From a virus, in IMG/VR virus record IMGVR_UViG_3300047317_000454, positions 1 to 45,004 of that record: DNA of 45,004 nt. One strand, given 5' to 3'. Both the position numbers and the translations under genes were made by a program. Under the pieces are notes generated by a model that was not told the DNA's origin, searched no databases, and saw nothing but the letters and a program-made list of their open reading frames with translations. Positions within the stretch are counted from its first letter, which is position 1. Each line of letters starts with the position of its first letter. This document shows positions 1 through 45,004 of this stretch, in pieces.

Positions 1-1
1 C

Positions 2-745
2 GGCACCGCCGGGCAGTACCTCTACAAGACCACCGCCGTCGATTACGCCACCGCCTGGACGACCATCACCGCCGCCAACGTCGGGGCAGCGCCAGCGGCA
101 TCCGGCGTCCCCGCCGGGGGCACCACCGGCCAGGTGCTCGCCAAGTCCTCCGCCACCGACTACGCCACCGCCTGGACGACACCGGGCTCCGCTGGGGCCG
201 TACCTGCCGGGGTGCTGCTGATGTTCGCCGGGGCTACCCCGCCCACCGGCTACCTGCTCTGTGACGGCTCGCTGGTGTCCCGCACCACCTACGCGGCCCT
301 GTTCACCGCCATCGGGACGACCTACGGCGTGGGCGACGGCTCGACCACGTTCGGGCTGCCCAACTTCGGCTCCAAGTTCCCTCGCGGCAACGCGCTGGCG
401 ACGTCCGGCGGGGCCGACACCCACAGCCACGCCGTGACGGCGCACACCCACACGTCGGCGGCGCACACCCACCCGCTGTCAGCGGCCGGGCAGGCCCAGA
501 TACTCGGGAACGCGGCGGGGACGGTCACGGGCGGGACCGCTGTCGCCACGGCGTCCTTCACCCGGACCTGGACGGGTCTGCTGTCGTCGCCGTCCAACCC
601 GGGCTCGGCCCAGACCACCGGTTCCCCGCTGGCGGGGGCGACGGACTCGACCACCCCGGGCGTGACGGGGTCCACCGCCGGGACCACGGACACCCAGAAC
701 AACATCCCGGGTTTCGTCGGTGTCGCCTTCATCATCAAGACCTGA
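2..745 (+). CDS. Tail fibre / phage tail-collar protein, 5'-truncated
   Basis: The reading frame is open from the first bases of the window, so the N-terminus is missing. It ends at TGA 743-745. The N-terminal part contains two copies of a short repeat ending in DYATAWTT, about 43 residues apart, as in fibre shafts. A Phage Tail Collar domain follows, recognisable by LMFAGATPPTGYLLCDGS, YGVGDGSTTFGLPNF and a His-rich stretch (HSHAVTAHTHTSAAHTHP) of the type that binds metal in fibre tips. The C-terminus (NNIPGFVGVAFIIKT) matches the usual end of collar-domain fibres. The role is host recognition at the virion tail tip. The family call is firm; the receptor is unknown. Confidence 0.85.
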   Translation, partial: GTAGQYLYKTTAVDYATAWTTITAANVGAAPAASGVPAGGTTGQVLAKSSATDYATAWTTPGSAGAVPAGVLLMFAGATPPTGYLLCDGSLVSRTTYAALFTAIGTTYGVGDGSTTFGLPNFGSKFPRGNALATSGGADTHSHAVTAHTHTSAAHTHPLSAAGQAQILGNAAGTVTGGTAVATASFTRTWTGLLSSPSNPGSAQTTGSPLAGATDSTTPGVTGSTAGTTDTQNNIPGFVGVAFIIKT

Positions 746-866
746 CCAAGATCTCTTATCCCGGCATCTGTCCCACGATGTGGACCCGATCATCACAAGT
801 CCGTATAACCGAAGGTTGTCCCCGCACGTACACCCCGCAGAAGGGTCGCGGCGGGACGGCCAGGAG

Positions 867-924
867 CCCGGTGCCGGGGCCATCCCACTTGCCTGTCCCA
901 AAGGCTGTCCGCCCCGGTGCCGGG
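867..924 (+). repeat. Degenerate copy of the intergenic hairpin element
   Basis: The arms at 867-880 and 911-924 can form a 14-bp RNA stem with two G-U pairs. Their centres are 44 nt apart and the loop contains CCCAAA, as in the other copies. There is no CCGTATCA at the expected position upstream; the nearest look-alike is CCGTATAA at 801-808. It lies in the gap between the tail-fibre gene and the small gene at 942. I see no other gene between 746 and 941. Confidence 0.5.
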
Positions 925-928
925 TTCT

Positions 929-936
929 CCGTATCA
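929..936 (+). promoter_or_regulatory. CCGTATCA motif, leaderless type
   Basis: Octamer CCGTATCA. Its first base lies exactly 13 nt before the ATG at 942 and there is no Shine-Dalgarno between them. The same arrangement occurs at 2904, 16378 and 31709. Read as a -10-like element, it would start transcription at or next to the ATG. Confidence 0.55.
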
Positions 937-941
937 CCGGC

Positions 942-1157
942 ATGCCCCCTCCCACGCATTTCCGTATCCTGCCCACCGCGACCCGGACCGCGTGTGGTCG
1001 TCCCCGCGTGCCTGCGGAGTCTGGTGACCCGTCGGCCGTAACGTGCCTCGTGTGCCTGAAGTCCGTGCCGCATCGGTTGTCCGGGCGGGTCGCCTCGTCG
1101 GAGTTGCCGTTGTCCATCGCATCCGTGAGGCAGACGCTGGCCCGTATCAGGGCGTGA
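942..1157 (+). CDS. Small Cys/His zinc-site protein, 71 aa
   Basis: The ATG is placed by the CCGTATCA motif 13 nt upstream; no ribosome-binding site is present, which suggests a leaderless mRNA. Visible features are H6, C18, C35 and C38 (TACGR then VTCLVC), a spacing typical of small actinophage proteins with one structural zinc site. There is no recognisable catalytic domain and the function is unknown. The last codons overlap another CCGTATCA motif at 1142-1149. A longer frame upstream exists but crosses the hairpin element and looks non-coding. Confidence 0.6.
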   Translation: MPPPTHFRILPTATRTACGRPRVPAESGDPSAVTCLVCLKSVPHRLSGRVASSELPLSIASVRQTLARIRA

Positions 1158-1206
1158 CGGACCGGCCAAGATCCGTCCAGGGCCCAACCGAGGCGCGCCG
1201 GTCCGT
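1142..1206 (+). repeat. CCGTATCA plus two-palindrome hairpin element, copy
   Basis: Motif CCGTATCA at 1142-1149. Left arm 1157-1166 (ACGGACCGGC) pairs with right arm 1197-1206 (GCCGGTCCGT). Palindrome centres at 1161 and 1202 are 41 nt apart and the loop contains GGCCCAA. The right arm runs directly into the CCGTATCA of the next copy, so two elements stand in tandem ahead of the gene at 1297. Confidence 0.65.
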
Positions 1207-1270
1207 ATCAGGAGGTGCCGGGTCAGCCAGAGCCCTTCCGTTATCCCAACGGCCAAGCGCTGGCCCGGCA
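1203..1270 (+). repeat. CCGTATCA plus hairpin element, tandem copy
   Basis: Motif CCGTATCA at 1203-1210. Left arm 1216-1227 (TGCCGGGTCAGC) pairs with right arm 1259-1270 (GCTGGCCCGGCA) with one G-U pair. Centres are 43 nt apart and the loop contains CCCAACGG. It is followed by the Shine-Dalgarno and start of the gene at 1297. Confidence 0.6.
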
Positions 1271-1296
1271 TCAAACAGAACACACAGGAGGAACAG

Positions 1297-2286
1297 ATGT
1301 TGTCCAAGAACAAGACGCATGCCCGGACCTGGGAGGCGAACGCGGATGAGTTCGGCCGGACGGCCCGGGGAGAGGGGAGTTGGTATCTCGCGGCGTTGAT
1401 CGCCTGCTCGGTGTCGCTGCAGCCTTCGCCGGGCAAGGTCCCGCCGGTGGTGTTCGCCGCCCGGGCGGAGGTCAGTGAGGGCACCGTCAAGAAGTACCTC
1501 GACGGGTGGGAGAGGGCGATCGCGGCGGGTGCTCCGATCCCGTCGGTCTTCACGTTGTCGCCGGATTCGATCGGGACGTTCCCGCTGCCGGAGCGGGCGT
1601 TCAACGGGCCGAACGGGTACGTCTCGACCAAGAACTCCGCCGCCAACGGCGTGAACTCGATCCTCGAGGCCATCGTCGCGCCGGTGTCGGGGAAGACGGC
1701 GAAGATCACCACCGAACTCTCGAAGTCGGCGGACGCGATCACCAAGATCATCGACATCGCCACCCCGACGACGATCGAGGACATCGTGGATGCGATGTCG
1801 GACGAGACCTACGAGTCGTTCTCCGCTGCCATGGCGGCTGCCGCGATCCAGCCCTCCACCCCGGTCACCCTCACGCCCCACGGTGTGACCCCGGCGAAGG
1901 TCACGTCACCGGCCAAGGTCGCGGCGGCGGAGGCGGCTGCCAAGAAGGTCACGGACGCGGTCATCCTCAAGGACATCGCCAAGTTGGCGGCGGCGACCCA
2001 CAAGACCCTTCCGCCTAAGCCCGACGGGTGGGTGTCTCCGGCCCAGCAGGCGCTGCTGGATTGCCTCGCGGCCGACGAACTCTGGAAGACGGAAGTCGTC
2101 ATCGAGTGGCTCAGGAAGACCGATGCGGCCGTCCTGTCCTACCCGGGGCCGCTGTCGGACGATCACAAGGCGCTCATCACGGAGCGGTTGGAGATCGCCT
2201 CCGACCTCATCGGCACGATCCTGGCGCATGTCGCGGCCAAGGACGGTTCGGCAGTGCCGGACACGGTTCCAGCGGACTGGAACTGA
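1297..2286 (+). CDS. HTH-containing protein of unknown function, 329 aa
   Basis: ATG is preceded by a strong AGGAGG. The N-terminal third contains a helix-turn-helix-like segment (residues about 50-70, RAEVSEGTVKKYLDGWERA), suggesting DNA binding. The rest is helical and Ala/Lys/Thr-rich, with a low-complexity linker around residues 190-230. Two tandem CCGTATCA/hairpin elements precede it, an unusual amount of 5' regulatory sequence in this genome, so it may be a regulator or an abundantly made DNA-binding protein. No family is recognised and a repressor role is inference only. A strong hairpin follows the stop codon. Confidence 0.75.
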   Translation: MLSKNKTHARTWEANADEFGRTARGEGSWYLAALIACSVSLQPSPGKVPPVVFAARAEVSEGTVKKYLDGWERAIAAGAPIPSVFTLSPDSIGTFPLPERAFNGPNGYVSTKNSAANGVNSILEAIVAPVSGKTAKITTELSKSADAITKIIDIATPTTIEDIVDAMSDETYESFSAAMAAAAIQPSTPVTLTPHGVTPAKVTSPAKVAAAEAAAKKVTDAVILKDIAKLAAATHKTLPPKPDGWVSPAQQALLDCLAADELWKTEVVIEWLRKTDAAVLSYPGPLSDDHKALITERLEIASDLIGTILAHVAAKDGSAVPDTVPADWN

Positions 2287-2292
2287 AAGGAC

Positions 2293-2331
2293 GGGACCCC
2301 GGGTCCGGCCACCAACCAGCCCCGGGGTCCC
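2293..2331 (+). terminator. Strong GC hairpin after the HTH gene
   Basis: GGGACCCCGG at 2293-2302 pairs perfectly with CCGGGGTCCC at 2322-2331. It begins 7 nt after the stop codon of the upstream gene and lacks a T-tract. A second small hairpin follows (GCCGAC 2338-2343 with GTCGGC 2348-2353). Termination or 3'-end protection is plausible. Confidence 0.5.
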
Positions 2332-2370
2332 CATTCCGCCGACATCGGTCGGCAGAGAGAAGTCTGCGTT

Positions 2371-2826
2371 ATGAGTAAGGCAGTCCCTGCATGGATGTCC
2401 ACGTTCCACTGGCTCAAGTCCCGGCCCGACGGCGCGACGTGGCGGGAGATCTGTTACGGCGTCGGCATCAACCGGGGGACCTGGCGGGCGCACCGCTGGT
2501 ACATCATCCGGTTCTTGGAGGGCACCAACCTCGCCCTTCCTGACGCGACCCGGGAGACGGGGTTCCGGTTCCGGATCACCGACGAGTGGGAGTCGGCGGA
2601 CAAGCCGGACCTCCATCGGGGGAGGGTGGCCGATGTCGGTCACATGCTGGCCCGGACCAGGCGGAGCGAGCACGAGGCGGAGGTCCGCTACGAAGCGGCT
2701 GTCCGTTCGGAACCGCTCGGCAAGCGGTCCCTGCTGGCACGGGAGTGCCTGGCCGACATGGGCAGGATCGCCCTGGCGCGCGATCAACTCGAGAAGGAAC
2801 TCGTCAAGCTCGGCGGGACGATCTAG
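2371..2826 (+). CDS. Hypothetical protein with HTH-like N-terminus, 151 aa
   Basis: The start ATG is preceded by a purine-rich stretch (GAGAGAAG). Residues about 20-45 (GATWREICYGVGINRGTWRA) look like a helix-turn-helix, followed by a basic, Arg-rich middle and a long C-terminal helix. This is compatible with a DNA-binding protein. I do not recognise the family. It is followed closely by a copy of the dispersed hairpin element. Confidence 0.7.
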   Translation: MSKAVPAWMSTFHWLKSRPDGATWREICYGVGINRGTWRAHRWYIIRFLEGTNLALPDATRETGFRFRITDEWESADKPDLHRGRVADVGHMLARTRRSEHEAEVRYEAAVRSEPLGKRSLLARECLADMGRIALARDQLEKELVKLGGTI

Positions 2827-2837
2827 CCCCACCGGGC

Positions 2838-2896
2838 GGTACCGGACCGGCCATTCCCCGAGCGTGGGCCCAAACCGGCCTCGCCGGTCCGGTACC
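2838..2896 (+). repeat. Two-palindrome hairpin element lacking its own CCGTATCA
   Basis: GGTACCGGACCGGC (2838-2851) and GCCGGTCCGGTACC (2883-2896) form a perfect 14-bp stem. Palindrome centres are 42 nt apart and the loop carries GGGCCCAAA. No CCGTATCA lies 13 nt ahead of the left arm; one lies just after the right arm, at 2904. Confidence 0.65.
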
Positions 2897-2903
2897 TCTT
2901 CCC

Positions 2904-2911
2904 CCGTATCA
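2904..2911 (+). promoter_or_regulatory. CCGTATCA motif, leaderless type
   Basis: CCGTATCA, with its first base 13 nt before the ATG at 2917 and no Shine-Dalgarno. Same geometry as at 929, 16378 and 31709. Confidence 0.55.
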
Positions 2912-2916
2912 CCCGT

Positions 2917-3258
2917 ATGTCCTCTCCTGAAGCATCGCTGTACGTCGCCGCGATCGACCGCCTCGCCAAGCAGGTCGGCCGGATCGCGGATGCCGTAGCT
3001 GCGACAGTGCCCGCCCCTGCCGGGGCCAAAGCGGCAACCGTCACCAAAGGTGCTCCGCCCCGGCAGGGGTCTGTTGCGCCCGGGCCCGTCCCGGACGCTT
3101 TCAGGTCCCTCCTGCTCGCGTCCGAAGCGGTCCTGGAATCTGTCGGGTCCCGGTACGGCAGGGCGGACCTGCCGTTGCCGGTGCTCAACGCGGTCGGCAC
3201 GCTGTCGTTGTCCGTCAATCTGTGTCACCGGTTCCTCGAAGGGAGCACCACCCCATGA
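2917..3258 (+). CDS. Hypothetical protein, 113 aa
   Basis: Starts at an ATG 13 nt after the first base of a CCGTATCA motif, with no ribosome-binding site, so it is probably leaderless. It has a helical N-terminus, a Pro/Ala linker (residues about 30-60) and a helical C-terminus. No family is recognised. The stop overlaps the next start (ATGA), indicating translational coupling to the zinc-finger gene. Confidence 0.65.
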   Translation: MSSPEASLYVAAIDRLAKQVGRIADAVAATVPAPAGAKAATVTKGAPPRQGSVAPGPVPDAFRSLLLASEAVLESVGSRYGRADLPLPVLNAVGTLSLSVNLCHRFLEGSTTP

Positions 3259-3767
3259 AGGAAGTCGTCATCCAGTCGTGGTGCGACGTGTGCGCCTCGG
3301 AGAACGGGCGTGCCCGGGCGGACACCGTCTACCGGATCGGTATCGACGGCCCCCCGCACGACATCGACCTCTGTCTTCAGCACGAAGCCGTCGTAGCCGA
3401 CCTCGCCCGGCTGCTCGCCCGGCTGCCGCTGTCCGTCACCCCCACCGTCACCCCGAAGCCCGGCAGGCCCCCCAAGGCGTCCCTGTCATCGTCGGGCCCC
3501 GGCGACAGCCCCTCGGTCCGGACGGCGTGCCGGATCTGCGGGAAGACGTTCAACAAGACGTCCCTGACCCCGCATATCTGGTCGAAGCACCGGAGGGGCG
3601 AGGTCAGGCCCGCGCCCCCCGCCTCGTGTCCGGACTGCGGGGCCACCACCGTGTCCCCCCGGCACATGGGTGTCCACCGGGCCCAGACGCACGGCTGGAA
3701 CGCCATCGAGGACGCTTACTCGGGGGTTCCCGTGCCCGTCCTGACCGCCCCCCGGAAGGTGTCCTGA
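3255..3767 (+). CDS. Zinc-binding protein with Lsr2-like N-terminus and two C2H2 fingers
   Basis: 170 aa from the ATG that overlaps the previous stop. The N-terminal 50 residues (WCDVCASE, IDLCLQHEAVVADLARLL) resemble the N-terminal part of small actinobacterial Lsr2-type proteins. After a Pro-rich linker come two Cys2-His2-like zinc fingers: CRICGKTFNKTSLTPHIWSKH-type around residue 93 and CPDCGATTVSPRHMGVHRAQ-type around residue 126. A nucleic-acid-binding role is likely and regulation is a guess. It lies in a translationally coupled run of small genes from 2917 to 4709. Confidence 0.7.
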   Translation: MKEVVIQSWCDVCASENGRARADTVYRIGIDGPPHDIDLCLQHEAVVADLARLLARLPLSVTPTVTPKPGRPPKASLSSSGPGDSPSVRTACRICGKTFNKTSLTPHIWSKHRRGEVRPAPPASCPDCGATTVSPRHMGVHRAQTHGWNAIEDAYSGVPVPVLTAPRKVS

Positions 3768-4018
3768 TGTCCACCGCCACCCCGCTGTGCCAGGCCCGGA
3801 TCAGGCCGTTCCCGGGCGACACCGAGGTCGCCTGTTCCCGCTCCGCCCGGCACGACGGGATGCATCTCGGCACCGTCCGGGACTACGCCTACCCCGGCTC
3901 CGCCACCGACATCTCGTGGGACCCCGCCGACCGGCGGAACTTCACCGGACCGTGGAGGCCCTGCCCACAGATCGGCTGTGTCCTGCCGGTCCTGCATCGC
4001 GGGGAGCACTCGCTGTGA
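3767..4018 (+). CDS. Small Cys/His protein, 83 aa
   Basis: ATG overlaps the previous stop (TGATG). The protein has scattered Cys and His residues (LCQAR, ACSRSARHDGMH, CPQIGC, HRGEH), consistent with one zinc-binding unit. It has no recognised family. It is coupled to both neighbours and probably co-translated. Confidence 0.6.
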   Translation: MSTATPLCQARIRPFPGDTEVACSRSARHDGMHLGTVRDYAYPGSATDISWDPADRRNFTGPWRPCPQIGCVLPVLHRGEHSL

Positions 4019-4419
4019 CCGACACTGTGTTGGGCTTCACCGATGAGGATTCTGAGATGGCCATCGGACTGGCGGTCGGTGCCGCCTCCGTGTGCTGGGA
4101 GTATCCGGAGCGTGCCGGTGTGTTCGACTCCGAACGAGCCGACCGGATCGTCACCGAACTCGTCGCCCACCTCCGTCGTCTCCGGCTCGTGCCGGACCGG
4201 AGCCAGCACCCGCAGTCCAGCTACACCGGTGCCGGAGTCTCCAAGGACGCCTTGAAGTTCGACGGTGCCACGGCCGACCCCGCCCCATCCGATGTCATCG
4301 AAGCCTGGACGGTCCCCGGGAAGTCCCCCGATTACCACTCCTGGATGCAGCGGAAGCTGCGCCGGGAATGGCCGGTGCTCGGTGCTGCGCTCGATGTCGC
4401 GGCCTACGGGGAGGACTGA
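4015..4419 (+). CDS. Hypothetical protein, 134 aa
   Basis: The GTG overlaps the upstream TGA (GTGA). An internal ATG at 4057 is an alternative start. The middle is helical (ERADRIVTELVAHLRRLRLV) and the C-terminus carries Trp-rich WMQRKLRREWPVLG. No family is recognised. Part of the 2917-4709 coupled gene run. Confidence 0.6.
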   Translation: MTDTVLGFTDEDSEMAIGLAVGAASVCWEYPERAGVFDSERADRIVTELVAHLRRLRLVPDRSQHPQSSYTGAGVSKDALKFDGATADPAPSDVIEAWTVPGKSPDYHSWMQRKLRREWPVLGAALDVAAYGED

Positions 4420-4709
4420 TGTTGCGCTACATCGGGTCCTTCGGCACGGGCTCCACGGTCACCGAGTCCGCCGCCCAACTGGCCGAGAGGATGTACCGGA
4501 ACGGCTGGCGGTGGGTCACCATCACCGACTCCGTCACCGGGGCGGTGGTCGGCGGGGTGGGACGGCACACGGCCCAGGGCAAGCGGGTGTGGTGGGGCGA
4601 CGACACCCCGCCGCCTCCCCCTGAACCGAAGCCTCCGGTCCCCGAGCCGCGTGCGCCGGGCCGGTCCAAGCTGCGCCTCGCCCCGCCCGTGTCGGAGGGC
4701 CCGCCGTGA
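4419..4709 (+). CDS. Hypothetical protein with Pro-rich C-terminus, 96 aa
   Basis: ATG overlaps the previous TGA. The first 65 residues look like a compact alpha/beta domain (AAQLAERMYRNGWRWVTITD), followed by a disordered Pro-rich tail (PPPPPEPKPPVPEPRAP). Function is unknown. Confidence 0.6.
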   Translation: MLRYIGSFGTGSTVTESAAQLAERMYRNGWRWVTITDSVTGAVVGGVGRHTAQGKRVWWGDDTPPPPPEPKPPVPEPRAPGRSKLRLAPPVSEGPP

Positions 4710-4727
4710 TGCGCCGATACTTCGTCC

Positions 4728-4925
4728 ATGACCGGGCCTTGGATATTGCTCCCGCCCTGTCTGTTCTCCGCCGTGTCCTTCACCTGCATCGGCGTCGCGG
4801 TGTCGGAGGGCCTGCACCACGCGGACTACGCGACGGTCGTGTGCTGGGTGTCGGCAGCCGTGTTCGCGTTCTGCACCGGGGTGCTCTGGTTCCTCTACGG
4901 GGTCACGACGCTGCCGGAGTCCTAG
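4728..4925 (+). CDS. Small membrane protein, two TM segments, 65 aa
   Basis: Two hydrophobic segments are clear: residues about 5-27 (WILLPPCLFSAVSFTCIGVA) and about 36-60 (ATVVCWVSAAVFAFCTGVLW). No enzyme motif is present. The start has only a weak ribosome-binding site. The other frame at this locus gives an Arg-rich shadow. It could be a lysis accessory or a superinfection-related membrane protein, but nothing decides it. Confidence 0.5.
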   Translation: MTGPWILLPPCLFSAVSFTCIGVAVSEGLHHADYATVVCWVSAAVFAFCTGVLWFLYGVTTLPES

Positions 4926-4953
4926 TCCCGGTGCGGGAGCAGTGCGTCTAGCA

Positions 4954-4990
4954 GGAGACATTTGACAACTGTCTCCATTTCAGGTACTGT
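4954..4990 (+). promoter_or_regulatory. Host-type promoter P1 with embedded inverted repeat
   Basis: -35 TTGACA at 4962-4967, 17-bp spacer, -10 TACTGT at 4985-4990. The -35 lies inside an inverted repeat GGAGACA (4954-4960) / TGTCTCC (4970-4976). The 15-mer TTGACAACTGTCTCC is shared exactly with P2, P3 and P4. It serves the genes from 5034 onward. The repeat is a candidate operator. Confidence 0.8.
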
Positions 4991-5033
4991 TGGGGCATGA
5001 GAAGTCTCGTTGCGAACCAGGGGGAGGTGTGCC

Positions 5034-5495
5034 GTGTTGCTCGGATTCCGCGTCGGGCCCGTAGGGCTCTATACGGGCAGTACCCGTCAGCGACGGCCCA
5101 CCTACTCGCCGGGGCAGTGGCTTCTCCTGTGCATCCTGTGTGCCCCGCTCATCGAGATCATCCTTCTCGTGCTGTTCGTCTACGGGCTCATCAAGCTGGG
5201 TGTGCTGCTCTACAACCTGGGGGTATCCCTCCACGACGAATACACAGCCGGTCGTTACGGGGACCCCGATGACGACGACACCGACACAGAAGGAGACAGC
5301 GATGTCAGCACCGACACCCGAGACGACTGGGACGATCACGGACGAGACAGTGACGGGTGGTACTTCACCGACGACGGGCAGTACCTCATCACCGACCGAA
5401 TCCACGGAATCGACAGCCTCGACGGGGACACCCTGGATCGCGGGCGACGCGCCGGATTCGGGGAGCCACCCTGGGGAGACCGCCACCACGACTGA
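5034..5495 (+). CDS. Membrane protein with acidic C-terminal tail, 153 aa
   Basis: The GTG start is chosen because GGGGAGGT lies 5 nt upstream; a TTG at 5010 in the same frame is weaker. One long hydrophobic region (residues about 30-60, WLLLCILCAPLIEIILLVLF then VYGLIKLGVLL) is followed by an Asp-rich cytoplasmic-like tail (DPDDDDTDTEGDSD). The last 190 nt overlap the next gene in a different frame, yet codon use in this frame stays typical of the genome, so both frames may be real. It is the first gene after promoter P1. Function is unknown. Confidence 0.6.
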   Translation: MLLGFRVGPVGLYTGSTRQRRPTYSPGQWLLLCILCAPLIEIILLVLFVYGLIKLGVLLYNLGVSLHDEYTAGRYGDPDDDDTDTEGDSDVSTDTRDDWDDHGRDSDGWYFTDDGQYLITDRIHGIDSLDGDTLDRGRRAGFGEPPWGDRHHD

Positions 5496-5649
5496 GGCCG
5501 ACGGCACGGTCGTGTCCACCGACCCGGAGACCGGCAAGGGCTACACCCAGGCCGAGATCGCTGACCTCGCGGGCCGTGTCGCCTCCGCCGACAACGACTC
5601 GGCATCCGAGGCCGACACCGTCCTCAAGCGGCTGCGGCCAGCCGAGTAG
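5302..5649 (+). CDS. Thr/Ser-rich hypothetical protein, 115 aa, overlapping the previous gene
   Basis: The ATG has a strong AGAAGGAGA upstream. The N-terminal 70 residues are a Thr/Ser/Pro-rich low-complexity region; the C-terminal 45 (YTQAEIADLAGRVASADN...) are a helical segment of normal composition. The first 194 nt are read in another frame by the membrane-protein gene, which may explain the biased composition. Function is unknown. Confidence 0.6.
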   Translation: MSAPTPETTGTITDETVTGGTSPTTGSTSSPTESTESTASTGTPWIAGDAPDSGSHPGETATTTEADGTVVSTDPETGKGYTQAEIADLAGRVASADNDSASEADTVLKRLRPAE

Positions 5650-5651
5650 CC

Positions 5652-6224
5652 ATGTCACGCCCCGACCCCGTCATCGCACTGGCCGACCGGCTCGTGCCGA
5701 TCGGGGTCGCCGTCGTACGCGCCGGGCTCGGGGAGTCCCCGTCCACGGCGGGCCTGTCCTGGAAGACGTGGTGTCCCTCCGGGGACGACCACGACGACGG
5801 CGGCACCGACAGAGCTTTGAAGATCTATCCCGAGAACAACAGCGGGTGGTGCTTCGACTGCCTCAAGCGGTGGACCCCGGTCAGCCTGTATGCGGCCCAG
5901 CGGGGGATCACCCCGATCGAGGCCGCACGGCTGCTGCTCGACGCGATCGGCTACCGGCCGCGCCCCAGGACCCTGGAAGCCGCCCTGAGTCCGCCCGTAC
6001 CGGCCGTCAACCGGGCGGCGCTGGCGGACGGCCTCCGGCAATGGGCACGGGGCCGTATCCCGTCCTGGGACGCCAAGGAACTGCATTCCACGCCGTTCTA
6101 CCGAATCCTCGCAGTGCTCGACGGCGTCGACACCCCGGAAGCCGCCGATGCGTGGTTCACCGGGGCCGTATCCGTCCTGTCCGCGTTCTATCTACAGAAA
6201 GAGTTCAGCAATGTCCACGCCTGA
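5652..6224 (+). CDS. CHC2-type zinc-finger (primase-like) protein, 190 aa
   Basis: Residues about 35-100 follow the DnaG zinc-binding pattern: WCPSGDDHDD, then ALKIYPENNSGWCFDCLKRW, then a helix that reads YAAQRGITPIEAARLLLDAI, matching the CHC2 finger and the helix after it. DnaG uses this domain to recognise priming sites. No TOPRIM or primase polymerase domain follows; the C-terminal 90 residues are unrecognised. It could be a stand-alone priming-site factor or a remnant of a split primase. It starts 2 nt after the preceding stop. Confidence 0.6.
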   Translation: MSRPDPVIALADRLVPIGVAVVRAGLGESPSTAGLSWKTWCPSGDDHDDGGTDRALKIYPENNSGWCFDCLKRWTPVSLYAAQRGITPIEAARLLLDAIGYRPRPRTLEAALSPPVPAVNRAALADGLRQWARGRIPSWDAKELHSTPFYRILAVLDGVDTPEAADAWFTGAVSVLSAFYLQKEFSNVHA

Positions 6225-6468
6225 GAAGGTCTTCGAGCCCCGTGCTCTCATCGGGGTGGAGTTCATATCCGACGCCGCCGACCGGCTGGGGTTCACCCGT
6301 GCGTATGTCCACAAGCTTGTCGAAAGAGGTCTGTTCCCGAACACGATCAGCATCGGGTCAGGGAAGCGGAAGGTCGTGCTTGTAACCACCGAGGATGTCG
6401 ACGCGTATGCCGCGTCCCGGGCCGCGTCGGCGGTCGCGTCGCTGGAAGACGCCCCCGTCGCCAGTTAG
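6211..6468 (+). CDS. Excisionase/MerR-like HTH protein, 85 aa
   Basis: The ATG at 6211 overlaps the end of the upstream gene. The core (ISDAADRLGFTRAYVHKLVE then VTTEDVDAYAASR) is the HTH_17/excisionase-family fold: a helix-turn-helix, a wing and the closing DVDAY helix. Such proteins act as Xis factors or small regulators. No integrase is visible in the window, so regulation is as likely as excision. A strong hairpin follows the stop. Confidence 0.75.
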   Translation: MSTPEKVFEPRALIGVEFISDAADRLGFTRAYVHKLVERGLFPNTISIGSGKRKVVLVTTEDVDAYAASRAASAVASLEDAPVAS

Positions 6469-6473
6469 CATTG

Positions 6474-6511
6474 CCCGGTCCCTCCGTCGGTACGGCCACC
6501 GAGGGACCGGG
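6474..6511 (+). terminator. 11-bp GC hairpin after the HTH gene
   Basis: CCCGGTCCCTC (6474-6484) pairs perfectly with GAGGGACCGGG (6501-6511) across a 16-nt loop, 6 nt after the stop codon. No T-tract. Confidence 0.5.
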
Positions 6512-6541
6512 AGCGCCGCTCATGGTCTGGGTCCGGTGCTC

Positions 6542-6588
6542 GCAGGCCCCCGGCTTGTCGTCTCCCGAGGACGCACCCGGGGGCCTGC
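6542..6588 (+). terminator. 12-bp GC hairpin in the same gap
   Basis: GCAGGCCCCCGG (6542-6553) pairs perfectly with CCGGGGGCCTGC (6577-6588). It lies 8 nt ahead of the next CCGTATCA element, so it could insulate that promoter from upstream transcription. Confidence 0.5.
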
Positions 6589-6595
6589 CCCTATC

Positions 6596-6662
6596 CCGTA
6601 TCACCCTCGCCGGACCGGCCAAAGCACCGGCCTGTGTCCAATGTCGAACCGCCGGGTCCGGC
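6596..6662 (+). repeat. CCGTATCA plus two-palindrome hairpin element
   Basis: Motif at 6596-6603. Left arm GCCGGACCGGC (6609-6619) starts 13 nt after the first base of the motif; right arm GCCGGGTCCGGC is at 6651-6662. Centres are 42-43 nt apart. It precedes the gene at 6689. Confidence 0.7.
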
Positions 6663-6688
6663 ACCCACTCGTCCCAGGAGCCCGCCAG

Positions 6689-6985
6689 ATGACGCCAGTC
6701 CAGTCCGTACCCGACGACTTCGCCGCCCCGGTGTCGGAGATCCGGAAGCGGTTCCTACAACGCCTGACGGTGGACTCGGAGCACCGGGACCGGCGGCGGG
6801 CCGATTACAACCAGGCCATTTTCGCCCGGGCGGAGCGTGGCGGCTACGCGATCTTCACCGGCACCGATCTCGACATGGTGCTTCGGTGCTTCGATGACGC
6901 GGTCCGGGATGCCGTCAAGGCCACCCAGGACTCCCGCTGGATGCAGCGCCACCACCCGAGGTCCACGGACCCGGAAACAACCTGA
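6689..6985 (+). CDS. Hypothetical protein, 98 aa
   Basis: ATG with CAGGAG 8 nt upstream. The protein is charged and helical (EIRKRFLQRLTVDSEHRDRR, then FTGTDLDMVLRCFDDAVRDA). No family is recognised. It lies alone between two CCGTATCA elements, suggesting its own transcription unit. Confidence 0.65.
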   Translation: MTPVQSVPDDFAAPVSEIRKRFLQRLTVDSEHRDRRRADYNQAIFARAERGGYAIFTGTDLDMVLRCFDDAVRDAVKATQDSRWMQRHHPRSTDPETT

Positions 6986-7005
6986 TTCCGCCGAATCACA
7001 CTCGT

Positions 7006-7013
7006 CCGTATCA
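7006..7013 (+). promoter_or_regulatory. CCGTATCA motif before the gene at 7080
   Basis: CCGTATCAT, 67 nt before the start of the next gene. The downstream leader is GC-rich with possible short hairpins but does not match the standard two-arm element. Confidence 0.5.
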
Positions 7014-7079
7014 TGTGTCGGCCCCAAACGAGGGCCAGGACACCAGGGGCACAAGGGCCCCGCCACCAAAGGAGTCACC

Positions 7080-7472
7080 ATGACCACAGCGGAAATCGCT
7101 CTCGGGTCCACCGTCACCTACGTCGACGGCAAGGGTCACAAGAAGTTGGCCTTCGTCACCGGCACCCCCGCCACGATCGAGTCGGGCACCAACCTGCCCG
7201 TGCCGACCGAGGGCGAACTGCACCTCATCGTCTTCGCCCCGGCCGGGAACGTCTACGCCCGGCTGTCGGTGCCGTCCGCCGACATCGCCCTTGCGCGCCT
7301 GTCCGCCGGTGTCGCCGCGTCCGCCAACGCCCCCGTCACCGCCGCCGACTTCGCGGTCGACCCCGAGGACGACGAGACCGAGGACGAGGGTGCCGACGAC
7401 ATCGCCGCCGCCCACGTCAACGCCCACAAGGGGCCCGACGGCCAGTTGGTCCGCTACTGGATGGCGGTCTGA
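7080..7472 (+). CDS. Hypothetical beta-rich acidic protein, 130 aa
   Basis: ATG after AAAGGAG. The first 80 residues suggest a small beta-barrel (STVTYVDGKGHKKLAFVTGT, then GELHLIVFAPAGNVYARLSV). A linker and an acidic stretch (DPEDDETEDEGADD) follow, then a short conserved-looking end (QLVRYWMAV). Function is unknown. A near-perfect hairpin follows the stop. Confidence 0.7.
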   Translation: MTTAEIALGSTVTYVDGKGHKKLAFVTGTPATIESGTNLPVPTEGELHLIVFAPAGNVYARLSVPSADIALARLSAGVAASANAPVTAADFAVDPEDDETEDEGADDIAAAHVNAHKGPDGQLVRYWMAV

Positions 7473-7482
7473 CCCTCAAGTT

Positions 7483-7514
7483 CCTGCCGGGGGCGTCCAC
7501 GCGCCCCCGGCAGG
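7483..7514 (+). terminator. 13-bp GC hairpin, terminator-like
   Basis: CCTGCCGGGGGCG (7483-7495) and CGCCCCCGGCAGG (7502-7514) form a perfect 13-bp stem with a 6-nt loop. It begins 11 nt after a stop and 37 nt before the next start. There is no long T-tract, but this is the best terminator shape in the window. Confidence 0.65.
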
Positions 7515-7550
7515 TTCCACCCGATAACAACTGCAGGGAAGAGGTGCACG

Positions 7551-8006
7551 ATGTGCAGTGACGTTCAGTTCGACTACGACGGCATGTTCGACTCGCTGTG
7601 CCAGCAGGTCGGCACCGAGTTCCGGGGAGCCCCCAACAAGGTGCTCGAGGACATCACCGCGCTCTGGGTGCACACCGCCGACGGCCATGTGGGCTGCGGC
7701 CAGGACGAGTTGTCCCCCGAGGGGTTCGGGGAGATGCTGCTCAACGCCCTCACCGAGATCGAGATGACCGAGTGCGTGTTCGTCCGCCCCACCACCCGGC
7801 TGTCGATGTCCGGCGTCGACTCCATCGTCGTGGTCGGCGTGGTGTCGGTCCCCGACAAGGTCGCCAAGTTCCGGGTGTTCGGGGTCAACCCCGGGGCCGC
7901 GCCGTTCTACCGGGTGTGGCCCAGCCCGCGTCAGGGCCTGCCGCTGGCCGACTTCGGATGGGTCAAGCAGATCCTCCCCGAAGCCGTGCTTCGCGGGAGC
8001 AAGTGA
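7551..8006 (+). CDS. Hypothetical protein, 151 aa
   Basis: ATG preceded by GAAGAGG. An alpha/beta protein with no clear motif (DYDGMFDSLCQQVGTEFRGA, then VDSIVVVGVVSVPDKVAKFR). It is last in its unit, and promoter P2 begins within 10 nt of the stop. Confidence 0.7.
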   Translation: MCSDVQFDYDGMFDSLCQQVGTEFRGAPNKVLEDITALWVHTADGHVGCGQDELSPEGFGEMLLNALTEIEMTECVFVRPTTRLSMSGVDSIVVVGVVSVPDKVAKFRVFGVNPGAAPFYRVWPSPRQGLPLADFGWVKQILPEAVLRGSK

Positions 8007-8012
8007 CCGGTG

Positions 8013-8041
8013 TTGACAACTGTCTCCTAGCCGTGTAGAGT
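8013..8041 (+). promoter_or_regulatory. Host-type promoter P2
   Basis: -35 TTGACA at 8013-8018, 17-bp spacer, -10 TAGAGT at 8036-8041, with the shared 15-mer TTGACAACTGTCTCC. It drives the HAD phosphatase gene at 8080. Confidence 0.82.
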
Positions 8042-8079
8042 CAGTGGTACAGGGACACGAAGCCACTAGGAGGCACCAG

Positions 8080-8703
8080 ATGAACACATCGCTCTACCAG
8101 AGTCAGATCCCGGAGTCACTGGCCGGGTACACCTACGAGCGTGGTCTGTGGACCACGCCTGTCCGACCCGTCAGCCAGATTGGCCGGGTGCTCACGCACT
8201 TCGCCGGTGACAGCGACGACCTCGTCCTGTTCGACCTCGACGGGGTCCTGGCGGACGACCGGCCCCGGCAGGCACTCGCGCTCGACCACAAGTGGGACGA
8301 GTACTTCGCCCTGATCCCGCACGACAAGCCGTGGGCCCAGGGCCGGGACATCTACACCGCCGCCGTCATCGCGGGCTCCGACATCGGCTACCTCACCGGT
8401 CGCCGCTACCGGCACGGCGACATCACCCGGGCGTGGTTGGACCAGTACGGCTACGCCACCGATGTGCCGCTCATCATGCGGCGCGAGTACCTGGACACCG
8501 CCCCGCTGGCGACGTTCAAGCGCAACATCATCGAGGACCTCGCCATCGACGGGTCCTGGAAGTCGATCACTCTCTACGAGGACGACGACCGGGTCATCGA
8601 ATCGGTGAACGGGCTCGGCACCGTCAAGGGCTGCCGGGTCCGGGCGGTCCACTGCACGTGGGCCAAGAAGCCACGTCGGATGATGTCCAAGGGTGTTGCG
8701 TAA
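8080..8703 (+). CDS. HAD-superfamily phosphatase, PNKP-like, 207 aa
   Basis: ATG with GGAGG 7 nt upstream. HAD motif I is LVLFDLDGVLADDR (nucleophile D52, acid D54), motif II is IGYLTGRRYR, and the acidic motif IV is TLYEDDDRVIES. The layout resembles the phosphatase half of polynucleotide kinase/phosphatase and other phage phosphohydrolases. Expected role: removal of a phosphate from a nucleic-acid end or a nucleotide. No kinase P-loop is present in this protein. It is transcribed from its own P2 promoter. Confidence 0.75.
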   Translation: MNTSLYQSQIPESLAGYTYERGLWTTPVRPVSQIGRVLTHFAGDSDDLVLFDLDGVLADDRPRQALALDHKWDEYFALIPHDKPWAQGRDIYTAAVIAGSDIGYLTGRRYRHGDITRAWLDQYGYATDVPLIMRREYLDTAPLATFKRNIIEDLAIDGSWKSITLYEDDDRVIESVNGLGTVKGCRVRAVHCTWAKKPRRMMSKGVA

Positions 8704-8810
8704 CCCTCTCAGGTGATTCGGGATATGGCTGTCGACTATCCGACGGGTAGTCCGTACCATGAGTACTGCACCCACCCCTTGGATGCAGTGGAGTCGTGTC
8801 CCGACACCAC

Positions 8811-8860
8811 AGTCAGGCCCTGCACGGTCCGCTTGCCCGGTCCATGTGCGGGGCCTGACT
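8811..8860 (+). terminator. 15-bp hairpin between HAD gene and next operon
   Basis: AGTCAGGCCCTGCAC (8811-8825) pairs with GTGCGGGGCCTGACT (8846-8860) with one G-U. A variant of the octamer, CCGTACCA (8752-8759), lies upstream. It could terminate P2 transcripts or fold in the leader of the gene at 8885. Confidence 0.45.
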
Positions 8861-8884
8861 CGTTCACCGAGGCTTGGAGCCCAG

Positions 8885-9178
8885 ATGGCAGTTGTAGGAA
8901 GGTGCGCCGGGTGCGGTGCGACGTTCACGTCGCCCAAGACCGCCACGTCGCACATCATCGGATGCGAAGCCTTCGCCGCCCTCTACCGCACGGACCGGGC
9001 CCGGGCCCTGGACCCCAAGGCCGAGCAGGCCAGGTTCGTCGCGGTCGAAGGCACGATCGAACAACAGACTGCAGATCGGCTCGATGCGATGGCCACCCGG
9101 TTCCTCCACGACGACTCCGTCAAGGCCGAGCACGTGTCGCGCTGGGCGACCCCTCCTGACCCGCTGGACGAGCCGTGA
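8885..9178 (+). CDS. Small zinc-finger-like protein, 97 aa
   Basis: Starts at the ATG after GGAGCC. The N-terminus has a Cys-x2-Cys-x12-His-x3-Cys pattern (CAGCGATF then SHIIGC), a single finger. The remainder is helical (EGTIEQQTADRLDAMATRFL). The stop overlaps the next GTG start. Possible nucleic-acid-binding accessory; function unknown. Confidence 0.65.
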   Translation: MAVVGRCAGCGATFTSPKTATSHIIGCEAFAALYRTDRARALDPKAEQARFVAVEGTIEQQTADRLDAMATRFLHDDSVKAEHVSRWATPPDPLDEP

Positions 9179-9624
9179 CCGTCGTCCAGGGCCCCTGGCC
9201 CATCGAGGACCCGGACGAGTCCCAGGAGCCGTCTGAGCCGCCTCCCGACCCCGGTTCGCCGCTGATGCGCCGGTTCCGGACCCGGCTGTCCACCGGGGCC
9301 AAGAACCCGAAGCTGCCGAGCATCGAGCAGCGCCGTAACGCGCGCCGCCGGAAGCTCGACAAGCTGTTCCAGGGAAAGCACTTCCGGATCGCCGCCGAGA
9401 TCAAACTCGAGGACGACGACTTCGTCTACGACGTGCTCGGGTACCGGGCGCAACAGGGCTACTGGCTTGAGAATGTCGATGACCCGGTGGACAACTTCAT
9501 CGTCGGCCGGGGTGTCCTGCTCGTGGCCTGGCAGGAATATGGCAGTGTCAGCCTGCCGGTACAGACTTCGGTCCAGAAGCGCATCCGACTGTGGGCCAAG
9601 GTTCCGATAATCACCAGGGGTTGA
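9175..9624 (+). CDS. Hypothetical basic protein, 149 aa
   Basis: GTG overlaps the upstream TGA. It has a Pro/Glu-rich N-terminus, a strongly basic segment (EQRRNARRRKLDKLFQGKHF) and a beta-rich C-terminal half. It may bind nucleic acid. No family is recognised. Promoter P3 starts within its last codons. Confidence 0.65.
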   Translation: MTVVQGPWPIEDPDESQEPSEPPPDPGSPLMRRFRTRLSTGAKNPKLPSIEQRRNARRRKLDKLFQGKHFRIAAEIKLEDDDFVYDVLGYRAQQGYWLENVDDPVDNFIVGRGVLLVAWQEYGSVSLPVQTSVQKRIRLWAKVPIITRG

Positions 9625-9649
9625 CAACTGTCTCCCCGCCGGGTAATGT
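9621..9649 (+). promoter_or_regulatory. Host-type promoter P3
   Basis: -35 TTGACA at 9621-9626, 17-bp spacer, -10 TAATGT at 9644-9649, sharing TTGACAACTGTCTCC. The -35 overlaps the stop codon of the upstream gene. It drives the sigma-like gene at 9712 and probably the clamp-loader gene behind it. Confidence 0.82.
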
Positions 9650-9711
9650 TGGGTCTAAGCAGTTCGGGACACGGACTGAAGCCACCACATCCAAGGGGAA
9701 AGGGCAGACCA

Positions 9712-10368
9712 ATGCCAATCATCGAAGCAGGACTCGTTCCAGCGACCCATCACGTCCCGGTCCAGACGACACTCCGGGCCTGGCGGGCACGGCAGGAGGC
9801 CGACCGCCCGTCGCCGGTGCCGACCAACTACGCCGAACTCTTCATCGGGTACGGCAACTACCTCAAGGCCGTCGTCATCCAGCAGGGCATCGCACCCGAG
9901 AGTGCCGACGACGTCGTCAGTTACATCCTGGAACGACTGATCTCCCGGGACGTGCTGTCGATGTTCGACCCGGACGGGTTCGTCGCATCCGGCAGGGGGA
10001 CCGTCTCCCCGAAGTTCCGGACGTTCATCACCGCGTTCGTCTACGCCTACTGCCGTGGGCAGCGGGAGAAGTTGCAGATCACGGCCTACCGGGAACGCCC
10101 CTCGACCTTCGAGGAAGGCACCTTGTGCGCCGGTGCCACGACCGAGATCGGCATCCCCGGCACCGAGTCCGCCGTCGATGCCGTCAACGACCGGCTCGGC
10201 TCGTACACGGTCGCCGGGATCGAGGCAAAGTTGTTCCTCAGCACGATCGAGGACTGCACGACACCGCGTGGGCAGGTCGACTTCCAGGCGATGGCAAGGG
10301 CTCTCGGTGTCACGAAGTCCGTCATCCTGACCGGCATGCAGGAACTGCAGGAATGCCTGCGGCCGTAG
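9712..10368 (+). CDS. Putative RNA polymerase sigma-factor-like protein, 218 aa
   Basis: ATG chosen after AAGGGGAAAGGG. Residues about 42-115 read like sigma region 2: ELFIGYGNYLKAVVIQQGI, then SADDVVSYILERLISRDVLS, FDPDGF and FRTFITAFVYAYCRGQREK. A short C-terminal HTH-like segment (DFQAMARALGVTKSVILTGM) could be region 4. This matches the layout of divergent phage sigma factors, but the similarity is weak and a general DNA-binding protein is possible. Transcribed from host-type P3, it would be suited to switch on the CCGTATCA family of sites (inference). Confidence 0.5.
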   Translation: MPIIEAGLVPATHHVPVQTTLRAWRARQEADRPSPVPTNYAELFIGYGNYLKAVVIQQGIAPESADDVVSYILERLISRDVLSMFDPDGFVASGRGTVSPKFRTFITAFVYAYCRGQREKLQITAYRERPSTFEEGTLCAGATTEIGIPGTESAVDAVNDRLGSYTVAGIEAKLFLSTIEDCTTPRGQVDFQAMARALGVTKSVILTGMQELQECLRP

Positions 10369-11153
10369 TCGGCCACGGGGGGCTGGTCTCCGCGTTGGAG
10401 GCCAGCCAACCCCCCGTGGTCCTGTTGACCGGGCCGCAACACGTCGGTAAGCGGACCATCGCGGCCTACCTGGCCCAGCACATGGGTGTGCAGCCGACCG
10501 ATTACACCTACTGCGCCAACCCTCTGGCGGACTCGCTCCGGGGCATGACATCGAACATGCTCAGGGCCCCGTTCGGCGAATACCGTTACGGCGTCATACG
10601 TCTCGACGGTGCCAGACCCGAAGCCACCGGCGTGCTGCTCAAATCCCTCGAGGAACCACCGCCGTCGGCCATGTACGTCCTGCTGTCCTCCACCCGGGTG
10701 CCGGACACCATCGCGTCCCGCGCGGCCCGGTATTCGGTGGGGCTGTTATCCGCCAACGACGTCGCCCGAATCCTCAACACGAACCTGGGGTTCGACGTCG
10801 GCACCTCGGTCCGGGCAGCCCGGGTGGCCAGGGGCCAGGTGCATCGGGCACTGCAGGCCGTCGAGATCTCCAAGGCGAAGATCAGGGTCCTCAATGTCCT
10901 TCGCGCCGTGTCCGACATGGACGCCGTGGCGATCGAGGACGCCACTGTCGATTGGGGGGAACGGGAGCACCTGCTGCTCGTCCAGTGGCTGTCGGAGGCC
11001 CTGTCAGGCTCGTGGTCCACGTTCTCCGAGAGCGACAGCCCCCTCACCCGGAACCGGCAGTTGCTCCGGAGGATGCTCGTAGGGATGCGTTACCCCGCTG
11101 CCCCTCAGCGCGCGGTGCGGGCCGTCCTGCTCGCCCTCGTCACGGACGTATAA
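10353..11153 (+). CDS. Clamp-loader delta'-like AAA protein, 266 aa
   Basis: The ATG at 10353 overlaps the end of the sigma-like gene by 16 nt. Walker A is GPQHVGKRT (residues 27-35, K33). The core VIRLDGARPEATGVLLKSLE, then EPPPSAMYVLLSS and VPDTIASRAARY, is the classic HolB/DnaX pattern (LLKxLEEPP, sensor 1, SRA/SRC). It is shorter than host delta' but keeps the ATPase-like core. It would form a pentameric loader with the DnaX-like (32282) and delta-like (12042) proteins and place the clamp encoded at 26772. Good confidence in the superfamily; the exact subunit is inferred. Confidence 0.75.
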   Translation: MPAAVVGHGGLVSALEASQPPVVLLTGPQHVGKRTIAAYLAQHMGVQPTDYTYCANPLADSLRGMTSNMLRAPFGEYRYGVIRLDGARPEATGVLLKSLEEPPPSAMYVLLSSTRVPDTIASRAARYSVGLLSANDVARILNTNLGFDVGTSVRAARVARGQVHRALQAVEISKAKIRVLNVLRAVSDMDAVAIEDATVDWGEREHLLLVQWLSEALSGSWSTFSESDSPLTRNRQLLRRMLVGMRYPAAPQRAVRAVLLALVTDV

Positions 11154-11158
11154 GTCCC

Positions 11159-11314
11159 GTGACCGACTTCCGACCTTGTATCGTGACCTGCCCCGTGTGC
11201 TCGAGTCCCCTGGATGTTGTGGACCCGGACAAGACCACGTTCCAGTGCGGGACGTGCGGCCAGGAATGGACGATGACGGTTGACCCGGATCGAATGGCGC
11301 TCTGGTCGATGTGA
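11159..11314 (+). CDS. Zinc-ribbon mini-protein, 51 aa
   Basis: Starts at GTG 11159, six nt after the previous stop. Two CxxC knuckles (CPVC and CGTC) about 25 residues apart make a zinc ribbon. The stop overlaps the next GTG. Function unknown. Confidence 0.6.
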   Translation: MTDFRPCIVTCPVCSSPLDVVDPDKTTFQCGTCGQEWTMTVDPDRMALWSM

Positions 11315-11508
11315 GGACGTTCAGGCTCTCGCTGCACAGCTACGAGATCAAGCTGCGGTACCGGGCCAACTTCGTCGGGTTCTGCTACATCGACCCCGAG
11401 CACAAGATCAAACGGGGTGACGTCGTCAGCCGCCTGACCTTGACCGCAAACCCGCTCATCCCCGTCCCCGGTACCGCATGCGCCATCTGCACCCGTGAAC
11501 TCAGCTAG
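11311..11508 (+). CDS. Hypothetical small protein with terminal CxxC, 65 aa
   Basis: The GTG overlaps the zinc-ribbon stop (GTGA). Mostly beta-strand-like (SYEIKLRYRANFVGFCYI) with a CAIC near the end. The stop lies directly against the next CCGTATCA motif. Function unknown. Confidence 0.55.
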   Translation: MRTFRLSLHSYEIKLRYRANFVGFCYIDPEHKIKRGDVVSRLTLTANPLIPVPGTACAICTRELS

Positions 11509-11509
11509 T

Positions 11510-11578
11510 CCGTATCATCGAGTGCCGGACCGGCCATCACCCCAGCGAATACCCAACCACGGACCGCCGGTCCGGTAC
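11510..11578 (+). repeat. CCGTATCA plus two-palindrome hairpin element
   Basis: Motif at 11510-11517. Arms GTGCCGGACCGGC (11522-11534) and GCCGGTCCGGTAC (11566-11578) form a 13-bp stem with one G-U. Centres (11529 and 11571) are 42 nt apart. Confidence 0.7.
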
Positions 11579-11580
11579 CC

Positions 11581-11615
11581 GGTGGGGGCCGGGAAGAGGA
11601 AGCTCGGCCCCCACC
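11581..11615 (+). terminator. 11-bp hairpin in the leader of the gene at 11636
   Basis: GGTGGGGGCCG (11581-11591) pairs perfectly with CGGCCCCCACC (11605-11615). It sits between the dispersed element and the ribosome-binding site, so it is more likely a leader structure than a terminator. Confidence 0.4.
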
Positions 11616-11635
11616 AGCCACAACTAGGAGCACAT

Positions 11636-11953
11636 GTGACCGAGCCCCAAGAGGCCCCCGCCGAGCTTGTCGCTGAGTTGGCCGCGCTGGCGGAGCGGAA
11701 CTCCCAGCAGTGGGACGCTCTGCACCGCATGGGGGCGTCGGTCGACCCTGACGCGATTCTGATGACTCGCATTCAGTGCCTCGTGGACGTGCTCCTGCCG
11801 CCCGAGACCGACGTCCGTGCGGCGTTCGAGATCATGTACGAGAAGGTCATCGCCGCCAACCTGGCCGGTGCGTTGTCCGAAGCTCGGCAGGCGTCGATCC
11901 TGCAGCCGATCCCGGTGCGGGGCCCGTCGTCCCTGATCGTCCCCAAGCGCTGA
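11636..11953 (+). CDS. Hypothetical helical protein, 105 aa
   Basis: The GTG has TAGGAG 7 nt upstream. An all-helical protein (AELVAELAALAERNSQQWDA, then AFEIMYEKVIAANLAGALSE) with an unstructured end. No family is recognised. It stands between two hairpin elements and is probably a single-gene unit. Confidence 0.65.
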   Translation: MTEPQEAPAELVAELAALAERNSQQWDALHRMGASVDPDAILMTRIQCLVDVLLPPETDVRAAFEIMYEKVIAANLAGALSEARQASILQPIPVRGPSSLIVPKR

Positions 11954-11954
11954 C

Positions 11955-12022
11955 CCGTATCAAGGGTGTCGGACCGGCCAAAACGGACGCTTAGATCCAG
12001 AAAATGTTCGCCGGTCCGGCAC
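11955..12022 (+). repeat. CCGTATCA plus two-palindrome hairpin element
   Basis: Motif at 11955-11962, overlapping the previous stop region. Arms GTGTCGGACCGGC (11966-11978) and GCCGGTCCGGCAC (12010-12022) pair over 13 bp with one G-U. Centres are 42 nt apart. It precedes the delta-like gene. Confidence 0.72.
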
Positions 12023-12041
12023 CTACTTAGGAGTCGGTGAC

Positions 12042-13082
12042 GTGTTGTACCCGCAGTGGCATCGGAAGTACGTGGCTGGTGGCACCGGCCGGTACGGAAA
12101 GAACCTTCCTTCCGTCGCCAGGCTGCAGTGGGTGTGCGGCGTCGAGCCCGCCCTTGTCAATGAGGTGGTCTACGAGTCGATCCGGCTCAGTCAGGTCCGA
12201 TCCGAAAACATCGTCCGAATGGACGGCACCGCTCACTCGATCACCCAGGTCTGGGACGAAGCCTGCCAACTCCCGGTGACCGACCCCTACAAGCTGGTGT
12301 ATGTCACGTCAGCCGAACGGCTCGACTGGCAGGATCATTCGGGGCTCGGGGAATGGGTGTCGCTGGCCAAGGCCGGGCAGGTCGGAGACAACATGGTCTT
12401 GCTTGTCTCCGGCGAAGCCGACTTCACGTACCTCGAAGACCGGGCGGCGGGCAAGCGCCCGCTGGCACCGCACCTCGCGCTCCTGCACACCGGGCTCCCG
12501 GAGGCCAAGGGAGGCTCTGAGGTCGTCCGTTGCAACACTCTGCCCATCCCTGCCGCCGTCGCCTGGATCAAACGCCAGCGCCCGATGAGCGACGAGAGCG
12601 CTACCTACCTGCTGACCCGGGTCGACGGGGATCTGATGGAGGCCCGTAACGCGGCGCTCAAGATGTCACTCTTTCCGGGTGAGCCGACCCGGCCGGTGAT
12701 CGACGCCTTCGCACCCGCCCCCGTGCACTCCTACGTCGAAGCCCTGACGTTCGGGGACCTGTCCGGTGCGATGTCGACGGCCCAGGCGCTCGACGGCAGC
12801 CCTGACGAGGATCGGCAGGTCGCCCGCATCATCGGAATGTTGGACACCCGGCTCGAGGTGCTCGGCCGGTTACACAGGCTCGTCCGGTCCAAGGGCACCG
12901 CCAGCGGCCGGGATCTAGGGAAGGAGAGGATCAGCATGGCCGAGGGGAGACGCCTGTTGGCCAGGTCCGGGCACTACTCACCCACCACCAGGGTCCGGGC
13001 CCGGAACGCATTGGCGATGGCCGACGCCGCCCGCCGTACCGGCGCTGCCGGGGTACTCGAGGCTCTGGCGCTGACATGGTGA
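12042..13082 (+). CDS. Clamp-loader delta (HolA-like) subunit, 346 aa
   Basis: GTG start after TTAGGAGT. Length and layout match DNA polymerase III delta. There is an N-terminal alpha/beta domain that lacks a Walker A motif, with a short strand-loop before residue 90 (DPYKLVYVTSAERL) and 118-123 (MVLLVS). Next comes a middle lid region (ESATYLLTRVDGDLMEARNA, the place where HolA has its 'l..~.~dl~.~~~El~KL' helix). The C-terminal collar is helical (DRQVARIIGMLDTRLEVLGR). Sequence similarity is low, as usual for delta. The case is strengthened by delta', DnaX and clamp genes in the same genome. It would open the clamp ring. Confidence 0.6.
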   Translation: MLYPQWHRKYVAGGTGRYGKNLPSVARLQWVCGVEPALVNEVVYESIRLSQVRSENIVRMDGTAHSITQVWDEACQLPVTDPYKLVYVTSAERLDWQDHSGLGEWVSLAKAGQVGDNMVLLVSGEADFTYLEDRAAGKRPLAPHLALLHTGLPEAKGGSEVVRCNTLPIPAAVAWIKRQRPMSDESATYLLTRVDGDLMEARNAALKMSLFPGEPTRPVIDAFAPAPVHSYVEALTFGDLSGAMSTAQALDGSPDEDRQVARIIGMLDTRLEVLGRLHRLVRSKGTASGRDLGKERISMAEGRRLLARSGHYSPTTRVRARNALAMADAARRTGAAGVLEALALTW

Positions 13083-13414
13083 ACGAGTACGAGACCACGT
13101 CCCGGGTGTATGTCCGTGACTGGGTCATCGTCGCCACGTCCGAGGACAACACCAAGTGGGCCGAGACGATGCTGAGGCTCGCGGGTCGGGTCTGGGACCA
13201 CGACATCCGGACGCTCCCCGACCCGCTGTCCGGCCGCTGGCACCTGCTGGTCCGGAAGCCGTCGATGTTCGCGGAGTTCCGTGATGCGGAGCGAGCCCAG
13301 GCCACGGCCTCGCTGATCCAGCCGGACCTGTTCCCGACGGTGGTGTTGCGGGGCTCTGCCGCCGAGCAAGACCTGAAGGATTACGGGATCAAGATGCTTC
13401 CGGCGAAGCGCTGA
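13076..13414 (+). CDS. Hypothetical protein, 112 aa
   Basis: ATG 13076 (or GTG 13079) overlaps the stop of the delta-like gene. A compact alpha/beta protein with a basic end (DYGIKMLPAKR); segments include VYVRDWVIVATSEDNTKWAE. Translational coupling suggests a job next to the clamp loader, but no family is recognised. Confidence 0.65.
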   Translation: MVNEYETTSRVYVRDWVIVATSEDNTKWAETMLRLAGRVWDHDIRTLPDPLSGRWHLLVRKPSMFAEFRDAERAQATASLIQPDLFPTVVLRGSAAEQDLKDYGIKMLPAKR

Positions 13415-13460
13415 GTCCGATATTCCGGAGGACAGTTCCGCCGATCCGGGAGGTCCGACG

Positions 13461-13658
13461 ATGACTCTGGCTGCTGTAGGAACCCCACTCGAAGTGCGGC
13501 AATGCGACCGCTGTGGCGCAGTGGGGACCGAGATCTCCATCAAGTACAAGGGGAAGTTTCCGGCGCAGACCGACAACTGGCGCGCGCTTGAATATGTGTG
13601 TCGGGACAAGGACCGTTGTAAGCGGATCGCACACGAGTTCCGGTTCGACACTCTTTGA
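13461..13658 (+). CDS. Zinc-ribbon protein, 65 aa
   Basis: ATG with GGGAGG upstream. Knuckles CDRC (near residue 15) and C..D.C (CRDKDRC, near 47) plus a terminal His form a probable zinc site. Function unknown. Confidence 0.6.
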   Translation: MTLAAVGTPLEVRQCDRCGAVGTEISIKYKGKFPAQTDNWRALEYVCRDKDRCKRIAHEFRFDTL

Positions 13659-13667
13659 GGCTGCGGC

Positions 13668-13736
13668 CCGTATCACCAGTGTCGGACCGGCCAGCGAGCC
13701 CTCATGGACCCATACAAGGAACGCCGGGCCCGGCAC
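13668..13736 (+). repeat. CCGTATCA plus two-palindrome hairpin element
   Basis: Motif at 13668-13675. Left arm GTGTCGGACCGGC (13679-13691), right arm GCCGGGCCCGGCAC (13723-13736), centres 42-43 nt apart. The loop carries GGACCCATA instead of CCCAAA. Confidence 0.68.
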
Positions 13737-13761
13737 CACTACTACTGAAAGAACGTGGCAG

Positions 13762-14019
13762 ATGACGACTCACGGATACACGCGGTGCAGCCGGTGTCAC
13801 CGGATGGTGCGGGTCGGCAGCGTCAGGTATGTCGACGGGAGCCCCTTCGGACCCGAGTGCTATGAAGAGAGTGCCAAGTACGCGCTCGCCGCGTCCCTGG
13901 CGGCGAAGTCGGACAAGAGGGACGACGAGTCGGAGGACGAGTACTCGGGCCGGATCGCCGGACACATGGAAGCGCTGCAGGTCATCGACGGCTTCAAGAT
14001 CTCGGAGAAGACGGGTTGA
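13762..14019 (+). CDS. Small Cys-rich protein, 85 aa
   Basis: ATG after GAAAGAACGTGG, a weak ribosome-binding site. The N-terminus has CSRC, then FGPECYEE about 20 residues on, giving a three-Cys/His zinc site. A charged C-terminus follows (KSDKRDDESEDEYSGR). The stop overlaps the TTG start of the polymerase gene, so the two are probably co-translated. Confidence 0.6.
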   Translation: MTTHGYTRCSRCHRMVRVGSVRYVDGSPFGPECYEESAKYALAASLAAKSDKRDDESEDEYSGRIAGHMEALQVIDGFKISEKTG

Positions 14020-16376
14020 GGAACTTCGGTCTGGTCGATTCCGTCGAGGCGTTCGAGGCGCTGGTCGATTCGTTAGACCCTGCCAAGGACGTCATCGGGT
14101 TCGACATCGAGACCGGATACGTCGGGCAGGACCGGCTCAAGGGGTCCGTCCACGTCGAGGACCCGGACTCCATGGTGGTGGGGTTCAGCTTCACCAACGA
14201 CCCGCGCTGGGCCAAGTACGTCCCGCTTGCCCACGACACGGGACCCAACCTGGACCCAGTGCGGATCGCCCCCATCGTATGGAGGCTGCTGTCCACGTTC
14301 CGGTGGACCGCACACAACGCCGGGTTCGAGCAGAAGTTCATGCGGAAGTTCTTCAAGACCTTCCTGCCCGAGTCCGTGTGGGCCCCCACCGACGGCTGGA
14401 CATACCCGTACTCCGACACGATGGTGATGTCCTACCTGCTGGCCGACCACCCACGGCACGCCCTCAAGTTCTTGACCAAGGCCGTGCTCGGTGAGGATCA
14501 GGCCGAGATCGACACCCTGTTCCCCAAGTTGACCCAGAAGCAACTGTCGATGCTCCGGTTCAACGTCCTCGAGGTCACCCCGGAGGTCGTGAACTACGCC
14601 TGCGACGACTCCGCCTACTGCCTTGAGTTGCACTACCAGTTCCACCCCAGGGCCTCGGTGCATCCGCTCTACCAACTCGAGACCCAGGTCACGCAGGTGC
14701 TGCTCCGGATGGAGGACTTCGGGGTCCGTTACGACTGGGACGCCATGAATGCCGCCAAGGCGGCGGGTGACCAGTTCCTGCCGCGCATCCGGGACGACCT
14801 CATGGCCGAGTTCTCCGCCCTGGCCGGGGAGCCCATCGACATCAACCTGGGGTCGCCGCCACAGTTGGCCGGTGTGCTCTACGGCAAGATCGGGATGCCC
14901 GTCGTCCGGTACACGAAGCCCAAGAACGACACCCCCAGGAAGCCCTCCACCGACCGGCTTGCGATGCAGGCACTGGCGGTCAACTGGCCCGTGATCCACC
15001 GCCTACGGGCCTACAAGGGCCTGGCAAAGCTCATCTCGTCCTACCTGGCCACCTACCCCAGCCGGTACGCCTACGCCCCCGACGGGATGACCCACCCCAA
15101 CCATCTGCAGTGCGTCGTGCCGTCCGGCCGGTTCGCCGTCGACAGCCCGCCCTACCAGCAGAGCCCCAAGAAGTACCACTACGACCTGGCCGAAGCCGTC
15201 GCGGCGCACGAGGCGGGCACCGAGCCGCCGCCCGGGACGTGCTTCCAGATCAACTTCCGCCGCTTCATCACCGCGCCGCCCGACCACTACGTCCTCGGGT
15301 TCGACTACAGCCAGGTCGAACTCCGGGTGCTGGCCGGTGTGTCCGGGGAGCCCGGTCTGCTGGACGCCTTCAACAACGACGTGGACGTGCACAAGGCGAC
15401 CGCATCCCTGATGTTCGGTGTCGACATGAATGACGTCTCCGATGAGCTTCGGTCCCGGGGGAAGACCCTCAACTTCGGGATGGTCTACGGCTTGGAGGTC
15501 TCCGGCCTGGCCGAACGGCTCAACATCACCAAGGAGCAGGCCAAGGAGCTTTACGACCAGTACTTCGCCACGTTCTCGTCCATCAAGTCGTGGACCCAGA
15601 AACAGGTGGCCGAGGGGTACAAGAACGGGTTCGTGATGACCCCGTTCGGCCGGAAGGTCGTCATCCGGGAGTTGTTCGACTCCCGGAGGTTCGTCAGGGA
15701 GCACGGCGAGAGGCTCTGCTACAACGCTCCGGTGCAGGGCGGTGCCGCCGACTACATGAAGGTGGCGATGGTTCGGTGTGACGCCAAGCTGCGGGCCACC
15801 GGCATGGACGCCAAGGTGCACACGGCCCTCAACATCCACGACGCCCTCGAGTTCTACGTGCACAACTCGGTGCCCCCGGCCGAGGTCATCAGGCTGCTGG
15901 ACCCGGAGGTGTCGTTCAAGGTTGACTTCCTGCCGACGATCCGGGCGGACTGGCACTTCGGTCCGACGTGGGGAGATCTCACCGAGGTGTCGATGTCGGC
16001 CGATGGCACGCTGGTCATCAAGGGTGGGAAGACTCTCGAAGACGACTTCATGGTCGACCCGGAAGAGGAAGACACCGGATCGTCCCCCGAGCCCGTCGCC
16101 ATGGTGCGGACCGCCCCGCTGCCCCAGGACGGCCCCGAGTGGCTGGTGACGTTGCCCGAGACGCCCTCCCAGGAAGAGTTCGCCGGGCTGGTGGAGTGGC
16201 TGACCGGGCATCCCGGCCCGGGCCGCTACGACCTCGTGACGCCCGTGGGGACGGTGTCGGCCACCGCCGACCTGTCGATGGGGCACGCCATCGAGATCGC
16301 CATGCTGGTCCCCGGTGCGACGCTGACCAAGGCCCCCGGCTACGTCACCGCCAGCGACCTGTTCGCCGTGGCCTGA
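14016..16376 (+). CDS. Family A DNA polymerase with 3'-5' exonuclease, 786 aa
   Basis: TTG start overlapping the previous TGA. The exonuclease domain is intact: Exo I FDIET (D30, E32), Exo II AHNAGFEQKF (N101), D134, and Exo III Y194...D198. In the polymerase domain, motif A is DYSQVELR (D430) and the O-helix is RSRGKTLNFGMVYG (R479, K483, F487, Y491). Motif C is NIHDALEF, so D609 is kept but the acidic residue normally next to it is A610. There is no 5' nuclease domain. Residues about 655-786 are an extension beyond the catalytic core, ending TASDLFAVA, which resembles a clamp-binding motif. This is the likely replicative polymerase, expected to work with the phage clamp and loader. Confidence 0.95.
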   Translation: MRNFGLVDSVEAFEALVDSLDPAKDVIGFDIETGYVGQDRLKGSVHVEDPDSMVVGFSFTNDPRWAKYVPLAHDTGPNLDPVRIAPIVWRLLSTFRWTAHNAGFEQKFMRKFFKTFLPESVWAPTDGWTYPYSDTMVMSYLLADHPRHALKFLTKAVLGEDQAEIDTLFPKLTQKQLSMLRFNVLEVTPEVVNYACDDSAYCLELHYQFHPRASVHPLYQLETQVTQVLLRMEDFGVRYDWDAMNAAKAAGDQFLPRIRDDLMAEFSALAGEPIDINLGSPPQLAGVLYGKIGMPVVRYTKPKNDTPRKPSTDRLAMQALAVNWPVIHRLRAYKGLAKLISSYLATYPSRYAYAPDGMTHPNHLQCVVPSGRFAVDSPPYQQSPKKYHYDLAEAVAAHEAGTEPPPGTCFQINFRRFITAPPDHYVLGFDYSQVELRVLAGVSGEPGLLDAFNNDVDVHKATASLMFGVDMNDVSDELRSRGKTLNFGMVYGLEVSGLAERLNITKEQAKELYDQYFATFSSIKSWTQKQVAEGYKNGFVMTPFGRKVVIRELFDSRRFVREHGERLCYNAPVQGGAADYMKVAMVRCDAKLRATGMDAKVHTALNIHDALEFYVHNSVPPAEVIRLLDPEVSFKVDFLPTIRADWHFGPTWGDLTEVSMSADGTLVIKGGKTLEDDFMVDPEEEDTGSSPEPVAMVRTAPLPQDGPEWLVTLPETPSQEEFAGLVEWLTGHPGPGRYDLVTPVGTVSATADLSMGHAIEIAMLVPGATLTKAPGYVTASDLFAVA

Positions 16377-16377
16377 C

Positions 16378-16385
16378 CCGTATCA
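16378..16385 (+). promoter_or_regulatory. CCGTATCA motif, leaderless type
   Basis: CCGTATCA directly after the polymerase stop codon, with its first base 13 nt before the ATG at 16391 and no Shine-Dalgarno. Confidence 0.55.
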
Positions 16386-16390
16386 GTCGC

Positions 16391-16711
16391 ATGGAAATCA
16401 TGGTGGGCAAGAGCGCGAACACGGGCGGCGGCTGGGCCAAGTTCGAGATCTCGCTGGCGGAGTCCGATCTCGAGGGTCTGCTGGTCGCCAACAAGATGGC
16501 CGGTCGCCGGAAGGAACTCAACGAGACCGAAGCCTTCCTGATCTTGGAGACGATGGGGCAGATCCTCGCGTCCCAGCAGTTCCGTCTCCGGCACCCCGGC
16601 GCATGGACCGAGTCCGACCAGGCCGAGTTGGTGGGGTTCGACAGCATGTTCAAGGACGTCATCGCCAGGGTGCAGGCCCGGCTCGGCCCCGAGTCCCCGT
16701 GGACGACGTGA
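16391..16711 (+). CDS. Hypothetical protein, 106 aa
   Basis: Starts at the ATG 13 nt from a CCGTATCA motif and is probably leaderless. A short beta N-terminus (WAKFEISLAESDLEGLL) is followed by helices. No family recognised. Overlaps the next start. Confidence 0.65.
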   Translation: MEIMVGKSANTGGGWAKFEISLAESDLEGLLVANKMAGRRKELNETEAFLILETMGQILASQQFRLRHPGAWTESDQAELVGFDSMFKDVIARVQARLGPESPWTT

Positions 16712-17223
16712 CCGTCATTGACGACGACATCGCCGCCGCTGTCAACAGCCTGTTGACGGCGCTCAACGAGGTCACCGAGCTTCGGTACGGCACCGAGAAC
16801 GACCCGGTACCGGGCATGCCCCCGGCCACCGCCAGTCCCTCTGAGGTGATCGAGGTGCTGCGGAACGTCCGGCAGCGGATGGACCGGATAGAGGAACTGT
16901 TCGCCCTGGCCATCCGGATCAGAGGGACCTGCAAGACACAGATCGAGGGCCTGCAGTTCGAGGTGGACCGGGAGTGGGACGCCTCCGCCGTTCGGCGGAT
17001 GGCCGATCGCCCCGAGTACTCGTCCACCCGGGAGCGGTACGCCGAGGTCAACCTCGACAACATCGAATCGCTCAACCGGATCAACCGGATGCGGGTTCAG
17101 ATGGGCAAGGTCGACACCGTGCACGCCGTCATCCAGCTTGCGTACCGTGGCCTGGACGGCTTCCGGAACGACCTCAACGCGGTGCTCCGGGCCCTTCAGT
17201 TCGAGTCCCATTTGGAGAGGTAA
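16708..17223 (+). CDS. Hypothetical helical protein, 171 aa
   Basis: The GTG overlaps the upstream stop. Long amphipathic helices predominate (EVIEVLRNVRQRMDRIEELF, then NLDNIESLNRINRMRVQMGK), suggesting coiled-coil or oligomerisation. No catalytic motif. It sits between polymerase and SSB/RecA genes, so a recombination or replication accessory role is possible but unproven. Confidence 0.65.
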   Translation: MTVIDDDIAAAVNSLLTALNEVTELRYGTENDPVPGMPPATASPSEVIEVLRNVRQRMDRIEELFALAIRIRGTCKTQIEGLQFEVDREWDASAVRRMADRPEYSSTRERYAEVNLDNIESLNRINRMRVQMGKVDTVHAVIQLAYRGLDGFRNDLNAVLRALQFESHLER

Positions 17224-17789
17224 TGGCTGTCTCCTGTCGCATCTGTAAGGGCACCGTCAGCGTGGCCGCGCGTATCGAAGAGCGCATCGGCCGGGACGGG
17301 GTGCACGACTTCTACGGCGAGGGCCTGCCCCAGCCTCTGACCGAGGCGCGCGGGCCGCTCGAAGCCATCTACCACCCCCGGTGCTACTTCGCCGCGTACA
17401 AGCGACTCGAGCGGGGCACGCACTATGAGGATTCGGCGTCAGCGTCGGAGATGGCCGCGTCCGGAGAGAAGGTCGGCAACATCACGAAGATGTCCGGCCA
17501 CCCGGAGGAACGGGAACGGCTCAAGGCCGAGCGGGCCGGGCGGAGCCCCTACCCGCATGAGCACATGGGGACGGTGCAGGACCAGGCGATCATTCCGCAC
17601 CTGCAGTACGCCCACGGGGAGCCCATGGAGGTCATAGCGGGCCGGACGTTCATCGAACTGCAACTCGTGCACCGTGCGCTGCACGCCCAGATGATCCAGG
17701 AGTCGATCCGGGCACGACGTAGGGTTGACCTCACTGACGATGCTCCCGACCAGTCGAACTGGCGTGACACCGATTCTGTTGTGATCTGA
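17223..17789 (+). CDS. Hypothetical Cys/His protein, 188 aa
   Basis: The ATG follows the previous gene's TAA by a 1-nt overlap, with GAGAGG upstream. N-terminal CRIC and a later YHPRCY (residues about 50-55) could form a zinc site. The C-terminal half is helical (RTFIELQLVHRALHAQMIQE) and ends in an acidic tail. Function unknown. Confidence 0.65.
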   Translation: MAVSCRICKGTVSVAARIEERIGRDGVHDFYGEGLPQPLTEARGPLEAIYHPRCYFAAYKRLERGTHYEDSASASEMAASGEKVGNITKMSGHPEERERLKAERAGRSPYPHEHMGTVQDQAIIPHLQYAHGEPMEVIAGRTFIELQLVHRALHAQMIQESIRARRRVDLTDDAPDQSNWRDTDSVVI

Positions 17790-17831
17790 CGTCCGAAGAT
17801 CTCGGTAGGGCTGCTGACTACGGAGGTCACC

Positions 17832-18224
17832 ATGTTGGCTCTCGCGGCGCTTGCCGAAGAGAACACGGTCGTCTACAACATCGCCACGTTGACCATCGTC
17901 ATCGCGGGCGTGGCCGGGGTGTTGGCACCCCTGCTGACGGCGGTGTTCCAGGCAGCCAAGTGGTCGGACTCCACCAAGATGTGGATCTCTCAGGCCATCG
18001 CTCTGGTCATCACCCTCGTGCTCGTCTTCGTCGTCGGGCACCCCAAGAAGATTGACGACTGGGTCGCCGCGTTCGCCGTCATCGCCACCCTGCAGCAGAT
18101 CGCCTACCAAGCGATCTGGAAGCCGCTGGGCATCACTCAGGCGATCAGTGCCAACACCTTCCCCGGTCTCAAGAACGGGTCGGCGGTCTCGGAGTCCCAG
18201 CCCCCAGAAACCCCAGGTGAATAG
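17832..18224 (+). CDS. Holin-like membrane protein, 130 aa
   Basis: ATG with GGAGG 7 nt upstream. Three hydrophobic segments lie at residues about 17-40 (IATLTIVIAGVAGVLAPLLT), 54-71 (IALVITLVLVFVV) and 79-97 (VAAFAVIATLQQIAYQAI), with a polar C-terminal tail. Size and topology fit a phage holin, which would make timed holes in the inner membrane. No endolysin lies beside it here, so the lysis role is inferred from topology only. Confidence 0.55.
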   Translation: MLALAALAEENTVVYNIATLTIVIAGVAGVLAPLLTAVFQAAKWSDSTKMWISQAIALVITLVLVFVVGHPKKIDDWVAAFAVIATLQQIAYQAIWKPLGITQAISANTFPGLKNGSAVSESQPPETPGE

Positions 18225-18260
18225 GCCCGCACAGCCTGATCCCGGAATGTCGTTGCTCGT

Positions 18261-18268
18261 CCGTATCA
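18261..18268 (+). promoter_or_regulatory. CCGTATCA motif before the SSB-like gene
   Basis: CCGTATCAT, 63 nt before the start at 18324. The leader contains a short GGGGT/ACCCC hairpin and CCCCAACGG, but not the standard two-palindrome element. Confidence 0.5.
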
Positions 18269-18323
18269 TGTGGCACAAGGCCCCGGCATAGGGGTCGGAC
18301 CCCAACGGACAAGGACAACGGAC

Positions 18324-19469
18324 ATGGGTAGAACGACGTTCTCGGAAGCGGCCACCGGAGTCGGTGGAGCGGACTTCCCCAAGCTCAAGCTGCAGAACGG
18401 TGACTCCGCAAGGATCGTCTGTCTGGAAGCGCCCTACGAGGCATGGTCGCATCGGCTCGAGGCCCCGCGACTGCTCAACGGCCAGGTGCTCTACAAGGAC
18501 GAGAAGACCCGGGACAACTCGACCGTCCGGGTGATGGACATGGAGTTCATCGGCAGCCCGCTGTGCCTGGGTCGGGAAGAGTTGCTGGCCGCTGGCCAAC
18601 TGGACACCGAGCGCTGCCCGGCCTGCTCCGAAGCGGCCCGGCACCCCAGCGAGTTCCGGGCGGCGGCTCCCCGGTGGGCGATGAACGTCATCCGCTACAA
18701 CATCCGTGGCGGGTTCAACGTCATCGAGCCCTACCAGGTCAGCGTCGAGGTCTGGGCGTTCGGCAAGGGGGTCATGCGAAAGCTCAAGGCCATGTCCGAG
18801 GAACTCGACAAGGTCGGCCAGAAGATGCACCAGCACGACCTGCTCCTGGGGCCGTGCACCAACGTCGGCTACCAGAAGTTCGAGATCGCCATGGCGATGA
18901 CCGCTGAGTGGATGACCACCCAGCAGCGTCAGCAGGTCACCGGCCAGGTCTGGCAGTACCGGACCCCCGACGAGACGCTGGTCGAGGCCATCGGCCGGAA
19001 GGTCGAGCCGAGGTTCATGGAGACCGACGTCCAGCGGGTCCTCGAAAAGTGGGCCGTCGCCAACGGCACCGCCCGTCCGGGTGCCCCCACCGACGGTGGG
19101 TTCGGACAGGCTCAGACGGCCCAGACCGTCACGGCAGCCCTGAATGACCTGCTGCCCGGAGGTGCTGCTCCGACTGCCCCCACGGCACCCGTAGCGCCTC
19201 CTGCGGCCCCTTCGGGCACCGGCACGCTGGACTTCTCGATGTTCGCTCCGCCCGCCCCGGCCGCGCCAGCGGCGTCGGCTCCCGACTTGGTGGGCCTGCT
19301 GCCCCCGATAGCCGCGACGGCTCTTGCCGCACCTGCTCCCGACCTGGCATCCCTGTTGGGCAGCGTTCCGGTGACCAACGGGGCCGTAGCGGCCCAGGCA
19401 CCCGCCCCGGCGGCTCCGGCAGCCGAGGTCGGCATGGCGGATCTGGCAGCGCTGCTCAACCAGCAGTGA
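18324..19469 (+). CDS. Putative single-stranded DNA-binding protein, 381 aa
   Basis: ATG after AAGGACAAC. The first 270 residues have a beta-rich core with a Cys pair (ERCPACSEA) inserted and aromatic/basic strands (APRWAMNVIRYNIRG, then VSVEVWAFGKGVMRKLKAM), resembling gp32-type phage ssDNA-binding proteins. The last 110 residues are an Ala/Pro low-complexity linker ending in a short tail (VGMADLAALLNQQ), comparable to the protein-interaction tails of SSBs. It lies just ahead of the resolvase and recA. The SSB call is moderate; a structural fold search would decide. Confidence 0.5.
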   Translation: MGRTTFSEAATGVGGADFPKLKLQNGDSARIVCLEAPYEAWSHRLEAPRLLNGQVLYKDEKTRDNSTVRVMDMEFIGSPLCLGREELLAAGQLDTERCPACSEAARHPSEFRAAAPRWAMNVIRYNIRGGFNVIEPYQVSVEVWAFGKGVMRKLKAMSEELDKVGQKMHQHDLLLGPCTNVGYQKFEIAMAMTAEWMTTQQRQQVTGQVWQYRTPDETLVEAIGRKVEPRFMETDVQRVLEKWAVANGTARPGAPTDGGFGQAQTAQTVTAALNDLLPGGAAPTAPTAPVAPPAAPSGTGTLDFSMFAPPAPAAPAASAPDLVGLLPPIAATALAAPAPDLASLLGSVPVTNGAVAAQAPAPAAPAAEVGMADLAALLNQQ

Positions 19470-19978
19470 CCCGGCCTGGTGCTGCCAGGATCGACCCCGT
19501 GATTGTGGCGGTCGATCCTGGCAGTGCCTTGTCCGCGTACGTCAGCATCGGTGAGGACTACCGGCCGATGCTGTTCGGCAAGGTCCCCAACCACGAACTC
19601 CTGAATCTGCTGGGCGGGGCCCTGTACGGGCCGACGGTGATCGAGATGGTCGCCAGCTACGGGATGCCCGTGGGCCGGGAGGTGTTCGACACCTGCGTCT
19701 GGATCGGTAGGTTCTTCCAGCGGCTCGAGGACGCCGACATCACCCCGGCCCTGGTCCCCCGGCAGCCGGTACGGTCCCACCACTGCCACTCGCAGAAGGC
19801 GAACGACGCGACCGTGCGTCGGGCGCTCGTGGATCGGTTCTCCTACGGCACCGGCAACCACGGGAAGGGCACCAAGGCGCACCCCGGGTTCTTCCACGGG
19901 TTCGCCGCCGACACGTGGCAGGCGTTCGCACTTGCGGTGTATGCGTTGGACAAGGCGAGAGGGATCGAAGCCCCGTGA
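19466..19978 (+). CDS. RuvC-like Holliday-junction resolvase (RNase H fold), 170 aa
   Basis: The GTG overlaps the upstream stop. First strand VIVAVDPGSALSAYV carries the catalytic Asp (D17). A second acidic residue follows in PTVIEMVASYG, and the C-terminal helix GFAADTWQAFALAVYALD supplies a further Asp. The central SQKANDATVRRALVDRF matches the RuvC substrate helix. It would cut branched DNA made during recombination and replication before packaging. Coupled to recA. Confidence 0.75.
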   Translation: MTRPGAARIDPVIVAVDPGSALSAYVSIGEDYRPMLFGKVPNHELLNLLGGALYGPTVIEMVASYGMPVGREVFDTCVWIGRFFQRLEDADITPALVPRQPVRSHHCHSQKANDATVRRALVDRFSYGTGNHGKGTKAHPGFFHGFAADTWQAFALAVYALDKARGIEAP

Positions 19979-21180
19979 CCGGAGCGAAGACCGAGAAGAA
20001 GGGTCCGCCGACCCTGGCCGCTGCCCTGGCCTCGATCCAGAAGAAGCACCATCTCTCGATCGGCAGCCTCGCCGCCGTGGCCGACCCGGTCGCCGCGATC
20101 AGCACCGGGAACCTCGCCATCGACGCCATCACCGGCGTCAACGGCATCCCCCTGGGGCGGATGACCGAGTTGTACGGGCTCCCGTCGTCGGGGAAGACCA
20201 CCACCGCACTGCAGACCGCGTCGATCCTGCAGCGAATCATCAAGTCCGGAGGGTCAGATGCCTTGGGCGTCAAGGCATCTGACCGAATCCTGTATCTCGA
20301 CTACGAGCACGCCCTGGACCCGACCTACGCCTCCGCGTTGGGGCTGGACATTGCCGACGAGTCCTTCCTGTTCGCCCAGCCCGGGTCGCTTGAAGAGGGT
20401 GCCAGCGTTGCCCGGACCCTGATCGAGACCGGCGACATCCGGCTGGTGATCTTCGATTCGGTCGCCGCGATGGTGTCGGAGATCCTGCTCGAAGCCGACA
20501 TCGGTGCGGGTGCCGTGGCGATGCGGACCGCCGCCCTGATAGCGCAACTCTGCTCGGCCCTCAATCCGCTGCTCTACGACACCCGCTGCGCCGCGATCTT
20601 CCTCAACCACCTGGCCGAGAAGATCTCGATGGGTGCCCGGCCCGGAGCCCCGCCGATCACCACGACCCCCGGTGGCCGAGCACTGAAGTACCACGCCAGC
20701 CTCCGGCTCGAGTACCGGCAGGTCGGCCAGAACAAGGAGACCGTCCTCGACCCGCTGACCCGGCAGGAACTGTCGCAGACCACGTCGACCGACGTGCTGA
20801 TAAAAGTTGTGAAGAACAAAGTGGCCCCGCCGTTCCGGCAGGCGCATGCCCGGGTCCGGTTCGGAACCGGATTCGATAACGGCTGGACCGGGATGGCGAT
20901 CCTGGTCGCCCAGAAGATCGTCGTCGCGGGCAAGTCGGGCTACCTCTACTTCGACAAGGCCCCCGAACTCGTGCACCCCGACATGCCGCTGCAGGCCACC
21001 GGGTCCCACCGGCCGTATCTGTTGGGTGAGAGGGCCCTCGTGACGTTCCTGGACGAGCATCCGGACTGGACCGACAAGGTCGTGGCCAGGGCCGCTGAGG
21101 TTCTGACGATCTCACCCGTATCACTTGCAGTGGACGACAGCACCCCGCTGCCGGACGACGAGAGTGGAGAAGACCTGTGA
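19975..21180 (+). CDS. recA: RecA/UvsX-type recombinase, 401 aa
   Basis: GTG overlaps the resolvase stop. Walker A is GLPSSGKTT (residues 68-76), Walker B is LVIFDSVAAM, and the core includes YLDYEHALDPTYASALG and the FLNHLAEKI strand (RecA has FINQ). Length and order match RecA family recombinases, with a divergent acidic tail (DDSTPLPDDESGEDL). It forms filaments on ssDNA for strand exchange and recombination-dependent replication. A CCGTATCA motif lies inside its 3' end. Confidence 0.92.
   Translation: MTGAKTEKKGPPTLAAALASIQKKHHLSIGSLAAVADPVAAISTGNLAIDAITGVNGIPLGRMTELYGLPSSGKTTTALQTASILQRIIKSGGSDALGVKASDRILYLDYEHALDPTYASALGLDIADESFLFAQPGSLEEGASVARTLIETGDIRLVIFDSVAAMVSEILLEADIGAGAVAMRTAALIAQLCSALNPLLYDTRCAAIFLNHLAEKISMGARPGAPPITTTPGGRALKYHASLRLEYRQVGQNKETVLDPLTRQELSQTTSTDVLIKVVKNKVAPPFRQAHARVRFGTGFDNGWTGMAILVAQKIVVAGKSGYLYFDKAPELVHPDMPLQATGSHRPYLLGERALVTFLDEHPDWTDKVVARAAEVLTISPVSLAVDDSTPLPDDESGEDL
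21116..21123 (+). promoter_or_regulatory. CCGTATCA motif inside the 3' end of recA
   Basis: The octamer occurs 61 nt upstream of the GTG at 21177. It could be an internal promoter for the DUF932-like gene, but as an in-gene copy without hairpin or leaderless start it may be chance. Confidence 0.3.
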
Positions 21181-22292
21181 AGAAGCTCGTGGCCGCAGAC
21201 CTGCGGGACAAGCTCGGCACCATCGAGGACCTGAACACCCTGTTCAGCAAGACGGAGCCGATCAGTGAGTACGCATTTCCGGTCGGGAGTTCGGTGGCGT
21301 TCCACCTCGGGGAGCACTGGCAGGCGAACCTGGACGGCAAGTTCGGGTCCGACCCGGTCGACGCCACCGTCAAGTTCGGCCCCGAGACGTTCGGCTTGAC
21401 GAAGGACGCGCTGCTCCGGGCGACCTCGATCTGCGGCATCCCGAAGGGCTACGCGCTCCGGACCCCGGCGAATCTGATCGAGCCGCACCTCAACTATTGG
21501 ATGGGGAAGGGCCAGGGGCTCGGTGCCGATAAGTCGATCAAGGCGCTCGTGACCGGGGACGGCGACGACGCCCAGGTGGCCGCGTTCGTCCGCCCCAGCA
21601 TCCAGGTCTACTCGAACTTCGAGTTGCTCGAACGGGCGCTGGACGGGATCGCCACGAAGTACGGCATCAAGCCTCACGACGTCCTCGTGGACTACAAAGT
21701 CACACACGACATCAACGAGACTGCCGTCAGGCTCGTCATTCCCGAGGTCGCACGGACCATCAAGTCCTCCCGCCCGAAGGACGACTGGTCAGTCGGCCTG
21801 CAGATCAACAACTCCCTCACCGGGGCCACGTCGACCTCCCTCGAGGGCTACCTCTTCGCATGGGTCTGCACCAACGGGATGACCGACCAGCACACGAAGA
21901 CCGGCCTGTGGTCCCGGAAGGGTGCCCACAGCCCTGAAGAGATGTACGAATGGGCCGCGAACGTGGTCGATGACGTGCTCGGTGGGCTCGAGGGTTCGCT
22001 GGACGCCGTGCAGGAACTGACCGGCGTCACGGTGGAGGGCGACGTCGCCAACACGCTGCGAGATGTGTTCCGCGAGTACCAGATTCCCCTTCGTCAGCGG
22101 GAGGGCATCATCACGTCGATGGCCGAGTCACCGGATCTGTCGATGTACAGCATCCTGGCTGCGGTCACGGCTGAAGCCAACAAGGAAGACGCCACGGACG
22201 GACAGATCGACGCACTGCTGCGGGCTGGCGGGACGCTGCCCTACGCCGCGACGCACCGCTGCGACGCATGCCACCGGCTCATGCCGGTCTGA
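21177..22292 (+). CDS. DUF932-like protein, 371 aa
   Basis: The GTG overlaps the recA stop. The sequence has the general pattern of DUF932 phage/plasmid proteins: an N-terminal beta domain (YAFPVGSSVAFHLGEHWQ), a central VGLQINNSLTGATSTSLEGY region and LFAWVCTNGMT, then a helical C-terminus. It ends in an extra CDACHRLM zinc-like knuckle. The biochemical function of DUF932 is unknown; coupling to recA suggests recombination or replication. Confidence 0.55.
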   Translation: MKKLVAADLRDKLGTIEDLNTLFSKTEPISEYAFPVGSSVAFHLGEHWQANLDGKFGSDPVDATVKFGPETFGLTKDALLRATSICGIPKGYALRTPANLIEPHLNYWMGKGQGLGADKSIKALVTGDGDDAQVAAFVRPSIQVYSNFELLERALDGIATKYGIKPHDVLVDYKVTHDINETAVRLVIPEVARTIKSSRPKDDWSVGLQINNSLTGATSTSLEGYLFAWVCTNGMTDQHTKTGLWSRKGAHSPEEMYEWAANVVDDVLGGLEGSLDAVQELTGVTVEGDVANTLRDVFREYQIPLRQREGIITSMAESPDLSMYSILAAVTAEANKEDATDGQIDALLRAGGTLPYAATHRCDACHRLMPV

Positions 22293-22294
22293 TC

Positions 22295-22346
22295 TTCCGA
22301 GGGGCCATTGCCCATCCGATACCCAAAGGTCCAGTGCCCCTCGGAA
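22295..22346 (+). repeat. Intergenic hairpin A, 11 bp
   Basis: TTCCGAGGGGC (22295-22305) pairs perfectly with GCCCCTCGGAA (22336-22346). It begins 2 nt after the DUF932-like stop, and the loop contains CCCAAAGG as in the dispersed elements. Possible terminator or 3' stabiliser. Confidence 0.55.
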
Positions 22347-22348
22347 CC

Positions 22349-22408
22349 CAACTCCCGGCGGTCCATTCCATAGCCGTCCTCCAAAGGACACCCGACCGTC
22401 GGGAGTTG
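22349..22408 (+). repeat. Intergenic hairpin B, 15 bp
   Basis: CAACTCCCGGCGGTC (22349-22363) pairs with GACCGTCGGGAGTTG (22394-22408) with one G-U pair. It is the second of three consecutive stem-loops in this gap. Confidence 0.55.
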
Positions 22409-22409
22409 T

Positions 22410-22478
22410 CCGTATCACCAGTAGCCGGGCCCGCCATTGAAGCCCCACAGACCCAAAGTTCATGCTCGGGTCCGGCAC
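22410..22478 (+). repeat. CCGTATCA plus hairpin element, diverged copy
   Basis: Motif at 22410-22417. Left arm GCCGGGCCCGCC (22424-22435) and right arm CTCGGGTCCGGC (22465-22476), centres about 42 nt apart, with GACCCAAAG in the loop. It is followed 15 nt later by host-type promoter P4. Confidence 0.6.
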
Positions 22479-22492
22479 CCCGAACTCAGCAG

Positions 22493-22521
22493 TTGACAAC
22501 TGTCTCCCAACCGTGTAAAGT
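22493..22521 (+). promoter_or_regulatory. Host-type promoter P4
   Basis: -35 TTGACA at 22493-22498, 17-bp spacer, -10 TAAAGT at 22516-22521, with the shared TTGACAACTGTCTCC. It drives the gene at 22566. Confidence 0.85.
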
Positions 22522-22565
22522 AGGAGATGTAGGGACACACAACCACTCATCAGGAGGCACCCAAA

Positions 22566-23390
22566 ATGTGGATCTTCGCTCCTTTCGGCCTCATCATGCC
22601 GAGTATTCGGCCACCCGCAACTGTTCCCGAGGGCGACCTCCGGACCATCCAGATCAGGACCCGTCGTGAGGTCGACCTGACTCGTTTCCGTGACGAGTTC
22701 ATGGCCCCGGGCACGGTGGGCGAGATCATCGCCACGCCGACGTTCGACTACAACTTCAGGGCGTACTGCACGCCCGAGGACCTGGCGGCTGGTGTGGCCA
22801 AGCTGATGCTCACGGTGGACTACGAGAAGTTCAAGCCGACCGCCGAGCGCTACTCCGACAACTCCACCTACCACTCGGTTCTGAACTCGATCTGGGGCAG
22901 CGTGTGCCGCCTCAATCAGCCGTGGCAGGGACTCCCGTCCTGGACCAACTACCGCTCGACCCCGGCCACCGGAAAGGGTTACGCCTGGGCTCGGCCGTCG
23001 ACCGGGACGTTCGAGCCGCGCCGTTCGCTGGACTCGGCGCTGGCGGAGGAACTGCCCGAGTCGCACCTCGAGTCCACGGACTGGTCATCCTCTGACGAGT
23101 TCCTCGGGATCGTTGAGGACAAGGCGTTCGAGGCCGACCTCGTGTCGTCCTTGCCGGACATCGACAACCCGGACACGGTCATCGGCTTCATGGCGATGCA
23201 ACTGTCCGACGGCCTGACGGTCCCGCAGGGGCTGCTGGACAAGCTGAGCAACGCCGAGTACTTCGCCTTGTGGCAGGAGTTCCCGGAGTTGCCGTCCCGG
23301 ACGTCGAAGGCGTGGCGGAAGCTCGAAGAGGGCTGGGACCGGGAGTTGGACGTCAAGTACGCCGACACCCTCAAGGCCGAGTCTGCATGA
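22566..23390 (+). CDS. Actinophage conserved protein of MWIF type, 274 aa
   Basis: ATG with AGGAGG upstream, directly under promoter P4. The opening MWIFAPFGLIMPSIRP, then FRDEFMAPGTVGEIIATPTF and MLTVDYEKFK resembles a small conserved actinophage protein that normally ends near residue 100-110. Here it is followed by about 165 further residues of acidic, helical sequence (DEFLGIVEDKAFEADLVSSL). Function of the family is not known to me. Strong promoter and ribosome-binding site suggest abundant early expression. Confidence 0.7.
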   Translation: MWIFAPFGLIMPSIRPPATVPEGDLRTIQIRTRREVDLTRFRDEFMAPGTVGEIIATPTFDYNFRAYCTPEDLAAGVAKLMLTVDYEKFKPTAERYSDNSTYHSVLNSIWGSVCRLNQPWQGLPSWTNYRSTPATGKGYAWARPSTGTFEPRRSLDSALAEELPESHLESTDWSSSDEFLGIVEDKAFEADLVSSLPDIDNPDTVIGFMAMQLSDGLTVPQGLLDKLSNAEYFALWQEFPELPSRTSKAWRKLEEGWDRELDVKYADTLKAESA

Positions 23391-23572
23391 TCCAACTCAC
23401 GGCCTACGTCGACTGCCCGGAATGCGGGACGACGTTCGACGGAATCTGGACCGACGACTCGATCGACATCCAACAGATCGTGGAGACACCAGTCGCCACG
23501 TTCACCTGCCCGGGGTGCGGGGCCTCATTCGAGGCTCCGTACCCGGGGTGGATGTCCTGGTCGGAAGCCTGA
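23387..23572 (+). CDS. Zinc-ribbon mini-protein, 61 aa
   Basis: The ATG overlaps the previous TGA. Two knuckles, CPECG (residue 10) and CPGCG (about residue 41), define a zinc ribbon. The stop lies 2 nt from the next CCGTATCA element. Function unknown. Confidence 0.65.
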   Translation: MIQLTAYVDCPECGTTFDGIWTDDSIDIQQIVETPVATFTCPGCGASFEAPYPGWMSWSEA

Positions 23573-23573
23573 T

Positions 23574-23639
23574 CCGTATCAGTAACGCCGGACCGGCCAT
23601 TCCAGGCGCGTAGGCCCAAAGGGCTACCGCCGGTCCGGC
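23574..23639 (+). repeat. CCGTATCA plus two-palindrome hairpin element, consensus copy
   Basis: Motif at 23574-23581. Left palindrome GCCGGACCGGC (23587-23597) starts 13 nt after the motif's first base; right palindrome GCCGGTCCGGC is at 23629-23639. Centres 42 nt apart, loop with GGCCCAAAGG. This is the cleanest copy. Confidence 0.75.
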
Positions 23640-23684
23640 ACCAAAGCTCCCCGTGTGACTGTCCGGCCTCACGGAAGAGTGGAA

Positions 23685-23767
23685 GCGGTGGCGTGGAGCA
23701 TGCTCCACGTAGGTGGTACGTGGGTTGGCTCCTGTTCGTACCGTTCGGGTTCGATTCCCGGCACCGC
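23685..23767 (+). other. tRNA-like cloverleaf
   Basis: The 3' part is a convincing T-arm (stem 23745-23749 with 23757-23761, loop TTCGATT). It is followed directly by CACCGC (23762-23767), which pairs with GCGGTG (23685-23690) as an acceptor stem. Between them lie a perfect palindrome CGTGGAGCATGCTCCACG (23692-23709) in the D-arm place and a GGTACG/CGTACC stem (23715-23720 with 23737-23742) with a 16-nt loop in the anticodon place. No normal anticodon loop can be drawn, so this is a tRNA mimic, a degenerate tRNA or part of an attachment site rather than a standard tRNA. It ends 2 nt before the next start codon. Confidence 0.5.
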
Positions 23768-23769
23768 AC

Positions 23770-24723
23770 GTGATTACCAACGTGCACACCGAGGGCTTCC
23801 AGTCGCTCGATGACGTCGACCTCGAGTTGGGGAAGTTGACCGTCGTGGTCGGCGCATCCTCGTCAGGCAAGTCGGCACTGGTCCGGGCGATCCGGGGTGT
23901 CACCTCCAACGTCAGGGGCCCGGCCGCGATCCAGCGGGGCAAGAAGGCCCTGGACGTGTCCGTGCAGACCGACGACGGACCTCCGGTCAGGTTCACCAAG
24001 ACCAAGACCGCCAGCAGTTACACCGTCGGCTCCACCACGTTCACCAAGCTCGGTGTCAACGTCCCCGAGGCCGTCACGCAGGCCCTGGGGATGCCGCCAG
24101 GGCCCGACCTGCACCTGGCGGGACAGTTCGACCGCCCCTACCTGCTGGACGACTCAGGGGCCGCTGTAGCCCGGGTGCTGGGCGAACTCACCAACGTCTC
24201 CGTGATCTACGGGGCCGCACGGGAGGCCAACCGGATCAAGCTGTCGAAGTCCGGGGTGCTGGCGACACGGACGGCGGATCTCGCCAAGGCCGAGGCGGCG
24301 CTCGAAGCATTCGCCACCCTGGATGATGAGGTGGCCCGGCAGGAGTCCATCGAAGCCAACGTCCTGACTGCGTCAGGGGTGCAGTCCAGGCTCGGTGTTC
24401 TCACCGGGCTCCTGCTGGGCGTCAAGAACGCCTCCGAAGCCGTCGCCGCGCTGGTCCCTCCCACACGGCTGGACCCGGCCCGACAGGACCGCGCCACGGC
24501 GCTGTACGCCTCGCTGACGGACCTGCAGACACGGCTGGATGTCCTGGCTGTCCTGGACACGGACATCGTCGTCGTCGCCAGGAACCTCGAGGCCGACCGT
24601 GGGCTACTGACCCGGGTCGACGCCCTGCTGGTCACCGCGACCGCCGACTACCACGCCATCCAAGGCATCTGCCCCACGTGTGGTGCGGACCCTCAACACC
24701 AGCACCCGGAGCGTGTCGCATGA
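23770..24723 (+). CDS. SbcC/Rad50 N-terminal half: Walker A to zinc hook, 317 aa
   Basis: The GTG at 23770 is chosen because upstream codons in this frame run through the tRNA-like element. The start ITNVHTEGFQSLDDVDLELG and GASSSGKSAL (Walker A, residues 28-36) are typical of SMC/Rad50 N-lobes. A helical region with coiled-coil character follows, and the protein ends soon after CPTCGADPQ (Cys 301 and 304), the zinc-hook motif at the apex of Rad50. There is no Walker B or signature motif; those are in a separate gene at 28138. It would pair with the Mre11-like product of the next gene, which overlaps it. Confidence 0.8.
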   Translation: MITNVHTEGFQSLDDVDLELGKLTVVVGASSSGKSALVRAIRGVTSNVRGPAAIQRGKKALDVSVQTDDGPPVRFTKTKTASSYTVGSTTFTKLGVNVPEAVTQALGMPPGPDLHLAGQFDRPYLLDDSGAAVARVLGELTNVSVIYGAAREANRIKLSKSGVLATRTADLAKAEAALEAFATLDDEVARQESIEANVLTASGVQSRLGVLTGLLLGVKNASEAVAALVPPTRLDPARQDRATALYASLTDLQTRLDVLAVLDTDIVVVARNLEADRGLLTRVDALLVTATADYHAIQGICPTCGADPQHQHPERVA

Positions 24724-25661
24724 GCGTGCTTCTAATAGGTGATCTTCACCTCAGTGACAGACCGCCGTCGTCGTGCACGGACTCCTACCTGGACGACCTG
24801 TTCGACCTGCTCGAACAGACCGTTGTCCTGTCCGACGCCTACGAAGCCGTCGTGTGGGCGGGCGACATCTTCCACCACAAGGCCCCGTCCCGGACGTCGC
24901 ACCGGACGATCCAGCGGACCCTCGAACTCTGCAACGCCTACCCGGTGCCGCCGTTCATCGTCCCCGGCAACCACGACGTGCAGAACGACCGACTCGAGTC
25001 CGTGCTCGAGACGCAGCCGCTCGGGGTGCTGTTTCGGTCCGGGGCTGCACGTCCGCTGATCGGATGGAGCCCATACGTCCCGTACCTCTACGGGGTGCCG
25101 TGGCAGCAGGACTGGGCCAACCTGCCCAACGCCCTGGCCGAGTGGCCGGTCAGCCCGTGGGACGAGTCCGGGTGTCTCGTCGTGACGCACGCCCCGATCT
25201 TCCCGGTGTCGATGGCCCCGACGGTGTTCGAGTACACCCCGGCTGCCGACTGGGCTGCCGCGATGGGCGGCAAGGGCAACGTCTACTACGGGCACATCCA
25301 CGAGGCCCACGGCGTCTACACGGACGGTGGGGTGACGTTCGCCAACGTCGGTGCGCTCTCCCGGGGGTCGCTCCATGAGTACGACCTGACCCGGCAGGTG
25401 TCGGTGTGCTCCTGGTCCGCCAGCACCGGGTTCACGCCGATCCCGCTCAACGCCAAGCCCGCCTCTGAGGTGTTCCGGCTGGCCGAGATCATGGAGGCCA
25501 AGGACGCCACCGGCGCGTTCGATGACTTCCTGGCCAACGTCGGCAACTCGACCATCGCCATCACGTCCATCGAGTCCGTGATGGAAGAGGTCGGCCAACG
25601 GGACGGCGTCACCCCGCAACTCGCCGCCCTGGTCCGTGACCTGCTGGCTAACGTCGCCTGA
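24720..25661 (+). CDS. SbcD/Mre11-type metallophosphoesterase nuclease, 313 aa
   Basis: ATG overlaps the stop of the Rad50 N-half gene. All metal-binding motifs are present: IGDLHL (D8, H10), WAGDIFHH (D49), PGNHD (N84, H85, D86), VVTHAP and YYGHIHEAHG. The C-terminal 70 residues form a short cap/helical region for the ATPase. The complex would trim or cleave DNA ends and hairpins during recombination and repair, with ATP-dependent gating by the split Rad50. Confidence 0.9.
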   Translation: MSVLLIGDLHLSDRPPSSCTDSYLDDLFDLLEQTVVLSDAYEAVVWAGDIFHHKAPSRTSHRTIQRTLELCNAYPVPPFIVPGNHDVQNDRLESVLETQPLGVLFRSGAARPLIGWSPYVPYLYGVPWQQDWANLPNALAEWPVSPWDESGCLVVTHAPIFPVSMAPTVFEYTPAADWAAAMGGKGNVYYGHIHEAHGVYTDGGVTFANVGALSRGSLHEYDLTRQVSVCSWSASTGFTPIPLNAKPASEVFRLAEIMEAKDATGAFDDFLANVGNSTIAITSIESVMEEVGQRDGVTPQLAALVRDLLANVA

Positions 25662-26506
25662 TGGGCTACCCGCATCTCTTCCTGTCCTGGTCCCAGTTCC
25701 GCAACTGGGAGGACTGCCACATGCGGGTGAAGCTCGTCCGGGAGAAGAAGGGCCCCAAGCTCCGGGACATCCGGGTGTTCTTCCCCGGCACCGTCGTGGA
25801 CCGGGCGATGCGGGCCTGGCTGACCGACGACGACCGGAAGCCCGGTGGCATGGTCGAGTGCGTGGAGGCGGTCCTGGACCGGGAAGAGAAGACCGCACTC
25901 GAAACCAGCGACGGGATCGTCCGGTGGCGGCACGCCGACGACCGGGCACAGATCATCGAGACGTGCGGCCGGTTGCTGACCAACCTCGAACCGCTGCTCG
26001 ACAAGCTCGTGCTGCCGTTCGAGTTCGAGCCCGCCCACAACTTCCGGGTCAACGTGGGGCTGCCCGCACCTGACGGCTCCAACGCCGTCGTGACGCTGGT
26101 CGGTGAGATGGACCTGCTGGTCCGGTACCAACCCGAGCAGTGGGGGATCTACGACCTCAAGTTCACGGCGAACAAGGACTACTGGCGCAAGACGATCCAG
26201 CAGTTGACGTTCTACTCGATCGCCCGCCGGGCGATGTTCGGCGGGGAGACCGTGATCGCCGCGCTGCTGCAGCCGCTGATCGACCCTCCCTACGTCGCGG
26301 CCAAGGCCGACGTCGACTCGGAGGCACAGTTGTTCGCCCGGCTGATCCGCTACGCACACTCGCTGTGGCTGGGTGACTTCCCCTACGTCGAGTCGACCAA
26401 CGAGTGTTACTCCTGCTCGGTGCAGGACGCCTGCCCCCGGTTCCGGCCGGTCCCCGGCACCCACCGCTTGTCGTGGGGTCCCCCTGGTCCGTATCAGGAG
26501 TCGTGA
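25661..26506 (+). CDS. Cas4/AddB-like PD-(D/E)XK nuclease with Fe-S cluster, 281 aa
   Basis: ATG overlaps the upstream TGA. Core motifs: VGEMDLLV (E149, D151), YDLKFT (D165, K167) and QQLTFYSIA (Q181, Y185), the RecB-type nuclease signature. Cys 19 and the C-terminal set C249-x2-C252-x5-C258 match the Fe-S cluster ligands of Cas4 and AddB. No helicase domain is present. Expected role: 5' or 3' end resection together with the Mre11/Rad50 homologues. There is no CRISPR context, so a Cas4 adaptation role is not suggested. Confidence 0.82.
   Translation: MGYPHLFLSWSQFRNWEDCHMRVKLVREKKGPKLRDIRVFFPGTVVDRAMRAWLTDDDRKPGGMVECVEAVLDREEKTALETSDGIVRWRHADDRAQIIETCGRLLTNLEPLLDKLVLPFEFEPAHNFRVNVGLPAPDGSNAVVTLVGEMDLLVRYQPEQWGIYDLKFTANKDYWRKTIQQLTFYSIARRAMFGGETVIAALLQPLIDPPYVAAKADVDSEAQLFARLIRYAHSLWLGDFPYVESTNECYSCSVQDACPRFRPVPGTHRLSWGPPGPYQES
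26489..26496 (+). promoter_or_regulatory. CCGTATCA motif at the end of the nuclease gene
   Basis: CCGTATCA, with its first base 14 nt before a GTG (26503) that is in frame with the ATG at 26509. GGAG lies between motif and start, so this copy could serve either a leaderless or a short-leader mRNA. Confidence 0.45.
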
Positions 26507-26508
26507 CA

Positions 26509-26775
26509 ATGCCTACAGCCCCCGCCCTGGATCTCGCTGAGATCACCACGCGGTACAACACCCTCCAAACGCACAAGGCGCGGTTGGACCGGAACGTGAT
26601 CGCCTACGAGACGAAGTTGGAGACGTTGGAGGCCCAGCGCACCGCGCTGCTGGCCAAGCTCTCCGAGCAGTTCGGGGTCGACGGGATCGAGGCCGGGGTG
26701 GCGTTGGCCGTTAGTCTCCGGGCGCAGTTGACCGAACTGCTGACCGCTATCGAAGAGGAAGTTGGTTCCGGATGA
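26509..26775 (+). CDS. Small coiled-coil protein, 88 aa
   Basis: ATG 26509, or GTG 26503 if leaderless. Almost entirely heptad-like helix (ITTRYNTLQTHKARLDRNVI, then ETKLETLEAQRTALLAKLSE) followed by a helical pair around EQFGVDGIEAGVALAV. Its place between the two Rad50 halves suggests a third piece of that machine or a coiled-coil partner, but it has no ATPase motif. The stop overlaps the clamp gene start. Confidence 0.7.
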   Translation: MPTAPALDLAEITTRYNTLQTHKARLDRNVIAYETKLETLEAQRTALLAKLSEQFGVDGIEAGVALAVSLRAQLTELLTAIEEEVGSG

Positions 26776-27929
26776 CCCAGGTTGTCGACGCCGTGCCCGA
26801 CACGGCGCTCGGGGCAGCGTTCACGATCAAGCACAACGTCTTCTCGTTGGTGCTCCGCCGGGTGTACTCGGTGGTGCCGACCACGCAGGTGGCGCTCAAC
26901 GTGCTCCGGCAGTTCAAGATCGTGGCGGGCCCCGGCGGGCTGACGATCTCGGGCACCGACCTCGAACTCTCCGCCGTCGGCACGACGACGCTGGTCGACG
27001 TCGACCGGCCGGGGACGTTCTACGTCACGGCCCGGACGCTGATGGCCGCACTGGACAAGCTGACCGGCGAGACGATCTCCGTCGATGTCGGCGGTGGCCG
27101 GGCCCGGGTGTCCAGCGGGACGGGCAACGTTGACCTGGCGCTCTACGCCAACGACGACTTCCCGGTGTTCCCCGACCTGTCCGACGTCTCGATGTCCGCC
27201 ATCGACCGGGAGAAGTTCCTCGCCGGGGTCGACTCGGTGTATCGGGCTGCCTCGCAGGAGGTGACCCGTGCGAACCTGATGATGGTCAGCGTGGCCGACG
27301 GCCGGATGACGGCTTGCGACAACGCACGGCTGCATCAGTTCGTGCTCGGTGACGACTTCCCGGTGTCCCTGCAGATCCCGATCAAGGCGCTGGACTCGAA
27401 GCGGCTCCCGGCCCTGTTGCGGGACGACTCGCTCAAGACGGTGCAGGTCGGTGAGACCAAGAACCACCTCGTGTTCCGGCTGGGCACGTTCATCTTCCTG
27501 GCGTCGAAGGTGACGGCCAAGTACCCGGACGTCGAGTCGCTGCTGCTGGTCCCGGCGCGCACCGAGAACCATCACCAGATGACCGTGGACCGTGATGACC
27601 TGGCCAGAGCGATCTCCCTGGTGACGGTGACCGCCGACACGGACACCTCCGCGATCAAGCTCGACATCTCCGGCACGACGCTGACCCTCCGATCGAAGAA
27701 CAAGGAGGGGGAGCGGGCCGAGTACTCCGTCACCGTGGGCTGGACCGGGTCGCCCCGGAGCCTCGTCGTCAACTACGGGTTCCTCTCCGACATGGTGGCG
27801 TCGTCGGAGGCCAAGGTGCTCAAGTTCCTGATCGGGGACGACACCAAGACGGCCAAGCGCCCCCTGCTGCTCGAGGACTCCAAGGCCGGGTTCACCGGCC
27901 TCATCCAGCAGATGCGGGTCGAGGTATGA
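26772..27929 (+). CDS. dnaN: DNA polymerase III beta (sliding clamp) homologue, 385 aa
   Basis: ATG overlaps the previous stop (ATGA). Length equals bacterial DnaN, with three repeated clamp domains. Recognisable segments are LRRVYSVVPTTQVALNVLRQ, ISGTDLELSAVGT, YANDDFPVFPDL, SVADGRMTACDNARLHQF, KVTAKYPDVESLL and the C-terminal VNYGFLSDMVASSEA. It forms a dimeric ring tethering DNA polymerase to DNA. Loader subunits are encoded at 10353, 12042 and 32282. Confidence 0.92.
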   Translation: MTQVVDAVPDTALGAAFTIKHNVFSLVLRRVYSVVPTTQVALNVLRQFKIVAGPGGLTISGTDLELSAVGTTTLVDVDRPGTFYVTARTLMAALDKLTGETISVDVGGGRARVSSGTGNVDLALYANDDFPVFPDLSDVSMSAIDREKFLAGVDSVYRAASQEVTRANLMMVSVADGRMTACDNARLHQFVLGDDFPVSLQIPIKALDSKRLPALLRDDSLKTVQVGETKNHLVFRLGTFIFLASKVTAKYPDVESLLLVPARTENHHQMTVDRDDLARAISLVTVTADTDTSAIKLDISGTTLTLRSKNKEGERAEYSVTVGWTGSPRSLVVNYGFLSDMVASSEAKVLKFLIGDDTKTAKRPLLLEDSKAGFTGLIQQMRVEV

Positions 27930-28141
27930 AGCCCGTCCACCTCCCCTACGAGCAACTGGCCGACATCTTGCTCGACATGTCGGAGCGGGTCCGGGCCGGT
28001 GACTCCTGGGAGGGGCACATCCAATACCTGGCCGACTACGACAACGACGGCGAACAGCGCCCGCTGGTGGAGGCTGCCTACCGGATCGGCAACAGCAACG
28101 GCAGCCAGGGCGGCATGCGGACCGTTGGTGATCTCGTATGA
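27926..28141 (+). CDS. Hypothetical protein, 71 aa
   Basis: Overlaps the clamp stop (ATGA) and the next start. Acidic, with a helical front (YEQLADILLDMSERVRAGDS) and an EGHIQYL segment. No family recognised; coupled between the clamp and the Rad50 C-half. Confidence 0.6.
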   Translation: MKPVHLPYEQLADILLDMSERVRAGDSWEGHIQYLADYDNDGEQRPLVEAAYRIGNSNGSQGGMRTVGDLV

Positions 28142-28791
28142 CCAGCACCCTCGAGCAGATCCAGTACACCGTCACCCAACGGCGACGGGACGTCGACTGG
28201 AAGGTGATGCAGCGGAAGGTGGCGACCGACAGCGTCGCCGCGCTGACCGCCGAGGTCGCCACCCTCAAGGCCGGGATCGAGTTGCACACCCAGGCAGCCG
28301 GGCTGCTCAACACCATCGGTGACGAGCGGCAGAACGCTGTGCAGCAGCAGATCGAGGGCATCGTCACCCAGGGGCTGCAGTTGGTGTTCGGGGATGAGTT
28401 GTCCTTCCACCTCGTGTCGTCGGTGCGCTCGAATGCCGCTCAGATCGACTTCATCGTCAGGACGACGTTCCCGGACGGGTCGATCCTCGATACCCCCGTG
28501 ATGGACGCGCGTGGGGGCGGCGTTGCGGCCGTGGTCGGGTTCCTGCTCCGGTTCACGCTGGTGATGCTGACGCCCGGGGCCCGGAAGTTCCTGGTGCTGG
28601 ATGAGTTCGCCGCCCAGGTGTCCGCCGAATATGAACCACGACTGGCCGAGTTCCTCCGCTCGATCGTGGACAAGACGGACGCACAGATCCTGATGATTAC
28701 GCACTCGGACGCCTTCGGGGATGTGGCCGACCGTGTCTACCGGTTCAAGCTCGACGCACAGGGCCGCACTCAGGTAACGAAGGAAGCCTGA
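28138..28791 (+). CDS. SbcC/Rad50 C-terminal half: signature, Walker B, H-loop, 217 aa
   Basis: ATG overlaps the upstream stop. The N-terminal 80 residues are coiled-coil (VAALTAEVATLKAGIELHTQ). The ATPase C-lobe follows: signature-like ARGGGVAAVVG (G126-G128), Walker B with catalytic acid FLVLDEFAA (D155, E156) and H-loop LMITHSD (H189). There is no Walker A. It therefore complements the N-half encoded at 23770, which has Walker A and hook but none of these. Together they would form one Rad50-type ATP-binding head. Confidence 0.82.
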   Translation: MTSTLEQIQYTVTQRRRDVDWKVMQRKVATDSVAALTAEVATLKAGIELHTQAAGLLNTIGDERQNAVQQQIEGIVTQGLQLVFGDELSFHLVSSVRSNAAQIDFIVRTTFPDGSILDTPVMDARGGGVAAVVGFLLRFTLVMLTPGARKFLVLDEFAAQVSAEYEPRLAEFLRSIVDKTDAQILMITHSDAFGDVADRVYRFKLDAQGRTQVTKEA

Positions 28792-28822
28792 CCGTCCGTA
28801 CGATGAGCGGAGGGAGGCAGCC

Positions 28823-31696
28823 ATGACCCAGCGCACGCCCCAGCAGATCACCGAGTGGTTCGACGCCAATCAGCATCGGTTCGACGGCCCGACCCAGTAC
28901 CTAGGCACCGAGCCCAATGCGTGGGCCAAGCCGTGGGACGACAACCCGACCCGGCTGCTCATCACGGCGTCGTGGCCGTACAACGCGGCGGCGGGCAACC
29001 AGTCGATCCCTGCCGTGTACAAGACGGTCAACCTCGGGGACGGGCTGCTCGCGGACCGGTACTACCTCCCGGCCACGCCCCGGGACCTCAAGCTGTTCGA
29101 GTCCAACGCCATTCCGATGTTCGGAATCGAGTCCAAGCATGCTGCGATGGACTTCGATGTGGTGTCGACGTCGATCAGCTATTCGGTGCTGATAATGAGC
29201 TTTCACAAGCTGCTCGGAGTATCGGGAATCCCGGGTTCCCGGAAGGTCAGGGAACAGACCCCCGAAGCCTTCCCCATGGTGATGATCGGAGGCCAGATCT
29301 ATGCCAATCCGGAAAGTGTCGCCGGGATCGCGGACGTCATCTTCCTCGGTGAGTGCGAGGATGAGCCTGGGAATCCTGGATTACGCGCAGTTCTCGACCG
29401 TATTACCGCCTTCAAGTCCTCCGGATTGTGGACTGCTGACCGTGTGGCCTGTTACGAAGCTCTCGCACGCGAGTTCAACTTCCTCTACTTCCCCCGCTTC
29501 GTAGACGTCGAATATGCCTACATCGACCGAGGATTGGAGCACCCCTCCAAGCAGGTTGTCGGCTATCGAGCAGTCCTGTCGGGCATGGCGATGCCTTTCG
29601 TCAAACGATTCGTGCATGATCTGGACGCGATACCGCCGCTCGATGACCCGCCGTTGCTGTATGCGAATGTGAGCATGGGTGCGGGCGATCTCGAGGTCGG
29701 CCGGGGCTGCCCGGCGTGGTGCTCGTTCTGTGCCCTGACCTACCGCCAGAAGCCTTATCGGCAGCGGTCGGTCAAGTACGTCACCGACATGGCGCTCGGG
29801 GTGCGGGACAACATGGGGGCGTCCCGGCTGTCGCCGTTCGCCCCGGATACCCCGATGCACACCCAGAAGAAGCAACTCGTCGCATCCCTGGTCCAGAACG
29901 TCTCCGACGAGGTCGACTCCCTGGCGATGCGGGTGGACGACTTCACCGCCGACGACGCCTACATCACGCTGCAGGTCGGGTCCGGCCTGGACGATGTCAC
30001 CCTGGGGCTCGAGGGCAACTCCCAGCGGATGCGGGACCTTGTCGGCAAGGGCCTGACCGATGCCGCCGTGGTGGAGGCGGTCCAGAAGGGGATCACTGCG
30101 GGGATCAAGAAGTTCAAGCTGTTTATGATCTCCGACCTGCCCGGCGAGGACGCCGGTGACGTGATGAAGATCGTCAAGCTGGGCTACGCCCTGGCGGCGG
30201 TGCGGGACAACTCCGGGGTGCCGAACGTCCGTATCCAGTTCTCCTGGACGCCGCTGCTGATCGAGGCCGGGACCCCGTTCCAGTGGTTCGCACCCACCCC
30301 GAAGGTCAGCAAGGAACTACTGGACGTGTGGGAAGAGTTCCGGAAGATCGGCGTCGAGTACAAGGTCGGGGCCAAGGCCGAGCCCAACAAGACGGCGTTC
30401 TTCCAGTTGTGCCAGCGGGCCTCCCGGGAGGTCGGGGACGCCATCACCTCCTGGCTCGAGGACATTCAGCAGGCGTGCTGGGGCGGGGTGCCCCGGGACG
30501 CCAAGGAGAAGCTGACCGAGAAGCTGGTCGAGTTCGGCTTCCTCAACGGCTTCGATGACTGCTTCGATGAGCGAACGCTGATCGACATGTTCGGTTGGGA
30601 GTTCATCGACCAGGGCGTGTCCATCGACCTGCTGTGGCGGACGTTCGTGTCGATGCGGGAGTTCGCGGAGCAGACCGATTCCATCTCGTATGAGGCCACC
30701 CTCGAACCCGGGTACATGGGCAACGAGTGGCTGCAGCGGTGCGACGAAGCCTGCATGGGCCGGTCGTGTGGGGTGTGCTCCGCCGACGACCTCAAGATCC
30801 GCCGGGCCTACGTGGTGGCCGGGAGGTCCGACGACGTCGACCTGGACAAGATCAAGCCCATCGACCAGTCCACCGTGGCCTGCAAGATCCGGGCGAAGCT
30901 CATCAAGCCCGACGACACCCGGCTCGTGGAGAACGACCACTGGCGCTTCGCCGTCCGGCGTGCCGCGTTCCGGGCCGCGACCAAGCTGGGGACGCCGTAC
31001 ACGATCGCCAAGCGGACCATCCGGTTCGCCTCCGACGTGATCGTGCTCAAGGACTGGACGTCCGGGGTGGACTACGTCGAGTTCGGCATGACCGACCGGC
31101 TCGGCCCCGGGGACGCCGAGACATACATCTCATGTATGTCTGATGAGTTGGCCAAGTGGCTGACTCTGTCGACGCTGCCCGACGACTACGCGATCCTGCC
31201 TCCGTACGGCAAGACCATCACCAGCGACATCGACCTCTCGCTCTACGAGCTAGAGGTTGCCGATGACTACACCGCCATACGGACGCACTTGGACCACTGG
31301 GAGGCATCTGAGAGCGTCCGTATGGTCCTACGGAACCCGTCCGGGTACTTCGGGGCCGCTGCGGAGGAAGTCAACGCGAAGGACTACGTGGACGGCATGT
31401 GGCTCAAGGCCGAGGGCTCCCGGCTGCTGCTCAAGATGCTGCTCCGGGGACGGCCGACGCCCTACAACATCCATCAGGTGCTGACCGGCAAGCCGTCGAT
31501 GATCGAGGCCACGGCCAAGCCCGCCGTCCGGCTGGGGATCTTCCTCGGGGTGGACGGGGAGCAACTGGACTGGTTCCGGCCGAACTGCCAGGTGTGCGGG
31601 AATCAGATCCCCACCACCCTGACCGACCGTCCATTCCACGGCGAACTGTGCCCTCAGTGTGCGGATTCCGTTGCGGTGGCGACTGTCTCGGACTAG
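28823..31696 (+). CDS. B12-binding-like radical SAM protein, 957 aa
   Basis: ATG with GGAGGGAGG upstream. Residues about 45-180 resemble a cobalamin-binding domain (FDVVSTSISYSVLIMSFHKL, then MVMIGGQIYANPESVAGIAD, FLGECED). The radical SAM cluster motif is C296-x3-C300-x2-C303 (RGCPAWCSFC). The barrel continues with LGLEGNSQRMRDLVGKGLT and FKLFMISDLPGED, as in the YgiQ/TIGR03960-type group. Residues about 640-665 hold a second Cys cluster (CDEACMGRSCGVCS). Residues about 700-800 may correspond to the DUF2344 domain often fused to that group, and the end carries CQVCG...CPQC. The reaction is unknown; modification of a nucleic acid or a protein is possible. Confidence 0.8.
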   Translation: MTQRTPQQITEWFDANQHRFDGPTQYLGTEPNAWAKPWDDNPTRLLITASWPYNAAAGNQSIPAVYKTVNLGDGLLADRYYLPATPRDLKLFESNAIPMFGIESKHAAMDFDVVSTSISYSVLIMSFHKLLGVSGIPGSRKVREQTPEAFPMVMIGGQIYANPESVAGIADVIFLGECEDEPGNPGLRAVLDRITAFKSSGLWTADRVACYEALAREFNFLYFPRFVDVEYAYIDRGLEHPSKQVVGYRAVLSGMAMPFVKRFVHDLDAIPPLDDPPLLYANVSMGAGDLEVGRGCPAWCSFCALTYRQKPYRQRSVKYVTDMALGVRDNMGASRLSPFAPDTPMHTQKKQLVASLVQNVSDEVDSLAMRVDDFTADDAYITLQVGSGLDDVTLGLEGNSQRMRDLVGKGLTDAAVVEAVQKGITAGIKKFKLFMISDLPGEDAGDVMKIVKLGYALAAVRDNSGVPNVRIQFSWTPLLIEAGTPFQWFAPTPKVSKELLDVWEEFRKIGVEYKVGAKAEPNKTAFFQLCQRASREVGDAITSWLEDIQQACWGGVPRDAKEKLTEKLVEFGFLNGFDDCFDERTLIDMFGWEFIDQGVSIDLLWRTFVSMREFAEQTDSISYEATLEPGYMGNEWLQRCDEACMGRSCGVCSADDLKIRRAYVVAGRSDDVDLDKIKPIDQSTVACKIRAKLIKPDDTRLVENDHWRFAVRRAAFRAATKLGTPYTIAKRTIRFASDVIVLKDWTSGVDYVEFGMTDRLGPGDAETYISCMSDELAKWLTLSTLPDDYAILPPYGKTITSDIDLSLYELEVADDYTAIRTHLDHWEASESVRMVLRNPSGYFGAAAEEVNAKDYVDGMWLKAEGSRLLLKMLLRGRPTPYNIHQVLTGKPSMIEATAKPAVRLGIFLGVDGEQLDWFRPNCQVCGNQIPTTLTDRPFHGELCPQCADSVAVATVSD

Positions 31697-31708
31697 CGGA
31701 GATCATCT

Positions 31709-31716
31709 CCGTATCA
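31709..31716 (+). promoter_or_regulatory. CCGTATCA motif, leaderless type
   Basis: CCGTATCA 13 nt before the ATG at 31722, with no Shine-Dalgarno; same geometry as at 929, 2904 and 16378. Confidence 0.55.
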
Positions 31717-31721
31717 CTGGC

Positions 31722-31967
31722 ATGGAACCCACAGCGATCCTCTTCCCGTTCTCCAAGGCCGCGTCGCCGCACCTGGCCAAGATGGACTTCAACCGTGCCC
31801 GGATGTGGCTGTCCGCCCACCGGAACAACGGTGGTGCCTTCCTCGTGTCGAATGACCGTTTGGACGATGCTGTTGCGTTCGTCTCGGACTACGGACTCAC
31901 CGGGTTCGTGAGCGAGCCCTACCTTGAAGGCTGGGCGATAGTCACCGTTCCGTCGGTAGCCGCCTAG
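31722..31967 (+). CDS. Hypothetical protein, 81 aa
   Basis: Probably leaderless from the ATG fixed by the motif 13 nt upstream. A small alpha/beta protein (DFNRARMWLSAHRNNGGAFL, then EPYLEGWAIVTVPSVAA). No family recognised. Confidence 0.65.
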   Translation: MEPTAILFPFSKAASPHLAKMDFNRARMWLSAHRNNGGAFLVSNDRLDDAVAFVSDYGLTGFVSEPYLEGWAIVTVPSVAA

Positions 31968-31998
31968 TGCCGTAGGGTCTCCCAGTGGGGTGGTTTGC

Positions 31999-32289
31999 AT
32001 GGAGCCGGAAGGCGTATACCGGGACAGATTGGTCCCTTGTTTCGATCCCGAGTGCCCTGGCGTCGCTGAGCCGGAGCGTGACGGGATGCACCGCTACTAC
32101 TCGTGCGTGGTGTGTGGCAGTGAGTTCGGTTGGGAGCAGGTCGAGGACGTCCCCGATGACTCCTGCGGTCTTGGAGTCCCGGAGCCCGTCCGTCGTGCGG
32201 CGAGTGCTCCGGTAGAGGCTCAGTTGACCTACCGGCAGAAGCAGGCCGCACTCGTGCCCCTGACCCTGACGGTTCGGCGTAGTGAGTGA
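31999..32289 (+). CDS. Small Cys-rich protein, 96 aa
   Basis: ATG 31999 preferred; GTG 31990 is in frame. CFDPEC and YYSCVVCGSEFGW provide four Cys for a zinc ribbon within the first 50 residues; the C-terminus is helical. The stop overlaps the start of the dnaX-like gene, so the two are coupled. Confidence 0.6.
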   Translation: MEPEGVYRDRLVPCFDPECPGVAEPERDGMHRYYSCVVCGSEFGWEQVEDVPDDSCGLGVPEPVRRAASAPVEAQLTYRQKQAALVPLTLTVRRSE

Positions 32290-33433
32290 ACTCTGGTCCC
32301 TCAAGTACCGCCCCATGACGTTGGCCGATGTGCAGGGTCAGGGCACGACACCGGTGGTCCTGCAGGCACTCATCACAAGGGGCCAGATCCCTGCTGCCCT
32401 GGTGTTCGCCGGGGTGCGGGGCTCGGGCAAGACGTCCACGGCCCGGATCTTCGGAGCGGCCCTGAACTGCAGCAGTAGCGAGTTCCGGCCGTGCCTGCAG
32501 TGCCCGTCATGCCTGGCGGTCCGGGACGGCATATCCAGCGACGTCATCGAGGTGGACGCCGCCTCGAACAACGGGGTGGAGAACATCCGGAAGTTGCGGG
32601 ACATGGCGGCATACGCCGCGACCGCCGCCTTCCGGATCTTCCTGCTGGACGAAGCACAGTCGATCTCCCCGGCCGGGTGGAACGCCCTGCTCAAGCTGGT
32701 CGAGGAACCCCCGGCGCAGACGATGTTCATCCTGCTGACGACGGAGCCCTCGAAGATCCCCGACACGATCCTGTCCAGGTGTATGAAGTTCGAGTTCCGG
32801 CGTATCCCGTCCCCGGTGATCGTGGAGCGACTGGCCAAGATCGCCGCCAACGAGGGATTCCCGGCGGAGACCGACCTGATCGAGTCCATCGCGGACCGGG
32901 CGCTCGGGTCCATGCGGGACGCCGTCATGTCGCTGAATCAGGCGTACCTCGCTGACGTGACGACGCTGGACGCCTTCCTCGAGATCACCGGCGACTACGA
33001 CTCCGCCCCCGCGATCCTCAAGGCGATGTACTCGGGCAGCATGCCGCTGGCAGCGGAGTTGGTCGACAAACAGTTGTCCCGGACCGGGGACGCCACGGAG
33101 GTGTCCTCCAAGCTCGGGGAGTGTCTGCGGGACCTGCTGGTGCTGATCGGTGGCGGGACGCTGCATCGGCAGTCCGCGTCCCTGGCCGCACGGGTCGAGT
33201 TGGCCAAGATGATCCCGCCCGATCGGGTGCTCGCCGCGATGCAGTTGATCTGGGCCCTCAAGACCCAGATCCGGGGCGTCGAGGACCCCCGGTCGATGCT
33301 GGATATCGTTGTCGCGTTGATGACCGAGACCCTGTCCCGAGCGATCGGCACGGCAACTCCGAAGAGAGATGCGACCCCCGCCGCGATCCCACGGCAGGTG
33401 ACCCTGGAACAGATGAGGGCGGCTCTCACATGA
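32282..33433 (+). CDS. dnaX: DnaX-like clamp-loader ATPase (gamma/tau), 383 aa
   Basis: GTG overlaps the upstream gene. The opening LWSLKYRPMTLADVQGQ is the DnaX start; Walker A is GVRGSGKTS (44-52), the zinc module is C63, C71, C74, C77, and EVDAASNNGVENIRKL and FLLDEAQSISPAGWNALLKL (D123, E124) with EEPP follow. Sensor 1 and the arginine-finger region (TTEPSKIPDTILSRC) are intact. It ends after the collar domain like the gamma form, without tau domains. It is the motor of the loader for the clamp encoded at 26772. Confidence 0.92.
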   Translation: MSELWSLKYRPMTLADVQGQGTTPVVLQALITRGQIPAALVFAGVRGSGKTSTARIFGAALNCSSSEFRPCLQCPSCLAVRDGISSDVIEVDAASNNGVENIRKLRDMAAYAATAAFRIFLLDEAQSISPAGWNALLKLVEEPPAQTMFILLTTEPSKIPDTILSRCMKFEFRRIPSPVIVERLAKIAANEGFPAETDLIESIADRALGSMRDAVMSLNQAYLADVTTLDAFLEITGDYDSAPAILKAMYSGSMPLAAELVDKQLSRTGDATEVSSKLGECLRDLLVLIGGGTLHRQSASLAARVELAKMIPPDRVLAAMQLIWALKTQIRGVEDPRSMLDIVVALMTETLSRAIGTATPKRDATPAAIPRQVTLEQMRAALT

Positions 33434-34365
33434 CGGTGCTGGTGACCGGCGGCAATGGGTTCATCGGGCGGCACACCGTCAGTCGGCTGTTACTCGAAGG
33501 CCACGACGTAGCTGTCCTGGACTGGCACGGGAACCCGCCGATCCCGGGGGCCGAACTCTTCCTCGGGGACACCCGGGACGCCAGTGCGGTGCACGAGGCC
33601 ATGGCCCACGTCGACGGGTTCATCCATCTGGCCGGGGTGCTCGGCACGCAGGAGACCATCAACCAGCCGATCCCGGCGGTCGAGATCAACATCCTCGGGG
33701 CGCTCAACGTCCTGGAAGCCGCCGCGCACTACAAGGTGCCCGGGGTGTTCACCGGGGTCGGCAACCACTGGATGAACAACACCTACTCGATCACCAAGAC
33801 GACGGTCGAGCGGTTCTGTGCGATGTATCGGGACGAGCGGAAGCTGCCCGTGTCGGTGGTCCGGTGCTTCAACGCCTACGGCCCCGGTCAGTCCATCGCC
33901 GCGCCGTTCGGAAGCTCCAAGGTCAGGAAGATCACGCCGTCGTTCGTCTGCCGGGCGCTGCTCGGGGAGGACATCGAGGTGTACGGCGACGGCGAGCAGA
34001 TCATGGACATGATCTACGTCGGGGACATCGTGCATGTGCTGGTGACCACGCTCAAGTACACGATCGAAGAGGGTCCCGCCCCCATCACGTTGGAGGCCGG
34101 GACCGGACGCCGGACGACGGTCAAGGAGATCGCGGAGTTCGTCCTTGATTCGGCCGACTCCAAGTCGAAGGTCACGCACCTGCCGATGCGGCCCGGCGAG
34201 CCCGAGCACGCTGTGGTGTTGGCCGACACCAGCACGCTGGACTACCTGTCGATCCGCTCCGAGGACTTCGTGAGCCTCGAGGAAGGCACGGACTGGACGG
34301 TGGAGTGGTACCGGGACAACTGGCTGCCCGGCTACCAGCGCTCCTTGGAAGGCGCGGCACTGTGA
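33430..34365 (+). CDS. NAD-dependent epimerase/dehydratase (SDR), 311 aa
   Basis: ATG overlaps the dnaX stop. The Rossmann motif TGGNGFIG lies at residues 6-13, HLAGVLGTQET follows, and the catalytic pair YSITK (Y and K four apart) lies near residue 120. VVRCFNAYGPGQ and DMIYVGDIVHV are typical of extended-SDR sugar-nucleotide epimerases and dehydratases. It would make an activated sugar for the glycosyltransferase encoded next. The exact substrate cannot be read from the sequence. Confidence 0.88.
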   Translation: MTVLVTGGNGFIGRHTVSRLLLEGHDVAVLDWHGNPPIPGAELFLGDTRDASAVHEAMAHVDGFIHLAGVLGTQETINQPIPAVEINILGALNVLEAAAHYKVPGVFTGVGNHWMNNTYSITKTTVERFCAMYRDERKLPVSVVRCFNAYGPGQSIAAPFGSSKVRKITPSFVCRALLGEDIEVYGDGEQIMDMIYVGDIVHVLVTTLKYTIEEGPAPITLEAGTGRRTTVKEIAEFVLDSADSKSKVTHLPMRPGEPEHAVVLADTSTLDYLSIRSEDFVSLEEGTDWTVEWYRDNWLPGYQRSLEGAAL

Positions 34366-35120
34366 CCCGCTGTATCGCCATGACGGCGTTCCATCGGCCC
34401 TACTACCTGCGGCCCGTGCTCGACTCGTGGAAGAACGTCCGGGGCATCTCGGACTGGCACTGGCAGTTCCAGATCGAGCCGTCCGACCACCTGTCGTCGG
34501 TGCTGGACGTGATCCACGACTTCCTGACCGACACCAGCCTGGACGCGGAGATCATCGTCAACCCGACCGTCTACGGCCCGCTGGTGAACCCGTGGGAGGC
34601 CGTGGAGTGGGCCTTCCGGCACAACCAGGCCGACTTCGTCGTGTATGCCGAGGACGACGTGGTGGTGTCGGAGGACGTCCTCGAGTACTTCGACTGGGCG
34701 TCGGTGGTCTACGCCGACGCCAGGGTCGGTGCCGTGTGCTCCTGGTCGCAGTCGGAGCCCGATCCGGCCCTGGCCGACGTCGTGGAGACCGGCGGCGACG
34801 GGTTCTTCTCCGCGCATGTCTGGGGGACGTGGCCGGACCGCTGGTACGCCGTCATGCGGGACACCTGGGACAAGGACTACTCGAGTGGCGGTGCCATGGA
34901 CAGCGGGTGGGACTGGCACATCAACAGGCGTGTCTTCCCCGCCGCCGGACTCCAATGCGTAAGGCCCCAGCAGTCACGGTCGAATAACATCGGTGAGTGG
35001 GGCGGTGCCCATCAGCGCCCCGAAGACTTCCCGGCGACGGTCTCCCGGTCCTTCCGGCCGGACCGCCCTCCGGTTGTCTACAAGGAGGCATCCGATGACC
35101 ACGCCACTAGCCCCGCTTGA
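34362..35120 (+). CDS. Putative GT-A fold glycosyltransferase, 252 aa
   Basis: GTG overlaps the epimerase stop. RCIAMTAFHRPYYLRPVLDS at the N-terminus and FVVYAEDDVVVSEDVLEYF (an EDD version of the DxD metal-binding motif, residues about 95-105) are family-like. SSGGAMDSGWDWHINRR in the C-terminal part is where GT-A enzymes bind the acceptor. It may glycosylate phage DNA or a virion protein. The C-terminal 26 nt overlap the next gene. Confidence 0.65.
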   Translation: MTRCIAMTAFHRPYYLRPVLDSWKNVRGISDWHWQFQIEPSDHLSSVLDVIHDFLTDTSLDAEIIVNPTVYGPLVNPWEAVEWAFRHNQADFVVYAEDDVVVSEDVLEYFDWASVVYADARVGAVCSWSQSEPDPALADVVETGGDGFFSAHVWGTWPDRWYAVMRDTWDKDYSSGGAMDSGWDWHINRRVFPAAGLQCVRPQQSRSNNIGEWGGAHQRPEDFPATVSRSFRPDRPPVVYKEASDDHATSPA

Positions 35121-35556
35121 CGATCTGGACGAGGCGTTCACCTGCCCTGCATGGCTGCCCGACAACTTCAAGACCCTCTACGAGAGCCTCGTCGTCCGGA
35201 TGCGCCGGGAGTCCGCCGGTATCCCCATGAACACCGTCCAGGTGCTGCTCATCGAGCGGATCGCGTTCAACTACGTCATCATGCGGTTCCGGGAGAACGC
35301 CCCTGCCGGGGACCCGAATGCGTTCGTCTCTGCGGCCACCCAGAAGGACTTCAACACGTTCTGGTTGGCGATGACCCAGGAGTTCAACAAGGTGCTCAGG
35401 GCCTTCTCGAAGTCCGACCGGGACCTGGCGGTGGCGCAGATGCGGCAGATCGTCACGACGGCCATCAACGCCGAGGTCGCCAGTGTCACGACCCGGAAGG
35501 CGATCATGTCGAAGACCTACGACGGCTTGGTCGAAGTCGGTCTGGTCGATGCCTGA
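35095..35556 (+). CDS. Hypothetical helical protein, candidate small terminase, 153 aa
   Basis: ATG chosen because AAGGAGG lies 6 nt upstream; it begins inside the end of the glycosyltransferase gene. All-helical (PMNTVQVLLIERIAFNYVIM, then TFWLAMTQEFNKVLRAFSKS). Position two genes ahead of the large terminase fits a small terminase or adaptor, but there is no clear DNA-binding motif. Confidence 0.55.
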   Translation: MTTPLAPLDDLDEAFTCPAWLPDNFKTLYESLVVRMRRESAGIPMNTVQVLLIERIAFNYVIMRFRENAPAGDPNAFVSAATQKDFNTFWLAMTQEFNKVLRAFSKSDRDLAVAQMRQIVTTAINAEVASVTTRKAIMSKTYDGLVEVGLVDA

Positions 35557-36382
35557 CCTCAGTCCGCTGGACTCGCTGCCGGAGACCGACCGGCGGCTGG
35601 TGATCGCGTTCGCCGGGTGCTCGCTGGACGAGAAGCCCGGATCGAACTGGGTCCAGAATGTCGGCGGGCTCCCTGAATACATCTGCCGGATCGCCCGGGC
35701 CGTCAAGAAGTCTGGCCACTCCACCTCGCAGGCCATCGCCATCGCGGTCGGCACGGCGAAGCGGTGGGCCCACGGCAGCGGCAAGGTCAACGCCAGCACC
35801 CGGGCCAAGGCTGCTGCGGCCGTGGCGGACTGGGAGCGGAAGAAGGCCCAGTCGCACGCCCAGACCGCCGCCAAGCATGCGGGCCGGGCGACGGTGGCCG
35901 CGTCGGGCCTGTACGGACCCACCTACGAGTACCTGTCGTTGTGCGGGCCCGACTTCAACGTCGACTCGGTCCGGAACGCCTGGAACGCCCAGGAGAGCGC
36001 CCGCCGGGACGCGATCCGACAGGATGCCGTCAACTCGGGTGCCCCCGGGGGTTACGACATCCCCTACGTCCCGTATCGCTACATCAAGGAGATGTGGTCG
36101 AGCTTCCTCATCATCGCGGAGGACGACACCAGCGGGAACGAACTCTGCCAGGTGCCGTACACCGTGGAACCCGACGGGGACGTCGACTTCGGGGACGAGA
36201 CCCCGGTGGTCACGATGTACATCCCGATCCCCATCCCGGACGACGAGACCTTGGAGTCTGCGGCCGACGACGACAGTGCCGGTCCCGATGCCGAGGACGC
36301 CGCCGACGCGGCGTCGGACACCCCAAGCCCGATGCAGCAGAAGCTCGCGCTGATCCGATCTCTGTCACAGTTGGGGACGTGA
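35549..36382 (+). CDS. Hypothetical protein upstream of terminase, 277 aa
   Basis: ATG overlaps the previous gene. Residues about 28-110 (NWVQNVGGLPEYICRIARAV, then AKRWAHGSGKVNASTRAKAA) resemble small helical units found repeatedly in phage head proteins. A central tyrosine-rich region (YDIPYVPYRYIKEMW) and an acidic Asp/Ala tail follow. It directly precedes and overlaps the terminase. The role is unknown; packaging adaptor or head protein are options. Confidence 0.6.
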   Translation: MPDLSPLDSLPETDRRLVIAFAGCSLDEKPGSNWVQNVGGLPEYICRIARAVKKSGHSTSQAIAIAVGTAKRWAHGSGKVNASTRAKAAAAVADWERKKAQSHAQTAAKHAGRATVAASGLYGPTYEYLSLCGPDFNVDSVRNAWNAQESARRDAIRQDAVNSGAPGGYDIPYVPYRYIKEMWSSFLIIAEDDTSGNELCQVPYTVEPDGDVDFGDETPVVTMYIPIPIPDDETLESAADDDSAGPDAEDAADAASDTPSPMQQKLALIRSLSQLGT

Positions 36383-38286
36383 CCGCTGACAGGGATTCGT
36401 GGCTCCACGATGTCGATGAGAAGCCCGAAGGGCTCTCCCTTGACGACGTTTTCTGGGAGATCCCAGTCCCGCTCGAAGTCTTCGTATCGGACGCCGCGTA
36501 CCTGGCCAATCCGCCGCTATCCCCCATCCAGTACGACTTGGTTCAACACGCTGAGCGCATCCTCTTCCCCGAGACCTATCCCCTCATGGCCGAACAGGAG
36601 CCCTACTGGGCAGAACCTGTAGCGATGCGGAACATGCTGGTGGCCGAATGGGGCAAGGGCGGCGGCAAGGACCACTCGGCCCGGATCTCCACCCTTCGGA
36701 TCGCATACATCCTGCTGTGCATGAAGTCTCCCCAGGACTACTTCGGGATGCCCGCCCAGGACACGATCCACATGCTCAACATCGCGTCCAACTCGGGGCA
36801 GGCGCTGTCCGCGTTCTTCACCCCGATGACGCGGGCCGTCCGGCGGGGCTGGTTCGCTGATCGGTCCTCCGTCATCGAGACTCCCAGAGGCCAAAGGAGA
36901 GGCAGGGCCAAGGCCACCCCGCTGGCCGACCGGATCGTCTTCGCCAAGAACGTCGAGGCCATCTCCGGCCACTCGGACGCCGAGTCCCAGGAAGGGCTCA
37001 ACCTGATCCTGGGGGTGGCCGACGAGATCGACGCCTTCCGGACCAAGACCGAGATCGACCGCTACCGGGGCCGGGCCGCACGGGAGTCACCGCGTTCCGC
37101 CGACGCCGTCATCAAGATGCTCCGGACGTCGGCCAGCACCCGGTTCCCGTTGACCTACAAGAACATCTACATCTCCTACCCCCGCTACAAAGGCTCGACC
37201 ATCCAGCAGTTGCGGGTCCGGGGCCGGAACGCCATCGAGAAGGACGGGCCCAAGTCCCGGTACTACGTCTCCGGTCCGCATGCGACGTGGGTGGTCAACC
37301 CCCGGGTGCCCGGCAAGGAGGTCTTTGCCGACGACTACGACAAGGACCCGGCGATGGCCCGGGCGATGTATGAGTGCCTGCCGGAGCGGGCGATCGACTC
37401 GTACTTCCAGAACATGGACGCCTTCCGGGCGTTGGCCCTGCCGGGGGAGCAGCCGATCACCGTTCGGTATGACCTGACGTCGAAGATGGGGCTCAAGGGT
37501 CAGGTCATCCGGACCTGGGACGCCCAGTTCACCTTCGCGCCCGGGTTCGTGCCGATCCAGGGTGCCCGCTACGTGATGCACCTGGACATGGCGAAGAACG
37601 GCGACCGGGCCGGGGTGGCCCTGGCGCATGTCTCCGACTATGTCGAGGACATCGTCTTCGTGGAGGACGAGACCGGCACCGTGTCCCAGCGTTCGGTGTT
37701 CAAGCCCGTCGTCAAGATCGACTTCGTGACGTGCTTCGAGGCCGACGTCAGCAGCACCCCGGTCCGGGAGATCCAGATCCGGTGGGGCAGGACGCTGGCG
37801 CTGGAACTCGTGAAACGGGGCTTCTCGATGGCCAACGTCACCTATGACGGTTGGCAGTCGGAGGACTCCCGGCAGTTGTTGGCGTCCTGGGGCGTACCGA
37901 CGGCCAAGGTGTCCACCGACCTGGACGAGTCGATCTGGAAGAACCTCCGGGACCTGGCCTACGACAACCGGCTCGAGTTCATCTTCTCCGAGTTGCTGCT
38001 GACCGAGCTTGAGGGTCTGGGCCGGTTCAACGGGAAGATCGACCACGCCTCCGGTGCGTCCAAGGATCTGGCCGATGCCGTGGCGTGTGCCACGACGACG
38101 GCGATCGCCGCCGGTGGCCGGGAAGAGGACGGGTCTCCGACGGCCTACCCCGGGATGGGGAAGAGGGAGTTCGAGACCCATGCCGAATCCCGGGTGAATC
38201 CGAGTGACGGAATCAGCTTCATGGGCACGCTGATGGGCATCCCGCTGGGCCTGTCCGAATACGGTGGTATGCCGAGAGGGAGGTAA
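36379..38286 (+). CDS. terL: Terminase large subunit, 635 aa
   Basis: GTG overlaps the upstream TGA. ATPase motor: Walker A-like AEWGKGGGKDHSA (residues about 88-100) and Walker B ILGVADEIDAF. Nuclease domain: acidic residues in MHLDMAKNGDRAGVALAH, VTYDGWQSEDSRQLLAS and GASKDLADAVA. Length is normal for TerL. It packages DNA into proheads and cuts the concatemer. The following portal gene starts 3 nt after the stop. Confidence 0.9.
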   Translation: MTADRDSWLHDVDEKPEGLSLDDVFWEIPVPLEVFVSDAAYLANPPLSPIQYDLVQHAERILFPETYPLMAEQEPYWAEPVAMRNMLVAEWGKGGGKDHSARISTLRIAYILLCMKSPQDYFGMPAQDTIHMLNIASNSGQALSAFFTPMTRAVRRGWFADRSSVIETPRGQRRGRAKATPLADRIVFAKNVEAISGHSDAESQEGLNLILGVADEIDAFRTKTEIDRYRGRAARESPRSADAVIKMLRTSASTRFPLTYKNIYISYPRYKGSTIQQLRVRGRNAIEKDGPKSRYYVSGPHATWVVNPRVPGKEVFADDYDKDPAMARAMYECLPERAIDSYFQNMDAFRALALPGEQPITVRYDLTSKMGLKGQVIRTWDAQFTFAPGFVPIQGARYVMHLDMAKNGDRAGVALAHVSDYVEDIVFVEDETGTVSQRSVFKPVVKIDFVTCFEADVSSTPVREIQIRWGRTLALELVKRGFSMANVTYDGWQSEDSRQLLASWGVPTAKVSTDLDESIWKNLRDLAYDNRLEFIFSELLLTELEGLGRFNGKIDHASGASKDLADAVACATTTAIAAGGREEDGSPTAYPGMGKREFETHAESRVNPSDGISFMGTLMGIPLGLSEYGGMPRGR

Positions 38287-38289
38287 CCC

Positions 38290-39885
38290 ATGGCGACCGT
38301 TGTCCCCATGGTTCAGCCGAAGCCCGGCCCCGGCGACATGGGCGTGGAGTTCGGCGTTCCCATGAACCTGCCGTTCGCCGTCCCCTACCGCAACGACCAC
38401 ACCCTCGAAGTCATCCGCTCCTTCGGGATAGACGAGGGGCCGACGCCGTCCCAGTTGGCGGTGATGCGCCGGACCGACGGCCAGGCCCGGGCCTTGTATC
38501 GCCTCATCACGCTGCCGATCCGCTCCGCGCTGGCGTCCTCCACGTTCATCCCCGAAGACGGCGGGCAGGCCGAGGCCGACTTCATCGAGAAGATGTTCCT
38601 GTCGCCGCCGTCGGCGGGTGGGATGACGGTGTCGTTCCCCCGGTTCATGGCGCAGATGCTGCTGGCCCTGTTCGACGGCTTCGCTGCGTTCGAGCAGGTC
38701 TACTGGGTGCCGAAGATCGGCCCGCTCAAGGGCAAGATCACCCTCAAGAAGATCGCCTACCGGCCCACCGAGACCATCACGTTCCTCACCGATGCGAACG
38801 GTGGCTTCGAGGGCTTCCGCCAGCGGGCCGTGTTCGCCGGGCGCACCACCGACGTCGACATCCCGCTGGACACCGCGTTCTACTACGCCGCCCAGGAGGA
38901 AGAGAACCCGTTCTACGGGGTGTCGTTCTTCCAGTCGGCGTTCTACCACTACGACAAGAAGGTCCGGCTGTACTACGTCGCGCATCTGGCGGCGCAGAGG
39001 GCGGCGGTGGCCACCCGGGTCGGCACCGTCGCTGACGGTGCCAGCGATACCCAGCGGCAGTCGTTCACGCAGGCCCTGGCCGACCTCGGGGTGGCGCAGT
39101 CGATCACGCTGCCGTCGTCGCTGTGGAAGGTGGACGTCCTCAACGCCGGGGGTAGCTTCGACTTCCTCTCGTACATCAACCACCACAACTCGCAGATGTC
39201 GAAGTCGGTGCTCGCGTCGTTCTTCGACACCGCCCAGGGCGGCGGGGCTGACACCCCGCTGGTGACGTTCGGGGAGCAGTCGGACGCCCTGTTCATGCTG
39301 ATGCTGCAGACGATCATGGACGAGATCGCTGCGGCCATCAACACCTACCTGATCCCGAAGTTCATCGACTGGAACTTCGGCAGCCATAAGTACCCGAAGT
39401 TCCAGTGGGGCACCTTCACCGACGAAGAGAAGGCCCGCATCTCCGACATGTTCAGCAAGCTGGCCGTCTCCGGCCAGGCCATGAACGTGACTCACGAGTT
39501 CTTCCGGGAGATGGAGAAGGAACAGGCAGACGAGATGGGTCTCGAGATCGACTGGAAGGCAGTCGAGAAGCGCGAGGCCGACGAAAAGGCCCAGGCTGCG
39601 GCCATGGGCGCGGGGGCTCCCGGGGGGCCGGGCATGCCGCCGCGACCCCCTGGGTCCGCGCTGGGCCCGCTCACCCCACGCGCTGCCGTCAAGGGAGCGA
39701 ACCCGGCGGGCACCCAGGACCCCAACGCCCAAGCCGCTCAGGGTGCGGCTGGTGCACCCGGAGCACTACCCGACCCGTCCGCGAATCCCCTGACCTGGGG
39801 CATGACCGCCGAGGGTTTCGATCTGGTGACCGCGACCACCGACCTGCTTGTCAAGATCGGCGGCGGTCAGGGTGACGGTTCCTGA
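38290..39885 (+). CDS. Portal protein, 531 aa
   Basis: ATG with GGGAGG upstream. The core MRRTDGQARALYRLITLPIR, FPRFMAQMLLALFDGFAAFE, AFYHYDKKVRLYYVAHLAAQ and long C-terminal helices match Mu gp29/DUF935-type portals. A disordered Gly/Ala/Pro-rich C-terminal segment (residues about 437-505) follows. It forms the dodecameric ring through which terminase pumps DNA. Overlaps the MuF-like gene. Confidence 0.85.
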   Translation: MATVVPMVQPKPGPGDMGVEFGVPMNLPFAVPYRNDHTLEVIRSFGIDEGPTPSQLAVMRRTDGQARALYRLITLPIRSALASSTFIPEDGGQAEADFIEKMFLSPPSAGGMTVSFPRFMAQMLLALFDGFAAFEQVYWVPKIGPLKGKITLKKIAYRPTETITFLTDANGGFEGFRQRAVFAGRTTDVDIPLDTAFYYAAQEEENPFYGVSFFQSAFYHYDKKVRLYYVAHLAAQRAAVATRVGTVADGASDTQRQSFTQALADLGVAQSITLPSSLWKVDVLNAGGSFDFLSYINHHNSQMSKSVLASFFDTAQGGGADTPLVTFGEQSDALFMLMLQTIMDEIAAAINTYLIPKFIDWNFGSHKYPKFQWGTFTDEEKARISDMFSKLAVSGQAMNVTHEFFREMEKEQADEMGLEIDWKAVEKREADEKAQAAAMGAGAPGGPGMPPRPPGSALGPLTPRAAVKGANPAGTQDPNAQAAQGAAGAPGALPDPSANPLTWGMTAEGFDLVTATTDLLVKIGGGQGDGS

Positions 39886-40831
39886 CCCGTCCGGTGTCGG
39901 CGGGGTCCTGCACATCGCGGACAAGGCTGCCACGGACCCTGTCCCAGCGGCCCTCAGTGCTGCCGTAAGCCCTCTGCGGGCACTGGTGCTGGCGGCTGTC
40001 CGGAACAATCCTGGCAAGTCCGTGGGCGACGTCCTGGGGCGTTCCGACGTGTCGATGTCGATGACCCGGGCCCGGCGGGCCCTGGCACGGATGTCGGCAC
40101 AGATCACGACCGCGTTCGCGGCCACCGCCGCGCTCGGCCAGGTGTCCGTCGGGAGGCTGGGTGGAACCCCGGCCACCGACACCACCTACCTCAAGGCACT
40201 GACCGATCGGTGGGAGGTGTCCTCCGCCACCGTCCTCGCATCCCTGGACGAGCGGTTGACGGCGGCGTTCGGCAAGGTGGACGTGCCTCCGGGCACGACA
40301 TCGAACTACGCTGCGGCGCTGGGCCAGGTCAGAGCGGACCGGGCCGGGGAGGTGTTCGACAGCGTGACCTCGAATCTGGCGTTCAGGCTGTCCACCGGCA
40401 TCTCGTCTGCCGTAACGCGGGGTTACAACGAGGCGGTCCACGGGATGTTCACCGCAGTGGATGGCGATTGGTACAAGGTCTGGCACTCGCGCAACGACGA
40501 GAAGACCTGCCAGTGGTGCCGGGCGATGGACGGGCAGGTGGCCGTGCTGCAGCACGAGTTCGTTCCCGCCGACGGGCTCGACTCCTTCGGGGATCTGCAG
40601 ATGCCTCCGGCGCACCCACACTGCCGATGCTGGATCGAGGTGACCCAGAATCCCTTGACGGCGGTGGCCGAATCCCAACCTGCAGCGCCCGGCCAATCGT
40701 CGGGCAACGTCCCCGTCAAGGTCAGTTCCAAGCGGATCAAGGACCTGGCGGTCGGCGCGTTCAACACACTGGTGTCACAGTTGTCCGCATTGGTGAAGGC
40801 GCTGTTCAGAGGGGGTTCCGGGAGTGCCTAG
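39872..40831 (+). CDS. MuF-like minor head protein, 319 aa
   Basis: GTG 39872 preferred over TTG 39848; it begins inside the portal gene. The helical N-terminal two thirds end in the diagnostic zinc-site block WHSRNDEKTCQWCRAMDGQ and MPPAHPHCRCWIEV, as in the Mu F/SPP1 gp7 family. These proteins attach to the portal and are often ejected with DNA. No toxin domain is fused here. Confidence 0.85.
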   Translation: MTVPDPSGVGGVLHIADKAATDPVPAALSAAVSPLRALVLAAVRNNPGKSVGDVLGRSDVSMSMTRARRALARMSAQITTAFAATAALGQVSVGRLGGTPATDTTYLKALTDRWEVSSATVLASLDERLTAAFGKVDVPPGTTSNYAAALGQVRADRAGEVFDSVTSNLAFRLSTGISSAVTRGYNEAVHGMFTAVDGDWYKVWHSRNDEKTCQWCRAMDGQVAVLQHEFVPADGLDSFGDLQMPPAHPHCRCWIEVTQNPLTAVAESQPAAPGQSSGNVPVKVSSKRIKDLAVGAFNTLVSQLSALVKALFRGGSGSA

Positions 40832-41048
40832 GTACATCGTCTCCGGACCGGCCGCTGCAGCCCAGGCGCTGCTCTCCCTCGTATCATTGGCGCGGACCTC
40901 GCCCGACGACTTCGAGTTCGGACCCGTCGATCTGAACGACATCGTCAACGTCGGGCTGACCGTCGATGGTGCCGAAGCCTTGGTGTCGAAGACATTGGGG
41001 GACGTCGAAGGAGTCGCACTCGCGGACTCTGTCGCCCCCGACGGATAG
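40824..41048 (+). CDS. Hypothetical protein, 74 aa
   Basis: GTG overlaps the MuF-like stop. Small, acidic, with DFEFGPVDLNDIVNVGLTVD. Contains TCGTATCAT in-frame at 40879-40887, probably chance. Function unknown. Confidence 0.6.
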   Translation: MPRYIVSGPAAAAQALLSLVSLARTSPDDFEFGPVDLNDIVNVGLTVDGAEALVSKTLGDVEGVALADSVAPDG

Positions 41049-41075
41049 GTTCGTATGAACCTTGGAGGAAGTCGC

Positions 41076-41387
41076 ATGGACGGTACCCAGCGGTTCCTGG
41101 ATCTTGTATCCGAGGGCGTCCTCGAACTCACCTCCAAGTACTCGACCGCTGACATGGAGGAACTGGGAGCGGCCGGGCACGCCTTCAAGAACCCCGACGG
41201 CCACTGGTCCTACCCGATTGACGACGAGGAAGACCTCGCCAACGCGATCAAGGCCGTCGGTCGGGGCGGTGCGTCCCACGACGCGATCCGGAAGTACATC
41301 GTCAAGCGGGCCAAGGCCCTGGGGAAGTCCGACAGCATCCCGGAGAACTGGGCGTCCAGCGGGTCCAACGACAAGACAGCGGCCTGA
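41076..41387 (+). CDS. Small head-region protein, 103 aa
   Basis: ATG 41076 chosen because GGAGG lies 8 nt upstream; ATG 41055 in frame has no such site. Residues about 35-80 (HAFKNPDGHWSYPIDDEEDL, then AVGRGGASHDAIRKYIVKRA) follow a pattern (FP.G.YPI.d..hA..A...) seen in short helical domains attached to phage head-maturation or structural proteins. The exact role is unknown. Confidence 0.6.
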   Translation: MDGTQRFLDLVSEGVLELTSKYSTADMEELGAAGHAFKNPDGHWSYPIDDEEDLANAIKAVGRGGASHDAIRKYIVKRAKALGKSDSIPENWASSGSNDKTAA

Positions 41388-41398
41388 GCGGAAGCGAT

Positions 41399-44300
41399 GT
41401 GGATGACACCCCGTCGAAGTCCAAGGCGCTGCTCAAGGCCCTGGGTGTAGACCCCGACCTCATCCCCCTGACCAAGTACGTCCGCACCTTGGAGGGGACC
41501 AAGTACTACGGGCTGCCCATCGGTTCCCCCATCGAGGGGCACGGGCACGGCGGGCTGCATAACGTCACCGGGGGTGTCGGCACCCTTGCGCCCTTCCCGA
41601 CCCCCGGGCACGGCACCGAGGCGGGGCACCTGGCGGGCGAGGCCGTGCATGCCGCGCATGTCGCTGGCGGGACGCTGGCCACCGATCACATGCTGACGCT
41701 CGGGAACAAGACGTTCCTCATCAAAGCCGGGTCCCGGGTCTACGCCTTCGGTGACGACTCTCAGTGGCGGCTGGTCCTCGGGCCGGACGGCAAGCAGGTT
41801 CTGTATGCGGCCCAGTCCGAGCCGACGCCTTGGACCAACCCGTCCCAGATCAACCTGGCCAACAAGTTCATCCATGAGGGGTCGTGGAAGCTGCTGGACT
41901 CGCACCTGACCCCCGTGCAGGGCGCGCAGGACACCACCACACCTAATGTCCCCGCGCCCGAGCACCCGGCACCCGGTGCTGAGGGGCAGCAGCCCGAGCC
42001 CCATGCACCGGCACCGCACGAGCCCCCCGCCCCCGGGGCACCATCGGCACCTGCCGCACCGCACGCCCCGGCCGCTCCTGTGGCGGAGGCCGTACCCCAG
42101 ATCTCCCAGGCCGTCGATGCTCTGCACCAGGCAGCCCAGGCATTGGACCAGGCCGCACACCCGGAACATGCACCCAACGCCCCGGTACCCAACGAGCCCA
42201 ACGCCCCCAATGCACCTGCAGAGCCGCATGCCCCGGCACCCAACGCCCCTAGCGCCCCGGAACCACACGCCCCCGGCAACGCCCCTGAGACGCCTGCAGG
42301 GGGCACGTTCCAGGCTGCCGGTACGTCGCTGACCCAGCAGCAGCTAGACCACGCGATCGGCGTCTTGGAGGCCGCGAAGGGCATAATGATCGCCCAGCCG
42401 CTCAAGCCTCACGGGCACCCGCTGGCGGCGACGGACTACAAGGCGTACGCCAACGCCTACAACAAGCTCAAGGGCACGACGCTGGCCCCCAAGCCCGCGT
42501 TTATCGGCTACCTCAAGGCTGTCCGTGACGGCTCCCTACCGGACAACTTCGAGAGCACCGTCAAGGCGACCCCGGGATCGAAGACCAAGGAGTACCAGGC
42601 TGCCAACAAGCTGGTGAAGAAGGGTGACGCCAAGGGCCAGGCCCTTCTCGATGAACTCAAGGCCAAGGGTCTGGCCCCCAAGGGCCCGAAGGCGACGCCC
42701 CACGCCCCGGAGCCACACGCCCCCGAGCCCCATGTCCCGGAGGCCCCCAAGGCTCCCGAGCCCGCTCCCCATGTCCCGGAGCCCCACGTTCCCTCGACTC
42801 CGCCGAAGCCGGAACTGCAGAACAAGGTCCCGATCTCCGCCGCCCAGAAGAAGGATCTCCACCAGGCGATCGAGGACTTCCAGAACCACGACAACCACCC
42901 CGGTGATCTGACGGTCGGGGTCCTGACCGCGCTGGCCAACGGCACGGTGCTCGCCGTCAAGATCGGTTCCGACGCCGCGTCCGTCGGTCTGGTCACCAAG
43001 CTGGACGACGGGGAGTTCACCACCACCGACCACCACCCCGATCACAAGATGACGGCGCTGCAGGTGCTGTCGTGGGCGTCGACCGCCGCGCACAACCCGA
43101 CCTACCTGCTGGCCGGTGGGCACAGCCCCACCACCGCGCTGTTCTACAACTCCGTCGTGCACACCCAGGCCGGGGCGTATCTGTGGAAGGCAGCGAAGTT
43201 CAACCTGTCGCCCGGTGACTTCGTGCATGTCGCCGGGCCGGTGCACCCGTCCACGGGTGCTGCCCTCGTCCAGCGGCTCGTGATCTCCCACCCGAACGGT
43301 TCCTTCACGGCGTTCGCTCCTAGCGGGGTGTCCGTGTCCTACCCGCCCGGGTCGGAGGCTGCCAAGTCCGCCGCCCAGAACATCGCGTCCGGAGTCCTGC
43401 AGCCCCAAGCCATCTCGGGTCTCGAGAAGGCCCCTGCCGTCGTGGAAACCAACGTCGCGCATGAGTCCGGGCACTATCAGGTCGGCGGGGCGCACCAGTA
43501 CTACCCGAAGGGTGCTGAGGTCTTCAACGACGGCAAGATGTTCCGGGTGGAGGGGCAGTGGTTCCTCCGGACCAACAACAAGGCCGCGTCAGCGGTGGCC
43601 CCTGTTTCGGGGCACGCGCTTGACACGGGGATCGACCTCGGGACCGTGCACCCGGCGCATCTCACCCCACTCGGTGACACGCACACGGCGGCTCCCGAGA
43701 ATGCCTTCAACTCAGGCAGTCAGTCCCACGACGACAAGTACGTCGAGCACGTCACCTACGGCGAGATCATGTCCGTCCCATCCGGACACACCGTCTATCT
43801 CAAGGGGTACGGGAACGACCCGATTCCCCTCCACCGTGACGGCGAGAAGCTACTCCGTAATGACGGGATCAGCTACTCCGCCAACTCGTTGGCCGGTAAG
43901 GACATGTACTTCCCGAACGGCAAGCCTGACGCCCCGGCTGCCGCACCCCCGGCCCAGCCGGTGGCCACCAAGCTCGCCGGTGTCGACGCCACCCAGGCGC
44001 AACTCAAGCAGGCGATCAAGACCCTCGAAAACGCCAAGGGGATCATGGTCAAGCAGCCGCTTGCCAAGATCGGGAACCCGTTCGCCACGGCGGAGTACCA
44101 CTACTACGCGGGCATCCACAAGTCGGCCACCGGCAAGGACTACCCGAAGGCTTCCGCCACCAAGTTGGCGTTCATCGACTACCTGAAGACGCTGGTGGCC
44201 GATGAGAACGCCCCGGGCCCCGCGCCTCAGCCGACGACGATCCCGGCTGCCGATGCGGCCGTGGCCAAGTCCACGTTCACGTTGCACACCGCCATGCACG

Positions 44301-45004
44301 GCGACGTGGGTATCTCCGTCCCGGACGGCGGGAAGATCACCGAGTGGGGCGGAGGGGCGCTCGCGGTCACCGACAAGAACGGTGACCTCGTCTCGATGCA
44401 CAATCAGACCTCCGGGAATCCGTTCACCGACGAGACCCTGCAGTCGATGCAGAACCTCTGGCACACGCCGAATGCCATCAACAAGGTCGGCAAGCAGGTC
44501 TTCCCTCCGACCGAGAAGCAGTTCGTCACCGTCGGGGACAACAAGGAGGTCGAGGTTCCATCCGGTGCGCTTGCGTACCACGGGCCCGCCGGGTCAACGA
44601 TCTTCATGGAGGACGGGCAGAAGGTAGTCGGCGGGTTCTACCAGAGCGGTAACCCGTTCCCGCAGGGCTCGATAGACGACCACAACTACCTCTTGGGGAA
44701 CGACCCGAGTCACGCCGCGACGTGGACCAAGATCACCCCGCACCCGGCCCCGACGCCAACGGGCGCGGTGGCGGCGGCGAATGACACGCCCGACCCGTTC
44801 GCCAGCCTGCTCGGGCACGTCGAGCAGGCCAACTCGAAGTGGTCCCCGATCGAGCACCCGGCCGGTGTCGTCCCGGACGCCGGTGGCACCTACACGATCT
44901 TCGGTAAGTCCGAAGCCCTCAACGGCGGGGACCACGTCCTCACCCTCGATGACAGCAACAGCATCTACGTCCAGAGCGCTGACGGGGTAATCACCGGGCC
45001 CAGC
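41399..45004 (+). CDS. Giant Pro/Ala/His-rich modular protein, 3'-truncated, over 1200 aa
   Basis: An open frame from GTG 41399 (weak ribosome-binding site) runs to the window end without a stop, so the C-terminus is missing. It alternates folded beta-rich units (NKTFLIKAGSRVYAFGDDSQ; FNDGKMFRVEGQWFLRTNNK; TYTIFGKSEALNGGDHVLTL) with Pro/His/Ala spacers (PHAPEPHAPE-type, about 41940-42290 and 42690-42800). A helical module beginning TQQQLDHAIGVLEAAKGIM (about 42331-42540) is duplicated as TQAQLKQAIKTLENAKGIM (about 43991-44200). Position after portal and MuF suggests a virion protein, perhaps packaged and ejected. No enzyme domain is recognised in the visible part. Confidence 0.75.
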   Translation, partial: MDDTPSKSKALLKALGVDPDLIPLTKYVRTLEGTKYYGLPIGSPIEGHGHGGLHNVTGGVGTLAPFPTPGHGTEAGHLAGEAVHAAHVAGGTLATDHMLTLGNKTFLIKAGSRVYAFGDDSQWRLVLGPDGKQVLYAAQSEPTPWTNPSQINLANKFIHEGSWKLLDSHLTPVQGAQDTTTPNVPAPEHPAPGAEGQQPEPHAPAPHEPPAPGAPSAPAAPHAPAAPVAEAVPQISQAVDALHQAAQALDQAAHPEHAPNAPVPNEPNAPNAPAEPHAPAPNAPSAPEPHAPGNAPETPAGGTFQAAGTSLTQQQLDHAIGVLEAAKGIMIAQPLKPHGHPLAATDYKAYANAYNKLKGTTLAPKPAFIGYLKAVRDGSLPDNFESTVKATPGSKTKEYQAANKLVKKGDAKGQALLDELKAKGLAPKGPKATPHAPEPHAPEPHVPEAPKAPEPAPHVPEPHVPSTPPKPELQNKVPISAAQKKDLHQAIEDFQNHDNHPGDLTVGVLTALANGTVLAVKIGSDAASVGLVTKLDDGEFTTTDHHPDHKMTALQVLSWASTAAHNPTYLLAGGHSPTTALFYNSVVHTQAGAYLWKAAKFNLSPGDFVHVAGPVHPSTGAALVQRLVISHPNGSFTAFAPSGVSVSYPPGSEAAKSAAQNIASGVLQPQAISGLEKAPAVVETNVAHESGHYQVGGAHQYYPKGAEVFNDGKMFRVEGQWFLRTNNKAASAVAPVSGHALDTGIDLGTVHPAHLTPLGDTHTAAPENAFNSGSQSHDDKYVEHVTYGEIMSVPSGHTVYLKGYGNDPIPLHRDGEKLLRNDGISYSANSLAGKDMYFPNGKPDAPAAAPPAQPVATKLAGVDATQAQLKQAIKTLENAKGIMVKQPLAKIGNPFATAEYHYYAGIHKSATGKDYPKASATKLAFIDYLKTLVADENAPGPAPQPTTIPAADAAVAKSTFTLHTAMHGDVGISVPDGGKITEWGGGALAVTDKNGDLVSMHNQTSGNPFTDETLQSMQNLWHTPNAINKVGKQVFPPTEKQFVTVGDNKEVEVPSGALAYHGPAGSTIFMEDGQKVVGGFYQSGNPFPQGSIDDHNYLLGNDPSHAATWTKITPHPAPTPTGAVAAANDTPDPFASLLGHVEQANSKWSPIEHPAGVVPDAGGTYTIFGKSEALNGGDHVLTLDDSNSIYVQSADGVITGPS

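Follow-up and report, generated by a model that had tools for sequence, protein, structure and literature searches.

CCGTATCA is probably the -10 element of a class of phage promoters that would be read by g20, a presumably early phage protein with the predicted fold of an ECF-type sigma factor, and transcripts would start at a start codon or at a hairpin. This assignment is based on sequence comparison and structure modelling of a 45,004-nt stretch of virus record IMGVR_UViG_3300047317_000454 (the window) and of its relatives. The window is a fragment of the genome of a phage related to Microbacterium phage Magritte (133 kb).

Sixteen copies of CCGTATCA are found in the window, each exactly where an earlier note on this DNA had placed it, all on the + strand and 0 on the - strand. 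Dinucleotide shuffles of the window gave a mean of 0.69 copies (maximum 3), which bears out the excess over chance claimed in that note. CCGTATCA ranks as the top over-represented octamer of the window. By the gene calls made in this analysis, 14 of the 16 copies are fully intergenic in a window with 7.2% noncoding DNA (binomial P 1e-14), in agreement with the description "nearly all between genes". Equal frequency in coding and antisense positions, named earlier as an argument against a promoter, is not seen in the window. The two intragenic copies lie within the last ~65 nt of g35 (RecA/UvsX-like; 21116..21123, upstream of g36) and the last ~18 nt of g41 (26489..26496, followed by a near-leaderless start of g42 at 26509). 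A T is kept five nt before CGTATCA in 13/16 sites, a feature overlooked previously, and the conserved block spans ~8-12 bp. The copies range from 0.9 to 31.7 kb, the region of small genes and DNA replication; the packaging and structural genes have none. The total strand bias and the lack of copies at the structural-gene end could also fit a directional DNA sequence that serves replication, recombination or packaging in the manner of Chi or KOPS. We regard such a motif as extremely improbable, given the concentration in intergenic gaps and the fixed distance to start codons.

At four octamers (929..936, 2904..2911, 16378..16385 and 31709..31716; these and all positions below are on the + strand) an ATG lies exactly 13 nt after the first C. 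The chance P of at least four such cases among 16 octamers is 2e-5. None of the four sites has a Shine-Dalgarno sequence. The predicted TSS of the first is the A of ATG 942, opening a leaderless ORF at 942-1157 (71 aa), and the others precede predicted leaderless starts of g4 (2917), g29 (16391) and g47 (31722). The base of a conserved stem-loop is found 12-14 nt after the first C, at the predicted TSS, for octamers 1142..1149 (stem-loop 1154-1211), 1203..1210 (1215-1273), 6596..6603 (6607-6666), 11510..11517 (11522-11580), 11955..11962 (11966-12024), 13668..13675 (13679-13738), 22410..22417 (22421-22480) and 23574..23581 (23585-23643). The octamer at 1203 overlaps the 3' arm of the preceding stem-loop. 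The earlier claim of a start codon without Shine-Dalgarno or a stem-loop at 13-14 nt thus holds for the four ATG sites and, at 12-14 nt, for the eight stem-loop sites. It fails for 18261..18268 (upstream of g33), 21116 and 26489, where neither feature stands exactly at the expected point. The octamer at 7006..7013, which precedes g15, was part of the claimed pattern; the hairpin downstream of it is shorter and unlike the conserved stem-loop in sequence.

The stem-loop family (58 nt) is found downstream of eight octamers, and has covarying pairs, a 13-bp stem and the conserved loop letters CCA...CCCAA. Placed at the 5' terminus, it probably protects or marks the transcript. Two more copies, missed by the earlier note, lie upstream of an octamer and not at +1, which counts against the proposed arrangement: a diverged copy (871..922, 30 bits) just ahead of octamer 929, and a copy with no octamer upstream (2839..2897) just ahead of octamer 2904. 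The stem-loop had no Rfam match at the gathering score, and a permissive search gave chance-level matches only. Most of the phage genomes fetched, though not G010 or G012, were searched for it with no significant result, and a pattern search of IMG/VR found none. An IMG/VR scan for the octamer combined with the stem-loop letters gave three matches, all rejected as chance.

The arrangement CGTATCA-N5-start codon also occurs in Magritte and in three IMG/VR phages. Pooled over the five phages, 24 of 63 CGTATCA sites have a start codon at offset 5 (expected 1.7, P ~1e-21). In a scan of the relatives for k-mers that keep a constant distance to a following start codon, GTATCA-N5 / GTATCAC-N4 was the top signal in Magritte and ranked high in G018 and G013, and variant motifs appeared in G016 (GCGTACCAGTAG) and G011 (GGCGTATACAT). 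The predicted promoter code is common to distantly related phages, one of which (Magritte) is cultivable. A constant spacing to the start codon across five phages, at starts that have no Shine-Dalgarno, would also be expected of a translation-initiation or other start-associated mRNA element that is no promoter. The SAS of Cluster K mycobacteriophages is an example of a start-associated element. We consider this explanation very unlikely: no start codon is present at that distance in 12 of the 16 window octamers or in 15 of the 19 forward CGTATCA sites of G014, so that the motif does not sit directly upstream of starts as an SAS does. Eight octamers are followed by the stem-loop instead of a start codon, and relatives have -35-like bases at fixed spacing upstream.

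These -35-like bases, which played no part in site selection, were found in G018, G013, Magritte and, more weakly, G014. G018 has G and C at -20/-19 in 12/12 sites (GGCAC); G018 sites chosen via their CACAGGCATG part have upstream letters resembling GCGTATCA. G013 has A at -26 and T at -18 in 10/11 sites, and Magritte has GAG at -27..-25. The box spacing of ~16 is ECF-like. The statement in the earlier note that no conserved -35 is visible stands for the window, where the -35 search gave 4.30 bits (null 3.90 +- 0.24, not significant), and does not extend to the relatives. A region 4 is predicted in g20, yet the window has no significant -35, an observation that counts against our reading. The recurrence of CGTATCA-N5-start codon and the -35-like positions of the relatives support the earlier proposal that the octamer is the core of a promoter whose start point is fixed, and the promoter reading is supported at the sequence level. 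Alternatively, an endonuclease might cut longer transcripts near the octamer and so make the 5' ends. All genes run one way, so the sites could fall inside read-through RNA, and the adjoining stem-loops could guide a nuclease. This is highly improbable in our view because the sites are mostly in intergenic gaps, relatives carry -35-like bases and an ECF-like sigma gene is present. A single-subunit (T7-like) polymerase was found neither among the genes searched in the window, itself a fragment, nor in the Magritte annotation; promoters of such polymerases extend ~20 bp across the start, compared with the ~8-12 bp block of the window.

The candidate reader g20 (9712..10368) is a homologue of Magritte gp60. 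Neither g20 by itself nor an alignment of two sequences retrieved relatives from IMG/VR; relatives there were found via a DNA-polymerase alignment, and bacterial genomes scanned for the polymerase yielded none. Of 15 genomes examined, 14 encode a member of the g20 family; in the loci that were fetched, its gene lies ~3-5 kb upstream of DNA polymerase. An alignment-based model (pLDDT ~90), which replaced a poor single-sequence fold, predicts region 2 at residues ~34-127 and region 4 at ~149-218. Residues 34-127 superpose on the sigmaE region 2/-10 DNA complex (4lup; 2.2 A over 80 residues, Z 8.0) and residues 149-218 on sigmaE region 4/-35 DNA (2h27; 1.9 A over 61 residues, Z 6.3). Foldseek ranks sigma factors first for this model in both PDB and BFVD. 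TIGR02937 (sigma70-ECF) was matched over both domains by 5 of 6 proteins tested, below the curated cut-off (E 1e-5 to 4e-3), and PF04542 by 5 of 13 family proteins (best E 8e-5); the window's own g20 had no family-HMM match. We predict that g20 is a phage ECF-type sigma factor with regions 2 and 4. The earlier suggestion of an unusual sigma or activator is in keeping with the conserved ECF-like sigma protein encoded by these genomes.

The motif was not found in seven genomes that carry a g20 relative (G001, G002, G003, G005, G007, G009 and G012). G002, G003 and G012 had been taken as sigma-free controls and were dropped when a profile search found diverged family members in them, which leaves no clean negative set. 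The g20-family tree did not resolve, has a very long window branch and ties the motif to no branch, though tracking was expected. Given these seven genomes and the uninformative tree, the proposed link between g20 and the octamer is one of genome association and fold. The promoter could instead be read by a host alternative sigma, or by the host sigma70 holoenzyme helped by a different phage activator, with another role for g20. The seven genomes speak for this, as do other DNA-binding genes (e.g., g13 HTH_17) and the fact that the window covers just part of the genome. We think it unlikely since the TTGACA/TANNNT pattern was not found at the octamers, the predicted fold of the g20 family is that of an ECF sigma, and relatives show a -10-like box with ECF-like -35 spacing.

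If g20 reads the octamer, we infer the following course of events. Host RNA polymerase would transcribe g20 from a sigma70-like promoter, predicted to be early (TTGACA-N17-TAATGT, 9621..9649). Similar promoters with the same TTGACAACTGTCTCC box precede g10 (4962..4990), g17 (8013..8041) and g37 (22493..22521). The g20 protein would then reprogramme the host core enzyme to initiate at the octamers, and +1 would fall ~12-14 nt downstream of the first C in CCGTATCA. In some operons this +1 would coincide with the first base of the start codon and give a leaderless mRNA; in others it would lie at the base of the 13-bp 5'-terminal stem-loop. Because the regulon takes in the small genes and the DNA-replication region but leaves out packaging and structural genes, it is most likely of the middle class. 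More tentatively, and possible rather than probable, a large group of ~130-kb phages (one cultured member, with an actinobacterial host) may have its own ECF-type sigma family with a diversified code (CGTATCA, CGTACCA and CGTATACAT cores, differing -35 letters) and many leaderless mRNAs. The window lineage might use the 5' stem-loop as a regulon-wide signal carried on the transcript, e.g., for HK022 put-like antitermination or as a protein-binding protection tag.

The proposed reading would provide a temporal programme for almost uncharacterised large phages, from host-type early promoters via a phage ECF sigma to middle mRNAs headed by a start codon or stem-loop. It would correct gene starts (in Magritte, several annotated starts are not those predicted for leaderless mRNAs) and assign a function to Magritte gp60, annotated "DNA binding protein". 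Paired sigma and promoter variants would be material for the evolution of ECF specificity. The reading is directly testable because a cultured relative, Magritte, exists.

By analogy, phiEco32 gp36 and Salmonella phage 7-11 gp47, as described in PMC8948821, are functional precedents for g20. In phiEco32, the phage sigma gp36 directs the host polymerase to several phage promoters of middle and late genes, and early promoters are sigma70-type; the likeness lies in the phage-encoded sigma, the several phage promoters, a consensus made of one element (tAATGTAtA, start 6-9 bp away) and the sigma70-type early promoters. It differs in that gp36 has no recognisable region 4, whereas one is predicted in g20. 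The letters of the phiEco32 consensus are also different, and the host is enterobacterial. Neither a leaderless +1 at the start codon nor a 5' stem-loop family is reported for phiEco32 in the part of PMC8948821 covered here. The 7-11 sigma (SaPh711_gp47) has region 4 and uses bipartite promoters (GTAAtg-16-aCTA) that resemble the two-box sites of G018, Magritte and G013, and a stem-loop lies upstream of its gene; the boxes are different and this sigma, as described there, serves late genes only (PMC8948821). Cluster O mycobacteriophages share actinobacteriophage mRNAs predicted to begin at the first codon base, but their leaderless promoters are SigA-type, with host SigA as the predicted reader, and few per genome (PMC4351075). 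Cellular ECF sigmas (E. coli sigmaE; actinobacterial SigL/SigH/SigE) resemble g20 in the predicted regions 2 and 4, in a short linker that replaces region 3, and in the ~16 nt between boxes in relatives. The g20 family differs from them in scoring below curated HMM cut-offs (~10-15% identity) and in its proposed regulon, which would consist of phage genes with predicted leaderless starts.

The 45,004-base IMG/VR virus record has a G+C content of 64-69%, and all called genes lie on the + strand. Among its octamers, CCGTATCA is the most over-represented. All 16 copies listed in the earlier note were recovered, on the + strand only (shuffled sequences: mean 0.69, maximum 3). Nearly all of them were said to lie between genes, and indeed noncoding DNA makes up 7.2% of the window yet holds 14 of the 16 (P 1e-14). 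A start codon or a stem-loop was proposed to follow at 13-14 nt. In 4/16 copies an ATG stands exactly 13 nt beyond the octamer's first C (P 2e-5), namely the ATGs at 942 (ORF of 71 aa), 2917, 16391 and 31722 (all +), and a stem-loop base starts 12-14 nt past this C at eight octamers. The octamer at 7006 (+) is followed by a shorter hairpin of another kind, and those at 18261, 21116 and 26489 have neither ATG nor stem-loop precisely at the expected distance. The T five nt ahead of the C of CGTATCA, the form shared with relatives, is kept at 13 of the 16 window sites.

The window and Microbacterium phage Magritte (133 kb, host M. foliorum) have terminases with 47% identity. Magritte gp60, annotated as 'DNA binding protein', matches the window gene g20 (30% identity, E 2e-6), and gp60, ASCE ATPases and DNA polymerase stand in similar order in both phages. 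From the Magritte and terminase matches we infer an actinobacterial host. A search of IMG/VR with an alignment of the DNA polymerase returned 26 loci, many of them belonging to phages about 130 kb long. Neither promoters nor repeats are mentioned in the paper on Magritte (PMC11663251).

The motif enrichment proposed for relatives was found. Magritte has nine CGTATCA-N5-ATG sites on the + strand, and at five of them (65556, 78356, 93838, 117575 and 119654) the predicted start equals the annotated one. In the forward CGTATCA sites pooled from five phages (the window, Magritte, G013, G014 and G018), ATG or GTG stands at offset 5 in 24 of 63, against 1.7 expected per offset; the next best offsets reach 5. 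When all k-mers were scanned for a constant spacing to a following start codon, with no motif chosen beforehand, GTATCAC-N4/GTATCA-N5 came top in Magritte and was also found in G018 and G013; the scan gave GCGTACCAGTAG in G016 and GGCGTATACAT in G011. In G014, CGTATCAC occurs 17 times on the coding strand vs 2 on the opposite one. The motif is absent from seven sigma-bearing phages.

The absence of a conserved -35 is true of the window, where the best candidate does not convincingly exceed the null, but relatives show upstream bases at fixed places. Aligned on CGTATCA, G018 sites have GGCAC at -21 to -17 (G and C at -20/-19 in 12/12), G013 sites A at -26 and GTKGAT at -23 to -18, Magritte sites GAG at -27 to -25 and T at -22, and G014 sites a weak CYTGT near -21. 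Because the Magritte, G013 and G018 sites were selected on the start-codon side, conservation on that side is built in; the upstream conservation is not. Taking the start codon as +1, the G018 box would fall near -33 to -29 and the octamer at -13 to -6, an ECF-like geometry.

The g20 gene (ATG 9712-10368, +, 218 aa) lies downstream of TTGACA-N17-TAATGT, and members of its family occur in 14 of the 15 genomes that were examined. In an AlphaFold model built from an alignment, pLDDT is about 90 over most of two domains. In this model, residues 34-127 can be superposed on region 2 of E. coli sigmaE with -10 DNA (4lup; 2.2 A, 80 residues) and residues 149-218 on sigmaE region 4 with -35 DNA (2h27; 1.9 A, 61 residues). 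Sigma factors lead the matches both in PDB and among viral models; TM-scores for the whole chain are low, as would be expected if the two domains had no defined placement relative to each other. Relatives of g20 match TIGR02937 (sigma70-ECF) over both of their domains at E 1e-5 to 4e-3, under the curated cut-off, and reach E 8e-5 at best against Pfam region 2. It was concluded from the model and these matches that g20 is a predicted, diverged ECF-type sigma. Branches of the family's sigma tree are not resolved. Upstream of the sigma gene, the 5' leader forms a conserved structured RNA in Magritte (L015:4540-4645), G013, G014, G016, G007, G018 and the L035 locus; the window phage did not show it. 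Its outer stem, in which TTGACC...GGTCAA is invariant, encloses a long inner hairpin whose sequence varies by phage; both sides are changed in 14/25 pairs. It sits directly ahead of the Shine-Dalgarno or start codon, the Magritte copy has no match in Rfam, and it is possibly autoregulatory.

Nine copies of the window stem-loop align over 58-60 nt, with 13 pairs; in the loop of about 31 nt, the CCA that follows the 5' arm is invariant and a CCCAA block is conserved. In this alignment 93% of cells pair and both sides are changed in four pairs; the covariation score (0.235 vs 0.126 in shuffles) is lost when the partner is slid. A covariance model search found a diverged tenth copy at 871-922 and nothing significant in most fetched relatives, and Rfam gave no match. 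The copies at 871 and 2839 lack an upstream octamer, yet have one 6-7 nt downstream, which argues that the stem-loop is more than a piece of the promoter. Candidate roles are 5' end protection, protein binding or antitermination. The 3' arm (GCCGGTCCG) of the copy at 1154-1211 overlaps the octamer at 1203-1210, so that each of the two, stem and promoter, limits the other; in this copy some outer pairs are broken. Over the span 11522 to 11636, the GTG that opens the stem-loop at 11522 keeps the reading frame of the gene g23, making a leaderless, N-terminally extended g23 possible.

Four sigma70-like promoters at 4962, 8013, 9621 (upstream of g20) and 22493, all +, share TTGACAACTGTCTCC, which far exceeds the length of a -35 box. 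The near-palindrome GACAACTGTC may be an operator. Analogous early promoters in Magritte and G013 carry TTGTGCGTTAGCGCGTGACGTGCAATAAT. Most likely, host polymerase would read the TTGACAACTGTCTCC promoters, one of them driving g20; the g20 holoenzyme would then read CCGTATCA, and transcripts would begin at the start codon or the stem-loop base. The octamers end at 31.7 kb, and the terminase and portal genes lie beyond them (from 36 kb); by position, the proposed octamer promoters therefore look like a middle class. In Magritte a second motif on the + strand, CGATATCCCTG, is concentrated in the structural-gene half (record positions 5341, 11982, 18362, 29542, 43606, 70407 and others; L014-L016); ATATCCCT occurs 11 times on + and never on -. 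Several starts, those of genes 19 and 98 among them, have TATC-N6-ATG. These sites are probable late leaderless promoters.

Genes for a phage-encoded sliding clamp (PHROG processivity factor) and for clamp-loader-like proteins (PHROG clamp loader and Pfam DNA_pol3_delta2 matches) are found at 26772-27929, 32282-33433 and 10353-11153 (+). Within the replication/recombination region, g46 (28823-31696) encodes 957 aa with Radical_SAM_N2 and Radical_SAM domains; its phage matches are only distant (about 24% identity).

A limited literature search turned up no description of actinobacteriophages with a paired ECF-type sigma and promoter. In Cluster O mycobacteriophages, leaderless mRNAs were predicted from host SigA promoters (PMC4351075). 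It is already known that phages can encode sigma factors with promoters of their own, as described for phiEco32 gp36 and 7-11 gp47 (PMC8948821). The phiEco32 gp36 sigma uses a single box (tAATGTAtA) and is without region 4, whereas g20 has a predicted region 4; 7-11 gp47 has region 4 and uses two boxes.

Follow-up and report, generated by a model that had tools for sequence, protein, structure and literature searches.

Few DNA-repair motors are as conserved as Rad50, whose function is understood in terms of a single chain that folds back on itself at a zinc hook. Each ordinary Rad50 protomer carries one CxxC motif, and two such motifs bind one zinc (PMC4494100). Mre11–Rad50 is also encoded by phages, and gp46 and gp47 of phage T4 (PHROG 77 and 100) act in recombination-dependent replication (PMC3175470). 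The relevant sections of a survey of jumbo phages give SbcC/SbcD as nearly universal and mention no split SbcC; they do describe other core enzymes, RNA polymerase and DNA polymerase III alpha, that are split into separate lobes (PMC7824862). Separate chains for the two Rad50 lobes are otherwise known from Pyrococcus Rad50, split artificially for crystallography (1F2T/1F2U, 1II8, 3QKR), where the N- and C-lobe chains form one head in constructs that lack full arms or the hook.

In the window, the whole 45,004-nucleotide stretch of viral DNA analysed here, Rad50 is divided between two genes. The locus resembles Rad50/SbcC with Mre11/SbcD in its homologous lobes, its Walker A, Q-loop, Walker B and H-loop, its one CxxC per protomer and its Mre11 neighbour, but it has two genes in place of one, with the break right after the hook, a short C coil of near-constant length, a modular N arm and a signature serine that is mostly replaced. 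Unlike T4 gp46, a single chain, the two halves fall into two other families (PHROG 16465 and 15167), and unlike the Pyrococcus constructs the pair occurs in nature and has retained the hook, carried by the N-subunit. A literature search for split, permuted or two-gene Rad50/SbcC, whose reach stopped short of subscription papers and preprints, returned nothing relevant, and a two-gene phage Rad50 seems not to have been described before.

A Rad50 divided between two genes

The N-subunit consists of the N-lobe of an ABC head, a helical arm and a C-terminal hook, and its stop codon lies 13 residues past the second hook cysteine. This agrees with the original prediction, in which this half had Walker A and ended right after the CPTC motif. 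The prediction for the other half, a starting coil followed by signature, Walker B and H-loop, held apart from the signature, which is atypical. As also proposed, neither half has the motifs of the other, and the C-half, having no cysteines at all, lacks a matching Cys pair. The Mre11, Cas4-like, coiled-coil and clamp genes were correctly placed between the halves, but a fifth intervening ORF, of 71 residues, had been missed. UvsX, Pol A and a clamp loader are also encoded in the window. There is no second Rad50-like ORF in the 45 kb, and phrog_77 (SbcC) matches the C-half region only.

Table 1. Features of the split Rad50 locus in the window. Column counts refer to 75 aligned N-halves and 69 aligned C-halves, and locus counts to 81 distinct loci in which N and C are separate genes.
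Feature	Position	Strand	Evidence
Rad50 N-subunit, 317 aa	23770..24723	+	PHROG 16465 E 1e-20; GTG start
Walker A GASSSGKS (G28–S35)	23851..23874	+	G28, K34 invariant in 75/75
Q-loop Gln119	24124..24126	+	74/75
Helical arm, residues 144–298	24199..24663	+	DSSP on model: helices 144–180, 184–228, 236–298
CPTC zinc-hook motif C301–C304	24670..24681	+	CPxC 75/75 in alignment A5
Mre11/SbcD-like nuclease	24720..25661	+	Metallophos E 2e-11; overlaps N-half stop
PD-(D/E)XK (Cas4/RecB-like) nuclease	25661..26506	+	PF12705 E 8e-13; 41/81 loci
Small coiled-coil protein, 88 aa, candidate third component	26509..26775	+	33 bits (weak) in window
DNA polymerase III beta-type sliding clamp	26772..27929	+	PHROG 947 E 4e-45
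71-aa ORF	27926..28141	+	No family match
Rad50 C-subunit, 217 aa: short coil and C-lobe of ABC head	28138..28791	+	PHROG 15167 E 7e-30
Signature region ARGGG (canonical LSGGE)	28507..28521	+	Profile alignment and column counts
Walker B LVLD155E156; Asp155-Glu156	28600..28605	+	D155 69/69, E156 68/69
H-loop His189	28702..28704	+	68/69

Profile searches matched the N-half to the Rad50 N chains 3qkr_A/1ii8_A (5e-16), and the best PDB chains for the C-half were 3qkr_B (E 3e-18), 1ii8_B and 1f2t_B. The halves were modelled with AlphaFold2 as single chains, giving a pLDDT of 86.7 for N (arm model pTM 0.47), and a pLDDT of 96.3 and pTM of 0.78 for C. With Foldseek, the best matches of the N model were 9a9j_A, 3av0 and 1f2u (also 1f2u_A/C, 1ii8_A and 3qkr_A), and those of the C model were 5h66_B, 1ii8_B and 1f2u_D (also 9a9j_B, 1f2u_B and 3qkr_B). 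The two models are complementary in their matches to the same Rad50 crystals, the phage N- and C-halves corresponding to chains A and B of the artificially split protein.

It is very probable that the pair is a phage two-subunit Rad50 that acts with the adjacent Mre11, N and C making one ABC head and two N-subunits an ordinary zinc hook. The subunits would join as the two lobes of an ABC-type head, with each ATP site composite as in Rad50: N would supply Walker A and the Q-loop, and C would supply Walker B and the H-loop. A Mre11 dimer would carry two such N:C heads, and DNA ends would be processed or held. The complex may serve phage replication that depends on recombination, supplying DNA to the UvsX/RecA, clamp and polymerase whose genes lie close by.

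Hook, arm and descending coil

A CxxC at the C-terminal end, far beyond chance, was found in 111 of the 114 distinct N-halves taken from phages and prophages, the exceptions being Magritte, L097 and L140. Between the motif and the stop lie 2–28 residues (median 10); no C protein has a CxxC at the hook position. It had been supposed that a hook with one CxxC per pair of halves would need a new dimerisation chemistry. However, ordinary Rad50 also has one CxxC per protomer (PMC4494100), so two N-halves suffice, and the hook is probably an ordinary zinc hook formed by the CPxC of two N-subunits.

Across the family the length of the N arm is quantised, with steps of ∼45 aa. The C-half of the window starts with one long helix (residues 2–84), of which, by analogy, ∼50–55 residues would lie outside the head, and C-half coil length shows no relation to N-arm length (rho 0.008). 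Since the C-half helix is short and its length independent of the N arm, the descending coil appears to be largely missing. The original description of the pair as one Rad50 cut at the hook apex is thus right about where the protein is divided, just after the hook, but finds no support as to the coil. The Pfam Rad50 zinc-hook model matches only 2 of 75 N-halves, which we read as a putative length effect of the absent second strand. The N-subunit would make the arm itself, seemingly by repeating single-helix modules of ∼45 residues, and would not depend on the C-subunit for a complete descending coil. In structural alignments of the N arm, most matches reaching past the head had an rmsd >20 Å, and no clear path of the arm emerged. 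We suggest only tentatively that the N-subunit alone is a self-supporting hook arm of single helix modules, presenting a hook without the Rad50 coiled coil, and that the C-subunit is a detachable ATPase half, so that the DNA-holding ring might be opened or rebuilt by subunit exchange, beyond ATP hydrolysis alone.

The arm might instead have a third component. A protein of 75–130 aa related to the small coiled-coil protein is present at 51 of the 81 loci, typically between N and C and in most cases directly preceding the clamp or the C-half; it has two helices of ∼40 residues and a conserved IDPD turn. It could be the missing descending coil or another partner of the arm, which would account for an N arm longer than the C-half coil and would be compatible with the two-subunit reading. 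We regard this as rather unlikely, as the small protein is of near-constant length whereas the N arm varies stepwise, 30 of the 81 loci gave no match (detection of short coils being weak), and coil similarity by itself is poor evidence.

Distribution, linkage and fusions

The two-gene Rad50 is a conserved phage and prophage arrangement, shared by over 80 distinct gene clusters. N and C genes lie on one strand in 81/81 loci, with a Mre11 gene beside the pair in 80 and the order N–Mre11–Cas4–coiled coil–clamp–C in 32. The median distance from N to C gene is 3.4 kb, mostly with other genes intervening; in Magritte and Tunturi_5 they are tens of kb apart, and in Magritte they are unlinked. The split is also present in the cultured phages vB_BboS-125 and Mvi-JY20 and in bacterial genomes, where a profile search confined to Firmicutes gave 14 loci. 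A full-length Rad50 elsewhere would have spoken against the original prediction; in 53 other phage records (≤485 kb) there was no one-gene SbcC and no ORF covering both SbcC segments, while the C gene was found in all 53 and the N gene in 50. In a widespread lineage that apparently does without the fold-back, head, arm and hook are set apart, making it testable which connection matters. The results also provide better names for the two phage families, PHROG 16465 and 15167, now annotated merely as 'exonuclease' and 'ATPase'.

Fused relatives, which the original prediction had suggested seeking, do exist, in permuted rather than ordinary one-gene form. Two phages, L143 and L145, have a C-to-N fusion ORF that again ends with a CxxC. 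Its dN/dS is 0.144/0.56 overall and 0.057/1.019 at the junction; the fusion is under selection, and thus the halves belong together. It also provides a natural permutation of the Rad50 lobes. Mre11–N fusions are present in L025 and L028, both with the C gene downstream (∼1 kb in L028). We take L028 (218,948 bp) to be Bacillus phage 0305phi8-36. These fusions resemble the Mre11–Rad50 fusions of Mimivirus R555 and 0305phi8-36 reported in 2011 (PMC3175470), the latter without one SbcC P-loop segment, but in L028 the missing segment is present as a separate downstream C gene. If the identity assumed for L028 holds, this may explain the 2011 observation.

Three other explanations of the pair were weighed. 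The proteins could share no head and work singly or with other partners, such as an ATPase like RecF alongside a distinct hook protein; RecF ranks high among the structural matches of the N model, and the unlinked Magritte genes would fit. This reading is improbable given that each half holds only part of an ATP site, that N and C co-occur, mostly as a single gene each per record, that two phages have them joined as a single ORF maintained by selection, and that complementary chains of the same crystals are matched. Rejoining of the halves, whether through protein trans-splicing or through an event at the level of translation or of the transcript, would give an ordinary mature Rad50, and split inteins are known in phages. 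This is still harder to credit: the few residues after the CxxC and a C-half that starts with coil leave no room for split-intein pieces, the genes are kilobases to tens of kilobases apart, and even when joined, the chain would be missing most of the descending coil. Although gene splits seen in a single metagenome contig are often artefacts, the possibility that one Rad50 gene was broken by a frameshift, by an error of assembly or by recent decay is refuted to a near certainty here, as five intact genes separate the halves and the split recurs with intact ORFs in independent genomes, including cultured phages and bacteria.

The altered signature motif

The signature serine contacts ATP in Rad50, and the substitutions S1205R and S793R in yeast and Pyrococcus Rad50, respectively, stop dimerisation and ATP hydrolysis (PMC7049730). 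In the alignment of 69 C-halves, this column holds F in 21, R in 14, Y in 12 and S in only 5, and is Arg in the window. With the serine replaced as in S1205R/S793R, ATP must be engaged in another way or only weakly. The catalytic residues are otherwise near-invariant in both halves.

Two ORFs in place of one Rad50

The 45-kb viral contig carries tailed-phage genes (portal, terminase, tail-collar, DNA polymerase A, UvsX/RecA and clamp-loader). When the two putative split-Rad50 ORFs were translated and their motifs read, both proved real at the positions noted. Four of the five genes that separate them encode Mre11, a PD-(D/E)XK nuclease, an 88-aa coiled-coil protein and the beta clamp, and the fifth is a 71-aa ORF. 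Searching the window with the SbcC (bacterial Rad50) family model revealed no second Rad50, and among 53 whole records no ORF with both SbcC segments was found. The model returned half-segments only. The original observation of a Rad50 divided between two genes is confirmed. The C profile matched all 53 records, with one real copy apiece, and the N profile matched 50.

Approximately 139 loci were gathered by scanning viral contigs with small seed alignments, and 14 more were obtained from bacterial genomes and MAGs using a Firmicutes profile (Brevibacillus, Paenibacillus, Thermoactinomyces and others). Separate N and C genes were present in 81 non-redundant loci, on the same strand in every case (81/81), with an Mre11 gene in 80; the window's exact order (N, Mre11, Cas4-like nuclease, coiled-coil protein, clamp, C) was found in 32. 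Split Rad50 is a conserved system. Every N-half in the alignment (75) matches PHROG 16465 ('exonuclease'), and every aligned C-half (69) matches PHROG 15167 ('ATPase'). The pair is also present in the cultured phages Magritte (gp155, gp2), Tunturi_5 (gp181, gp14), vB_BboS-125 (gp32, gp35) and the cyanophage Mvi-JY20, where four contiguous, overlapping genes are all annotated as hypothetical.

Coordinates of the features, in the window or within the collected locus (L number)
Source	Feature	Position	Detail
Window	tRNA-like sequence	23685-23767	directly 5' of N start codon
Window	Rad50 N ORF	23770-24723	MITNVHTEGFQS...GASSSGKS...QFD...ICPTCGADPQHQHPERVA-stop
Window	Rad50 C ORF	28138-28791	coil at start, then ...DARGGGVAAVVGFLLR...FLVLDEF...ILMITHSD...
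Window	Radical SAM protein	28823-31696	directly 3' of C-half
L003 (Magritte)	Hookless N-half	6001-7053	
L097	Hookless N-half	9989-11074	
L140	Hookless N-half	10001-11062	
L007 (Mvi-JY20)	N, Mre11, coiled-coil, C	5617-8444	
L143	C-N ORF	3516-5498	C-lobe, N-lobe, arm, CxxC
L145	C-N ORF	9278-11311	C-lobe, N-lobe, arm, CxxC
L025	Mre11-N fusion	7093-9216	C gene downstream
L028	Mre11-N fusion	6669-8978	C gene downstream
L033	N-half, putative intein	3277-5523	within/near Walker A region
L056	N-half, putative intein	2644-4764	within/near Walker A region
L059	Mre11, putative intein	3500-5827	
L113	Mre11, putative intein	11242-13476	

Head and hook

The split pair is homologous to Rad50, and we infer with confidence that the two halves together make one head. 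AlphaFold2 models (pLDDT 86.7 for the N-half and 96.3 for the C-half) were compared using Foldseek: the N-half matches 9a9j_A, 1f2u_A/C, 1ii8_A and 3qkr_A, and the C-half 9a9j_B, 1f2u_B/D, 1ii8_B and 3qkr_B, in agreement with sequence profiles. By the chain assignment of these matches, Rad50 in the 1f2u, 1ii8 and 3qkr crystals is present as separate chains; reportedly the protein was deliberately made in two pieces that assemble into a single ATPase head.

Canonical Rad50 is a single chain and has a signature serine, whereas the split pair is two chains and the serine (of LSGGE) is replaced in most C-halves (F 21, R 14, Y 12, S 5 in the aligned column). Yeast or Pyrococcus Rad50 with arginine in place of this serine neither dimerises nor hydrolyses ATP (PMC7049730). 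Since Walker A, the Walker B Glu, the Q-loop and the H-loop are kept, we expect from sequence that ATP would be turned over with an altered engagement step. The pair probably works like Rad50.

The N-half ends in CxxC, nearly always CPxC, in 111 of 114 distinct complete sequences, a median of 10 residues before the stop. In a 75-row N-half alignment that excludes two hookless relatives, residues C301, P302 and C304 equal the Walker A G and K in invariance. The three hookless N-halves, from Magritte and two relatives, have lost CxxC and have a different terminal segment. No CxxC was found at the hook position of C-halves; the pattern occurs elsewhere in two C ORFs, in one of them within an upstream extension. 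The proposal that such a hook needs a different dimerisation chemistry was wrong, as each protomer of ordinary Rad50 also supplies one CxxC, two of which bind one zinc (PMC4494100), and the split form thus needs no special hook chemistry.

A modular arm and rearranged genes

Equating the pair with one Rad50 cut at the apex holds for the split but leaves the account of the coil incomplete. The C-half model opens with a single helix (residues 2-84) running into the head, and its length is kept across the family (Walker B at 146 ± 8), with no correlation to the length of the N-arm (rho 0.008, n = 51). N-arm lengths are instead stepwise, at about 152, 195, 240 and 289 residues, with a best period of 45 (resultant 0.757; 0/2000 smoothed resamples equally periodic) and proline clusters near 90, 135 and 180, each step adding one cluster. 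Thus, the arm lengthens in units of one helix and turn without matching growth of the C-half, and split Rad50 differs from a Rad50 simply cut in two. The N-half model, with a pTM of 0.47, gives only a tentative packing of the arm helices and position of the hook. A small two-helix protein, present in 51 of the 81 loci, is a candidate partner.

The single C-N ORF of two metagenomic phages is a natural circular permutation of Rad50, with head joined to head and the break left at the hook. When the two ORFs are compared, dN is much lower than dS, junction included, showing purifying selection across the C-N junction. Two other loci have Mre11 fused to the N-half, and one of these (L028) is presumably Bacillus phage 0305phi8-36. 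The Mre11-Rad50 fusion of that phage was noted in 2011 to lack a P-loop segment (PMC3175470), which the separate C gene would supply. The ∼350-400 extra residues in two N-half and two Mre11 ORFs are likely inteins.

Neighbouring genes

The adjoining genes for UvsX/RecA, Pol A, clamp, clamp loader and RecB-like nuclease point to a role in end resection for recombination-dependent replication, the same role as that of T4 gp46/gp47 (T4 Rad50/Mre11). The tRNA-like sequence has a perfect T-arm (CGGGTTCGATTCCCG) and pairing acceptor ends (GCGGTG/CACCGC); ARAGORN found no tRNA in it and Rfam gave only a sub-threshold tRNA-Sec match. The replication region also encodes a 957-aa radical SAM protein (Radical_SAM_N2, E 2.5e-20).
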